A DNA stretch of 64,000 nucleotides from Lantana camara. Its lineage: Eukaryota > Streptophyta > Magnoliopsida > Lamiales > Verbenaceae. A model generated the notes under the pieces. It saw nothing but the letters and a program-made list of their open reading frames with translations, made no database searches and was not told where the DNA came from. Shown piece after piece: positions 1 through 64,000 of this stretch. Made by a program: the position numbers and the translations under genes. The stretch's first letter is position 1. Each line of letters begins with the position of its first letter. The stretch spans positions 50,413,001-50,477,000 of the forward strand of contig CM074855.1 of assembly GCA_037501455.1 (NCBI GenBank). The letters run 5' to 3'.

Positions 1-1084
1 GGAATCCAAATCGGGGGCTAATGAGCAATTAGCGAACCCTTGGTTCTGTACGTGATATCTTGAGCTCGGGAACTCGGAATCGAGTTCCGTCAACTTCGTT
101 GAACTCGTAACGAAAATTCAGGTTCAATAAACTTAGCCTCCTATTTTTCCAAGACCATTTGAACCCCCGAATTTCAACCGAAAACGAGACGGCTACTAAA
201 TTGCCACACTTAGCCATTTTCCTCATATCTCCTTCCAACCTTGACCAATTTAACCATGGTTGGAGGCTATGGAACCCTAACTCAACCCACTAACACTCCA
301 TATCAGCCCCAAACCCAACCACACACCTCATACCAAGAAATATCAGCCAAATCCCCTGTTCCAGAAAATCCCGTAACCCTTGCCATACTTGGAGATTCAA
401 GCTCAAATCTCTTCCATCTTCCATCCAATCCACAAGGTAAGTTTAGGGTTATGTTATACATTCATTTAGAGTCATTTTGATCTATTCATCCCCAATTTTG
501 ATCATGTTTTCATGAGTATATGGCTGATTTGGAGAAATAGTTAGGTTATGAGCATATTTGTTGATCTCTTTTATTCCTTGAGGTATTTGGTTGATTCTAA
601 GCACGAATATGATTGTCTTGACTCCCTCTTCTCATTTATGATCATTGATTATGTGCTAGTTGAAGATTTGATGAGATTTCATTAATGGCACTTTGAGAAA
701 ATGGAAGAATGGTCATCTTTTCTCTCCTTTATGAACTGAACTGCTGCTGTTGCGTTTTGGGGTCTTATATGCTGTCAATTGCTGCTTTTGTTTATCTTGT
801 TTGTGGCTGAATATTGGGTTGAAGAGTGCATAAGATTGCTGCTCTGTTTTGTGGTGTTTTTGCTCTGTTTTTCGTTCATTTTGCTGCGAATATTTGCTGT
901 CAATTGCTGCTGCGTGTTTCCCTTGCTTAACTACTGTGTTTTAGCAGTCAGATGTAGGAGTTCTTGGTGTCATTCTTGCTGATGTATCTGCCTTACGTTG
1001 CTGTTAATTGCTGCTGTTAATTTCATGCCAAGAAACATGGGTATTGCTTTGTAATTTGCTGCTGCTACGGGTCTGGGTTGTATC

Positions 1085-1204
1085 TCCTCGGCCGGGGAAA
1101 TTTTGGGCATGAAAGTACCCGGCCGGGGAGCCTTGGTACAAAAGCCTCCTGCATGTATTTCCCCGGGCGGGCACATTTGTGAACAAAATCTCCCTGGGCG
1201 CGGA
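1085..1204. promoter_or_regulatory. Paired near-palindrome array in LTR A (5' copy)
   Basis: Four GC-rich near-palindromes: TCCTCGGCCGGGGA (1085-1098), CCCGGCCGGG (1118-1127), TCCCCGGGCGGGCA (1160-1173), TCCCTGGGCGCGGA (1191-1204). Centres are 31, 44 and 31 bp apart, so they form two pairs. The same spacing with unrelated palindromes is seen in the other LARD LTRs of this window. The role is unknown: dimeric protein sites or RNA hairpins are both possible. Confidence 0.6.
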
Positions 1205-1486
1205 GATTGGTTTAAGGAGCTGCTGTACGTTGTTGTTGTTTATTGCTGCTTCATTTATGCATGTAATGTGGGATGTGTGTGTTTAGCAATTGCTTGTGCA
1301 TACATGTATATATTTGGTTTATAAAAGTTACATGCATGTTTGATTGTAAAGTTTGCATGCATGATTATACATATACGTATATAAATATTTGCATGCATGT
1401 TGAATTGTAAATTTCATTCATGAATTTAATATTTAGGCTTGAATATATAGATATGTTAATGCATGCATGGCTTTATACGTATATAC

Positions 1487-1492
<6 letters not shown>

Positions 1493-1528
<36 letters not shown>
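1493..1528. repeat. (AT)n microsatellite in LTR A, 5' copy
   Basis: Pure AT dinucleotide run inside the LTR. The homologous run in the 3' LTR (10749-10790) is longer, showing independent slippage since insertion. Confidence 0.95.
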
Positions 1529-1531
<3 letters not shown>

Positions 1532-3195
1532 TATGATATATTAAATATTGTTTGATTTAATTAAATTATGGAAATTAAAATGTTATCTATTTCATGTTCC
1601 TTTCTAATTTCCAATTTTAAATTGAATGTAATTATTTGTCTATTCTATAATTGTAAACGTGTTATAGTACGTGATATGACCGTTATTTGAATTCGTGGAT
1701 TGAATTGTTATGAAATGTGTAAGGATTGAACTTAAATGAATATGAACGCTTCCTTGAACGAATGAATGACTTGTTTATATGATTTAAATGCATTAATCAT
1801 GCACATGAACGTGTGCATTACATAATATTATCTCTTATGCATTCATAACATGTTCATTGCATGTCGTGCGTCTTATATGGTTCATTTGGAGTCTTGAGTC
1901 TTACGAACACGTTACGTTGTCCATTGTACAGTTTTCTCCAGGACGGAGATGCCGGGTTCATAGGACACTTTCGAGTCTCCTTTCTTCTTGGTATTGTTGG
2001 TAAGAGGCGTACAGGTGAGTTTCTCTTCTATTTAGTTAAATGACCATACATACTCCCAACGTGTAAAGATTTCAGCCAAAAGTATATATGTGTATAGAGT
2101 CGTTTTCCTGAGTCAATGATTTTAAACGTAAGCCCTTATTTTATGAACCTACCAAATGTTTTGGCGAGAAACAAAGAAAGAATGTTATGCACAGAATGGG
2201 GCCCAGGGACTTGGTGTGAGTGGTGACCCCAGGAGGCATGGGCTGACGGTGATCCCTCACACTAGTTTCACCAATGTACAGCATAACCGGACCTCGTTAG
2301 GAGTTAGCGAGGAATGGACGCTGAGTGCCACTAGGGGAGTCATGAAACCCTTTTGGTCAATGAATGGATGGTTCGGGCCGATCACCCGGCCATCACCCGG
2401 AGGAAGAAGGTGTAAATGTTCATGATTGTGCACAAAAGAATGTTATGCATGAATGAAAGAAAGAAAGAAAGAATGTTTAATGAACTACACGAGGTGTTGG
2501 TTGGAGATAATGCACGCCCACTCGCTGGGCCACAAACGACCTAATGAAAAATGAACGTTGTAATCCCTTTTGATGACTTATTTATTTCACCCACTTGGGA
2601 AATGCTCTAAAAACCTCATTTGGGATTATAACCTGCATGTGAATGTTTAAATATTGTTGTATATGTTACTTATGCCTCGTTGTATACCCACCAGTCCCCT
2701 ATAGACTGAACCCGGATTTGCTTTTCAGTGTTCTTGCAGGTTTGGAGTGCTAGGCGGGATTTTGGGTCTGTCAAGTCGTGTGGTCGAGTCTGAGTCCCAC
2801 TACACGCATATTGTAATTGATTGAGTTATGCATTGAATGTATAAATATTATGAAGGTACTTTGCGATATTCGGGATAGGCTTCTAGGAATAGTTGAACCC
2901 GTGAATTGTGAAATTTTGATCTATGTATGAATTTCGGGACTAGGTATTTATGTTAGTTGAACCCGTCACTTGTTTCTTACGTTGTGATTGAACTTATGAT
3001 TTGTTTCCGCACGTTAATTTAATTTTGGTTAATTACTTATTTGGTTTCGGAGTTTTAGCCCGCCTAGCATAGTGTGTGAGTGGTCTCCCATTCGCTATGA
3101 TTCGGATTCGGGTACGGACTTCACATTTCGTAACCGAGTTTGGGTTATAGTGCGGGGGATGTGACGTCTTCCGTTTGGGGCGCTACATCCTTAAG

Positions 3196-3208
3196 TGGTA
3201 TCAGAGCC
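3196..3208 (+). other. Primer-binding site of element A
   Basis: TGGTATCAGAGCC is complementary to the 3' end of plant initiator methionine tRNA, the usual minus-strand primer of plant LTR retrotransposons. It lies 8 nt (tccttaag) downstream of the LTR end at 3187. Confidence 0.93.
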
Positions 3209-4049
3209 CCGTTGCGAAACCGGTGTTCTCGTGTCGTGATCGAGTCAGTTTAGGTCGTACGGCTTAGGAACTACATGACAATGTGTGCATTGCATCGATC
3301 TTGAATATGAATTGCCTTCCTTTTTAAATTTTGTTGATTTATTTATTGCATTCTTACATTAGATCAGTGCCCTTCGTGTTAAATACGTGCCATGAGCATA
3401 CACTAATCGCATGCATGTATCCTTGAAATAAGTTATGAATTAAAGGTTATGAAGATACTATCAAACCACGGCCAAGTTCCATGATAGCAACGATCTATTA
3501 AAAGTTCTTTCTGATGCATGGAAGATAGGAAGGATGCACCGGGGAAGAATAAAGAGAATTCGAGATGTGTGGTTCTCATAGATAGAGCTAGAGTTCAAGG
3601 GTTAGGAGTTGAATTGGAAGTTCGACTTTAGAGATGCAACTATAGAGGGACACTTGAAGAAATAAGAGTTGATCGGAGAATATTTATGACTCCGAAGATT
3701 GACATACGCGGCTCTCTTACATAAGATACCATAATTGGATTCAACAGGGTCATCCAAATTAATGTATGGAGTGAATGAACTTTGAAGGTACTTTAACTCA
3801 GGGTTCGGATTATGGAAGAGATAGCGAGGATTGTGATAATTCAAGATAAATAACCTTCGGCGGGAATTCAGCATCAAGAGTCGTCAAAGAGGAACTTTTA
3901 AATAAACCCAATAGTTAGAAAAGCGGTTACTGAGGTCAAGATCGGGAAGAAGTAATTCTGGGAGCCCTAAATTTCAACTAAGATGGAAAACGAGTCGGGA
4001 AGGGATTGGAAGGGAGCCAAGTAGCGTGGAAAATACAAATTCATGAAAG

Positions 4050-4400
4050 GTGACAACATTGCAGACCAGATTTGAGTTTATTTTTTTTCAAATCCAAGCT
4101 GAATTGTCATGTTGTGGGGGTGAATTGGGAAATATGGAGCGACGAATGGAAACAGGAAAGAAAGGCAAAGATGTTTTGGAAGGAAATCATGCGCGCAAGT
4201 GGGAGCAATTAGAAAACAAGTTCTATTCCCAATCTAAACTCATAAAGGATAAGCACGGGAATCTTAAACAAGGTGATGACAAGATGTAGGGGTCGATTTT
4301 CGAGGAAAATTTAGATGTTAACCCCGTGGATGTAGAAGAATTTGTGATCAAGAAATTGCAATCCCGGACCATGGAAGGTACAAATTGATGCACAAAGATT
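4050..4400 (+). pseudogene. Conserved coding relic of the LARD interior (copy A)
   Basis: The first 79 codons are open (4050-4289). After a TAG, the same frame continues with recognisable sequence (GSIFEENLDVNPVDVEEF, then KKLQSR) to about 4385. The peptide QIQAELS, then ELGNMERRMETGKKGK, then WEQLE is matched in element B (39870-40240) and partly in element G (57123-57289, minus). The charged Glu/Lys pattern suggests a helix or coiled coil. I do not recognise the family; it could be a remnant of a lost gag-like or accessory protein. The Met at 4050 is only the first Met of the open stretch. Confidence 0.5.
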
Positions 4401-5004
4401 CATGGAAACTTGAAGACCGTGGGAGAGGCAAGAAAAAATCAACAAGTCAAAGTAACCTCGGGATTGGAGGAACGAGCAAAAACTACCAAGCTAACAACGT
4501 ACCACATTGGTGACAGGTTCCAAAACATACATAGCATGTGCATCATACTTCGCATCAATTATTTATTTTTCTTTACTTATGTTCGTGCACGCATTTTACT
4601 TGATTTTGTTGTTCTAATGTGCTGCATATCTAAATCGTCGCAAGTGTGCCACATGCATCGTCATTTCAACCTGACATGCATTCTAATGTTTATTGATAGG
4701 AAATTCTTTCATCTCACTTATCATGTATTATTTCAACCGAGCCACATCTGAGTTATAAGGAAAAGAAATATTGGGATGACACGTATAAGGAAGATGACCT
4801 TGGAGAAATAAAGAATTTCAAGTAAGGGATAGATTGATCGAAACGGGAATTCAGAAAGAGAAGCGAGACTAGAGTTGGCTTCGGGGTTTTCGAATCGGAC
4901 AAGAATAGGAAAGGAGTTTCAGACATCAAGCGAATTAGAAGGGAAGTTGAAAGGTAAAACGTTGGGGTTGTCATTTTGGTTAAAATCCTCCCTAACGGAA
5001 ATTA

Positions 5005-7296
5005 TGTTAGGAATAGTGCCCTAGAAAGCCGATTAGTCATAATCCGTTTTGGGAATTACCTAGTATCACAGACAATCTTTGAATAATATACGAACGATTA
5101 ATATCACAGGCAAACACTTCTTTATATGCTCTTGTTTGGTATGCGTTTACTTTAGCTGTGCATGTATGAGAACTCCCCTAATCCTGATGACTTTAGGACT
5201 CTACCATTTAGGTGAAATGGTTCATAAAACGAGCCCTATTTCACATAAGTTATGATTAGTAAAATACTCCAAGCCGATGAGTCCTACAGACAGTGGGAGT
5301 GTCAACCTGACTCCTCTAAGGCTTGCTTGTGGGATCACGCCCTTAAGAAGGACCACCTTGTTTCATGGAGGTGCAAAGTGTATAGTTGATACGTGCGTGA
5401 TACATGAGGGTGCTTACTTCAATAAGTAAGTTCACTGAGGTGCACCGTGTTAAAAGATTCCTAAACGGGAAAGGAACTTTCTATTTCAGGAAATGGAAAC
5501 TTCCAGATTAGGATATATCTCATGAGTCATTGATGTGATTAATTGATCCTTAGACTTGAGGTTCCATGTCACTTTATGAGTTAACTCTGTAGTCTTTGGT
5601 ATAAGCTTTAAAGGGTGTCGCCTTAGACAACTGATTCAAGGCTTATGCTGGGGCTGCACAAGTGACTCATGAAAGTGAATGAGAATCAAGAAAGGACCTA
5701 CACGTGCATATGCAAGGTGATCTCTTATTGTGTAAGTCATTCATATGCCATATGGAGTCCTTGGCCAAGGCAGTAGATCAAGACATCAAGAAAAGGGTTT
5801 CTTGGATTGAGATCAAATGGATATGAAATGCACTTAGCTTTAAGACCAGGTTATTAGGGTTCTAATTATTCCCTTACCCTAGATCTTGGTTGAGAGATAG
5901 TAAGTAGGAGGATTGTATCTCACATGAATCAATGATTTAAAGGTTCAGTCGAATCCGAACATTCCAATTCAGCTAGGGGTTAAACACCTGTTGCTAGACT
6001 ATGGTCGTTTAATCTGTGGACCGATTATTTAATTAGTGAATTAATTAATTGGGGTCACTGCTAATTGAATTGAGAACCTAGAGGGTCACACACAACAACT
6101 TGGTTACATGAGTTGAGGCTTTAAAATGATTAAACGAGTTAATCAAGCCAAGAGGGTTCCACACGTGTTAAGCCACACGTGTGGGTCACGTGAGTGACAC
6201 GTGTCCTTGTGACACGTGTCCCACACGTGTATATATATATATTGTATATGTATATATTTGTTAAATAATTAAATGTGTTAATTATTTAATAGACTTTGGT
6301 TTAATTTTGAATTAAAAGAAAAGTCTAATTTTGGAGAAAATAATCTAGTTAATTAATTATGAATTAATTAATTAGATAAAATAAGTTATTTTTTTTAAAT
6401 AAATAAAGTATAAAATTATCCAAAAATAGTTTGGATATTTTAGCTCTCTTAAAAGTTGATTTGAATTTGAATTTAAAGTCAAAGTTGGAAATTACTTGAT
6501 GATCAAGTAATAGGATAGAGGGACCAAATCCTTGCCCCATAAGGACTAGGTTCGGCGTCCCTCTCCCTCTTCTATATATAGGGGAGCTCAAGCTCCCCTT
6601 AGAGCTAATCGAGAATTCTTTTGGTTCATGTGTTGAACACCATCCTTTCTCCAAGATAAGCGAAACCCTAGGTTAAGCCTAAACACTAACTAGAGAACTA
6701 GCATCCTTACTAGTTAGATTGTAGCCAAGTTGGTGGACTATCTCTAGAGAGCTTCAAGTTAGAAGTTTTGAAGATTCGAGCTTTACCAAAAGTGGGGATC
6801 AAGCAAAACGATCAGAAGGGATGATGAAACGATTCTGAACCCAACAGAAAACGAGTGAAAAAATCGAACCAAAGAAGATGGCGAAAACCGTTCGTCGATA
6901 TCCTGAAGGATGAGTTTTTTCACTAGGGTTTTATGGCTGGCAGATTTCTACTTTCGCAAAACTGGTTTTCGAAGGGAGTTTCAATCATGTGTTTGTCGTT
7001 TCATGTTTCTTTCTTTATGTTATATTGTTAAGAACTTCCCTAACATGATTTGAATCCAGGTTGGTGTGGATTGTTATCCCTACAATGGATTTTGAAGTAG
7101 AAAGAGATTTCGAGGAACGGGTTTCCATTACCGCATGAAGCGTGTTTGAGGGCAGCTCAAAACGTGTCAAGAAAGTTACTACCTAAGTGAGTTTCTTGAT
7201 CTCTACGAATTTGGATACATGATTGCGAGTCCAAGATCCTTTTGTTGGAAAAACTATTTTAAATTTTCGTTGCTTTCTGATTCCTGTTTTCCAACA
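5005..7296 (+). repeat. Copia-type LTR nested in LARD A, no clear target duplication
   Basis: Begins tgttaggaatagtg and ends ttttccaaca, matching the ends of the inverted solo LTR at 57833-59784. It is about 340 bp longer than that copy; the extra includes sequence near its 3' end (roughly 6830-7200). The flanks differ (aatta before 5005, agtgg after 7296). The bases right after the LTR, agtggtat, look like the start of a copia internal region (spacer plus first bases of tggtatcagagc). It may therefore be the stub of an element that lost its interior and second LTR by deletion, rather than a clean solo LTR. Confidence 0.8.
6162..6229. promoter_or_regulatory. Six-copy G-box (CACGTG) array in copia LTR
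   Basis: CACGTG occurs at 6162, 6176, 6187, 6198, 6213 and 6224, spaced 14, 11, 11, 15 and 11 bp, followed by an AT-rich TATA-like stretch (6230-6260). CACGTG with flanking A/T is the plant G-box/ABRE core bound by bZIP and bHLH factors. The other solo copy has the same layout (58568-58635), so this is a conserved enhancer-like part of the LTR. Confidence 0.8.
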
Positions 7297-8390
7297 AGTG
7301 GTATATATCAAGAATTTCGATAAAAGAAGGATTGATGGAATTCGACATGTAAGACAGAAAATTTAAGGGGGGGAGTATGACTATGAGATAAATCAGAAGG
7401 TTGGAATTGAGCCATGAAGAAATATTTTAGTAGGAACAACGAAATTGTAAATTAAGGAAGACCTGGAAGTCCTAATGGTGGTGGTCAGAAATGAATAAGA
7501 CGGCTTGAATGGTTAAGCTGTTCATAGGAGAGCTAATTCACTAAATTCGGGTTGAAGATTTTCAAGGGAAATAGAGAAGATAGTTCGTTGAATCTTTCTA
7601 TGTAGGTAAGTTGATTTGAAGATATAGGAGTTATGGAGGAAATCTAAATCAAGCTTCAAGAATCGTTAAGAACATCCTATCTCTGATTAAAGAAGTGTAG
7701 GAGCCGAATGCCAAATCTCACCTTAGAGGTTAAAGAGAGTGAAAAGGGTAAATTGAACGAAAGATAGGAGGAGATTTGGGTGATATACATATAGGTCGGG
7801 CATAAACATTTAAAGACGCCAAGGGTAGTTATCTTCAAAGGTAGGTTAGGTTTTGATATGGGAAAAGAAAATAAGTGTGGATCTGATTTAGGGACGGATG
7901 ATTTAAAGGTAGTCGGGGAGGTCAAGCTCGGTTAATTAAAAAGAGTTAGTCGGGCCGAATGAAGATTACGGGAAATGCTGAGAGATCGAAGAGAACTAGA
8001 AGCAGTAAAAGTCAGAAGGGAATTAAGAATAATATTTGAAGAGGATCTATTATGGCTTCACCGGGGCATACTGAAGAAATTAAAGACAAATCAAGCTCTG
8101 CACTCACTTTCAAGGCAAATCATGCATTGTATAACGAAACTCCCAACTCCAAATTTCTGTACATCGGTGAACGGTACATGAAGCATCCATGATACATGCA
8201 TCCATGCAAATTTAATTTAAATAATTTTCTGCTATGTGCTTTGATTCCCTATCATGTTAACTTACTTGGAGTAATTGATAATCAAGTGGATGATAGCTAT
8301 TAACTGCTTTGGCTGTTATATGCGATTTTAATTATGGTTTTGCGTGGTGTTGCTCGGGAGTATTGGAGACTTCCTTGCTTTATTTTGTTT

Positions 8391-8522
8391 GAGAGACGGG
8401 GATTCTCTTATTTTGTTTGAGAGATGGGGTGCTCTCTTTGCCTGCGAGAGACGGAGTTCTCTCATTGTTGCTCGAGAGACGGGGCTCTCTCCTTGTTGCT
8501 TGTGAGAGACGGGGAATCTCTC
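8391..8522 (+). repeat. Tandem hairpin array upstream of the purine tract (LARD A)
   Basis: Five units of the type GAGAGACGGGG-ATTCTCTC begin at 8391, 8419, 8446, 8474 and 8504 (period 27-30 bp). Each unit is itself an inverted repeat: GAGAGA pairs with TCTCTC around a CGGGG loop. The same array lies beside the purine tract in elements B (41747-41823), G (55225-55329) and E (trace). Confidence 0.85.
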
Positions 8523-8566
8523 ATTGTTTGTTTGGGCGAGTAGTGAATCCGAGGATGGATTCTTTT

Positions 8567-8578
8567 AAGGGGGAGAGG
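8567..8578 (+). other. Polypurine tract of element A
   Basis: AAGGGGGAGAGG, one base before the TG of the 3' LTR at 8580. Primes plus-strand synthesis in LTR elements. The same tract occurs before the 3' LTRs of B and G. Confidence 0.9.
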
Positions 8579-10340
8579 TTGTAACGCCCCAACTTTTCGG
8601 TATTTTAATATGACGTATGTGTTTACCAATTTGCGCAAACTAATTGTTCATAAGTGTTTTATATATATAATTTTATATTTTAAATGTTAAAATTGTTAAT
8701 TAATCATATCTTAAGTTAATTAATATCGAATTTACGCTAAATCGTTGTGTTTACCTAATTGCGCAAATTAATTGTTTATACGTGTTTTATATATTTAATT
8801 TTATATATTAAATGCTAACTATTTATATTTTAATTTTATTTGTGTTAAAATTCAATTTAAATTGTGCACTTTAAATTTAAAGTATATTAAATACGTGCTT
8901 GTGACTTTAAATTAATTTGATTTGTACAATTATTATTAAATGTATAAATGTATTTCGTGCATGGATTTTAATATATATGTAAGTATTGTTTTTTTTTGTT
9001 TAATTATATTAAATGCCCACGTTGTTTTAATTAATTAAATATGAATTTAAATTTTATTTTATTTTATGGAATGTAATGAATTTGTTTATGTATTGCTCAT
9101 GAGTGTCATAAACGTGCTTCGTTTTTATATGATTTGATATCGAACTTTCGTGAAAATTTAATAAGTTGTAGGTATACGTGTTATGAATATGAATATGTGC
9201 TCGTTTCATGTTTTCGGGTTCATTTTTATAAGTTTCGAATTTATTTTGTTCTTGGAATCCAAATCGGGGGCTAATGAGCAATTAGCGCACCCTTGGTTCC
9301 GTATGTGATATCTTGAGCTCGGGAACTCGGAATCGAGTTTCGTCAACTTTCCTGAACTCGTAATAAAAATTCGGGTTCAATAAACTTAGCCTCGTATTTT
9401 TCCAAGACTATTTGAACCCCCGAATTTGAACCGAAAAATGAGAAGGCTGCTAAATTGTCACACTTAGCCATTTTCCTCATATCTCCTTCCAACCTTGACC
9501 AAATTAACCATGGTTGGAGGCTATGGAACCCTAACTCAACCCACTAACACTCCATATCAGCCCCAAACCGAACCACACACCTCATACCAAAAAATTATCA
9601 ACCAAACACCCCTGTTCCAGAAAATCCCGTAACCCTTGCCATACTTGGAGATTCAAGCTCAAATCTCTTCCATCTTCCATCCAATCCACAAGGTAAGTTT
9701 AGGGTTATGTTATACATTCATTTAAAGTCATTTTGATCTATTCATCCCCAATTTTGATCATGTTTTCATGAGTATATGGCTGATTTGGAGAAATAGTTAG
9801 GTTATGAGCATATTTGTTGATCTCTTTCATTACTTGAGGTATTTGGTTGATTCTAAGCACGAATATGATTGTCTTGACTCCCTCTTCTCATTTATGATCA
9901 TTGATTTTGTGGTAGTTGAAGATTTGATGAGATTTCATTAATGGCACTTTGAGAAAATGGAAGAATGGTCTTCTTTTCTCTCCTTTATGAACTGAACTGC
10001 TGCTGTTGCGTTTTGGGGTCTTATATGCTGTCAATTGCTACTTTTGTTTATCTTGTTTGTGGCTGAATATTGGGTTGAAGAGTGCTTAAGATTGCTGCTC
10101 TGTTTTGTGGTGTTTTTGCTCTGTTTTTCGTTCATTTTGCTGCGAATATTTGCTGTCAATTGCTGCTGCGTGCTTCCCTTGCTTAACTACTGTGTTTTAG
10201 CAGTCAGATGTAGGAGTTCTTGGTGTCATTCTTGCTGCTGTATCTGCCTTACGTTGCTGTTAATTGCTGCTGTTAATTTCATGCCAAGAAACATGGGTGT
10301 TGCTTTGTAATTTGCTGCTGCTACGGGTCTGGGTTGTATC

Positions 10341-10460
10341 TCCCCGGACGGGGAAATTTTGGGCATGATAGTACCCGGCCGGGGAGCCTTGGTACAAAAG
10401 CCTCCTGCATGTATTTCCCCGGGCGGGCACATTTGTGAACAAAATCTCCCTGGGCGCGGA
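10341..10460. promoter_or_regulatory. Paired near-palindrome array in LTR A (3' copy)
   Basis: TCCCCGGACGGGGA (10341-10354), CCCGGCCGGG (10374-10383), TCCCCGGGCGGGCA (10416-10429), TCCCTGGGCGCGGA (10447-10460). Centres 31, 44 and 31 bp apart, as in the 5' copy. The first unit is more symmetrical here than in the 5' LTR. Confidence 0.6.
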
Positions 10461-10742
10461 GATTGGTTTAAGGAGCTGCTGTACGTTGCTGTTGTTTATT
10501 GCTGCTTCATTTATGCATGTAATGTGGGATGTGTGTGTTTAGCAATTGCTTGTGCATACATGTATATATTTGGTTTATAAAAGTTACATGCATGTTTGAT
10601 TGTAAAGTTTGCATGCATGATTATACATATACGTATATAAATATTTGCATGCATGTTGAATTGTAAATTTCATGCATGAATTTAATATTTAGGCTTGAAT
10701 ATATAGATATGTTAATGCATGCATGGCTTTATACGTATATAC

Positions 10743-10748
<6 letters not shown>

Positions 10749-10790
<42 letters not shown>
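10749..10790. repeat. (AT)n microsatellite in LTR A, 3' copy
   Basis: AT dinucleotide run homologous to 1493-1528 and a few units longer. Confidence 0.95.
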
Positions 10791-10793
<3 letters not shown>

Positions 10794-12440
10794 TATGATA
10801 TATTAAATATTGTTTGATTTAATTAAATTATGGAAATTAAAATGTTATCTATTTCATGTTCCTTTCTAATTTCCAATTTTAAATTGAATGTAATTATTTT
10901 TCTATTCTATAATTGTAAACGTGTTATAGTACGTGATATGACCGTTATTTGAATTTGTGGATTGAATTGTTATGAAATGTGTAAGGATTGAACTTAAATG
11001 AATATGAACACTTCCTTGAACGAATGAATGACTTGTTTATATGATTTAAATACATTAATCGTGCACATGAACGTGTTCATTACATAATATTATCTCTTAT
11101 GCATTCATAACATGTTCATTGCATGTCGTGCGTCTTATATGGTTCATTTGGAGTCTTGAGTCTCACGAACACGTTACGTTGTCCTTTGTACAATTTTCTC
11201 CAGGGCGGAGAGGTCACTTTCGAGTCTCCTTTCTTCTTGGTATTGTTGGTAAGAGGCGTACAGGTGGGTTTCTCTTCTATTTAGTTAAATGACCCTATAT
11301 ACTCCCAACGTGTAAAGATTTCAGCCAAAAGTATATATGTGTATAGAGTCGTTTTCCTGAGTCAATGATTTTAAACGTAAGCCCTTATTTTATGAACCTA
11401 CCAAATGTTTTGGCGAGAAACAAAGAAAGAATGTTATGCACAGAATGGGGCCCAGGGACTTAGTGTGAGTGGTGACCCCAGGAGGTATGGGCTGACGGTG
11501 ATCCCTCACACTAGTTCCACTAATGTACGGCGTAACCGGACCTCGTTAGGAGTTAGCGAGGAATGGACCCTGAGTGCCACTATGGGAGTCTTGAAACCCT
11601 TTTGGTCAATGAATAGATGGTTCGGGCCGATCACCCGGCCATCACCCGGAGGAAGAAGGTGTAAATGGTCATGATTGTGCACAAAAGAATGTTATGCATA
11701 AATGAAAGAAAGAAAGAAAGAAAGAATGTTTAATGAACTACACGAGGTGTTGGTTGGAAATAATGCACGCCCACTCGCCGGGCCACAAACGACCTAATGA
11801 AACATGAACGTTATAATCCCTTTTGATGACTTATTTATTTCACCCACTTGGGGAATGCTCTAAAAACCTCATTTGGGATTATAACCTGCATGTGAATGTT
11901 TAAATATTGTTGTATATGTTACTTATGCCTCGTTTTATACCCACCAGTCTCCTATAGACTAAACCTGGATTTGCTTTTCAGTGTTCTTGCAGGTTTGGAG
12001 TGCTAGGCGGGATTTTGGGTCTGTCAAGTCGTGTGGTCGAGTCTGAGTCCCTCTACACGCATATTGTAATTGATTGAGTTATGCATTGAATGTATAAATA
12101 TTATGAAGGTACTTTACGATATTCGGGATAGGCTTCTAGGAATAGTAGAACCCGTGAATTGTGAAATTTTGATCTATGTATGAATTTCGGGACTAGGTAT
12201 TTATGTTAGTTGAACCCGTCACTTGTTGCTTACGTTGTGATTGAACTTATGATTTGTTTCCGCACGTGAATTTAATTTTTGTTAATTACTTATTTGGTTT
12301 CGGAGTTTTAGCCTGCCTAGCATAGTGTGTGAGTGGTCTCCCGTTCGCTACGATTCGGATTCGGGTACGGGCTTTCCATTTCGTAACCGAGTTTGGGTTA
12401 TAGTGCGGGGGATGTGACGTCTTCCGTTTGGGGCGCTACA

Positions 12441-12574
12441 AACGCACACCAAACAAGAGCATATAAAGAAGTGTTGCCTCAATTTGTTATTTTATTCAAA
12501 GATTGTCTGTGATCACTATAAGGAAAAGTACAAAGCGGATATACAATCGGCTTTCTAGTGCACTATTCCTAACA
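12441..12574 (-). repeat. Fragment of copia-type LTR, split by element A
   Basis: Matches 59651-59784, the last part (plus-strand orientation) of the solo copia LTR, and ends in the same cactattcctaaca. In the intact copy the bases upstream read aaaagtaaacgc, so element A inserted at aacgc inside this LTR; the remainder should lie left of the window. Confidence 0.85.
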
Positions 12575-13816
12575 CTTACTTGATATAATATGATTTTGAT
12601 TTAATTCTCTAACTTTTCTGGACATTCTTTATCGTCTTCGATCATTTATTTATGCCTTGTTTATGAACTCGATGCTTGTTTATCTACTCCGTGGAACATT
12701 ACTTGTGCACATGAACACTTTCATGACATGTCATAATATTAATTAATTCCTTATACATGTCATAACGTCTCATATCACCTCACGTCATCTTATGATCATT
12801 GTCGTGCGTCTCTATTGTTTCATATTGAGTCGTGTCTCACGAGTACTCCATGTTTCTGTTTTTGTACAGTGATCTCCAGGGCGGAGATAACCCGTTCGAG
12901 TATGCACCAGTTTTGTCAGTTCTCTTATCTTGTCACTTTTTATGTGAGGGTGTTTTCGTTCTAGTTATGTATTCAACCCTAAAACCTGCATGAATGAGTT
13001 TGGCCTAAAATCATATTGATATTTATATTATTTCTAAGATGGTAATCGAGTAAACTTTTATTGAACTAAACCTACTGTTATTGTTATTTACTGACCCTTC
13101 CTATTTTGGCGAGATATTGTACTGCACATCGATTGGGGCCCTGGGTTGAGTGTATTGAGTAATCCAGGAGGTATCGGGCCAACGGTGATCTCTTGCACTC
13201 CCTACATTGTTGAGATGAACCCGGAATCCACTAGGAGGTTAGTGGAGGATGGAGTCTCGATCCTTGGGGATTCATGCACCCATTGACCACATTGACTAGA
13301 TGGTGAGGGTTAGCTACCCGAACCATCACTCGGAGGATGAAGGATGAAACTGATTGTGCACTGTTACTGAATTGATTATATTGTAACGATTGAAACCTAA
13401 TAATTGCTTGATCACCTAATAAGAAGCTTGTCATTGTCACACGGTCGGAGGTTGGTTGGAGATTGTGCACGCTCACTCGCCGAGCCACTGATAGCCTAAA
13501 ATTATAACTAATTGTATAAATTGATAGTTGTAAAGTTCGATCATTGATTAATTAACTTCTTGCCCATCACGGGAACTACTTTACCCAAAACTTTGCTCGG
13601 GATTTACAACTTGCATGTACATGTTTCTATATATACGTATACCTACTGCTCACTCTGTCTTCTAGAGATTGACCCCTCCTTCCCCTTTTCTCCAGCTTCT
13701 TTACAAGTGGTTGCTAGGCGGTGTTGAGTCGTCGTGTCCTGGTTCGAGTCCTGAACTTGTACACTCATTGCATATTGTATTTATTTAGTGTATTGGTTTA
13801 TTTATTGGGCCAGCGC
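12575..13816 (+). repeat. LTR of element B, first segment
   Basis: LARD-type LTR body with the family's tail modules in order: cgtgcgtc, ccagggcggaga (near 12880), ggcgagat and ggggccctggg (near 13110-13145), gctcactcgccgagcc (near 13470) and tgctaggcgg (near 13710). It is cut by element C at 13817 and resumes at 38607. Its beginning is missing because a copia LTR and element A sit upstream. More diverged than A; no gene seen. Confidence 0.75.
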
Positions 13817-14927
13817 TATTGGGATCAGTGCCCTGAAAATTCAATTTGTTGAATTAATTAAACTGAATTTACAGCAAGTTGTGAGTTTTTCACGTATTGA
13901 TAATTAATGGCGTGTGGTGGTAGTCTTATATGAAATATGTTTCATAGGAAAATATTTTGAATACCGAAATCACGTGTCATTAAAGTTCTAGTCGGTAAGA
14001 TAAGAATATGTTCTTATCAAGACTATAACGTGGTTATATACGATGACTAGTCTTTCATCATAGGGAATGGTGATTCCGATTATAACACATTGATGATTTA
14101 CAATAGGATTGCAAACGTCGAACTGGACCACTGAGATTATTCATTTTATACTGCTATCTAAAATGAATAAAATCTTAGGAAGCATTGTACTTTTAATCCT
14201 GATAATATTTCGGCTTTAGGTATGTAGTGTTAGTTACTGTGATATACTCGAAGTGAGGTCTCGGCAACGGTGGCCAACATACTTTGTATGTTCGGTGACA
14301 ACATGAAATGAGCTAAAGAGTCATATTGATCGAGTAATCAGTGACCTTACTGGAAGGTAAAAGATATCCCTGAAATAGATTTGCAAAAAGTTCGAATTAA
14401 GACTTTGGCCAAAGCACTTCATGTGATACGTCACCGAAGTTATATGTTGAATGTGTTTCACATACAGAGAATTTGAATTTAAGGCGAATCAATAAATTTC
14501 AGATTGGAGATGAAAAATAAATGATAGTAGTTGCAATTTATTTTTCATGGATATCTACACGGAGGAGTGAAATGCAAAATTATTCTAGATCGAGAAATTC
14601 GTGAATAATTTAATTACTTTTAGAGTGCAACAATATTTATTTAGTGTAATTAAATATTGTTAAACGGTAATTAATTACTATCATGAGATGGTAATATATT
14701 AATCCGTTTGGAGCTAAAATTAATTAGTCCTGCAGGTCCCCCTGAAAGCCCCAATTGAAAACCCGAAGAGAAAATATTAAAAGGAGAAAGAGAAATGAAT
14801 TTTCAAATTGTTTGAAAATAAGCCAAGGGATTTATTTTAAGAAAATAAATCAAGTTCCAAATTGTTGGAAATGCCCGAAATTTTATTTTGGAGAAAATAA
14901 AATTTTCATCCAAAAAAAAAAAAATTG

Positions 14928-14962
14928 ATGACGTGGCAGATGACGTGGCATGCCACATCAGC
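14928..14962. promoter_or_regulatory. TGACGTGG repeats in copia C 5' LTR
   Basis: Two TGACGTGGCA units at 14928 and 14941; the second forms a 20-bp near-palindrome with TGCCACATCA. The 3' LTR has the perfect form at 24721-24740. TGACGTGG combines the bZIP TGACG and ACGT cores. Confidence 0.55.
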
Positions 14963-15159
14963 GGAGAGGCGTGACATGGCACTGACTGGGCACCAGGTGG
15001 CGCGTCACGCGTACGTCGCAGATTGCGCCACGTCATCGCACTCGGATGGTCCAGATCCAATCGGTCAACCGGCCCACTGGGTCGGGTCAACGGGTCAGAA
15101 AACGGATAGGGTCGGATCATCCGCTTGGACCAATATGATTTCGGTTGTAGTGTTAGGTA

Positions 15160-15334
15160 TGTTTCACACGCGGTCTTAGGGTTCTTGGTCTAGGCCCGGT
15201 CCGACCGAACCGATTCGACACGTGGTCAACGGGTCAGAAAACTGTGATATACTTGAATTCTGGATCGGCCACGTGTCGAATCGGTTCGGTCGGACCGGGC
15301 CTAGACCAAGAACCCTAAGACCGCGTGTGAAACA
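15160..15334. repeat. 66-bp perfect inverted repeat with 43-bp spacer
   Basis: Arms 15160-15225 and 15269-15334 are exact reverse complements over 66 bp. The 3' LTR of the same element has only the right-arm sequence (about 24946-25006, with substitutions). The left arm and most of the spacer are therefore an addition in this LTR, probably an inverted duplication by template switching. Confidence 0.9.
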
Positions 15335-16122
15335 CACGGGCCGCCTTCTTGCGGCGCATGAGGGCGCGTCCGGTGGCCTACCGGCGCGTTCTCGGCGGCG
15401 TTGGATTCGTGGCGATGAGACCTTGAACGTAGGTACCTTGGAATTCATGTCCAAGTTGGCTACGCAAGTGGGGGTGTGAAATTACCTTTTTACCCTCGGT
15501 TTTTCCCCTATAAATAGGGGCCTTGGGTCCTCATTTTTTCACAGAAGCTTGGGAAAGGTTTTGGCTGAGTTCTCGGCTTTGAAACCATATCCCTTTTCTT
15601 CTAGTTAATTCCGATTTATTTTGGAATTAATTTTAATTAGGTGTTTATATAAAACGTCTAATTTCGGGAGATTAAACCCTGAAAAGGGTTTTCTAGTTTA
15701 AAGTTTTATTTTCTCTAAGTATTTAGAGAAATACTTTCGGAGCCCACACTCCGAGGGTTTCTCTGGGGTTATTGTAGGGAAGCTTTGCCGGTTTCACGAG
15801 GAGATCGGGTTCTCAGGAGGTGAATTTGGGAGCTGGAAAAATGCCGTTAGATAGCCATATTTGGAGTACGGTAATATGTTACAGTTGTATTATTTTAAGC
15901 ATGATAAATTATATGCTCTTAAGTGTTAATTGCATGTTAGATATTTATCTGCTTAAGTGATTTAAACTTTATTATCAATTGCATGTATATACTTAAGTAG
16001 ATCTGGCTAGTCTTCCGCTATTGTATTAAAATGTTTTAGAAATATTTTAATACTTGTATTATAAACAAAATTTTAAAATGTGGTCCCAGACCGCTACTGT
16101 TCTGGGCCCACCTCCCAACAAC

Positions 16123-16135
16123 TGGTATCAGAGCC
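16123..16135 (+). other. Primer-binding site of copia C
   Basis: TGGTATCAGAGCC two bases after the LTR end (cccaaca, 16120), complementary to initiator-Met tRNA. Confidence 0.93.
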
Positions 16136-17259
16136 GTGCTTTTGATATATACATGCATTAATATGATGCATGCGATGAATAATTTTAAATCTGCTACTGT
16201 GCACGTAAATTCTGTCAAAGGAGACTGGTTTTTAATTGGAACCGATGTGACCCCTCCAGTGGTTCCTGGGAATTTACGTGGAATGGTATTTCTTTGGGAA
16301 ACATTTTAATTGCTTTTCCTGAAAAATTACCGAATCAGTAAACATGATTTAAATTATGAGGTAATTATTTATAACATGTTTACTTTATGCCATTTATTTT
16401 AAGCATGATAATTATGTGATAATTATATGAAAGAATGCTTAATTATTTTATTTTATGGCATGATCATGATAATATGAGATATTATGTTATTTACAATTAT
16501 GCATATTTTATTTAATGTGATTAAATGATAATGTTTAATAGAGATTAGACGCAATGCATAATTGGACTAATATTTTTTGGCCTAATAAATAAGTAGTTAT
16601 TAAATTGCCTTAAAATATTATTATTAGGATTTTAAATATGATTTAGTAATCCTTGTGGGAGCGTATTAATAAGATCAATCACTTCCGACAATAAGACGCC
16701 AAAAGTGATTATATGATAATCAAAAGATAATTCACATTTTTAAAAAATTCAAGTGGGAGCGAGATGAAAAGAGTTGAATTCTCACGGCCTCCATTACCCA
16801 TCTATAGTATAATGGACGTGTACTACTCCCTTCGGCGGGTATATATTCGCGGTATACAAGATTAGACTTCTATGGATAGAATGAAATGCGACGAATGTCA
16901 GCTCGACCACGCCTCCGTGGAGTGTCTTGACTTACTCGTACGGACTTCTAGGTAATGGTACACACTTGACTAAGTAATGTATTAACCTCCCTTCGGAGCT
17001 ATGTTACATTCACTTAGAGGCCAAGAGTTGACGTGTTGGATTAACATTGTTTGGTAAGAGTTATCTAGATGACATGTTAATTAAGAATAGTTCTTGCTTT
17101 CTAAGCGGTTTTCGACCTCGCCTCCAGGGAGTCAACTGCAGATAGTTAAGTCACCATTGCGTAAATCAAAATGCTTACGTGGATTTCATTTATTGGTTAG
17201 ACGCAAAAGAAAGTGAAATACATAATCATAACTTGCCTTTATTTAGTTATTTTAGTTTT
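16136..17259 (+). other. Untranslated leader of copia C
   Basis: AT-rich leader between PBS and gag, homologous in reverse to 33056-34168 of element D. Shared landmarks include the gggagcgagatg block near 16755, gtactactcccttcggcggg near 16820, the two gcctcc blocks and the gacgcaaaagaa block near 17200. No coding capacity seen. Confidence 0.7.
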
Positions 17260-18060
17260 ATAATAACGATCTCTCTTAGCCCACTCCAAACTTTATGTCT
17301 TTAAGGAAATAAGCAAGTGAGAGTTCAACTATGCTGACTAGGAAATGAATCTTAACATTGTGTTAAGACACGAAAGTTTACGTACTCACTGAACCTTATC
17401 CAAAAACTCCAGAAACTACAGCCAGTCAGGATTAGAAAGACACTTATTCCAAACAGATCAAGTGTAATGATCTGGCCAGTCTTATGTCCTGACATCTGTC
17501 TTAAAAAGTTCTTGAGCATCAGACGCATAAGATGTCTACTGATAAGAATATGTTTTGAAGACAGAATCGTACGAAGGTACGAGCCAATAAGAAGGTTGTT
17601 AGTCATGAAGATGTTTGAAGGATCACCGATTCAGAATCATATTATGATATGATAACTAATCTGAACGAGATTGAAAGCCTCTATGCTTAAAGAAACAATC
17701 TTAACAGACAGGATACGATCCTATACTCTCTGCCTAAGTCGTTTGAACGTTCAGGATTAATTTTAAATAATTTTTTTTTTAACCTAACCTGAACCAATGA
17801 ACGACCTCAATATGGCAGAAAGGGTGATATAGACTAAGGGAAAAGTTCTCTTAAATCAGACATCAATATCCATGGCCTCAAAAGCCAATAAGTGGAAGAA
17901 AGAAAAAGGAAAAGTTCCCAATCTTAAGGTTTAGAAATAGAAAGTCAAATCCGACAATGGAAAAGTGTTTCTATTTCGGTGGTAACGGGTATTGGAAAGG
18001 AAATTGTCCAAAATACTTAGTTTGTCCATTTGCTACACCATTTAGACAAGACATGAAGAT
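17260..18060 (+). pseudogene. gag remnant of copia C
   Basis: Aligns with the gag of element D through several frameshifts and stops. Landmarks are the stretch translating as RRLLVMKMFEGSP (about 17584-17625) and a decayed zinc knuckle at 17957-18010, where CFYFGGNGYWKGNC replaces CFHCGENGHWKRNC: the second Cys and the His are gone. No functional capsid protein is possible. Confidence 0.85.
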
Positions 18061-18084
18061 ATCTTACTCGTTGAAAGTATGTTT

Positions 18085-18634
18085 AGTTGGAAATTCACCA
18101 GAATCCTGGTGTGTGAACTTGAGACCAACTAATCATATTTGCAATTTGTTGCGAAGATTCAAACTAACTAGGAAGTTTGAAAAACGGCTAACACACAACT
18201 ACTGCTCGAGGATAATACAAGTTTAATTGTATTAGTAGTAAGGACTATAAAGTCGTATTTTGGCAATAGGGTTTTATATTATACGTGCCATATATACAGA
18301 AATTTGATTTTTGTAAGTTATTTGATAACTAATGGTTCAACTATTTGTTTTGAACAAAAGTTTACCATTAAACAAAATAAAAGGTTTATTTGCTCTAGCA
18401 CAATAAAAGATGGTCTTTTATACCTCAATGAAAACCCTAATTTAATTTTAACATTAAGAAGCTTGACTTACCATCTGAGAGGAAAAACTTCTACGTGGTG
18501 CCTATTAGGTCAATTGAATCTGAATAGGATCTAAAGACTGATTGTTGAGTCTTTTTGACTTCAAAACAATATCAATCTGCGAATCCTATTTAGAAAGTTA
18601 AAATGACCAAGAAGTTTTTTTTAGACAAAGGGTA
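18085..18634 (+). pseudogene. Protease and pre-integrase remnant of copia C, first part
   Basis: Homologous to the region after gag in element D: VCLVGNSPESWC is followed by LRPTNHICN, where the catalytic Asp-Ser-Gly has decayed to Leu-Arg-Pro. Then come the LTRKFE and [12 protein letters not shown] blocks and the pre-integrase region, with frameshifts. Solo LTR H interrupts it at 18635; the remnant continues at 21292. Confidence 0.85.
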
Positions 18635-21286
18635 TGTAGCACCCTAACCCCCAAGGCACTACATCCCCCGCACTATAGCCCGATCCACATACGAAATGGA
18701 CAATCCATACATAAACCAAAACTACAGCGAATGGGTGACAATCAAGAAAGAACGAGCTAGGCGGGACAACTCCCCAACATAGTCCATTCGAGACATAACA
18801 ATTCAAAAGCGGAAGCATTTAGATTAATACGTATAGGTACCATATTTACCAAAATAAATACATAGTAGGTACCAACATGAACTATCAATACATTATCATC
18901 TCTTATATAACATACATGTCCAAGTGCCAAAATATACTAACAATGATCATAACATGATATGCCCAAAGTCCTATGCATGGAAGACAAAATGCTAGACTCG
19001 ATGGAATGCAAGACCTGACTCAACTCTCGCCTAGCACGACCACGACAAAAAGTACATGAAAAGTGAAGTATCAGTTTACCGAAGACTGAGTGAGGGGCAA
19101 TATATATATAACACACGTCACATGCAAGTCATAGCCTCGGGTTAAAACTTGGAAATGAAATAAATATAAAGTTCAAGAATAGCTTGTTCTTTGCCCGAGA
19201 TTACAACTATCCAATTTAACATTTTATCTTGTCAAATTCATGAATCTTGTGGCCCGGCGAGTGAGGGCAATTCTCCAACCTTTACACCCACGTGAATAAT
19301 ACGTGCTTGCATGATTAATTAATACGTGATCATACATTTCATTTAGTGCTCAATTAGACATAATCATGCTTGAAACATGTAATAACCCGAGGACAATCCG
19401 TGGTGCCGGATCCGTCCCCAGTCTCCTTCTTTCTCCGGGTGATAGTGGGTTTGCAAGGCCCAACTATCTACGACATGGTGTACGTCGGGAACATGACTCC
19501 CTACGCACGGAACTCCTTCCACCACCAATCTCCTAGTGGCTTCGGGGGTGATCCCAATGAGGTGAGGATAGAGCAAGAGTTACCCGTCAGTCCTTGCTTT
19601 CCCGGTTGGCTCAAGCTACTACCCTCGGGCCCAAGTGCAATCATGAACTCGCTAAAACATGCTTGAAATCATGAACAATCATGACTTGCTTGCTTGAAAA
19701 TATTTATGGTTTGAAAACGATTATAGATATGATAAGTTTTGGCTGAAAATGTCACATAAGGGTTGTAAGGTTCTAAGTACCTATAACAAAACCTCACCTG
19801 TACAACAAAATAAAACAAGGATATGCTCTAGGGAGCCTGCTCCTCGTCTACGGCCTCGTGATCTGTGCAAACACGACGTGTATACGTGAGACTTGACTCA
19901 AAATGGACCAAATATGACGAACGACAAAAATGTAATGAGATGACGAGCAATAGGAAATGTAGCATGAAATTATCTTGTTTTGACATGTATTCAATCATAT
20001 AGTAGCAATTTGGGATCAAAGAAGTGATTGGGTAAAAACCCCAAAATCCAAATTTTATGCAGTAGCTTTTGCTCTACCAGACGACGGGGAACAACCGTTC
20101 CAGCTTCCCTTTGAAAATGGGAAGGGCCGTTCCCGTGCCCCTTTAAAACGTGCCAGTAACTTTTCAAATAAAAATGCATCTTTTGTTGGGAACGACCCTT
20201 CCTGTACGCAGGCCGAAATGGGAACGGCCGTTCCCAGTCTCGCTGGCCTCCCTGACTCAGAAGCATGGGAACGACCGTTCCCAAAATGCACTAAGGCGGG
20301 AAGGGTTGTTCCCAGTTTCTGCAAATTGGAAAAACAGAGCAGAACAGGGTAGTAGCTACGGCACAACAACAAAGCTTCCCAAAACTCCAAGTTTACTCCC
20401 TCAAAACCCATAATTCTGGCAATATAAGATGCATACATGTTCAACAAAGCCATAACCCTCCATTTAAACACTTAGCCATGCAAGAACCTCAAGAATTCAA
20501 GTTTCCAAGTTCAAGCTCATATCAATATATAATTTCATACTTTGTAAGAATTCATGCCATAAATCATGCTATAATCATGTATTCATATATCAACAAACAA
20601 TAATCCATATATTCAATGATTTCTCAAACCCTAGCCTCAACCAAAATGATCAAGAATCATCAAACCATGCAACCACCCACCTTGAAGCTAAAGAAATGAA
20701 GAAAGAAGATGATGATGGATGATCAAGCTTCAAAGCTTGGAATTTTCCTTGAAAACCTTGGATGATTTGATGAAATCCCCTCTTTCCTTTTTGCTAGAAT
20801 GAACCGAGAGTGAAAGGAAGCAAATATGTTGGGAGAATTGGATGAAATTGATCAAGGAAGCTTGGAGATATAATGCTACGTGATTCACCATTTTGATTTG
20901 TGTGAAATGTGCCAAATTGCCATTTAATCCTCCAAGAGTTTAAGTCATGCAATCAAGTATGTATGGTTTTGAAATATGATCAATTATGTGCTTGGAAGTT
21001 TATGCAATTTAGTCCCTAAGTTTAAAGAAATGAACATATAGGGACAATTCCGTAATTAAATCACTCCCGGTAATTATTTTATGCAACAAATATTTTTTCA
21101 TGACATGAAATAATTTTCTAATGATATGATTTCATATAATTCACGTAAATAATGTATCATGTATTTTATATAAAAATATGTGATGTCATGTAAGAAAAAT
21201 ATAAAATTAAAAGAATTAAATTAAATCCTACGCTCAAAACTCACACGTGGCGTGCCTACCTATTCATCCGGAACCGGGGCGTTACA
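18635..21286 (-). repeat. Solo LTR H (LARD-type, 2652 bp) with gggta target duplication
   Basis: On the minus strand it starts TGTAACGCCCC (at 21286) and ends gtgctaca (at 18635). gggta flanks it exactly on both sides (18630-18634 and 21287-21291), and neither PBS nor internal domain adjoins. It is thus a solo LTR left by LTR-LTR recombination. It carries the reversed LARD tail modules (cccccgcactatag near 18666, ggcgagtgagggc near 19257) and an array of six palindromes. It interrupts the integrase region of element C. A 138-codon open frame inside (20055-20471, minus) overlaps the palindromes and is not supported as a gene. Confidence 0.93.
20086..20313. promoter_or_regulatory. Six-unit near-palindrome array in solo LTR H
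   Basis: 16-bp units around GGGAACGACCGTTCCC start at 20086, 20119, 20188, 20220, 20267 and 20298. Starts are 33, 69, 32, 47 and 31 bp apart, that is three pairs. The unit at 20220 (GGGAACGGCCGTTCCC) is a perfect palindrome. Sequence is unrelated to the arrays in A, F or G, but the pair spacing is the same. Confidence 0.65.
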
Positions 21287-21291
21287 GGGTA

Positions 21292-21960
21292 TTTAAGCTA
21301 TGGACTTGCTTGAGTAAGTTCATACGGACGTATGATATTATGAGTGTTCAAGCTAGAGATAGTTTTGGGTACTTCATCATTCATTTGAACGATTACTCTA
21401 GAGATAGATATGTTTATTTGATGAGACTTAAGTCTGTATTTTTGAAGAGTTCAAAGAATAAAAGACTGAAGTCAAAGAGTCAAATTAGAAAATATCTCAA
21501 GGTACGTCGATTAGATCGAAGTAGTGATAATTATCTATGTTCAGAGTTAAATAGAATTTCTCAAATGAGATTAGATCTCAACTATTTGTATGAGATACAT
21601 CTTAGCAAGGATGTATTGCAGAAAGGAGAAATAGAACCCTGATAATGATGGTAAGATTCATAAAGAGTCATGCTACCCTACGAAGTTTGTTTTGGGGTCT
21701 TGCGCTCAAAACAACAAATACACTAAACCTAGTTCTATCTAAGTCAGTTCCTAAAACACTGATGGATCTGTAGCTAGGGTGAAAACCCTGTATCTCTTAT
21801 CTTCGGATTTGAGGTAGCCTGGTCCACGAATTAAGGATGGATCCTGATAAGTTAGAATAAAGAACAAAGGTTTACTTATTCTAAGGCTATCCTAGAAGAA
21901 CTAGAGGTGGTATATTTTGTAATTTGAGAAATCACAAAAGATGTTTGTGAATATTTCAAA
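21292..21960 (+). pseudogene. Integrase remnant of copia C
   Basis: Continues the copia frame after solo LTR H. Recognisable blocks are the HTDVCGPM region (decayed to RTYDIMSVQ), NDYSRDRYVYLMRLKS (about 21388-21430) and the decayed second catalytic region (about 21500-21560). Stops and frameshifts rule out function. Confidence 0.8.
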
Positions 21961-22149
21961 GATAATTAAATAGATAACCACAAAGGGTGGAAGCAAAGTA
22001 GTGTTAAAAGAAATAACAGTATTAGATACTGATTTTCATAAACTTGTGATAACTGAGGATGTATTAGATACATGTGATGTACTTAGAGACGTGTACACGA
22101 GAGCATCATTGTAGTGGGAGGATTGTCAGGATACCTGACAAGATACCTA

Positions 22150-22860
22150 AGATTAACCCAAGTGGTTGAATCTAACGTATCTGATCCTGTCACGGGTAAT
22201 GAAGCTGTGGAAGATATAGACGCTGGCCATTTGGTAAAAAGCCATGGAATCTAAGTTAGAATCTCTGTATTCTAACAACGTTTTGAGCTTGTAGAGGCGC
22301 CTGAAGGCATTAAACCCATTAGATGCAATTGGGTTCTACAAGAAAATAAAAGGAAAGAATGGACGAAAAAGTAGAGACTTTAGAGCAAACTTATGGTAAG
22401 GGATTTTACCCAGAAAGAAGAAATCATTTATGAGGACTTCTTGCCTATAGCAATGCTTAAGTCCATTGTCCTCTCCATTTTATCTCATTATCAATTATGA
22501 GATTAGATAAATGGATGTAGAGACTATGTTCTTGAACGGGCATCTTCAAGAAGAAGAGATACATGGCATAACCTGAGGGCTTCACAGCCAGAAATCAGGT
22601 GCATATGTTGCAAGCTTAATAGATCGATTTAATGATCCTAAGTAAGCGTCCAGATCATGAAACATCAGAATTAAACAGGCAATTTAAATTCTTTGGATTT
22701 ATGTAATTGCCTGATGAATCATGTGTGTACAAATGATATCAAGATATAATGTGACACTTTAGTTTTGTACGTAAATGACATTCTGCTCATTGGGAATGAT
22801 GCAAGAATTTTGTCAGTGGTCAAGATTCGGATGTCAAATCAGTTTGACAGGTAAGACCTA
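22150..22860 (+). pseudogene. Reverse transcriptase remnant of copia C
   Basis: Aligns with the RT of element D: a KCNWVYK-like block near 22320, the [19 protein letters not shown] stretch near 22510-22555, and the active-site region near 22765-22795, which reads YVND instead of YVDD. Multiple frameshifts; one catalytic aspartate lost. Confidence 0.82.
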
Positions 22861-23560
22861 GGTAAGACCAATGTTATTCTAAGGATCAGACTTTTGTCGT
22901 GATCATAAGAATAAGAAGATTGGTTTATTACTAGAAGCATATATAGATAAGATGCTGGTAAGGTATAATATGACAAATTCCAAGAAAGGTTCATTACCTC
23001 TTAGATATAGAATTTATCTATCTCAGGATCAGTGTCCTGAGACAACTGAAAGATTGAAGACATGATTAGAGTTCCACAGCGGAAGCTTTATATATGCCAT
23101 ATTATGTACAAGGCCAGCTGTCTATTATAAAATAGGTCCAAGTGAGCAGATATTAGTTAAACGCTAGAATCTGGCACTAGGTAGAAGTTAAAGCATATAT
23201 TGGAGTACTTGAGAAGGACTTGAGATTATATGCTTGTCTACCACAATGGTGAGCTCATTTCAATAGAGTACACAGATTCGGATTTACAATCTGATTTGTA
23301 TTCTAGATGTTTGACATCGGAATAAGCGTTTACTCTAGAAAGAGTAACCGTTAATTGGGGAATGTTAAGCAGATTTGTATTGCTTACACTGCCATAGAAG
23401 TTAAATACATGGTAGCTTGAGAAGCAGCCAATTAGATGTATTGGATTCATGTTTTCCTAGTTGTTGGCTCAGAGAAACATCTAATAGATTCCTTCATAAA
23501 GTATTGGCGCAAAAGAGTGCAAAACGAGTTTTGACACTCATGTGGAAGGAATAAGACTTA
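22861..23560 (+). pseudogene. RNase H and polyprotein C-terminal remnant of copia C
   Basis: Decayed homologue of the last third of pol in element D, including a YIDKML-like block (22945), the LRRT-DYM block (23205-23235), the EYTDSDLQSDL-like block (23265-23300) and a decayed EAEYVA block (23395-23425). No open frame remains. Confidence 0.8.
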
Positions 23561-23586
23561 GATGCGTGGCCAATTTGAATTTAGGG

Positions 23587-23598
23587 CAAGTGGGAGAT
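23587..23598 (+). other. Polypurine tract of copia C
   Basis: CAAGTGGGAGAT directly before the TG of the 3' LTR at 23599; identical to the tract of element D (29087-29098, minus). Confidence 0.88.
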
Positions 23599-25381
23599 TG
23601 TTGGGATTAGTGTCCTGAAAATTCAATTTGTTGAATTAATTAAACTGAATTTACAGCAAGTTGTGAGTTTTTCACATATTGATAATTAATGGCGTGTAGT
23701 GGTAGTCTTATATGAAATGTGTTTCATAGGAAAAGACTTTGAATACCGAAATCACGTGTCAATAAAGTTCTAGTCGGTAAGAAAAGAATATGTTCTTATG
23801 AAGACTATGACGTGGTTATATTCGATGACTAGTCTTTCGCCATAGGGAATGGTGATTCCGATTATAACACGTTGATGATTTACAATAGGATTGCAAGCGT
23901 CGAACTGGACCACTGAGATTATTCATTTTATACTGCTATCTAAAATGAATAAAATCTCAGGAAGCATTGTACTCTTAATCCTGATAATATTTCGGCTTTA
24001 GGCATGTAGTGTTAGTCACTGTGATATAACTCGAAATGAGGTCTCGGCAACGGTGGCTAAAATACTTTGTATGTTTGGTGACAACATGAAATGAGCTAAA
24101 GAGTCATATTGATCGAGGAATCTGTGACCTTACTGGAAGGTAAAAGATATCCCTGAAATAGATTTGCAAAAAGTTCGAATTAAGACTTTGGCCAAAGCAC
24201 TTCGTATGATACGTCACCGAAGTTGTATGTTGAATGTGTTTCACATACAGAGAATTTGAATTTAAGGCGAATCAATAAATTTCAGATTGGAGATGAAAAA
24301 TAAATGCTAGTAGTTGCAATTTATTTTTCATGGATATCTACACGGAGGAGTGAAATGCGAAATTATTCTAGATCGAGAAATTCGTGAATAATTTAATTAA
24401 TTTTAGAGTGCAACAATATTTATTTAGTGGAATTAAATATTTTTAAACGGTAATTAATTACTTTCATGAGATGGTAATAAATTAATCCGTTTGGAGCTAA
24501 AATTAATTAGTCCTACAGGTCCCCCTGCAAGCCCCAATTGAAAACCCGAAAAGAAAATATTAAAAGGAGGAAGAGAAATGAATTTTCAAATTGTTTGAAA
24601 ATAATCCAAGGGATTTATTTTAAGAAAATAAATCAAGTTCCAAAGAGTTGGAAATGTTCGGAATTTTATTTTGGAGAAAATAAAATTTTCATCCAAAAAA
24701 TAAAAAAAAATAAAAAATGATGACGTGGCATGCCACGTCAGCGGAGAGGCGTGACATGGCGTTGACTGGGTGCCAGGTGGTGCGCCACGCGTACGGCGCA
24801 GATTGCGCCACATCATCGCATGCGGACGGTCTAGATTAGATCTGGATCGGGTCGGCCAACCGGCCCATCGGGTCAGAAAACGGATAGGGTCGGATCATCC
24901 GCTTGGACCAAACCGGACACATGGCGTCACCAGGATCGGCCATGTGTCGAACCGGTTTGGTCGGACCGGGGCCTAGACCAAGAACCCTAAGACCGCGTGT
25001 GAAACTCAAGCGCCGCCAGAAGGCTGCGCGTGAGGGCGCGTCCGGTGGCCTACCGGCGCGTTCTCGGCGGCGTTGGATTCGGGGCGACGAGACCTTGAAC
25101 GTAGTCACCTTGGAATTCATGTCCAAGTTGGCTACGTAAGTGGGGGTGTGAAATTACCTTTTTACCCTCGATTTTTCCCCTATAAATGGGGGCCTTGGGT
25201 CCTCATTTTTTCACACAAGTTTGGGAAAGGTTTTGGCTGAGTTCTCAGCTTTGAAACCATATCCCTTTTCTCCTAGTTAATTCCGATTTATTTTGGAATC
25301 AATTTTAATTAGATGTTTATATAAAACGCCTAATTTCAGGAGATTAAGCCCTGAAAAGGGTTTTCTAGTTTAAAGTTTTAT
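23599..25381 (+). repeat. 3' LTR of copia C, first segment
   Basis: Starts TGTTGGGATTAGTG and follows the 5' LTR copy to agttttat at 25381, where the Mutator-like element is inserted. The remaining LTR is at 38186-38606. Lacks the inverted duplication of the 5' copy. Substitutions against the 5' LTR are frequent, so the element is old. Confidence 0.92.
24721..24740. promoter_or_regulatory. Perfect 20-bp TGACGTGG palindrome in copia C 3' LTR
   Basis: TGACGTGGCATGCCACGTCA is a perfect palindrome containing two bZIP-type TGACGTGG cores. The 5' LTR copy (14941-14960) has one mismatch, and element D's LTRs keep related TGACGTGG/CCACGTCA motifs (about 27950-27962 and 35266-35318). Confidence 0.55.
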
Positions 25382-26687
25382 GGGGATGTCTAAAAAAATT
25401 TTAATCTGTACTGACCTCCCATGAGGTCGGTCTGTACAAGATTGTACTATATTAATTTTTTATAAATTTTGAGTATTAAATAATTTTAAATTGTACATAT
25501 GCAATCACCCCATATTCTCTTTAATATTTTATTTTAAAAAAATCACTTATATTTTTAACATACATTTTTAATAAATTAGTAAAATTTTCAAAATTAAAAT
25601 TTATTTTATTTAGTTCGAGAGAATATAAGCTAGAACATGACATTCATTTTAATTATGTTTTATTATTCTTTGTATTTTTTAATAATTTTTCATTTTATTT
25701 TTTAAATACACAACTACACATATATGTTAAAAAATTAAATAAATAAAAAATAATAATAAAATATTTTTTTCACACCCACCTTATGTGCTTAATATACTAA
25801 AATATTAATAATCGATTTTTATTTTATTATTTACATATTTTTCTTAAATTAATTTTTATATGGAAATACATAAATAAAATTTTAAATTTATTTATACAAC
25901 CATTCGATAATTTTGTATATCTTATTTGATTTAAAATATATAATTATTTTTTAATCATATACGTTGGGATTTTCATCTAATTTTTTTCCTCTTAAATTCC
26001 GTCCTTTTGAAACACGTTAATTAACTTAGAAATTAATTAATCTATTTTTTATTAAATATTAAATAATCAAGATTAAATAATATAAAATTGTGCATTAAAT
26101 AATTTATCTTAATTTTTTAATCATATTCGGACATTATTTTATAACTATTAAAATCTTTTTAATTTTTAAATGAATCTATTTTTATTTATGCTAAATTTAA
26201 TTTATTAATAATCCAAGTATTTGATGTGGCCCAATAAAATTACGTCACGCCAACATCTCCAGTCAAGTTAAGAGATGCCACGAACAAATTAGTAGTCGGA
26301 ATTAGCCAATTGATTGGATGACATTGGTTCTGTAAATTTTTAATTTTGACAATTTAATTATGTTCATTTCATGATTTGTAATTTAATTTTGTTCATTTCA
26401 CAATTTATAATTAAATTAAAAACTTACAGGATCAAATTAGACGATCCAACTTATTTTAAGTTGATAGATTAAAATTATAAATATAAATAAATATATTTTA
26501 AATAAAATAATTATAATTATACCTTCTCCCTTAATTCTTTCAACAACTATTAATAAATATTATTATCGATTAATTAAATTATACCTATATATAATAATTA
26601 ATAAATATGTTGTTTCTGATAATATGTTATATAATCGTAGACAATACTTGGAATTTGTTTATGGACTACGATTTTAGTTATAACCAT
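25382..26687. other. AT-rich left part of the MULE, no gene
   Basis: After the TIR the sequence is AT-rich with no coding stretch. A less AT-rich patch (about 26225-26345) could be captured or older repeat DNA, but I cannot identify it. Confidence 0.6.
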
Positions 26688-26836
26688 TGTAACACCCCAA
26701 CTTTTTGACCATACAGGCACGTCGTATCGAGAGTGCTAAGTGCGCATTTTTAATTTATTTAACTACGTTATTCTATGCTTTGATATGAGTTTTAATACGT
26801 TTACGTTTGTTATGCTTGTACCTTGACCCGTATATG
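26688..26836 (+). repeat. LTR start fragment of a LARD-type element inside the MULE
   Basis: TGTAACACCCCAAC at 26688 matches the start of the LARD LTRs (compare 8580 and 46600). Only about 150 bp precede copia D. Related sequence may resume after 36444, but I find no LTR end or target duplication. Confidence 0.5.
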
Positions 26837-29086
26837 TGTTGGTGTGGCGGGCCCAAAGCAGAGTGACGGTACAACGGAATATTTAAAAAAAAATTCGCCA
26901 TAACCTTGTTATCAAAATATTTCCAAAATATTTTAATAAAGCAGCGGAAAAAATCGGGCAGCATAACTCTAATGTATACAGGCATCGATAACATAATTTT
27001 AAATCACATAGCATATAATCACAATATGCAAATATTAATTTGAGCAGCATAACGACATTACCGTACTGCAAAAATGGCTATCAACGACACTTTTCCTGCA
27101 CCTCGATATCTTCTCGTGAAACCGGCAGAGCTTTCCCGCAGTATCCCCGATTAAGAAATTGAAGTGTGGGCTCCGGCAGTATTTCACTAAATACTTTGAG
27201 AAAATATTCTTCAGAAAGACCCTTTTTTTCGAAAACCTGAAAATCCCTATTTTCTAATAATTAGGTGGATTATATATTAATTATATAACCACCTAATTAA
27301 GTAATTAATTAATCTTTAAATAGGATTAATTAATCTAATATAAAGAGAGAGCTTCGGAACTTTTGAAACTGATCAAAATTCAAGAGCCAAGATGTGTTTT
27401 TAAAGAATGAAATTGGCAACATATTTATAGGCCAATTTGAGGGCATTCTCGTACATTTTCCGAAAATTGGCGTGCACACCAAGGTCGGCCGCCAAATCCG
27501 AGGATGCCACGCAGCAGCTCACGCCGTCACGAGGCCAATGCCGCCTTGCACACACGGAACGGAGCCCGCACGCGCCGCCCGTGTGGCGGCTGTGCGTTTG
27601 GCGCGTGTGCTGCTCACGGCGGCACGAGCAGCTGCCACGTGTCAGACCGATCCGATCCGACCGGCGGCTCATGGTTCAGACCGGTTCGCCAACGAACCGG
27701 TCGACTCAGCGTGGTCAGACCGGTCGCCATGTGTCTGAATCTCATTAGTCCACGTGTCCGGGTCGGTCAAACCTTGACCCGGCCCTATCCGACGACCCGA
27801 CCCGTTGATCCGTTTCCTTGGTCGTTGACTTTCCAGTCAACATCATCCGGGCCATTGAAACGCGCTGACGCGGACGGATCCCAGTCGTCCACGTGTCTTG
27901 CCATTTGGCGCCCAGTGGCGCTGAACCGCTGATGTGGCATGACACCTCAGCTGCCACGTCAGCAAAAAACTTTTTTTTTTTTCGGAAAAATTTTATTTTC
28001 TCCAAAATAAAATTTCGGGCATTTCCAACTCTTTGGAATTTAATTTATTTTCTCAAAATAAATACCTGGGCTATTTTCAAACACTTTGAAAAATCATTTC
28101 TCTCTCCTTTTAATATTTTCTCTTTGATCTTCGTTGGGGCTTGCGGGGGGACCTGCAGGACTAATTAATCTTAGCTCCAAACGGGTCAATCTATTATCAT
28201 CCCATGACAATAATTGATTACTGTTTAACAATATTTAATTCCACTAAATAAATATTGTTGAACTCTAAAATTAATTAAATTATTCACGAATTTCTTGATC
28301 TAGAATAATTTCGCATTTTACACCTCTGTACAGATATCTATGAAAAATAAATCAATACTACTATCATTTATTTTTCACTTTCAATCTGAAATTTCTTGAT
28401 TCGCCTTAAGTCCAAATTCCCTGTATGTGAAACACATTCAACATACAACTTCGGTGACGAACACACGAAGTACTTTGGCCAAAGTTTTAATTCGAACTTT
28501 TTGCAAATCTATTTCAAGGATATCTTTAAACCTTCTAGCAAGGCTACAAATTTCTTGATCAATATTTCTCTCTAGCACATTTCATGCAATCACCGAACGT
28601 ACAAAGTATTTTGGCCACCCGTTACCGAGACCTCACTTCTGAGTACATCACAGTGATTAACACTACATGCCTAAAGTAGAAACACTATCAGGATTAAGAG
28701 TCTAATGCTTCCGAGATTTTGTTCATTTTAGATAGCAGTATAAAATGAACAATCTCAGTGGTCCAGTTCGATGTTTCCAATCTCATTGAAAATCATCAAT
28801 GTGTCATAATCGGAAACTCCATTTCCCTATGACGAAAGACTAATCATCTTATCTAACACATTATAGTCTCGATAAGAACATTTTTTTATCATACTGACTA
28901 GAACTTTAATGACACGTGACTTCTGGTATTTAAAGTCTTTTCCTATGAAACACATTTCATATAAAAATACCATCACACGTCATTAATTATTAAATTTGTA
29001 AAATATTCATAACTTTCTATAATTTCAGCTTTATTAATCCAAAATATTTACAATATAATTGGATTTTCATTGTATTTATCCCAACA
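26837..29086 (-). repeat. 3' LTR of copia D (2250 bp)
   Basis: Plus-strand ends are TGTTGGTGTGG (left) and tatcccaaca (right). Repeats 34183-36439 with few changes, the largest around 27535-27575, where the right copy is shorter. Contains GC-rich promoter-like sequence (27480-27960). Short open frames inside (up to 142 codons) are present in altered form in the other LTR and are not genes. Confidence 0.95.
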
Positions 29087-29098
29087 ATCTCCCACTTG
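29087..29098 (-). other. Polypurine tract of copia D
   Basis: On the minus strand CAAGTGGGAGAT, directly before the 3' LTR. Confidence 0.92.
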
Positions 29099-29160
29099 CC
29101 CTAAATCCAATTGGCTACATATCTAAGACCCTTCCGTTCTACATGAGTGTCAAAACTCTT

Positions 29161-30543
29161 TTACCCTAAAGTCTTAGTGAAGGGATCTGCTAGATTATTT
29201 ACTGAGCCAATTTTCACCACTGCCACTTCTCCACGTTCCACATAATCTCGTATAATATGAAACTTCCTCTCGATGTGGTTTGCACGTTTATGACTTCGAG
29301 GTTCCTTGGAGTTGGCCACCGCTCCAGCATTGTCACAGTACAATGTGATCGGCATAAGTCCGTCCTTGACAACTTCTAGATCCATTAGGAAATTTCGGAA
29401 CCAATACGCTTCTTTGGATGCTTCCGAAGCTGCCACGTATTCGGCTTCCATGGTGGAGTCAGCGATGCAAGTTTGCTTAATACTCCTCCAACTTACGGCT
29501 GCTCCTCCTAGAGTAAACACGTATCCAGACGCCGAACGCCTAGAATCCAAATCAGATTGGAAATCCGAATCTGTGTACCCAATAGGAATGAGCTCATCAC
29601 TGCGATAGACAATCATATAATCCCGAGTCCTTCTCAAGTACTTTAATATATGCTTTACAGCTATCCAGTGTTGGGGTCCAGGGTTTGACTGATATCTGCT
29701 GACTAAACCTACAACATAACAGATATCTGGCCTTGTACATAACATGGCATACATGAGGCTTCCGATTGCCGAAGCATACGTAACATCTTTCATTTCTTCT
29801 GTCTCTTCTGGGTTCTTAGGACACTGATCCCGAGACAGATGAACTCCATGTCTTAAAGGTAATGAACCTTTCTTGGAATTTGCCATATTATATCTTGCCA
29901 GCATCTTATCTATATATGCTGCTTGTGATAAACCAATCATCTTATTCTTACGATCACGACAAACTCTGATCCCTAGAATATAACTGGCTTCACCTAGGTC
30001 TTTCATGTCAAACTGGTTTGACAACCAAATCTTAACTGCTGACAATATTCCTGTGTCATTCCCAATGAGCAGAATATCATCAACATATAGAACTAAAAAT
30101 GTTACAACACTATCATGATGTCTCTTGTACACACATGGTTCATCAGGCAATTGCATAAATCCAAAGGATTTAATTGCCTCATTAAATCTGATGTTCCATG
30201 ACCTAGACGCTTGCTTAAGACCATAAATAGATCTATCAAGCTTGCATACCATATGCTCCTGATTTCTGGCAATAAAGCCTTTAGGCTGAGCCATGTATAT
30301 CTCTTCTTGAAGGTGCCCGTTCAAGAAGGCAGTCTTTACATCCATTTGCCAAATCTCACAATCATAATGAGCAGGAATGGATAGGAGAATTCTTATGGAC
30401 TTAAGCATTGCTACAGGCGAGAAGGTTTCGTCGTAATCGATACCTTCTTTCTGGGTATAACCCTTTGCCACAAGCCTTGCTTTAAAAGTCTCAACCTTTC
30501 CATCCACTCCCCTTTTTTCTCTTGTAGACCCATTTGCATCCAA
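29161..30543 (-). CDS. pol: copia D pol, second part: reverse transcriptase and RNase H
   Basis: 460 open codons. Reverse transcriptase comes first: [12 protein letters not shown] near residue 20, [16 protein letters not shown] near 66-81 and the catalytic YVDD at 153-156. RNase H follows: TDSD at 324-327, EAEYVA at 366-371 with its acidic residue intact, and CDN at 403-405. It ends LADPFTK, typical of copia polyproteins. It would copy element RNA into DNA in cytoplasmic particles. The Met at 30543 is not a real start: the upstream part of the same protein lies in another frame (30491-32218). The shift falls at an A run (about 30510-30518) where one extra base breaks the frame. Catalytic motifs are complete, so decay is recent. 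Confidence 0.95.
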
Positions 30544-32218
30544 TAGGTTTAATGCCCTCAGGCGCCTCTACAAGTTCCCAGACTTTATTGGAATACATTG
30601 AATCTAATTCAGATTCCATGGCTCTGACCCAACCATCAGCGTCTATATCCTTTATAGCTTCATCATATGTGATAGGATCAGATACTTCAGATTCAACCAC
30701 TTGGGTCAATCCTAGGTATCTGTCAGGTGCCCTGACAATCCTCCCACTACGACGAGGCTGTTGTGTACTCGTCCCTACATCATATGTTGTATCTGGTACA
30801 TCATATGTATCTAACACATTTTCAGTTACTACGGGTTCTTGGAATTCAGAATCTGATGTTGTCATTTCTTCTAACACAATTTTGCTTCTACCCTTGTGGT
30901 CATTTACGAAATCATCTTCAAGATATTTGGCATTAGTGCTCACAAACACTTTGTGATAGCTCGGATCGTAAAATGTACCACCTCTTGTTCCTTTAGGATA
31001 ACCTATAAACAAATAAACCTCTGTTCTTGATTCCAACTTGTCAGGATCTTTCCTTAACACATGAGCTGGGGTTCCCCATATCCGAAGATAGGAGACACTG
31101 GGCTTTCGCCCTCGCCACAGTTCCATTGGTGTTTTAGGAACTGACTTGGATGGAACAAGGTTTAATATGTGTGCCGTCGTTTTGATTGCAAAGCCCCAAA
31201 ACGAACTTGGTAGGGTAGCATGACTCATCATAGATCTTACCATTTCCATCAGAGTTCTATTTCTCCTTTCTGCAACACCGTTCTGCTGGGGTGTACCCGG
31301 TGCAGATAATTGAGATCTAATCCCATTTGCAGTGAGAAATTCTAGAAACTCTGTAGACAGATACTCACCACCACGATCTGATCGAAGTGCTTTGATATGT
31401 TTTCCAGTTTGATTTTCAATTACAGCCTTGAATTCTTTGAACTTTTCAAAATATTCAGACTTATATCTCATCAAATAAACGTATCCGTATCTGGAGTAAT
31501 CATCCGTAAAAGTGATGAAATACTCAAAACCTCCTCTTGCTTGAATACTCATAGGACCACACACATCCGTATGAATTAACTCAAGCAATTCTGTGGCTCG
31601 ATTACCTTTAGATTTAAAAGATCTCTTGGTCATTTTACCTTCCAAGCAGGATTCACAGACTGGTAGTTCTGTTAAGTCCAAGAGACTCAACAATTCATCT
31701 GAAATTAGTCTTTGGATCCTTTTTGGATTAATATGACCAAGACGTAAATGCCACTTGTACGCCTCATTAGGCATAGGAGTTTTTCTTTCGGATGGTAAGT
31801 CAAGCGTAGTAGTGTTAAGTTCGAAATTAGGGTTTTTATCGGGGTATAACAAGAAAAGACCATCTTTTACCGTGCCAGAGCAAATAAACCTTTTATTTTG
31901 CTTAATGGTAAAGTTTTGTTCAAAACAAACACTGAAACCATTATTTATTAAACAACTCACAGAAATTAGATTTCTGCGAACACACGGTATGTACAAAGTG
32001 TCTTTCAGTACCAAAACCCTATCACCAAAATACAAATTTACAATCCCTACTGCTAATACAGATATACTTGTATTATCCCCGAGCAGTAGCTGCATCTCGC
32101 CATCTTCAAGCTTTCTGGTTAGCTTGAACCTCTGCAACGAATTGCAAATATGATTAGTTGAACCCGAGTCCATACACCAGGAATCTGGTGGACTTCCAAC
32201 TAAACATAATTTAATCAA
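30491..32218 (-). CDS. pol: copia D pol, first part: protease and integrase
   Basis: 575 open codons. Aspartic protease DSG at 17-19; pre-integrase zinc motif H157-x4-H162...C188-x2-C191; integrase catalytic triad D218, D281, E317 (35 residues between the last two, the DD35E pattern), with RSDRGGEY and [10 protein letters not shown] around the latter; then GCKWVYK at the start of RT. The protease would cut the polyprotein and the integrase would insert the cDNA. It is in the same frame as gag (32237-33055), separated by one TAA and six codons, so Met 32218 is probably internal. The C-terminal end after KRKKG is out of frame because of the A-run shift. Confidence 0.95.
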
Positions 32219-32236
32219 ACAAGATATCGATATACC

Positions 32237-33055
32237 TTATCCAGATGGCTTGGCAGGAAGACTTGCTAAGTATTTTGGACAATTCCTTTTCCAGTGCCCA
32301 TTCTCTCCGCAGTGGAAACATTTTCCCTTGTTGGGTTTGCCTTTCTTCTTCTGAACCTTTTTCTTGGGATTGGGAATCTTTCTCTTTCCCTTTTTCCACT
32401 TGTTGGCCTTTGGAGCCGTGGAAGTCGACGCCTGATCCAGGAGAACGGTTCCCTTAGCTTTCATCACTCCCTCCGCCACTTTAAGTTCGTTCATTAATTC
32501 AGGCAGAGAAAAATCCAATTTGTTCATAGAATAATTTTGCCTGAATATGTCGAACGACTTTGGCAGAGAGCATAGGATCATATCCTGTTTCCTGAGATCA
32601 TCAAATTTAGCACCAAGGCTTTCAATTTCGTTCAGGCAAGCCATCATGTTCATAACATGATCCTGAACAGGTGATCCCTCAGACATCTTGGTAACTAACA
32701 GTCTCCGCATCAATTCGAGCCTCTTGGCTCGATTCTGTCCTCCAAACATTTGATGGAGATGATCCATCATGTTCCTAGCAGTTGGCATCTCATGCATTTG
32801 ATGCTTGAGAACATTGGAGACTGATGCCAGGATATATGACCTAGCCAAATCATTGGACTTGATCCAATTGGCATAAGCATTTCTCATATCCTGATTAGCC
32901 ATAGTTTCCGGTACCCCAGGACAAGATTCAGTGAGCACTTGTTTCAGATTCTCGTGACCAAACACGATGTCAAGATTCATTTTCCAGTCAGCATAGTTAG
33001 ACCCTTCAAGCCTATTTTCCTTTAGGATCGATTGAAGCCGACTAGCGGTCGTCAT
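32237..33055 (-). CDS. gag: copia D gag (capsid/nucleocapsid)
   Basis: The open frame extends back to 33130, but Met 33055 (MTTASRLQS) fits the usual copia gag start; the preceding 25 codons match leader sequence. The N-terminal half is the copia gag domain (NYADWKMNLDIV; MRRLLVTKMSEGSPV), followed by a Lys-rich stretch and a CCHC zinc knuckle, CFHCGENGHWKRNC, close to the C-terminus. It would form the particle and bind element RNA. It ends at TAA 32237-32239, after which the same frame continues into protease. This could be a nonsense mutation or, less likely, a readthrough stop; decayed element C has no stop at the matching place. Confidence 0.95.
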   Translation of the reverse strand: MTTASRLQSILKENRLEGSNYADWKMNLDIVFGHENLKQVLTESCPGVPETMANQDMRNAYANWIKSNDLARSYILASVSNVLKHQMHEMPTARNMMDHLHQMFGGQNRAKRLELMRRLLVTKMSEGSPVQDHVMNMMACLNEIESLGAKFDDLRKQDMILCSLPKSFDIFRQNYSMNKLDFSLPELMNELKVAEGVMKAKGTVLLDQASTSTAPKANKWKKGKRKIPNPKKKVQKKKGKPNKGKCFHCGENGHWKRNCPKYLASLPAKPSG

Positions 33056-34168
33056 TGCTTTAAAACTGAAATATTTTTTAAAAAAATGCAAGTTATGATT
33101 CTGTATTTTACTTCTTTTGCGTCTAACCAATAAATGAAATCCACGTAAGCATTTTTGGTTTACGCAATGGTGACTTATCTAACCGCAGTTGACTCCCCGG
33201 AAGCGAGGTCGAAAACCGCTTAGAAAAGCAAGAATTAATCTTAATTAACATGCCATCTAGGTAACTCTTACCAAACTATGTTAATCCACCGCGTTAACCT
33301 TTGGCCTCTAAGTGAATGTAACATAGCTCCGAAGGGAGGTTAATACATCACTTGGTCAAGCGTACACCAGTACTTAGAAATTCGTACAAGTAGATCAGAC
33401 ACTCCACGGAGGCGTGGTCGAGCTGACTTTTCCCGTATTTCATTCTATCCGTAGAAGCCTAATCTTGTATACCGCGAATACATACCCGCCGAAGGGAGTA
33501 GTATATATCCACTATACTATAGACGGGTAATGGAGGCCGTGAGAATCCAACTCTTTTCATCTCGCTCCCACTTGAATTTTATAGAATTTGTGGATTATCT
33601 TTGATTATTAAATAATCACTTTTGGCGTCTTATTGATTTTGGAAGTAATTAATCTAATTAATAAGCTCCCACTAGGATTATTAAATAATCCTAATAATAT
33701 TTTAAGCTTTAATAACTCTTTATTAATTTAAGCCAAAAAATATTAATCTAATTATGCATCGTATTTAATCTCTATTAAACATTATTTATCTAATCATATT
33801 AAATAAATCATGCATAATTGAAACAACATAATATCACATATTATCATGTCATTTTAAAATTAAAAGCATGCTTGCAAATAATTATCATATAATTATCACG
33901 CTTTAAATTTTTAATGGCCCCCTAAATAAATATGTTTTAAATTATCACATAATTTAAATCATATTTACTGATTCGGTAATTAAACAGGAAGATTATTGAA
34001 ATCAATTCCCAGAAAATTACCATTCCACGCAAATTCCCCGGAAACACTGGAGGGGTCACAACGGTCCCACTTAAAACCCAGCCTCCTTAGACAGAATTTA
34101 CGTGCACAGTATCAGATTTAAAATTATGCATCTCATGCTTTATCAATGCGAGTATATAATCAGAGCCC
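33056..34168 (-). other. Untranslated leader of copia D
   Basis: About 1.1 kb between PBS and gag, AT-rich at the PBS side, with conserved blocks shared with element C (for example the gcctccgtggagtgt and cccttcggcggg blocks, as read on the minus strand). No coding sequence seen. Confidence 0.8.
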
Positions 34169-34180
34169 GCTCTGATACCA
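34169..34180 (-). other. Primer-binding site of copia D
   Basis: Minus strand TGGTATCAGAGC, two bases inside the 5' LTR edge at 34183; complementary to initiator-Met tRNA. Confidence 0.95.
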
Positions 34181-34182
34181 GT

Positions 34183-36439
34183 TGTTGGTGTGGCGGGCCC
34201 GAAGCAGAGTGACGGTACAGCGGAATATTTAAAAAAAATTCGCCATAACCTTGTTATCAAAATATTTCAGAAATATTTTAATAAAGCAGCGGAAAAAATC
34301 GGGCAGCATAACTCTAATGTATACAGGCATCGATAACATAATTTTAAATCACATAGCATATAATCACAATATGCAAATATTAATTTGAGCAGCATAACGG
34401 CATTACCGTACTGCAAAAATGGCTATCAACGGTACTTTTTCAGCACCTCGATATCTTCTCGTGAAACCGGCAGAGCTTCCCCGCAATATCCCCGATTAAG
34501 AAATTGGAGTGTGGGCTCCGGCAGTATTTTGCTAAATACTTTGAGAAAATATTCTTCAGAAAAACCCTTTTTTTTTTGAAAACCTGAAAATCCCTATTTT
34601 CTAATAATTAAGTGGATTATATATTAATTATATAACCACCTAATTAAATAATTAATTAATCCTTAAATAGGATTAATTAATCTAATACAAAGAGAGAGCT
34701 TCAGAACTTTTGAAACTGATCAAAATTGAAGAGCCAAGATGTGTTTTTAAAGAATGAAATTGGCAACATATTTATAAGCCAATTTGAGGGCATTCTCGTA
34801 CATTTTCTGAAAATTGGTGTGCACACCAAGGTCGGCCGCCAAATCCGAGGATGCCACGCAGCAGCTCACGCCGTCACGAGGCCAACGGCGCCTGGCACGC
34901 GCCCGAACTCGCCGCCCGTGTGGCGGCTGTGCGTTTGGCGCGTATGCTGCTCACGGCGGCACGAGCAGCTGCCACGTGTCAGACCGGTCAGGTCCGATCG
35001 GCGGCTCACGGTTCAGACCCGTTTGCCAACGAATCGGTCGGCTCAGCGTGGTCAGACCGGTCGCCACGTGTCTTAATCTCATTAGTCCACGTGTCCGGGT
35101 CGATTAAACCTTGACCCGGCCCTATCCGATGACCCGACCCGTTGATCCGTTTCCTTGGCCCGTTGACTTTCCAGTCAACATCATCCGGGCCGTTGAAACA
35201 CGCTGACGCGGACGGATCCTAGCCGTCCACGTGTCTTGCCATTTGGCGCCCAGTGGTGCTGACCCGCTGACGTGGCGTGACACCTCAGCTGCCATGTCAG
35301 CATGTGCCACGTCAGCAAAAAACTTTTTTTTTTTTCGGATAAATTTTATTTTCTCCAAAATAAAATTTCGGGCATTTCCAACTCTTTGGAATTTAATTTA
35401 TTTTCTCAAAATAAATACCTGGGCTATTTTCAAACACTTTGAAAAATCATTTCTCTCTCCTTTTAATATTTTCTCTTTGATCTTCGTTGGGGCTTGCCGG
35501 GGGCCCTGCAGGACTAATTAATCTTAGCTCCAAACGGGTCAATCTATTATCATCCCATGACAATAATTGATTACTGTTTAACAATATTTCATTCCACTAA
35601 ATAAATTTTGTTGAACTCCAAAATTAATTAAATTATTCACGAATTTCTCGATCTAGAATAATTTCGCATTTTACTCCTCTGTACAGATATCTAAGAAAAA
35701 TAAATCAATACTACTATCATTTATTTTTCACTTTCAATCTGAAATTTCTTGATTCGCCTTAAGTCCAAATTCCCTGTATGTGAAACACATTCAACATACA
35801 ACTTCGGTAATGAACACACGAAGTACTTTGGCCAAAGTTTTAATTCGAACTTTTTGCAAATCTATTTCAGGGATATCTTTAAACCTTCCAGCAAGGCTAC
35901 AGATTCCTTGATTAATATTTCTCTCTAGCACATTTCATGCAATCACCGAACGTACAAAGTGTTTTGGCCACCCGTTACCGAGACCTCACTTCTGAGTACA
36001 TCACAGTGATTAACACTACATGCCTAAAGTAGAAACACTATCAGGATTAAGAGTCTAATGCTTCCGAGATTTTGTTCATTTTAGATAGCAGTATAAAATG
36101 AACAATCTCAGTGGTCCAGTTCGATGTTTCCAATCTCATTGAAAATCATCAATGTGTCATAATCGGAAACTCCATTTCCCTATGACGAAAGACTAATCAT
36201 CTTATATAACACATTATAGTCTCGATAAGAATATTTTTTTATCATACTGGCTAGAACTTTAATGACACGTGACTTATGGTATTTAAAGTCTTTTCCTTTG
36301 AAACACATTTCATATAAAAATACCGTCACACATCATTAATTATTAAATTTGTAAAATATTCATAACTTGCGATAATTTCAGTTTTATTAATCCAAAATAT
36401 TTACAATATAATTGGATTTTCAGGGCATTTATCCCAACA
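34183..36439 (-). repeat. 5' LTR of copia D (2257 bp)
   Basis: Plus-strand ends TGTTGGTGTGG and tatcccaaca. Promoter LTR of the element, as read on the minus strand. Contains TGACGTGG/CCACGTCA motifs around 35266-35318. Confidence 0.95.
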
Positions 36440-36444
36440 ATATG

Positions 36445-36750
36445 CTCGTATTTGATTTCGATTTTTGTGTCAACTTGCCATGCATGAATTATGTGATTTA
36501 TGAATGCACGTATGAGAACTTCGATTTGACATATGATACCAATACATTTGACATATGCTCTGTACATATTTCCTTTGTTAAAAGGGGTTAATGTGATATT
36601 TTTCAAAAGTTAAGGGTGACAATCACTTTAAATTCAAAAGTTAGGGGGTAAAATACACTTAAAGCCAAAGGATGAGGGGTGTCTGTAATTAACCCAAAAA
36701 AAAGTAATGAAAAATTTAGTACTTACAGGTTTGTAAATGTAGGCAAAATA
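36445..36750. other. Unassigned sequence right of copia D
   Basis: No gene. May continue the LTR fragment begun at 26688. Two similar stretches (around 36605 and 36640, aaaagttaggg) suggest a small old repeat. Confidence 0.4.
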
Positions 36751-36780
36751 AGCGTTAGGAAAAGAGTTTTTCTTGTAGTG
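36751..36780. mobile_element. CACTA-type transposon terminus
   Basis: The segment ends ttttcttgtagtg, the reverse complement of CACTACAAGAAAA, the hallmark end of plant CACTA (En/Spm) elements, followed by ata. I cannot find the opposite terminus, so this is one end of a truncated element inside the MULE. Confidence 0.5.
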
Positions 36781-38110
36781 ATAATTATTGTAAATTTAAT
36801 GTATAGTTAAAACATAAAACACAATGAATTAATTTAAAGTATTAAACTAGTTAGAATGAAATAAACATATGTAATAATTTAAAAACCTTCCATCATTCGA
36901 GCTAAAAATCATATTTAACTTATACATACATAAATACACACATACATATACATATATATATTGAATAAATTAATATTCAATAAATTATTGATTGAAATTA
37001 ACGTGCAATTGAGTATTTCATTTCCTTTTGAAAATGATAATAACTTATAATTATTTGTTTTAATATATATAGTAATATCACTTAGTTTTCACAATAAATA
37101 GAACTAATGTATGTATGTATGTATGTTAATTATCTTAAAAGATATTAACAATATCAAATTTAAAATAAATATATATTTGGTAGTTTTTCGAATATTATAT
37201 AGCCTCATTTATATTATTCCTCATTATTAAACATTAAATCATTTATTTATTAAATAATATTAAGTTAAAAACATTATATCTCTAAAATAACTAATAACAT
37301 TGAAGTACAGAATTAATATGACTCACTTTTTAAATTGACATAATCCTATATTTTCCAACAATAAAAAGATTATATGTATAATAATCAACTTATAATTAAA
37401 AAAAAAAAATCACATATAGTATAAACATAAAACTTATCCAATGCATTTGGTAAAATGAAGTTAACATTTTAAACTTGTTTGGAGAATAAATTGATTGTAC
37501 TAATATAAATCAAGATCAATTTTATAAATTCAATTCAGTCGATATTATTTGACTCTACATGAAACTAATAGTTTTCTATATTTGTTTCATTTCTAAACAC
37601 ACATAATTGTATTTTAAATTTATCAAAAATTAAATTTCATTAGAAATTTGGTAATTATTTGGTAGAAACATAATTTATGAGAATCTAAATTATAAGACAA
37701 CAAAAAAATAATTTATGAGAATCTAATAAAATTTTGCTATTTCTATGTCGGACTAGAGAAAATCAATTAGAAGATGATATATTCACAAACAACATATTTT
37801 GCATGCCTATTTTTAATTAATTTTTAATATTTTTTTTGGTGCAAAATTTTTAATATTAAAATGCGTAGAACTTTCAAATTAAAGAAAATGATTGGAGAAA
37901 AAATAGGAGTTTAAAAGTTTTTATAAAATGATTATCGATTATCGATTATCGATTATATTTTTTAAATTAATTATTAGAAATAAAGTAGAAGAATTATAGC
38001 AAATAATGTTTCAATTTAAAATAAATAAATTAAATTAACGTAGTTGGTTAGAGAAAAAATAGGAACCTCAACATGATGGTTGATTTAAAAATACGTATTT
38101 TTAAATTAAA
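36781..38110. other. AT-rich right part of the MULE, no gene
   Basis: Very AT-rich with short runs: an (ATGT)n stretch near 37109-37126 and a gattatc tandem near 37930-37956. No coding sequence or known domain. The right TIR follows. Confidence 0.6.
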
Positions 38111-38185
38111 TAAAATTAGTACAGATAAGTACGGACCGACCTAACGTAAGTTCAGTACAAATCCAACCTAATAATAGACAACCCC

Positions 38186-38606
38186 AAGTTTTATTTTCTC
38201 TAAGTATTTAGAGAAATACTTTCGGAGCCCACACTCCGAGGGTTTCTCTGGGGTTATTGTAGGGAAGCTTTGCCGGTTTCACGAGGAGATCGGGGTTCTC
38301 AGGAGGTGAATTTGGGAGCTGGAAAAATATCGTTAGATAGCCATATTTGGAGTACGGTAATATTTTACAGTTGTATTATTTTAAGCATGATAAATAATAT
38401 GCTCTTAAGTGTTAATTACATGTTAGATATTTATCTACTTAAGTGATTTAAAATTTATTATCAATTACATGTATATACTAGAGTAGATCCGGCTAGTCTT
38501 CTGCTATTGTATTAAAATGTTTTAGAAATATTTTAATACTTGAATTATAAACAAAAATTTAAAATGTGTTCCCGGACCGCTACTGTTCTGGGCCCACCTC
38601 CCAGCA
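38186..38606 (+). repeat. 3' LTR of copia C, second segment
   Basis: Resumes the LTR exactly at the duplicated aagttttat and runs to cctcccagca (cccaaca in the 5' LTR). Followed by agtgc, the right half of the element's target duplication. Confidence 0.92.
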
Positions 38607-38979
38607 AGTGCGCCATTTATTGAATTGATTTAATTCAGGACAGGTTACGATAGGATTTTGGATTTAGTTGAACCCGTTTATATGATTATTTTATTCTATT
38701 GATTCGGGACAGGTTAGGACAGGTTGATGGAACTAGTGGAACCCGTACTTAAATTCTTGTTGGAATTGCGTTTACTTTATTGCTAGTGAATGAATAACTG
38801 CCTTCCTTCCGCATTTTAGTTACTGTTGATTGTTCCAGGGTTAGATTCCGCCTAGTCAGGACAGTCTTTTTCTGGTCTTCCGTTCGCTGTGAGTTTGGTT
38901 TATGTATGGATTAGTCCATTTCATATATGGACCGAACTCATGGTGCGGGGGATGTGGTGCCCTCGTCTCGGGTGCTACA
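38607..38979 (+). repeat. LTR of element B, second segment
   Basis: Continues the LTR interrupted at 13816: cgggacaggtt, ggaacccgt, ttccgcctagtcagg and gtgcgggggatgtggtg blocks, ending gggtgctaca at 38979 just before a PBS. This makes it the 5' LTR of B. Confidence 0.85.
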
Positions 38980-38987
38980 TCTTTAAG

Positions 38988-38999
38988 TGCTATCAGAGC
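38988..38999 (+). other. Primer-binding site of element B, one mismatch
   Basis: TGCTATCAGAGC, one change from TGGTATCAGAGC, after the 8-nt spacer tctttaag. Same geometry as in A and G. Confidence 0.85.
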
Positions 39000-39869
39000 T
39001 CCAGGTTGCAAAACTGGAGTTCAAGTGTCATGTTATGTCAAGTCTAGGTCGTACGACTTAGGAACTACTTGTCAACGTGTGCATTGCATCGTCCTTGAAC
39101 ATCGAATCGTGTTTCTCTTAAATTTTATCGAAGTACTTGTTGCATTTTGCATCAAATCCGTGTCTTTGGTGTTGACTATGTGACATGAACATGCACTAAC
39201 AACATGCATTTATCCTCGAATTGATTTATGATTTATAGGTTATGAAGATAATATCGAACCACGGCCAATCTCGACGATAACCATAATCTATCACAAGTTC
39301 TTCTATTTAACTCGAAAGTTGTCAGGAATACATTGGGGATTCCTACAAAAATTCAAGAGTCAGGATTTTTCTAGTTGGGCTATGGTTCGGGTGATAAGAA
39401 CTCGGAATAGGAGGTTAGTTTGTGGAAAAAGTTCTCAAGTTCTATCGAAAAGTGAATCCTTGATGAGGTAAAGTTGGGGTGTATGATGATTACGACTTAT
39501 AAGAATCAACACCTACACTTACATTACAAAAGTTAGTCAATCGTATTCAACGGGGTCATCTAACCCAAGAAGGAGGTGATGATAGTTAAGGAGAGTCAAA
39601 GTAAAATAGGTTCGTGGGTGATGAGCAACAAAGATCATCAAAGAAGGTTCGATTAGAATAGGGTCGGTGGATGATGAGCAATACGGACAATCAAGGAAGA
39701 ACTTCCAAATAAATCAATCCACTAGAAATCAATTTTGGGCAAGAAAAAGAAGAAAAGGTAAATTGAGTCACTTCGGATTTCGGGAAAAGAAAGAAGTCGA
39801 ATTGGAGGAAGTTAGAGAGAACCGACCAATATAATGATTTCAAGTTCATGGAAATCCAATATACTAAAG

Positions 39870-40240
39870 GTTCTATCTTTGGACGGGTTGGAGTTTATTT
39901 TCCAGATCCAAGCTGAATTGTCGTGTTGTGAGGCCGAATTGGGAGATAAGGAACAACAAATGGAAACGATAAAGAAAGGCAAAGAGTTGTCGGAGGAAAG
40001 TTATGTGCTCAAGTGTGACTAATTGGAGGGCGATTCCTTCAACCAATATGAACTCACAAGAATAGATCTAGGGAACTTCGATCAAGGTGACAACTAGGAG
40101 GAGGATTCGGGACAACATTTGGGGATCAATCTTTGAAGGGAGTTAAAACATTGATTCCACGGACATAGAGGAATTTAGATTCAAGAAATTGCAATCTCGA
40201 GCTACGAAAATATACAAGTTGATGCCAGAGAATTTTGAAG
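39870..40240 (+). pseudogene. Conserved coding relic of the LARD interior (copy B)
   Basis: GLEFIFQIQAELSCCEAEL, then KEQQMETIKKGKELSEE and VLKCD, followed by TAA where copy A has a Gln codon. The frame continues as LEGDSFNQYEL and NFDQGD. A later segment in another frame reads GSIFEGS and IEEFRFKKLQSR, matching the end of copy A. The copies differ at many residues yet stay alignable as protein, suggesting a real ancestral gene. Family unknown; possibly coiled coil. Confidence 0.5.
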
Positions 40241-41746
40241 ATTTAGAAGACCATGGGTAAACAAGAAATAATCAACAAATTCGAGACAAGCCGTGATTGA
40301 AGAAATAAAGAACAAGTTGCCGGGCTAAAGTTTACCGCTACGGTGACAGGTGTATCGCATCCATAGCACGTGCATCATACATCTCTTTAAATTATTTAAA
40401 TTTCTTTATTTATAAACGCACCTCTAATTGATATAATTGCTCAAAAGTGTTTCATCTTTAATTATTAGAAAATGTGCTACGTGCATTGACATCTTAACCC
40501 GACATGCATTGTTTAGTGTTTATTTGATAGGAAATTTTCTTCGCTTCACCATCGAGCATTATTCCGACCGAGTCTCGTTTGAATCAAGAAGAGAAGAAAT
40601 ATTTGGGTTGTAACCGGAGGATGGAACAAAGGAAGTAGGTTACTACCCCTACTGGTAGGTTGTAACCGGAGGATGGATCAAAGTGAATGTGAGTGAGATC
40701 ACCGAGCATGTGAAGCAACTAGAATCGTTTAAACCAAGGACGCAAAAATGAAGAAGTCGAGAATCTTCAATTTAAGAGGCGATGTCACGAGCTCAACGGA
40801 TAAGAATAGGAATTCTTAAGGGGGAGAGCACGATCGGGAGATGACTTAAATCCATGGTTGTGCTCGATTGAGTCACATATAGTAGGAACAATGAAAATGC
40901 AAGAATAGACAAATAACGAGGTCCTACCCACAGTGGCAATGGACGAACTAGAAGATTCTAGCACACGATGAAATTCGAAGACTGGGATGGATGAAGCTTC
41001 GATAATAATATCAGAAGAGACAGGTACTTTGAGAGATGATGTTAACAAATTCCAGTTAACCAAGTCCTCAACAAAGAACTAAACCGGGTTGTCTGGGAGA
41101 TTAAAGATCGAAGATTGGGTCGAGAACGGATTTTCTCAACTAACCAGGAAAATGAAAAGTTATATTTTTCCACAAAACTTTTGTGACATCAATAACGGCC
41201 CTAGTGTCGTGTACATGATAGATTTTGGTATGGTCAAAGATAGTGGATTTGAACCTGATTGAAGGATGAATGTTCTGAAGGTATGCGGGATAAACCAGAG
41301 CACAGTTAATTAAAGAAGATAACCGAGAGTAACGACCTGAATGGAATTAAGAATAGGATCAACCAAGGGTTTGACTTTTTCTCAGTCGAGCACATACTAA
41401 AGATATGAAAGACAGGTCACAAGTCAAGCCAGCTAGTGTTCAGACCATCCAACCGTATTACAAAGTCACCAACATTATTTGCATTACTATAGTGAGCGGT
41501 ACATCAAACATTCATGGCATATACATACATGCAACTTTAATTTGAACAATTTCATGATGTTAGGTTCCTTGGTCAGTAATTGTATTAATTGCTTTTGTAT
41601 GATAATCGATGTGCTTGATATCTTCCACCTGCTTATTATGTGCTTGTTGTGTGATGTAACTATATTTTACGTTTTGGTGTTTACTTTGTGCCGAGGGGTG
41701 TTGAGCCATTTCGTGTAGTGCTCGGAGACTCTCTTGCTTTGTGTTT

Positions 41747-41823
41747 GAGAGACGGGGTTCTCTCGTTGTTTGTTCGAGAGATGGGGTTCTCTCATTAGTT
41801 GCTTGAGAGACGGGGATTCCCTC
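41747..41823 (+). repeat. Tandem hairpin array upstream of the purine tract (LARD B)
   Basis: Three units GAGAGACGGGGTTCTCTC (41747, 41776, 41805; period 29 bp), each self-complementary. They lie about 290 bp before the purine tract. Confidence 0.85.
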
Positions 41824-42108
41824 ATTTGTTTCTTATTATCTGTTTTGCTTACCTCTGGTGGCAGCTTAGACTTTCGAGTGCTTAGGCCTTATGGTGAGTT
41901 AAGGGTCGTGACTAAACAATAAGTTGCACCGAATCAAGCTCGAGGACGGATTGGTCCTCTTTTCAATGCATCGAAGATCCCCCTTGTTGCTTGAAGACCT
42001 ATCCCGAACTAATTCTGACAGGGAGTTGCTAACCCCCGTGGGATGAACATGGGAAAGTTTGCTTAGAGTCCACAAATCGAGGCAGTGGACCTGGAGACCA
42101 GGTCCTCT

Positions 42109-42122
42109 TAAGGGGAAGAGGT
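42109..42122 (+). other. Polypurine tract of element B
   Basis: TAAGGGGAAGAGG then T, directly before TGTGACGCCCC of the 3' LTR (42123). Confidence 0.85.
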
Positions 42123-43161
42123 TGTGACGCCCCGTGTTTTCGGATCAATCAAGGTTGACGTCACGAGTGAGGCCAGGTCGAGTGTTATGTGTTTATTTAT
42201 GTTTTAATTTCTATTTGTGTACCTAATTTGTTTACTTACCTGAATAAACTTCTAGTTCGTGTATTAATTGTCTAATTGCCCTTAATTGCAAACTTATGAA
42301 AATATATGTAATTAATTGAAATATGTGTTTTGTCTCTATTCGACCTCTAATTTAAATTATATGGGTTAATCTTTATTTATGAGGAGCCAATAACTTGATT
42401 GGACTTTGTTTAAATATTTGGGGTCGTTTTCCTAATTTATGAATTTCGAATTGGGTTTAATTGGACCTTGTCATAAATTTTAGGGGTTAATTGAAGCACT
42501 TGATTATTGGAAGGGTTATTTGTAATTTTGGAAAGTGGGATCCCCTTTTCATCCGATTAACCCTAGCCCTCTTGTCATTCCCTTCTTTCCTTCCTTTTCT
42601 TCTTGAGAAGTAGCAGCAGCGGTGCAGCTACAGCCAATCCTCCATGCCACCGTCGCCGTGCCATCCCTTCTCCTCCGGCCACCATGCTCACCAGCGCCAC
42701 TACACACCGCCGGCATCATCATCTTCACCTCCCTCCGCCATCTCTGCTCTCTCTCTCTTTCTCGCAACAAAAACGCAGCCGGTGCAACCTTGCTAATCGC
42801 CATGGATTCTGCAATAATAGCAACCTTCGCCCTCACCATTCTCAGTTCCGACAACCACTAATTCGTCGCCTCGGTTCTGATAACCACCATCTCCAGTCAC
42901 CGCTGCCCCATTTCTCCAGTTCTTCCCTTTCTCCCTTGCTCCCTTGACCCTACTCTAGCCGCGGAAGGAACCCAACAGGAACTATCATCAGCTTGCTCTT
43001 CTCTTTTCAGCTGAGCAGCTACATCACACCACCGACGGAATTCCAGCCACCAATCACCGTCTCTGGATATCACCACCGCTAACCTTGCTGCTCCTCTTTA
43101 AATTATAAACCACCAATCACCATCTCTGGATATCAGCCACCAATCACCGTCTCTGGATATC
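42123..43161 (+). repeat. 3' LTR of element B, first segment
   Basis: Starts TGTGACGCCCC, with a TGACGTCA palindrome about 30 bp in (42154-42161). A CT-rich leader-like stretch follows (42560-42960) with overlapping open frames of up to 114 codons that lack recognisable domains. Near its end a 24-bp unit (caccaatcaccgtctctgga...) occurs three times (43048, 43110, 43139). At 43162 it switches to inverted G-type LTR sequence; the rest of the LTR body is missing. Confidence 0.8.
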
Positions 43162-45643
43162 GCCCGAGATTACAACTAATCAATTTAATAATTCAATCAT
43201 GATCAATTTAATACATGGCTCGGCGAGTGAGGGCAATTATCCAACCTTTCTCCAAAAGTGTACAATCATGAGTGTTTCAATTTATTAGGTTATCATGCAA
43301 GTAATTACGTGCGATCAATTAGTAGTTTCATGAACTCCTTGCTCCGGGTGATGGTGGGCTTGCAAGACCCAACCATCCAATCATGGTGTACGTCGGAAAC
43401 ATGACTCCCACGCACGGGATTTCTACCTCCACCAAACCTCCTGGTGGATTCAGAGGTGATCCCACAATGGTGAGGATAGTGCAAGAGTTACCCGTCAACC
43501 CTTGCTTTCCCGGTTGGCTCAATACACTACCCTCGGGGCCCAACGTGAACAATAGTTACTCGCCAAAACAATCAATCAATCCGTTCATTTCATGAAACCG
43601 ATTGTAAATCAATAAGATTTGAAAACTATAATTATATATATACTTTTGGCCGAAAACAACACATAGGGTTGTAAGGGTTCTAAGTATCTAGAATTAAACC
43701 TCACCTGACGAACGACGGGACAAGACAAGGGTACAAGAAGGTGCCCAAACGATCCATGATCTTCGTCCTGGAGAAAAACTGGTTAAGAAAGGGAATAGTG
43801 GAAACCCGTGAGACGAGACTCAATATGAAACCAAGTATGACGCACGACCATACTCATGTAAATAAATAAAACAAGTAATCAAGTGACACTTAGCATGTAT
43901 GAAAACTAATTAACACCTAAGAGGTTAAATTAATATCAAGAAATCATGTATTCATATTATTCAATTATTTCAAGTTCAATTCATGTAAGGCATGGAGTCA
44001 CACAATCATATTTGAGCAATTAAGTACTAAGTAGTGTCAATTAGGAGATACTTATCAATTAATCAAGTATATGTATCATAAATTCACATATGGGAGCCAA
44101 GAGAGTGAAAGGAATGCAATAAGAAAGGTTTTGGTGAAGTTTGGCAAAAACGGACAATTTTAGGAAACGCACACGCTGTAGGAAAACTGGAATATCTTTA
44201 ATTCTAGAAGTGGGAATTGAGTTTTGTTTATTGGGAATGAAACTAGACACAGAGACCTTTCCGAGGATATATGGATCGTATTTTAGTTCAAAGTGAGGAG
44301 AAAATGGCATAAGTCCGAAGTTAAGCGAGTGAAGTTTGTCGGGAAGATAGCGACACCTAAAAGAATTAATTATATCTCACAAATGAGAAGATATATTGAG
44401 TTTATTCCAATTGCAGGTTGTTCTAGACTTCACGAGGTTTCCGTCGGTTCAAAATTCAGGCCAATTGCAGTTCGGATGAGGGTGTCGCGGCCATGACAAA
44501 ATCACACTGGAAATCAGTCGAGGCCGCAACTGAAAATTACCCAACTTTCGAATTGTTGGTCGCGGCCGCGACCGAAAATGGTCACGAAAACTGTCGCGGG
44601 CGCGACCTTCAAGTCCAGCAGCAGAAAAAGCTTCGGGAAAAATAGGGCAAGCTCGATTTTTGGCTCCCAATCCACTTTCACACCAAATCAAAGCAAGAAT
44701 CAACCCAAAACTAGCATCTAACATGCATATAACTCACATATATCAAGTAGGCACCATTTAATCCATGGAAACATACATAGATCATCAAGAAATCATCAAC
44801 CAAACCCTATATATATATCATGATATCCAAGTCTCAAATTATTCATGAATTCATGCAAGCTTTCAAGATTAATGATCCTAAGCATGCTTCTAATCACTTA
44901 TACACAAGAAATCATCAAATAACCCTCAAGCCCTAATCATAATCATCAAGGAATTCAAACAACTTCATGTTATACCTTGAAATGAAAGAAGAATGGAAGG
45001 AAATGGTGGTACGATGATGATGTTTCAACTTGAATGCTAACTCCTTGAATTCTTGCTTGAAATTTGATGAAACCCTCCCTTCTCTTATCTTGGTGTAAAA
45101 ACCGATTCTTAGTGTGTGTGTGTGTGTAGTTCTTGTATGCAATGTAATGTATGAGAATGTGGAAGAAGAGATACATATATGATATATTATATCTCCCACC
45201 AGCCTACACTAATCCCCATTAATTGCACTTAAGTCCCTAAGTTATTTAAATGAATGAAATCAAGTTTCAATCCATGATATATGAGCAGTTAACTTCAATT
45301 CATGTTATGCAATTTAGTCCATATAATTAGGAAATGATCAAGTAAAGTCATGTAGAAGCATTTAATCACTTATCAATTAATTCATGTATTTTCCACGTTA
45401 GTGACAATTCATACAAATGCATAAAAGTATATAATGCATATAATATCATGAAAGTTATAAATAAATAATTAAAATAATTCTCAAGTTAGGGAAAATTATC
45501 AATTAAAGACAATTAATCAAGTAAAACATGTTCGACAATTATTTCACATAAATTCTCACGTTAACAATAATTTCATGGAAACAATTAGTAATATAATATC
45601 ACATAATATCATGTAATGTATAATTGAAAATTGGGGCATTACA
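43162..45643 (-). repeat. G-type LARD LTR fragment, joined into LTR B
   Basis: Reverse-oriented LTR homologous to those of element G, from gcccgagattacaac (compare 52476) to ggggcattaca (45643). Its first 570 bp or so (plus-strand left end) are missing, together with the middle of the surrounding B LTR, so a deletion spans the junction. Carries the GTCGCGGCCGCGAC palindrome array (44483-44607). No gene; open frames inside are LTR sequence. Confidence 0.75.
44483..44607. promoter_or_regulatory. Paired near-palindrome array in G-type LTR fragment
   Basis: 16-bp units at 44483, 44516, 44558 (GGTCGCGGCCGCGACC, perfect) and 44592; starts 33, 42 and 34 bp apart. Confidence 0.6.
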
Positions 45644-45789
45644 TCCAGGGTTAGATTCTGCCTAGTCAGGACAGTCTTTTTCTTATCTTCCGTTCGCTTT
45701 GAGTTTGGTTTATGTATGGGTTAGTCCATTTCATATGTGGACCGAACTCATGGTGCGGGGGATGTGGTGCCCTCGTCTCGGGTGCTACA
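45644..45789 (+). repeat. 3' LTR of element B, terminal segment
   Basis: Matches 38835-38979, the end of B's 5' LTR, nearly base for base (tccagggttagattctgcctag to gggtgctaca). Ends B; sequence of LTR E follows directly. Confidence 0.9.
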
Positions 45790-46599
45790 TTTTGCCCTTT
45801 CCTGAGAACTCCTAAACGACCGTTTGGAATTTTTTCAGAAACCAGAAATGACCGTTTCGGACCCTTCTATTTGGTTTTTATATTTTTCTCGTTTCGCGTG
45901 CTTTCTTCGTGCTTTCACTTCTATATCCTTTCCTCGACTCTTTTAGATGTTATGGATTATATGCATGTTGAATTCTCATGTATGCATGAATGATTCTATG
46001 AACTTGAAATTTCAATTATTGCTTTATGTTCGTTTATTCATTATGTGGGACATTTATTGTGCACATGAACATGTTATGGATATAATATGACTTCATACTC
46101 ATGCCAAATGCATTTTAATCATTTTCCGTGCGTCATACTTGGTTCATATTGAGTCGTGTCTCACTCGTGCACTGTTTTTCTTGTCCAGAGGGTTCTTAGG
46201 AGGCTGACGAGCCAGCTTTATAGGGTTCGGGGAGTTTGTTATTGCCTTTTTGGTTTGGCAGGTAAGGAAATGATAGGTTACATATTATAAAACCTACAAC
46301 CCGATTATATGATGAATTGGCTAAAATCTATCTTATATGTAGGTACCTTGATTTTAAATGAGCAAATGTTTGCAAAATGAAACCGAGACCTGCTCCTTTC
46401 CTATTTTGGCGAGAATCTTGCACTTCCTGGAGCCCAGGGGCTTGTGTATTGAGAGAATCGAGAAAGTATGGGCTGACGGTCATCTCTTTCATGAGTCCCA
46501 CCTTTTTGGAGCAGCCCGGACGTCCATCAGGAGGTTTGGTGGACCGATGGGATTCCGGTCAATGGAATTCATGTACCCATTGATCACCTTGTCCTGGGT
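45790..46599 (+). repeat. LTR of element E, first segment
   Basis: LARD-type LTR body resuming after B: a palindrome pair (45812-45859), then the cgtgcgtc block (46127), a ggcgagaat block (46406) and a gagcccagggg block (46430). The front half of this LTR should lie left of B, outside the window. Interrupted at 46600 by solo LTR F. Confidence 0.75.
45812..45859. promoter_or_regulatory. Near-palindrome pair in LTR E
   Basis: CTAAACGACCGTTTGG (45812-45827) and AGAAATGACCGTTTCG (45844-45859), starts 32 bp apart. Probably the second pair of an array whose first pair lies upstream of B. Confidence 0.5.
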
Positions 46600-47551
46600 T
46601 GTAACGCCCCGTTTTCCTGACAAGCCATGTATGACGTCACGAGTGCATTTAGGCTGAGAGTTATGTGACTTATATGTTTTTATTTGCTAAGTGGACGTTT
46701 ATTATAATTACTTTCTTGAATTAATTACCATTACGTGACCTACATGATTTATATGACCTTTGAGCATTCTATTTAAATTCCTTTACAATACGTATACTTG
46801 CTTAATTAATGTTTTGTTTCGATTATGTGCCTATTTGAAATTATATGAAATCCTTGGACTCAATTGAACTTTGAATTGGACCCCAATTACTCACCTACCA
46901 AACCTTGGGGCCCTAATTGGATCACTTAAATTCTCAAAGGACCAAAGTGCAAATTCTTCCCTTCTCCCTCTCCATTTACACGATATACACACACCCAACA
47001 CCCCATTCTTCTTCTTCTCATTTTTCTCTCAAAATGCAAGACTCCAAACCCCTTTTTCTTCTTCTCTTCAATCGATCCAAGCAAGACCAAGAAAGACAAC
47101 ATTTTCAAGCTCCATTCTTCTCCCTCAAGCTCAAGCTTCAAGCCCTCCATATTCTTCCTTCTCTTATCCTCTTTTCTTCCAAGGTATATGTGTATTTATA
47201 TGAATATGTTGGGTGATAATTATGGTTGTATGATTCTTGGTTAATAAATTGAATCTTGGTGTGTATATGCATGAATATATGATAATCTATGAATTCTATG
47301 CTTGATGGTTGGAATTCTTGGAGGAAGAGTATGTGTATGTATATGTCTGTATATATATGTGTGTGTTTGATGTGGGTTTGATGAATTCATGGATTAATAC
47401 TTGTTTTGATGTGTATTTTGTGTGCTATATCTTGTGTTTTGATGTAATTGTGAGTTATTTTGGTTGGGTTCATGATTTGGGATGATTTTGGAGCCTTCCC
47501 TTCGAGCTAAATCTGATCCCCTGCCCTGTCCCTTTTTCAAACAGAGCATAC

Positions 47552-47673
47552 CCAAACGGGCATTTGGATACCTAGTTCATTCACCAAACGCCCGTTTAGA
47601 AAGCTACTGCCTCACCCGAGGACCCTCAAAAGCCCCTTTCTGCTTTCAGACTAATTTTCAAACGGGCGTTTCT
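47552..47673. promoter_or_regulatory. Paired near-palindrome array in solo LTR F
   Basis: CCAAACGGGCATTTGG (47552), CCAAACGCCCGTTTAG (47584), TCAAAAGCCCCTTTCT (47625) and TCAAACGGGCGTTTCT (47658). Starts 32, 41 and 33 bp apart, the spacing seen in the A and G arrays with unrelated sequence. Confidence 0.6.
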
Positions 47674-48630
47674 CTCTCATACAAACTTCGATTGACCTGA
47701 TATTTGAACCCATGGAATCCTCATTAAGCTTAGAACACTCTCCAATTGAAATCAACGAAATATAATTTCTATTTTGTGAGTTATAATCAATTCATTTTGG
47801 TGTCGCCACTTTACAGGAAATCTGCACTCCTTGAACTTTGGACCTACGCCATTTTCTCCTCGCTATGAACCACGATTTGATCCATATATCATTTTAAAGG
47901 TATATGTGTCTACTTTCATATCCAATAAACAAAACCCAATTCCCACTTCTCAAACTCAAGATATACCCATTTTCCTACAGCTTAAGCATTTCCGAAAATT
48001 ATCCGTTTTTGCCAAACTTCACCAAAACCCCTCGTATTGCATTCCTTTCACATCCTTGGCTCCCGTATGTGACTTGTATGAATTATATGCTTGCTTAATT
48101 GATAATTATGATCTTATTTGACACTCCTTAGTCCTTACTTTCTTAAGTTTGATTGTTTGAATCCGTGTTTGATACGTTGACTGAATTCGTTTGAGTAATT
48201 GAGCATAGGAACACGATCACACCATTCCATGACCTTCTTATGCTTTATTTCATATTCAATCATGTTATGACACGATACACCACTTTGTGAACATTATCGT
48301 GCATCCTATTTGGTATCATTGAGTCTCCTCTCACGAGTACACCTTGTTTCCTTTCTTGACCTGTTATTCTCCAAGGTGGAGACTTCTGAATCGAATAGGC
48401 ACCGATATTACGCATGTTCCTTATCTCGTGGTATTCCAGGTGAGGGTGTTTTTCGTTTTAGTTATGTATTAAACCCTACAACCCATATATGTGTGTTTTG
48501 GCCAAAATCCTTACTGTATATCTATATTATTTTTCAAAGGATTATCGAGTAAATATTTTAAAAGAATTGAACCGTTTTCAATGAAATAAAATGAATTATC
48601 ATAATTATGATCCCCCGTCTCATAATCCAC

Positions 48631-48760
48631 TGATTGTCTCCCGTGACTGGGTTACCCCTGGCGGGGAGTACTATATTGATTGTCTCCCGCGACTGGGTTA
48701 CCCCTGGCGGGGAGTACTACATTGATTGTCTCCCGCGACTGGGCTATCCCTGGTGGGGAG
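48631..48760 (+). repeat. 46-bp tandem repeat, about 2.8 copies, in solo LTR F
   Basis: Units begin at 48631, 48677 and 48723 (tgattgtctcccg...). Each carries CTCCCGC and GCGGGGAG, able to pair as a stem, so it is another hairpin array. Not seen in the other LTRs here. Confidence 0.85.
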
Positions 48761-49715
48761 AAAGAATTAGGTGGTTCGGGTTTGCAGGCCTCACCATCAC
48801 CACGGAGGAAGAAGGCTGGGAAAATGATTTATGATCATGTTCATGTATTATGTTATTAATGTTATGCATCGTGCGGGAAGGCCGGGACACGGATTGCCCA
48901 AATGATCAAGTCTCATGTTTATTGCTCGCATGTAGTATTATGTAGTGCATGATCACGTATTCAAAACTATTAAGTCATGTTCAACATACACGGTCGGAGT
49001 TTGGTTGGAGATTATGCACGCTCACTCGCCGAGCCATAATGATTATTCTTGAATTATGAAGTCAATGGATTTAATATGAATTAGTCGTAAAGTCCGGGCA
49101 TTGCTTTTCTGTCTTGTTGCCCTTCGTGGGAACTAACTTTAATAAAACCTTGCTCGGGATTTATGACTTGTATGTGCATGTTTTTATATATATGTATCGC
49201 TCCGGCTCACTCAGTCTTCTAGAGACTGATCCCTCTCTTTTCCACTTTTCCAGTTCCTTGTAGGGTTTGCTAGGCGGGAGTGAAGTCTTAGTGGTAGTCT
49301 CGAGTCTCACTTGTACACTTGAGTCACGTTTTACATGTGTATTATGTTTACTGTATCATGTATTTAAATAGGCCTGTGTGCCAACGCATGACTTATGGAT
49401 TATTGAGTTATTAAATATTGATTCGGGACAGGTTGCATGCTTAGTTGAACCCGTTGTTAGGTGCATGTTGAATTTAATTATGTTTATGGAATTAGGGCTT
49501 GTAGCTATTGTTGCGATTAATTATTATTAATTGCTTCCGCATTGCACTCTTCAGGTTGTTGAATTAATTGGTACAGGGTTAGATTCCGCCTAGTCAGGTT
49601 ATTTTGATTTTGTCACCCGTTCGCTATGAGTACGGTTCATGCTGGTTCATCAATTTCTTGTGTGGACTAGACTTATAGTGCGGGGGATGTGGTGCCTATC
49701 GTTGGGGGTGCTACA

Positions 49716-50462
49716 TGGGTGGTAAGGGCTAGCTACCCGAACCACCAACCTGGAGGAAAAAGGAGTACTTGTGCACCTGAATTGATTTCCTGTAGCAAGT
49801 GAAACTTAATTATTGCATGATCGCTTAATAACTTTATCATGTACACTAAAGGAGAAAGGTTGGAGATTGCTCACTCGTCGAGCCATTGATCACTTATCCT
49901 GAATTAAATATGATAGTTGTAATTCCATATACTGATATTCCGTATTTTCCTTGTTTCTTTAAAAACCTTATATGGAATTATGACTTGTATGAACTTTACC
50001 GAAATATATATTATTTATGTCATTCACTCAGTCTTGTAGAGATTGACGCCTCCCTTTTTGTCCCTCAGGTTCTTGCAAGCGTAGCTAGGCGGGAAATTGC
50101 ATTACTTAGTGTATTTTTATGTCTAGTTAGGTTACACTCATGTTCTGTACCACACACTCATTTATATACATTTTGTTTTGTAATACTGAGGCCGTGTGAG
50201 CCAAACACTTTTACCTCGTGTTGGATATGCTGACTTGGAGGTTGTATACTATTGACTAGCTATGATTTCAATTCCGCAACTCCTATTTATATTCCTGTAT
50301 ATTTCTATTGGTTACTTGACTTCATGGTACAAGATTAGTCCCGCCTAGTGAGGGTCAGTGTCATATCTCCGTTCGCTATGATTGGACTTGTGTACGGACT
50401 ATATTCGTATATAAGTTTGGTCCTAGTGCGGGGGATGTGGTGACCCATGCTCTGGCGTCACA
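49716..50462 (+). repeat. LTR of element E, second segment
   Basis: Continues E after solo LTR F: ctcactcgtcgagcc (49869), gctaggcggg (50083), gttcgctatga and gtgcgggggatgtgg (50427). It ends ggcgtcaca at 50462. No PBS follows, unlike A, B and G. Confidence 0.7.
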
Positions 50463-50760
50463 AGAACGACTTGATCTTGTGATGGTTTGTTTGTTGTGAG
50501 CCCTTTTTTGTGCCCTTGCATGTTTTAGTTTGAAGTAGTTGTGTGTGTGCTAATGTGCTCGGGAGATGGGGGATTCTCCGTCTTTATGTGTCCAAGATCA
50601 TTCGGGAATATTGCATTTTCCTGAATTTAGGAGTTTGCGAGACGTTGAATCTTTCAAACTTAGATGTTTGAGGGATGTGGGATTCCTTTTAACTTAGGAT
50701 GAGAGACGGGGTTCTCCCGTTGTTTGTTGAGAGAGGGCATTTTTATTCGACTTGAGGTCT
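50463..50760 (+). other. Remnant of a LARD internal domain next to LTR E
   Basis: Contains degenerate hairpin units (ggagatgggggattctcc, 50566-50583; GAGAGACGGGGTTCTCCC, 50701-50718) that elsewhere lie at the 3' end of LARD interiors. The PBS and the rest of the interior are absent, so a deletion joins LTR end to interior end. No gene. Confidence 0.5.
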
Positions 50761-50835
50761 AAGACAAAGTGACCCCCTCTCTTTTGCCCTCTTTGTTATG
50801 GTTTGCCGATTTTTTATCTTTAACCCTTGACAGGT

Positions 50836-50994
50836 ACATGAGGGAGCATGGTTACATGAGGGAGCATGGTTAACCTTTTCGGTTGTTGTGTCACATTTGG
50901 CCAATGCGGAAGAAACCATTACGTTCACGAGTGATGGAATTGATTCCCTTAGGTACGTCAAGGACATCGTTGCCGAATATGAGGGACTTTCAGT
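50836..50994 (+). other. Exon-like stretch with an 18-bp duplication, unidentified
   Basis: An 18-bp unit (acatgagggagcatggtt) occurs twice at 50836-50871, then an open stretch reads SHLANAEETITFTSDG and SLRYVKDIVAEYEG up to 50991. Its balanced composition differs from the AT-rich surroundings, and ttgacag before it resembles a splice acceptor. It may be a captured gene fragment or part of a lost transposon protein. I do not recognise it. Confidence 0.3.
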
Positions 50995-51675
50995 TAGGGG
51001 TGGACACAATTCGGTAAAACCGACCGAAACTGAAATTTTGGTTGGTACCGATTACCGAACCGAAATTATTTTTTTATAAACTTTCGGTATTCGCCTCGGT
51101 ATCGGTATTCCGATACGGTATATCGTACCGTACTGAATACCAAAATTATATATATGTAAAATATATATATATATATAATACTTTTACAGTTTTTTAATTA
51201 TACTCTCTTACTTAACGTTTTTAAAAAACGTGTTGCAAAGTAGTAAACACAAATCAATTACACATTTACACACTCACACTTACAGAAAGTCAGAAAGAAA
51301 CTTTAGACTTCATTTCAGATACAACACAAACCCTATTTTTCGGCCGTCGCCTAATCGCCCATCTCCAGCCTCCATGCGACCATGCCTTGCTGCCGTCGTC
51401 ATCTCAATTAGACACCTTGCCGCCGCACCGATCCAATTGGATTTCTTCCCCACCGTTGTGTATTTGTGTATTTGCCTTATCGAAAACTACTGTTATTATC
51501 TATTTGGTATTCTGAACTTGTGTGTTCTGAACTTTCATGAATAATGCCTGAACCTGATGGATGTTTAAAGCAAGTTTTGAATATGCTTTCAGTTTGCTGG
51601 ATTGTTTGTTGCAAAAAGGTTTTTCCTTTTTTTTTTAAAAAATTTCTCCATGGAATTTCGGTCGAACGGTTTTTA
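50995..51675 (+). mobile_element. hAT-like terminus with following sequence
   Basis: taggggtggacacaattcgg followed by repeated aaccga/accgaaa motifs is typical of the start of plant hAT elements. A leader-like stretch follows (51240-51460). No matching right terminus or 8-bp duplication is seen before the LARD sequence starts at about 51676, so the element is truncated. No transposase frame. Confidence 0.45.
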
Positions 51676-51901
51676 AGGCATACATTTGATGCAAAATGTG
51701 ATAAATAATTCAACAAAGCGGAAATTAAAACACGTGAAACACATAAAATTCAAACAAATTAATAGCAATGAATCAACAATTAGTACCAAGAATCAATGCA
51801 ATGCACAATTATCAAGTAGTTCCTAAGCCGTACGACCAAGACTCACAAGATACGACACTAGAACCTCGGTTTTGCAACCGGGCTCTGATACTACCTTAGG
51901 A
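51676..51901 (-). repeat. Duplicated 5' end of the G interior with PBS
   Basis: Nearly identical to 60038-60266. The PBS on the minus strand reads TAGTATCAGAGC (complement of gctctgatacta, about 51882-51893), followed by an 8-nt spacer up to the LTR end. Confidence 0.88.
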
Positions 51902-54674
51902 TGTAGCACCCAGAACGCTAGGTAGCCACATCTCCCGCACTATAGTTCAATCCACATATGGAACGAGCACCCATACATGAATCAAGCCTATAGCGAACGG
52001 GAGACAATAAAAAAATGACACTCTAGCTAGGCGGGACTAACCCTCAATTCAATTACAACATGCATAAACCATAAACGGAAGCATAAAATACATACATTCA
52101 TTTCATTATCATCATTCCAATTCATTTACATCAACTCCAAATATACCATTTCAAGATTCCATAACAATTTCATAAGTTCCAAGATCAAGTCAAAAAATGT
52201 ATATCTATATAAGTACCATAATAAGCACAAGCATAATGCAATGATGTGTACATATGCAATAACAATTATATGAACTGTGCTAGACCCGAAAAGGAATGAC
52301 CGACTCAATCGCACCTAGCATGCACCCTGCAAACCTGAAAATGTGAGGTGTCAGTCTATGAAAGACCGAGTGAGGGGTTTATAAATAAATATTAGCGCAA
52401 TTACCTTGCAAGCCATAATCTCGGGTAAGATTTTATAAAAGAAACAATATAAGTTTAAGAGTACAATAATTCCTTGCCCGAGATTACAACTATTCCAATT
52501 TAACAATACAATCAATTCAATTCGATCAATCAGTGGCCCGATGAGTGAGGGCAAATCTCCAACCTTTCTCCGACTGTGTACAATAATTCAATTATTCAAT
52601 GATTAGGTGCTCAAGCAATCAATTACAGTGCACAATTAGCAATTTCAATAACTCCTTCTTCCTCCGGTTGATGGTGGAATTGCAAGGCCCCACCACCCAA
52701 TCTCATTGGGCATAGGGTTCATGAGTCCCTATGCCCGGAACTCCTTCTTCCACTAATCTCCTAGTAGATTCAGGGGTCATCCCAACAATGTGAGGGGAGT
52801 GCAGAGTTACCCGTCAGCCCGTGCTTTCCCGGTTGGCTCATACACTAACCCTCGGGCCCACAATGAACAATACAATATACTCGCCACAATACAGTCAATC
52901 AATCGATCAATCGGTACAACTCGATTCAGTAACAGTAATAGTAACAGTAATTCAGTACAATAGTAGTGATTCAGTTGTAAATCATTTGAGGTTTATGGAA
53001 AACTATAGATATATGTATACATTTTTGGCTGAAATCCACATAATGGTTGTACGGGTTCTATATAACTAGAAATTAAACCTCACCTGACGAGCGACGGAAC
53101 ATGACAAGGATACAAGAAAGTGCTCAAATGATCAATGATCTCCGCCCTTGAGAAAAACTGGACAAGAAAGGAAATAACGGGAACTCGTGAGACGAGACTC
53201 AATATAAGACCAAGTATGACGCACGGCCATGCTCATGTAAATAAATAAAGCTTGCAATCAAGTGACACTTAGCATGTATGAAAACCAATTAACACCGAGG
53301 TGCAATTAATCTCAAGGAGTTATGTATACATATAATTCAATTATTTCAATTTCAATTTATATAGAGCATGGAGTCACACAATCATGTTTGAGCAATTAAA
53401 TACCAAGAAGTGTCAAGTAGGAGCATAATTATCTATTAATCGAGCATATATATCATATAATTCACATATGGGAGCCAAGAGAGTGAAAAGAAAGCAAGAA
53501 AAGAGGTTTTGGTGAAGTTGGGCAAAAACCCGACAATATTCGGGAACGTACACGCTGTAGGAAAACTGGAATATCTTAAGTTATAGAAGTTGGAATTGAG
53601 AGTTTCTTATTGGGTATGAAACTAGACACAAAGACCTTTCTGGTGATATATGTCTCGTTTTCTATTTCAAAACGAGAAGAAAATGGCATAGCCCCAAAGT
53701 TGGATGAAAGCAGTTTTCCGATAAAGTGGCGACACCAAGAGGAATTGATCATATCTCGCAAACTGGAAAATATATTGAGGTGATTCCAATTGTAGAATAT
53801 TCTATACTTCAAGAGATTTTCTTGGGTTAAAAAATCAAGTCAACCGGAGTTCGGATGAGGGTGTCCCGGCCGTGACAAAATTGTACTGAAAATCAGTCAC
53901 GGCCGCGAAGGAAATTGGCCAACCTTTCGACTTGTTGGTCGCGGCCGCGACCATTAATGGTCACGAAGCGGTCGCGGGTGCGACCACAACTCCAACAGTA
54001 GCAAAAGTGTTGGGAAAAACAGGGCAAGGCTCGATTTTTGGCTCCCAAGCCTTCCTACATCAAACCAATGCAAGAATTCAACTCAAAACTATCATATAAC
54101 TCATATATATCCTTTAGGCATCAATTAATCCATGGAAACATGCATAAACCATCAAGAATTCATCAATCAAAACCCATATAATTTCATGCCTTCAACTTCT
54201 CATTTTCTTCAAAAATTCATGCAAGCTTTCATATATAATGATCAAGATCATGCTTCTAATTACATATAACCAAGGAATTACTTCAAAATTCTCAAACCCT
54301 AACTTCATATATGAACTCAAGAATTCAATTAAATTCCCAACTCTACCTTAATGAAAGAAAGAAAGGAGAAATGATGGTATGATGATGATGCTTCCAACTT
54401 ATGCAACTTCTTCCTTGAATTAAAGCTTGGAATTTGAGATGAAATCTTCCTTTCCTCCTTGGTGTGATATACCGTGATTTAGTGTGTGTGTGTGTGTGTG
54501 TGTATGGGAATTTTGATGAAATAAAATGAAATGGAATGTAATGGAAGGAATGAGATAATATGCCAAAGTCTTACAAGAAATGGGATGACAAGGCACAATT
54601 TGCACTAAAGTCCCTAAGCTATATAAGTCATGCAATTAGGTATGTATATGTGTATGTATATAATTAAATGAGTC

Positions 54675-54717
<43 letters not shown>

Positions 54718-55158
54718 GTGCATATGTATGCATTGTATATAATTAAAGTAGGATGAAAAGTCTTGGCATTAAAACTTATTTGCACATAAACCCTTGCCTC
54801 TTAGGAATTTACAAGTTAGAGATGCATCAACTCGGCATGTATGTGAGATGATTATATAAACATATATATATAGCTCTAAAAGAATATGATGAAATGGAGT
54901 TGAATATACATATATACATATTATGCTAAATCACTTGAATCATGTTCGGAGAATTAAATATACACTCACGTAATTGAATTCACGAAGTTATAATTAAATC
55001 AAAATTACAAGTATTCAAATCATGGAAATTAAATAGCGCTAATCAAATGAATATGAATCATGCCAAAAATTATAAATTGATAAAATTTCATGTAAACACT
55101 TAGTAATATAATTCACAAATATCATGAAATACATAATTTGAAAACTGGGGCGTTACAA
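51902..55158 (-). repeat. 3' LTR of element G (3257 bp)
   Basis: Plus-strand ends tgtagcaccc and ggggcgttaca. Very similar to 60267-63559. Carries reversed LARD tail modules, the palindrome array (53862-53985), a (GT)n run (54482-54502) and an (AT)n run (54679-54712). No gene supported. Confidence 0.93.
53862..53985. promoter_or_regulatory. Paired near-palindrome array in LTR G (3' copy)
   Basis: 16-bp units at 53862, 53895, 53937 (GGTCGCGGCCGCGACC, perfect) and 53970; starts 33, 42 and 33 bp apart. Confidence 0.62.
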
Positions 55159-55174
55159 TTCTCTCCCCCTTAAG
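55159..55174 (-). other. Polypurine tract of element G
   Basis: Minus strand TTAAGGGGGAGAGAAT directly before the 3' LTR, the same core as in A and B. Confidence 0.88.
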
Positions 55175-55224
55175 AGGACCTGGTCCTCAGGTCCACTCTC
55201 GAGTTTGGAACTTAAAACAACAAT

Positions 55225-55329
55225 GAGAGAGCCCCGTCTCTCAAACAAGCAATGAGGGCAACCCGTCTCTCAAGCAAGCAATGAGAGAACCCCGTCTCTC
55301 CAACAAGCAATGAGAGAACCCCGTCTCTC
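55225..55329 (-). repeat. Tandem hairpin array upstream of the purine tract (LARD G)
   Basis: Four units, GAGAGACGGGGTTCTCTC on the minus strand, at 55225, 55254, 55283 and 55312 (period 29 bp). A fifth, decayed, follows. Equivalent to the arrays in A and B. Confidence 0.85.
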
Positions 55330-57832
55330 AACCAAGCAATGAGATCTCTCACTCACACAAAATAACAATTCAAGAGAACAATTATAAACACATTTATATA
55401 GTTATCACATAAGAAGCAAGTAGAGCAAGATCAATTACATCAATCCCCGATCATATAAAAACAACTTGCAATTAAGAAGGACTTATATACGTCAATAATG
55501 CAATTCCAAGATACACATGATATGCATGGTTAAGTGTACCGTTCACCGTTGCTTTAGCAAACGTCTATAGTGGTAATCCATTTCAACTCTTGATTTGATG
55601 TTCGAGGTTCTTTTGCCTATGTTGTCCTACCGGAAAATGCCCGGGGTACTCAATACTTTCATGATTACTCGGTCTTCATTCTACGATTGATTCCCTTATC
55701 TTTACTAGCCATCACAATCCTTTACTACGCTCTTGAGTGTGTGCTCGCCTGTAACCTAATTAACTCGTTTCTCATCAGAAATGGTACCCGGTTCCTCAAT
55801 TACTTGATCTAATCTTTATTACTCGAATCATAGTCCTCAATCCCGATAGTGTCTCTAGTTTATTATGGAAAACAACCAACAATCCGTATTCTCTTTTGTT
55901 TAAACTATGTATTCCTTCCTGGGTATTCCACTTCCCCACTCGATTAAATTAACTCTTACTTTGTTCATCACAGAATGTGATAATTTGATCGGCATCACCT
56001 ATTCGATGTCTTCCCTTACCAAACCCTTCTCGAATACTTAACTTTAACTCTTGAAGCGCTTACCACTTCCAATATTATTCTGGAAGTTTTACCCCGTCTT
56101 CTCCATTAAGTTTTCAACTCTTTGAATCCATATCTTCATTTATCAAGGCACTTATCTCTTCTAGTATTATTAGTGAAGTCTTCCTCACTTCGGTCTTGTA
56201 ATTTTACCGAGTGCTAAATCTCCCACCATTTCTTGAATACCTATTTCCGGTCCTTGAAGTGCTTCTCCTTGTTGAAATTCTTCTCAAATTTTTTCTCATC
56301 CCAACCTTAAAGAACATCAAATGTCAAAATCATCTAGTTCTTTTCCTTTTTCCACTTCCAAGAGATCCCATTGATGGTAACTCTTGCAATTTTGTTGTTT
56401 CTATTGAAAATAGTATGTTTGAGCTAATCCATAAATTTGAAGTCATTTCTCCGGTCACTCTCCCCCTTAAGAATGCCTATTCTTATCCGTTGGCTAATAA
56501 CATCGCTTCTTACATTAAAGATTCTCGACTTCTTCAACCCGACTTTCTTAATATGAACGGTTCCAAATCTCGCCACTTGTTCGGACATTTTATCTCATGT
56601 TTACTTTTGAAGCGATTGGTAAGAAAAGCGACCCCCTTTTCTTTTCTTTTTTTTTTCCCATGTCATACTTCGGTTGTGTCTTGGTCGAAGTAATGCTTGA
56701 TATGTGAGGTGTGGGAAGAAGTTTCTATCAAGAAAACACTTAGAATGCATGTGGGGTTAAAATGCCAATGTACGTATCACCTTTGTAGGTAATTAAAGAT
56801 GCAACACGTTGTAACAATTACATCAATTAAAAAAATGCATACAAATGGTAAAATTAAAACTATTTAAAACAATGTATGATGCACGTGCTTATGAATGCGC
56901 TGAACCTGTCACCATAGTTACATCTTTTAGCTTGACACTTGTTCCTCGTTTGTTGATTTACGAGCTTGCCTTGAATTGATTGGTCATTCCTTGTCACCCA
57001 CAGTCTTCCAATTCTTCAAAATCCCTTGCCTTCTTTCGAAGAATTAGTCTCTAATTATTATATTAAATCTTCACCCAACCGTCACCTCAATTGAAGTCCC
57101 CGGTTTATTCTTTACGAGTTCAAATAGCCGAATGATTTCACCCTCCAACTGCTTACACTTGATCACAAAATTTCTTTCTAAATTCCTTGTCTTTCTTCGT
57201 CGATTTCATTGTTGCTCCATATCTTTCAATTCTACCGCACCGCGCGACAATTCAGCTTGGATATGGAAAATAGACTCAATCCGACCAAAGATATAATCTT
57301 TAGTACTTTAATTTACCACGAACTTGAAATCACCATTTTAGTCGTTCTCTTTAACTCTTCTCATCCGACTTCTTTCTTAACCCGAAATCCAAAATATCTC
57401 AATTCCTTGTAGATCTACATCAATTACCTCGTTTTTGAATCCTTCCAATTTGTCATTTTCATGAACCCGAAATCGCTCAATTTCTTAAATTTTCCAAGTT
57501 AATCCAAATCCTATTCCAAGGTCCAAAATATCTCGATTCATCCCAAACTTAATTTCCAAATTTCGACCTCGACCCGAATCATTTGAGTTACTTTCTTCCC
57601 ACACTTTGATTTTAGTTCCAACAAGCAGAAGATTCTCAGTTCAATTACAAATCCGAACCTTGCATCATTATCTTCACTTTTTCCTTGCGTCAAATAAATC
57701 TCCTGAATCCCGGTTAATCCACCTCTTTTCGTAATGTAAATCCTCGTGTCTATCTTGTAAATTGTAAAAACCACGTTCCTTAATTGTCCCCTAAACTTAC
57801 TAGATCTTGTAAGTTACTCCCACCATGGATCC
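55330..57832 (-). other. Non-coding internal domain of LARD G, 3' part
   Basis: LARD interior read on the minus strand. Contains the ggtgacaggt...gcacgtgcatcatac island near 56875-56920 and the coding relic at 57123-57289. The plus-strand frame of 160 codons (56211-56693) is antisense to the element, has no recognisable domain and is not called a gene. Confidence 0.65.
57123..57289 (-). pseudogene. Conserved coding relic of the LARD interior (copy G)
   Basis: Reads FGRIESIFHIQAELS, ELKDMEQQ, then a stop, then further decayed codons and VIKCKQLEGEI. It aligns with copies A (4050-4400) and B (39870-40240), preserving IQAELS, MEQQ and KC-QLE. Shorter and more damaged than the other two. Confidence 0.45.
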
Positions 57833-59784
57833 TGTTGGAAAACAGAATCAGAAAGCAGCGGAATTTAAAAAAAAATTTTTTCCAACAAAAGGACCTTGAA
57901 CTCGCAATCGTGTAACCAAATTCGTAAAGATAGAAAACTTACTTTTCTATTATTCTTTCTTGAAGCGTTTCAAGCCACCCAAGAACGCTCTTCACGCGGC
58001 TTGATCCCCTCTCCTTGGTAAAGCTCGAATCTTCAAACTTCTAACTTGAAGTCTCTAGAGAAAGTCCACCAACTTGATCACAATCTAACTAGTAAGGATG
58101 CTAGTTCTCTAGTTAGTGTTTAGGCTTAACCTAGGGTTTAATTTAATCTTGGAGAAAGGAAGGTGTTCAACACATGAACCAAGAATTGTCTATTAGCTCT
58201 AAAGGGGAGCTCGAGCTCCCCTATATATAGGCAAGGGAGTGCCGAAATTCCTAGTCCTTTATGGGCTAGGATTTTGGTCCCTCTCTCCTATTACTTGAGG
58301 ATCAAGTATTTTCAACCTTGACTTTGAATTCTAATTCTAGTCAACTTTGAAGAGAGCTTAAAAAATATCCAAACTATTTTTGGATAATTTTATACTTTAT
58401 TTATTATAAAATAAATAACTTATTTTATCTAATTAATTAATTCATAATTAATTAACTAGATTATTTTCTCCAAAATTAGACTTTCTTTTTAATTCAAAAT
58501 TAAACCAAAGTCTATTAAATAATTAACTAATTAATTATTTAATATATATATAATATATATATATATACACGTGTGTGACACGTGTCACAGTGACACGTGT
58601 CACTCACGTGATCCACACGTGTGAATTCACACGTGTGGAACCCTCTTGGTCCGATTAACTCGTTTAATCATTTTCAAGCCTCAACTCATGTAACCAAGTT
58701 GTTGTGTGTGACCCTCTAGGTTCTCAATTCAATTAGCAGTGACCCCAATTAATTAATTCACTAATTAATTAATCAGTCCACAGATTAAACGACCATAGTC
58801 TAGCAACAGGTGTTTAACCCCTAGCTGAATTGGAATGTTCGGATTCGACAGAACCTTTAAGTCATTGAATCATGTGAGATACAATCCTCCTACTTACTAT
58901 CTCTCAACCAAGATCTAGGGCAAGGGAATAATCAGAACCCTAATAATCCGGTCTTAAAGCTAAGTGCATTTCATATCCATTTGATCTCAATCCAAGAAAC
59001 CCTTTTCTTGATGTCTTGATCTACTGCCTTGGCCAAGGACTCCATATGGCATATGAATGACTTACACAATAAGAGATCACCTTGCAAATGCAAGTGTAGG
59101 TCCTTTCTTGATTCTCATTCACTTTCATGAATCACTTGTGCAGCCCCAGCATAAGCCTTGAATCAGTTGTCTAAGGCGACACCCTTTAAAGCTTATACCT
59201 AAGACTACAGAGTTAACTCATAAAGTGACAAGGAACCTCAAGTCTAAGGATCAATTAATCACATCAATGACTCGTGAGATATTTCCTAATCTGGAAGTTT
59301 CCATTTCCTGAAATAGAAACTTCCTTTCCCATTTAGGAATGTTCTCACACGGGGCACCTCAGTGAACTTACTTATTAAAGTAAGCACCCTCATGTATCAC
59401 GCACGTATCAACTATACACTTTGCACCTCCATGAAACAAGGTGGTCCTTCTTAAGGGCGTGATCCCACAAGCAAGCCTTAGAGGAGTCAGGTTGACACTC
59501 CCACTGTCTGTAGGACTCATCGGCTTGGAGTATTTTACTAATCATGACTTATGTGATATAGGGCTCGTTTCATGAACCATTTCACCTAAATGGTAGAGTC
59601 CTAAAAGTCATCAGGATTAGGGGAGTTCTCATACATGCACAGCAAAAGTAAACGCATACCAAACAAGAGCATATAAAGAAGTGTTGCCTCAATTCGTTAT
59701 TTTATTCAAAGATTGTCTGTGATTACAATAAGGAAAAGCACAAAGCGGATATACAATCGGCTTTCTAGGGCACTATTCCTAACA
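57833..59784 (-). repeat. Solo copia LTR with gatcc target duplication
   Basis: Plus-strand ends tgttggaaaacag and attcctaaca, flanked exactly by gatcc (57828-57832, 59785-59789). Same family as 5005-7296 and the fragment 12441-12574. No internal region remains, so it arose by LTR-LTR recombination. Sits in the interior of element G. Confidence 0.95.
58568..58635. promoter_or_regulatory. Six-copy G-box (CACGTG) array in solo copia LTR
   Basis: CACGTG at 58568, 58579, 58594, 58605, 58616 and 58630, spaced 11, 15, 11, 11 and 14 bp, the exact mirror of the array at 6162-6229. Lies beside an AT-rich TATA-like stretch. Confidence 0.8.
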
Positions 59785-60266
59785 GATCCTTCTATTCCGA
59801 ATCTTAACACTTGAAGTATAACCCAATTAGAGAAATCCATGGTTCTTGAATTCTTGTATGAAGTTCCCCGATGCATTCCTTACAACTTCAAAGCTAGAGA
59901 GAAAAGAGCTTGCGATAGATTAAGGTTGTCGAAGAAATTGGCCGTGGTTTGATATTATCTTTATAGCCTATAGTCACAACTCAATCTCAAGGCTAAATGC
60001 ATGCGATTAGTGCATGCTCGTGCCATATAATTAATACTAAAGGCATACATTTGATGCCAAATGTGATAAATAATTCAACAAAGCGGAAATTAAAACAGGT
60101 GAAACACATAAAATTCAAACAAATTAATAGCAATGAATCAACAATTAGTACTAAGAATCAATGCAATGCACAATTATCAAGTAGTTCCTAAGCCGTACGA
60201 CCTAGACTCACAAGACACGACACTAGAACCTCGGTTTTGCAACCGGGCTCTGATACTACCTTAGGA
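59785..60266 (-). other. Internal domain of LARD G, 5' end, with PBS
   Basis: LARD leader sequence; the last 229 bp are duplicated at 51676-51901. The PBS on the minus strand is TAGTATCAGAGC (60247-60258) with the 8-nt spacer tcctaagg to the LTR. No gene. Confidence 0.8.
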
Positions 60267-63039
60267 TGTAGCACCCAGAACGCTAGGTAGCCACATCCCC
60301 CGCACTATAGTTCAATCCACATATGGAACGAGCACCCATACATGAATCAAGCCTATAGCGAACGAGAGACAATAAAAAAAATGACACTCTAGCTAGGCGG
60401 GACTAACCCTCAATTCAATTACAACATGCATAAACCATAAACGGAAGCATAAAATACATACATTCATTTCATTATCATCATTCCAATTCATTTACATCAA
60501 CTCCAAATATACCATTTCAAGATTTCATAACAATCTCATAAGTTCCAAGATCAAGTCAAAAAATATATATCTATATAAGTACCATAATAACCACAAGCAT
60601 AATGCAATAATGTGTACATATGCAATAACAATTACATGAACTGTGCTAGACCCGAGAAGGAAAGACCGACTCAATCCCGCCTAGCATGCACCCTGCAAAC
60701 CTGAAAATGTGAGGTGTCAGTCTATAAAAGACTGAGTGAGGGGTTTATAAATAAATATTAGCGCAATTACCATGCAAGCCATAATCTCGGGTAAGATTTT
60801 ATAAAAGAAATAATATAAGTTTAAGAGTACAATAATTCCTTGCCCGAGATTACAACTATTCCAATTTAACAATACAATCAATTCAATTCAATCAATCAGT
60901 GGCCCGACGAGATGGGCAAATCTCCAACCTTTCTCCGACTGTGTACACTAATTCAATTATTCAATGATTAGGTGATCAAGCAATCAATTACAGTGCACAA
61001 TTAACAATTTCAATAACTCCTTCTTTCTCCGGTTGATGGTGGGATTGCAAGGCCCCACCACCCAATCTCATTAGGCATAGGGTTCATGAGTCCCTATGCC
61101 CGGAACTCCTTCCTCCACTAATCTTCTAGTGGATTCAGGGGTCATCCCAATAATGTGAGGGGAGTGCAGAGTTACCCGTCAGCCCGTGCTTTCCCGGTTG
61201 GCTCATACACTAACCCTCGGGCCCACAATGAACAATACAATATACTCGCCACATTACAGTCGATCAATCGATCAATCGGTACAATTCGGTTCAGTAACAG
61301 TAATAGTAACAGTAATTCAGTACAATAGTAGTGATTCAGTTATAAATCATTTGAGGTTTATGGAAAACTATAGATATATGTGTACATTTTTGGCTGAAAT
61401 CCACATAATGGTTGTACGGTTTCCATATAACTAGAAATTAAACCTCACCTGATGAGCGACGAAACATGACAAGGATACAAGAAAGTGCCCAAACGATCAA
61501 TGATCTCCGCCCTGGAGAAAAACTGGACAAGAAAGGAAATAACGGGAACTTGTGAGACGAGACTCAATATGAGACCAAGTATGACGCACGGCCATGCTCA
61601 TGTAAATAAATAAAGCTAGCAATTAAGTGACACTTAGCATGTATGAAAACCAATTAACACCTAAGAGGTGCAATCAATCTCAAGGAGTTATGTATACATA
61701 TAATTCAATTATTTCAAGTTCAATTTATATAGAGCAAGGAGTCACACAATCCTGTTTGAGCAATTAAATACCAAGAAGTGTCAAGTAGGAGCATAATTAT
61801 CTATTAATTGAGCATATAATTCACATATGGGAGCCAAGAGAGTGAAAAGAAAGCAAGAAGAGAGGTTTTGGTGAAGTTGGGCAAAACCCGACAATATTCG
61901 GGAACGTACACGTTGTAGGAAAACTGGAATATCTTGAGTTATAGAAATTGGAATTGAGTTTTTCTTGTTGGGTATAAAACTAGACAGAAATACCTTTTGG
62001 GTTTCATATGGCTCGTTTTCTATTTCAAAAAGAGGAGAAAATGGCGTAGCCCCAAAGTTGGATGAAAGCAGTTTTCTGATAAAGTGGCGACACTAAAAAT
62101 AATTGATCATATCTCACAAACTAGAAAATATATTGAGATGATTCTAATTGTAGAATATTCTAGACTTCAAGAGGTTTCCGTGGGTTGAAAAATCAGGTCA
62201 ATCGGAGTTCCGATGAGGGTGTCCCGGCTGTGAAAAAATTGTACTGAAAATCAGTCGTGGCCGCGAAGGAAATTGGCCAACCTTTCGACTTGTTGGTCGC
62301 GGCCGCGACCATTAATGGTCACGAAACGGTCGCGGGCGCGACCACAACTCCAGCAGTAGCAAAAGCTTCGGGAAAAACAGGGCAAGGCTCGATTTTTGGC
62401 TCCCAAGTCTTCCCAAATCAAACCAATACAAGAATTCAACTCAAAACTATCATACAACTCAAATATATCCATTAGGCATCAATTAATCCATGGAAACATG
62501 CATAAATCATCAAGAATTCATAAATCAAAACCCATACAATTTCATGCCATCAACTTCTCATTTTCTTCAAAAATTCATGCAAGCTTTCCAGTATAATGAA
62601 CAAGATCATGCTTCTAAATACATATAACCAAGGAATTACTTCAAAATTCTCAAACCCTAACTTCATATATGAACTCAAGAATTCAATTAAATTCTCAACT
62701 CTACCTTAATGAAAGAAAGAAAGGAGAAATGATGGTATGATGATGATGCTTCCAACTTATGCAACTTCTTCCTTGAATTAAAGCTTGGAATTTGAGATGA
62801 AATCTTCCTTTCCTCCTTGGTGTGATATACCGTGATTTAGTGTGTGTGTGTGTGGGGGGAGGGGGGGAATTTTGATGAAATAAAATGAAATGGAATGTAA
62901 TGGAAGGAATGAGATAATATGCCAAAATCTTACAAGAAATGGGATGACAAGGCACAATTTGAACTTAAGTCCCTAAACTATATAAGTCATGCAATTAGGT
63001 ATGTATATGTGCATGTATATAATTAAATGAGTCAAGATA

Positions 63040-63082
<43 letters not shown>

Positions 63083-63559
63083 CTATATGTGCATATGTAT
63101 GCATTGTATATAATTAAAGTGGGATGAAAAGTCTTGGCATTAAAACTTATTTGCACATAAACCCTTGCCTATTAGGAATTTACAAGTTAGAGATGCATCA
63201 ACTCGGCATGTATGTGAGATGATTATATAAACATAAATATATATATATATATAAACATATATATATATATATAGCTCTAAAAGAATATGATGAAATGGAG
63301 TTGAATATATATATATACATATTATGCTAAATGACTTGAATCATGTTCGGAGAATTAAATACACACTCACGTAATTGAATTCACGAACTTATAATTTAAA
63401 TCAAAATTACAAATATTCGAATCATGGAAATTAAATAACGCTAATCAAATGAATATGAATCATGCCAAAAATTATAAATTGGTAAAATTTCATGTAAACA
63501 CTTAGTAATATAATTCATAAATATCATGAAATACATAATTTGAAAACTGGGGCATTACA
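60267..63559 (-). repeat. 5' LTR of element G (3293 bp)
   Basis: Plus-strand ends tgtagcaccc and ggggcattaca. Near-identical to 51902-55158; differences include the (AT)n run (63042-63080) and an extra AT-rich stretch (63233-63270). Palindrome units at about 62219, 62253, 62295 and 62328. Confidence 0.93.
62219..62343. promoter_or_regulatory. Paired near-palindrome array in LTR G (5' copy)
   Basis: Units near 62219 and 62253 (decayed), GGTCGCGGCCGCGACC at 62295-62310 and GGTCGCGGGCGCGACC at 62328-62343. The fourth unit is more symmetrical than in the 3' LTR copy. Confidence 0.6.
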
Positions 63560-64000
63560 TATATGCTTTTATGTCTCGATTATTGAATATTATTTCATTA
63601 TGTGACCCACATCACTATTCATCTACCGAGCCTAAACCTTCATATATTGCCCATGAAACCTTAGAAAATTAGATCTTACATTTTTTTAATTCATATCCTA
63701 GCTTTTGTTATCCCAAAATACATATTGAAATTTGTTAGCCAAAAATTCCCATTATGTCTCTAGTTACTATTCATTTCCTAAAAGTAGGAATTTGTAGAGA
63801 CACTTTTACCTATCCATATAAGGTCAAATGAATCCTTGAATTATTTCATGAATTTTCGTAACCTTCTCAAGCCCTAATTCTTATTCTAACTACCATAGTA
63901 CCAAAAACCGTCCGGAAACCCTAATTTCAAGTATTTAGCATTTAAACACTTTCCCTATTCGATATTACAGCCAAAACTATTCTTGAATTATTTTATGAAT
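63560..64000. other. Unassigned sequence at window end
   Basis: AT-rich sequence next to element G with no open frame of note. A cctaattc/accctaatttc-rich stretch (63870-63930) recalls the leader region of LARD LTRs, but I see no LTR end. Confidence 0.3.

Follow-up and report, generated by a model that had tools for sequence, protein, structure and literature searches.

Paired CGNNCG palindromes in the LTRs of Ty3/gypsy elements of Lantana camara: candidate exchangeable binding-site arrays

The window analysed here is a stretch of 64,000 nt from Lantana camara (GCA_037501455.1, CM074855.1, positions 50,413,001–50,477,000, forward strand). Element A lies on its forward strand. The 5′ LTR of A occupies positions 1..3187, the first 674 bp of its 3861 bp being located upstream of the window (L005), and the 3′ LTR of 3861 bp is found at 8580..12440 with 96.7% identity to the former. 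The PBS TGGTATCAGAGC, presumably a tRNA-iMet primer site, is matched exactly in A at position 3196 (forward strand) and with one mismatch in G. The 5′ LTR carries an array of four palindromes of the YCCC-CGNNCG type at 1083..1205 (centres 1091/1122/1166/1197), and the 3′ LTR one of four palindromes at 10339..10461 (centres 10347/10378/10422/10453), both spaced by 31/44/31 bp. H is a solo LTR of 2652 bp on the reverse strand (18635..21286); its array at 20086..20313 comprises six palindromes of the GGGAA-CGNNCG type (centres 20094/20126/20195/20227/20274/20305) with a spacing of 31/47/32/69/32 in sense orientation. Four palindromes of the GGTCG-CGNNCG type form the reverse-strand array Gf (44482..44607; centres 44490/44523/44565/44599), whose host LTR starts at 45643, and the forward-strand fragment E (45811..45859) holds two palindromes of the AAA-CGNNCG type 32 bp apart (centres 45819/45851). 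The solo LTR F (46600..49715, forward strand, 3116 bp) contains four palindromes of the CCAAA-CGNNCG type at 47551..47673, spaced by 32/42/32 (centres 47559/47591/47633/47665). Finally, two LTR copies of G are present on the reverse strand. Copy 1 (51902..55157, 3256 bp) carries four GGTCG-type palindromes at 53861..53985 (centres 53869/53902/53944/53977), and copy 2 (60267..63559, 3293 bp, 93.9% identity to copy 1) carries four at 62219..62343 (centres 62227/62260/62302/62335), the first of them decayed; the spacing is 33/42/33 in both.

A first-pass annotation of this DNA had reported palindrome clusters in A, E, F, G, a G-type fragment and H, and all of them were found at the positions it gave. 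Its spacings for A, G and E were obtained again on re-measurement. For H it had given 33/69/32/47/31, where all values but the first (32) were recovered, and for F 32/41/33, of which only the first was retained, the third palindrome of F (centre 47633) being badly decayed.

Site structure was defined on 63 arrays with 285 sites, all on chromosome C1, with the window included and the E fragment left out. The site is a 16-bp dyad of the form wing-CGNNCG-wing, for which about seven alternative wing types occur, and an array contains two to eight sites (eight in one of the 63). Over the 285 sites, complementarity was 72–95% at positions 2–8 from the dyad and 38–45% at positions 1, 9 and 10. The core CG was present on both sides in 176 sites, and the central NN was GC in 119; one CG was missing in 97 of the other 109 sites and both in 12. 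The earlier claim that the bases change completely between families was corrected, since the CGNNCG core is common to every family and only the wings change completely. Families whose wings differ do indeed retain the symmetry and a pair spacing of about three helical turns.

In the window, 15 CGNNCG centres with at least four of five symmetric wing pairs were counted against 1.1 expected, and 11 of them fall inside the named arrays. The maximum of the same count in 100 dinucleotide-preserving shuffles of the window was 5. A CG-free detector, applied to 76 partly overlapping sequences and with matches that include some other palindrome kinds, yielded 181 repeated-palindrome pairs against 0 in shuffles at a similarity of 12/16, 216 against 2 at 11/16 and 225 against 4 at 10/16. 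By both counts, shuffling, the control proposed in the first-pass annotation, does not reproduce the arrays. Exact copies of individual dyads in the genome number 15128 for GGGAACGGCCGTTCCC, 10586 for TGACACGGGCGTGTCA, 2923 for GTCGCGGCCGCGAC and 125 for CCAAACGGCCGTTTGG, with 0, 0, 1 and 0 copies of the respective reversed controls. In retrotransposon control regions, the sites that form part of such arrays run into the thousands.

The sites are paired at 31–34 bp, while the gaps between pairs are longer and variable. Short and long spacings alternated in 152 of 159 neighbouring spacings of the 63 arrays, where permutation gave 100 on average and 121 at most. For the 40 arrays chosen without reference to palindromes, the figure was 95 of 97. 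The short spacing was 33.2 bp in the GGTCG type, 31.8 in GGGAA, 33.9 in TGACA and 32 in both CCAAA and ATCCA; within one wing type, the same pair spacing is partly due to shared descent. The arrays sit in the LTR upstream of a putative TATA box, a TATAWA motif located 12–18 bp past the LTR anchor in 22 of 26 readable LTRs, and their position varies from 347 to 1299 bp upstream of this anchor.

The array-bearing elements are Ty3/gypsy with Tekay/Del-like LTRs, and at least two coding lineages carry arrays. The TSDs of A (AACGC), F (TGGGT) and H (TACCC) are 5 bp long, as in Tekay/Del chromoviruses. In the coding element of the GGGAA type, a Ty3-type gag is followed by RVP_2, RT, RNase H and then integrase (Pfam order in P0001), which is the domain order of a Tekay/Del chromovirus, and where Integrase_H2C2 scored above its curated cut-off and the core rve match below its own. 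A chromodomain-like end was read by eye in the DNA of L095, P0001 stopping before it. Only 38 bp separate the pol-end stop from the 3′ LTR in L095, which leaves no env frame there. Element A fits a LARD, given its LTR length and internal stop-to-stop frames of at most 120 aa, and tblastn comparison of the internal regions of A and G with P0001 gave no match.

The two halves of a site match each other across wing types (0.853 against 0.323 for mismatched types, 36 arrays). Compensatory change as worded in the first-pass annotation was not supported, in-place compensation being rare within one wing type. Most departures from symmetry in the GGTCG type (96 sites) were one-sided, and an excess of both-sided matching changes was clear only at position 5 (3 against 0.59 expected) and, towards the edge of the site, at positions 8 (9 against 2.58) and 9 (20 against 11.1). 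No excess of any kind was seen in the GGGAA type (23 sites). Diversity values indicate that the wings are under purifying constraint: in alignments partly anchored by the palindromes themselves, nine related LTRs gave 0.000 for wings, 0.210 for spacers, 0.150 for other CpG positions and 0.027 for the core CG, and wider sets gave 0.104 for wings against 0.258 for spacers in GGTCG, 0.120 against 0.302 in TGACA and 0.019 against 0.372 in GGGAA. The core CG was more variable than the wings in two of these three wider sets (0.165 against 0.104 in GGTCG, 0.136 against 0.019 in GGGAA), yet still less variable than the spacers.

On a tree of LTR 3′ halves (31 rows), 12 wing-type changes were counted, the least possible number being 6 and the shuffled mean 13.6; 12 of 200 shuffles gave a count as low. 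Judged from this tree, the wing type of an array depends hardly at all on the phylogeny of the LTR that carries it. Homologous arrays were found in different LTR clades and, taken together with this independence, show that the arrays move as cassettes. No cassette homology was detected between different wing types. As in a modular U3 of the Tnt1 kind, the type of the U3 block is not tied to the remainder of the element. The arrays of the families differ mainly because whole cassettes have been swapped between LTR lineages, and not through the in-step drift with the element implied by the first-pass proposal of a co-evolving dimeric factor or RNA hairpins.

The arrays are most likely U3 cis-regulatory modules bound by paired protein dimers, a reading in which we place somewhat better than even confidence, and the binders are probably host-encoded. 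In this reading a protein dimer would recognise each palindrome in double-stranded DNA, and cooperation between two such dimers, spaced by about three helical turns, would produce a tetramer-like unit. The binding proteins would form a family of relatives that all recognise CG, and the wing would determine which of them is used. They would probably be transcription or chromatin factors of the host, as the one coding element body that was read has no room for them beside gag-pol. Acquisition of another cassette, probably by template switching in reverse transcription, may change the expression or silencing profile of the element. The arrays therefore look like an exchangeable binding-site switch for a putative DNA-binding protein. 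More tentatively, the wing types may represent an address code, where paralogues of one plant protein family would read the CGNNCG dyad as dimers of dimers on the 31–34 bp pairs, coding and non-coding lineages would swap address by cassette capture, and the types would be interchangeable expression or anti-silencing specificities long maintained in the genome.

A role of the palindromes as hairpins of the transcribed RNA (in packaging, in dimerisation or, miRNA-like, in feeding silencing), with symmetry preserving the stems, appears unlikely. The genomic RNA of LTR elements does end with U3 on its 3′ side, and stems of 6–8 pairs are possible. Sirevirus palindromes were also reported as small-RNA hotspots (Bousios, 2016, as described in the available part of PMC10760457). 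However, RNA-tolerable G-T mismatches are not commoner than A-C on the sense strand, with 54 against 55 over all arrays and no strand bias (29 against 23 in the anchor-picked set), and this equality argues against hairpins. G-T exceeds A-C in the small YCCC type (6 against 2), and the opposite is true of CCAAA (1 against 11). Moreover, the conserved CGNNCG would fall in or beside the loop, and independent hairpins would not need a rigid pair spacing.

Recognition of the palindromes by a protein of the element itself (Gag, integrase or an extra ORF, VANC-like), evolving in concert with them, is improbable. VANC proteins do bind short motifs in tandem, and each VANDAL family has its own version of these (PMC5735166, available part). 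Protein and wing both differ between the TGACA-flanked and GGGAA elements, whose polyproteins are about 80% identical, and one TGACA element retains an intact gag-only ORF of 420 aa. On the other hand, the sequence read for the coding element of the GGGAA type (L092 and the start of L095, from part-way through the leader) showed no extra frame beside gag-pol. The Gag pieces of the non-autonomous GGGAA element L094 are only 37–43% identical to the Gag of that coding element, which means that Gag alone does not dictate wing type, and the near independence of wing type from LTR phylogeny also speaks against this explanation.

Mutation is known to correct quasi-palindromes, and cassettes do recombine, but it is very doubtful that hairpin-directed template switching or gene conversion perfected the palindromes without function, as this would not hold wings invariant while spacers differ by 0.21, would not fix 31–34 bp pairs and would not keep CGNNCG across seven wing types. 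A relic of tandem duplication of one unit, with shared CpG content explaining the rest, is hardly credible either: some GGTCG arrays repeat 33/75 or 33/78 spacings as duplicated units would, but seven types without detected cross-type cassette homology have a common pair spacing, wings are constrained where spacers are not, and the core CG is better conserved than CpG elsewhere in the nine-LTR set (0.027 against 0.150).

The first-pass annotation knew of no described element with such a layout. Palindromic CG-core LTR arrays are nevertheless already known from Sireviruses; those found here have Ty3/gypsy hosts, fixed pairing and block exchange. The closest known system is formed by the repeated motifs (RMs) of Sireviruses (Ty1/copia), palindromic LTR repeats with a CGG-CCG signature described as Sirevirus-specific (Bousios et al., 2010; PMC2829016, available part). 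Like the arrays, RMs in that account have symmetric element-specific flanks, are CpG-rich and clustered upstream of the TATA box, and occur as near-identical motifs in distant elements. They differ by their 8–32 copies, with extra copies before ENV, against 2–8 sites here, and by CGG and CCG being split by intervening bases, whereas CGNNCG is contiguous at the dyad; neither a spacing of pairs nor an exchange of cassettes is mentioned in the available part of PMC2829016, in contrast to the fixed pairs here. The arrays depart from RMs in that the host is Ty3/gypsy and not Ty1/copia, 62 of 63 arrays have fewer than eight copies and L095 has no env frame. The palindrome-rich block of Sirevirus LTRs reportedly evolves fast; Tnt1, mentioned below, is also Ty1/copia.

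The Sirevirus siRNA hotspots (Bousios et al., 2016, cited in PMC10760457, available part) concern a palindrome-rich LTR block, as here, but in maize Ty1/copia and with an RNA-hairpin reading to which our mismatch test gives no support. Del/Tekay LTRs with 5′ CpG islands (Cruz et al., 2014; PMC4029996, available part) belong to the same broad Ty3/gypsy group and likewise show a variable CpG-rich block beside more conserved sequence. The same part reports no LTR CpG island for eudicot Del, and the main text does not mention palindromes. In the Tnt1 superfamily, the U3 block differs sharply between subfamilies otherwise alike, which was read as modular evolution (PMC1838419, available part) and resembles the situation here. 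Palindromes and repeated motifs are not mentioned in its main text, and no paired dyads or shared core are described in that part, unlike the arrays. The non-coding parts of VANDAL elements, which are plant transposons, also hold arrays of short motifs that are specific to the family and change together (PMC5735166, available part), but VANDAL is a DNA transposon with an element-encoded binder, and its motif YAGTATTAY is non-palindromic and arrayed in the same orientation.

Ty3/gypsy arrays with paired geometry, few spellings, strongly constrained wings and block exchange suggest a general control module of plant LTRs. Cassette exchange suggests a route by which retrotransposon lineages may change host control without awaiting point mutations. 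With a predicted 16-bp dyad, a 31–34 bp pair and a wing-specific binder, the question of what reads the arrays becomes testable.

Each cluster of 16-bp dyads (wing-CGNNCG-wing) that the first-pass annotation had placed in the LTRs of the window (C1:50413001-50477000, in a 1.27-Gb genome) was present at its place. Fifteen CGNNCG centres with at least four of five symmetric wing pairs were counted in the window, against 1.1 expected and a maximum of 5 in 100 shuffles; the named arrays hold 11 of them, and the other four lie at 15204, 15289, 21327 and 39052. With a CG-free detector, run on 76 sequences (overlapping pieces among them) and yielding matches that include other palindrome kinds, 181 repeated-palindrome pairs were obtained at the strictest setting versus none in shuffles, and 225 versus 4 at the loosest. 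Equally regular pairs were not reproduced by the shuffled controls, and a chance origin of the arrays is ruled out by these and by genome counts of reversed patterns.

The window LTRs start with TGTAACGCCCC and end with GGTGCTACA or similar. Element A has a pair of LTRs of 3861 bp each (identity 96.7%) with the target duplication AACGC, and its 5' LTR is followed by the PBS-like TGGTATCAGAGC, which recurs in element G with a single mismatch. Solo LTRs are represented by F and H, whose target duplications are TGGGT and TACCC, respectively. The longest frame in the internal region of A is at most 120 aa, and the protein of a coding relative gave no match to the internal regions of A and G, so that LARD is a fair name. 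These internal regions have 1.8 kb in common (5005-6804 in A, 57999-59784 in G) at 93% identity despite LTRs from different clades, indicating that internal and LTR parts also recombine. A Ty1/copia-like element with three long open frames, which on visual inspection resemble gag and pol, was observed on the minus strand at 29161-33130, inside the 13.8-36.4 kb nest.

LTRs were sampled independently of the palindromes by two 12-mers near a TATA-like run, TTTCAGCCAAAA (1993 genome matches versus 111 for the reversed control) and TTTCGGCCAAAA (11392 versus 36 for the control). Among 67 anchor-picked loci read (30 + 20 + 17), some of which are not LTRs, 42 hold an array of the CGNNCG kind, and 40 were retained after removal of two partner LTRs. 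The set was enlarged by five LTRs of the window, by its upstream neighbour L005 and by the 18 loci selected with the GTCGCGGCCGCGAC motif: 15 of these contributed 17 arrays, and the remaining three were refound via the anchors and tallied there. The final set comprises 63 arrays with 285 sites, all from loci on chromosome C1 that are related to one another, so that counts are not independent events. Left out were partner LTRs (G2, L050, L053), L048, loci that coincide in position (L001-L004, L012, L014, L024), the 5' copy of A and fragment E, seven arrays attributed to other motif kinds or to AT-rich chance (L025, L043 and the first arrays of L044, L011, L018, L020 and L022), the arrays of L056 and L066, and, in L057 and L059, the second array, which is AT-rich; L057-L059 are probably a single element or tandem. 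Surplus false sites were removed in L037, G1, L072, L076 and L091.

Seven wing types, labelled from our motif scoring or by eye with GGTAG sites grouped under GGTCG, are represented by 26 (GGTCG, a share inflated because 18 loci were selected by a palindrome), 16 (GGGAA), 8 (TGACA), 5 (ATCCA), 4 (CCAAA-like), 3 (YCCC) and 1 (GGTAA) arrays. From the outside towards the core, the half-sites in 36 arrays are approximately AATCCA-CG, TGGGAA-CG, GGTAA-CG, GGTCG-CG, CCAAA-CG, GTGACA-CG and TCYCC-CG. Over the 285 sites, symmetry is 0.72-0.95 at positions 2-8 from the dyad and drops to 0.42, 0.45 and 0.38 at positions 1, 9 and 10; both core CGs occur in 176 sites, one in 97 and none in 12. The bases had been described as not conserved, which holds for the wings, different in each type, but not for the CGNNCG core common to all of them.

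Short spacings measure 31-34 bp (n = 135) and are specific to the wing type, with values of 31.5 (YCCC), 31.8 (GGGAA), 32.0 (CCAAA and ATCCA alike), 33.2 (GGTCG), 33.9 (TGACA) and 34.0 bp (GGTAA); long spacings range from 37 to 106 bp. Of 159 transitions, 152 switch between the two kinds, versus a mean of 100.3 and a maximum of 121 in permutations (a single odd 20-bp spacing in L069 being scored as short), and so do 95 of 97 transitions of the anchor-picked subset. This alternation establishes the array unit as two dyads about three helical turns apart.

The wings are also clearly constrained. In nine related GGGAA LTRs, coding and shorter elements mixed, wing diversity is zero across 60 columns, versus 0.027 for the core CG, 0.210 for spacers, 0.302 for the 5' flank and 0.150 for CpG positions elsewhere (permutation p 0.00005). 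Wings are likewise less diverse than spacers in the GGTCG group (7 LTRs; 0.104 versus 0.258, core CG 0.165), the TGACA group (8 LTRs; 0.120 versus 0.302, core CG 0.047) and a wider GGGAA set (15 LTRs; 0.019 versus 0.372, core CG 0.136); in GGTCG and wider GGGAA, two of these three sets, the core CG varies more than the wings do. Compensatory change between half-sites, as envisaged at first, is borne out across types, where the two halves match at 0.853 versus 0.323 for mismatched types (36 arrays), but hardly within them. Departures in the GGTCG type (96 sites) are mostly one-sided, which speaks against the simplest compensatory picture; both-sided matching changes number 3 versus 0.59 expected at position 5, 9 versus 2.58 at position 8 and 20 versus 11.1 at position 9, with one at position 3 and zero at 2, 4, 6 and 7. 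In the GGGAA type (23 sites) they showed no excess over expectation.

RNA hairpins had been proposed beside a dimeric factor as the reason for the symmetry. A folding constraint on the sense RNA is expected to leave more G-T than A-C mismatches. Such an excess was not found in the sense strand, with 54 G-T versus 55 A-C mismatches over all arrays and 29 versus 23 among the anchor-picked arrays; the balance differs between types, with 1 versus 11 in CCAAA and 6 versus 2 in YCCC. Since G-T is not commoner than A-C overall, the mismatch balance favours a duplex-DNA dyad.

Exchange of whole cassettes is visible in the flanks: GGTCG arrays lie within A-like flanks in L014/L035, L021, L024/L046 and L017, and G-type arrays together with G-type spacers within F-like flanks in L011 and L020. 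A coordinated swap of palindromes in place would leave homologous spacers around them; a comparison of F with G and of all 63 cassettes showed that the spacers differ along with the palindromes, so that cassette exchange is the better fit. On a tree of LTR 3' halves (31 rows, some anchors with one or two mismatches, 10 of 27 inner branches open, L019 a long branch), wing type changes 12 times, where 6 changes would be the minimum and shuffles average 13.6, with 12 of 200 reaching a count as low; the GGTAA change is unsafe, as the sole GGTAA array and a GGTCG array of L016 have a common flank in the tree. The sisters L052 (YCCC) and L021 (GGTCG) differ in wings with support 100/99 and about 0.1 changes per site between them, and L054 (ATCCA) clusters with L035 and L046 (GGTCG) with support 99/96. 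Homology links among the 63 cassettes (minimum length 90 bp, E 1e-6) stay within wing type, while the GGTCG and TGACA cassette groups each span both LTR clades; the arrays of L041 and L045 are 78% identical over 127 bp in LTRs from different clades. These comparisons show that wing types persist and move between LTR backbones. Within types, groups of 17 and 9 (GGTCG), 3 and 2 (ATCCA), 3 and 1 (CCAAA) and 15 and 1 (GGGAA) cassettes were obtained, and the three YCCC arrays have no link to one another, so that cassettes of one type may have diverged long ago or arisen more than once.

The GGGAA type is carried by a coding element with a gag-pol frame open over 1433 codons (1409 in the translated stretch; 1505 in many relatives) and Pfam domains in Ty3/gypsy order. 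With 99.7% identity between its two LTR segments over 951 bp, it is a young element; 38 bp separate the pol-end stop from the 3' LTR start, and the stretch read, which starts after the first part of the leader, showed no further long frame. Exact TGACA sites occur in pairs 7.4-7.6 kb apart, flanking three coding stretches (known from these sites) that are about 76-80% identical to the GGGAA coding element over most of their length; two are open over 1000 and 889 codons (3 kb read) and the third is broken. L099, a short TGACA element, resembles a gag-only non-autonomous retrotransposon: its single gag frame of 420 aa is intact and has 62% identity with the coding element's gag. The coding GGGAA element and L094, a non-autonomous GGGAA element, have Gag pieces with no more than 37-43% identity, so that wing type is not simply tied to Gag; no coupling to Gag lineage was seen among the handful of elements compared.

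Other palindromes were observed beside the LTR arrays. An array of GAGAGAcggggTTCTCTC with a 28-30 bp period (window 8382-8534, 41730-41831 and 55215-55344; also L020, L022 and L066) lies in the internal region and is largely unchanged among families with differing LTR arrays; the window copies have it near the polypurine tract. More than 20 palindromes like GCAAGGTgcgGACCTTGC, mostly in 16-bp steps, adjoin the LTR start in L011 (about 600-975, sense orientation). A palindrome like TAGGTCGT-ACGACTTA recurs at window 3258, 39052 and 60196, at 3749 in L015, at 3882 in L023 and in L049 and L052; in the window copies it lies 62-64 bp 3' of the primer-binding site and is a candidate hairpin for dimerisation of the leader or for packaging. 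Immediately 5' of the polypurine tract, ahead of the LTRs that start at window 42123 and 55157 and in L095, a short inverted repeat was seen by eye, its symmetry kept while its bases vary between elements.

For Ty1/copia Sireviruses, Bousios et al. (2010; PMC2829016) describe palindromes with a CGG-CCG core that are repeated upstream of the TATA box, and term them Sirevirus-specific. The present arrays would work alike, but they are not members, being in Ty3/gypsy elements, with a contiguous core, fewer copies and a paired layout. In Del elements, Cruz et al. (2014; PMC4029996) report LTR CpG islands that are variable, with none in eudicots, and Tnt1 (PMC1838419) is a precedent for modular U3 blocks. 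Six motif strings of the arrays had no occurrence in the literature searched, 'palindrom' had 0 occurrences in PMC11656987, and no published account of the layout was found in a search with most subscription journals outside its scope.

We consider it fairly probable that the array is a U3 regulatory module, which paired protein dimers, probably host-encoded, would read as duplex DNA. The sequence comparisons demonstrate the geometry, the constraint on the wings, the exchange of cassettes and the lack of an overall RNA bias; the binding, cooperation and host origin of the dimers, as well as an effect on expression or silencing, are what we infer. Specificity would be set by the wing and could be changed by cassette exchange.
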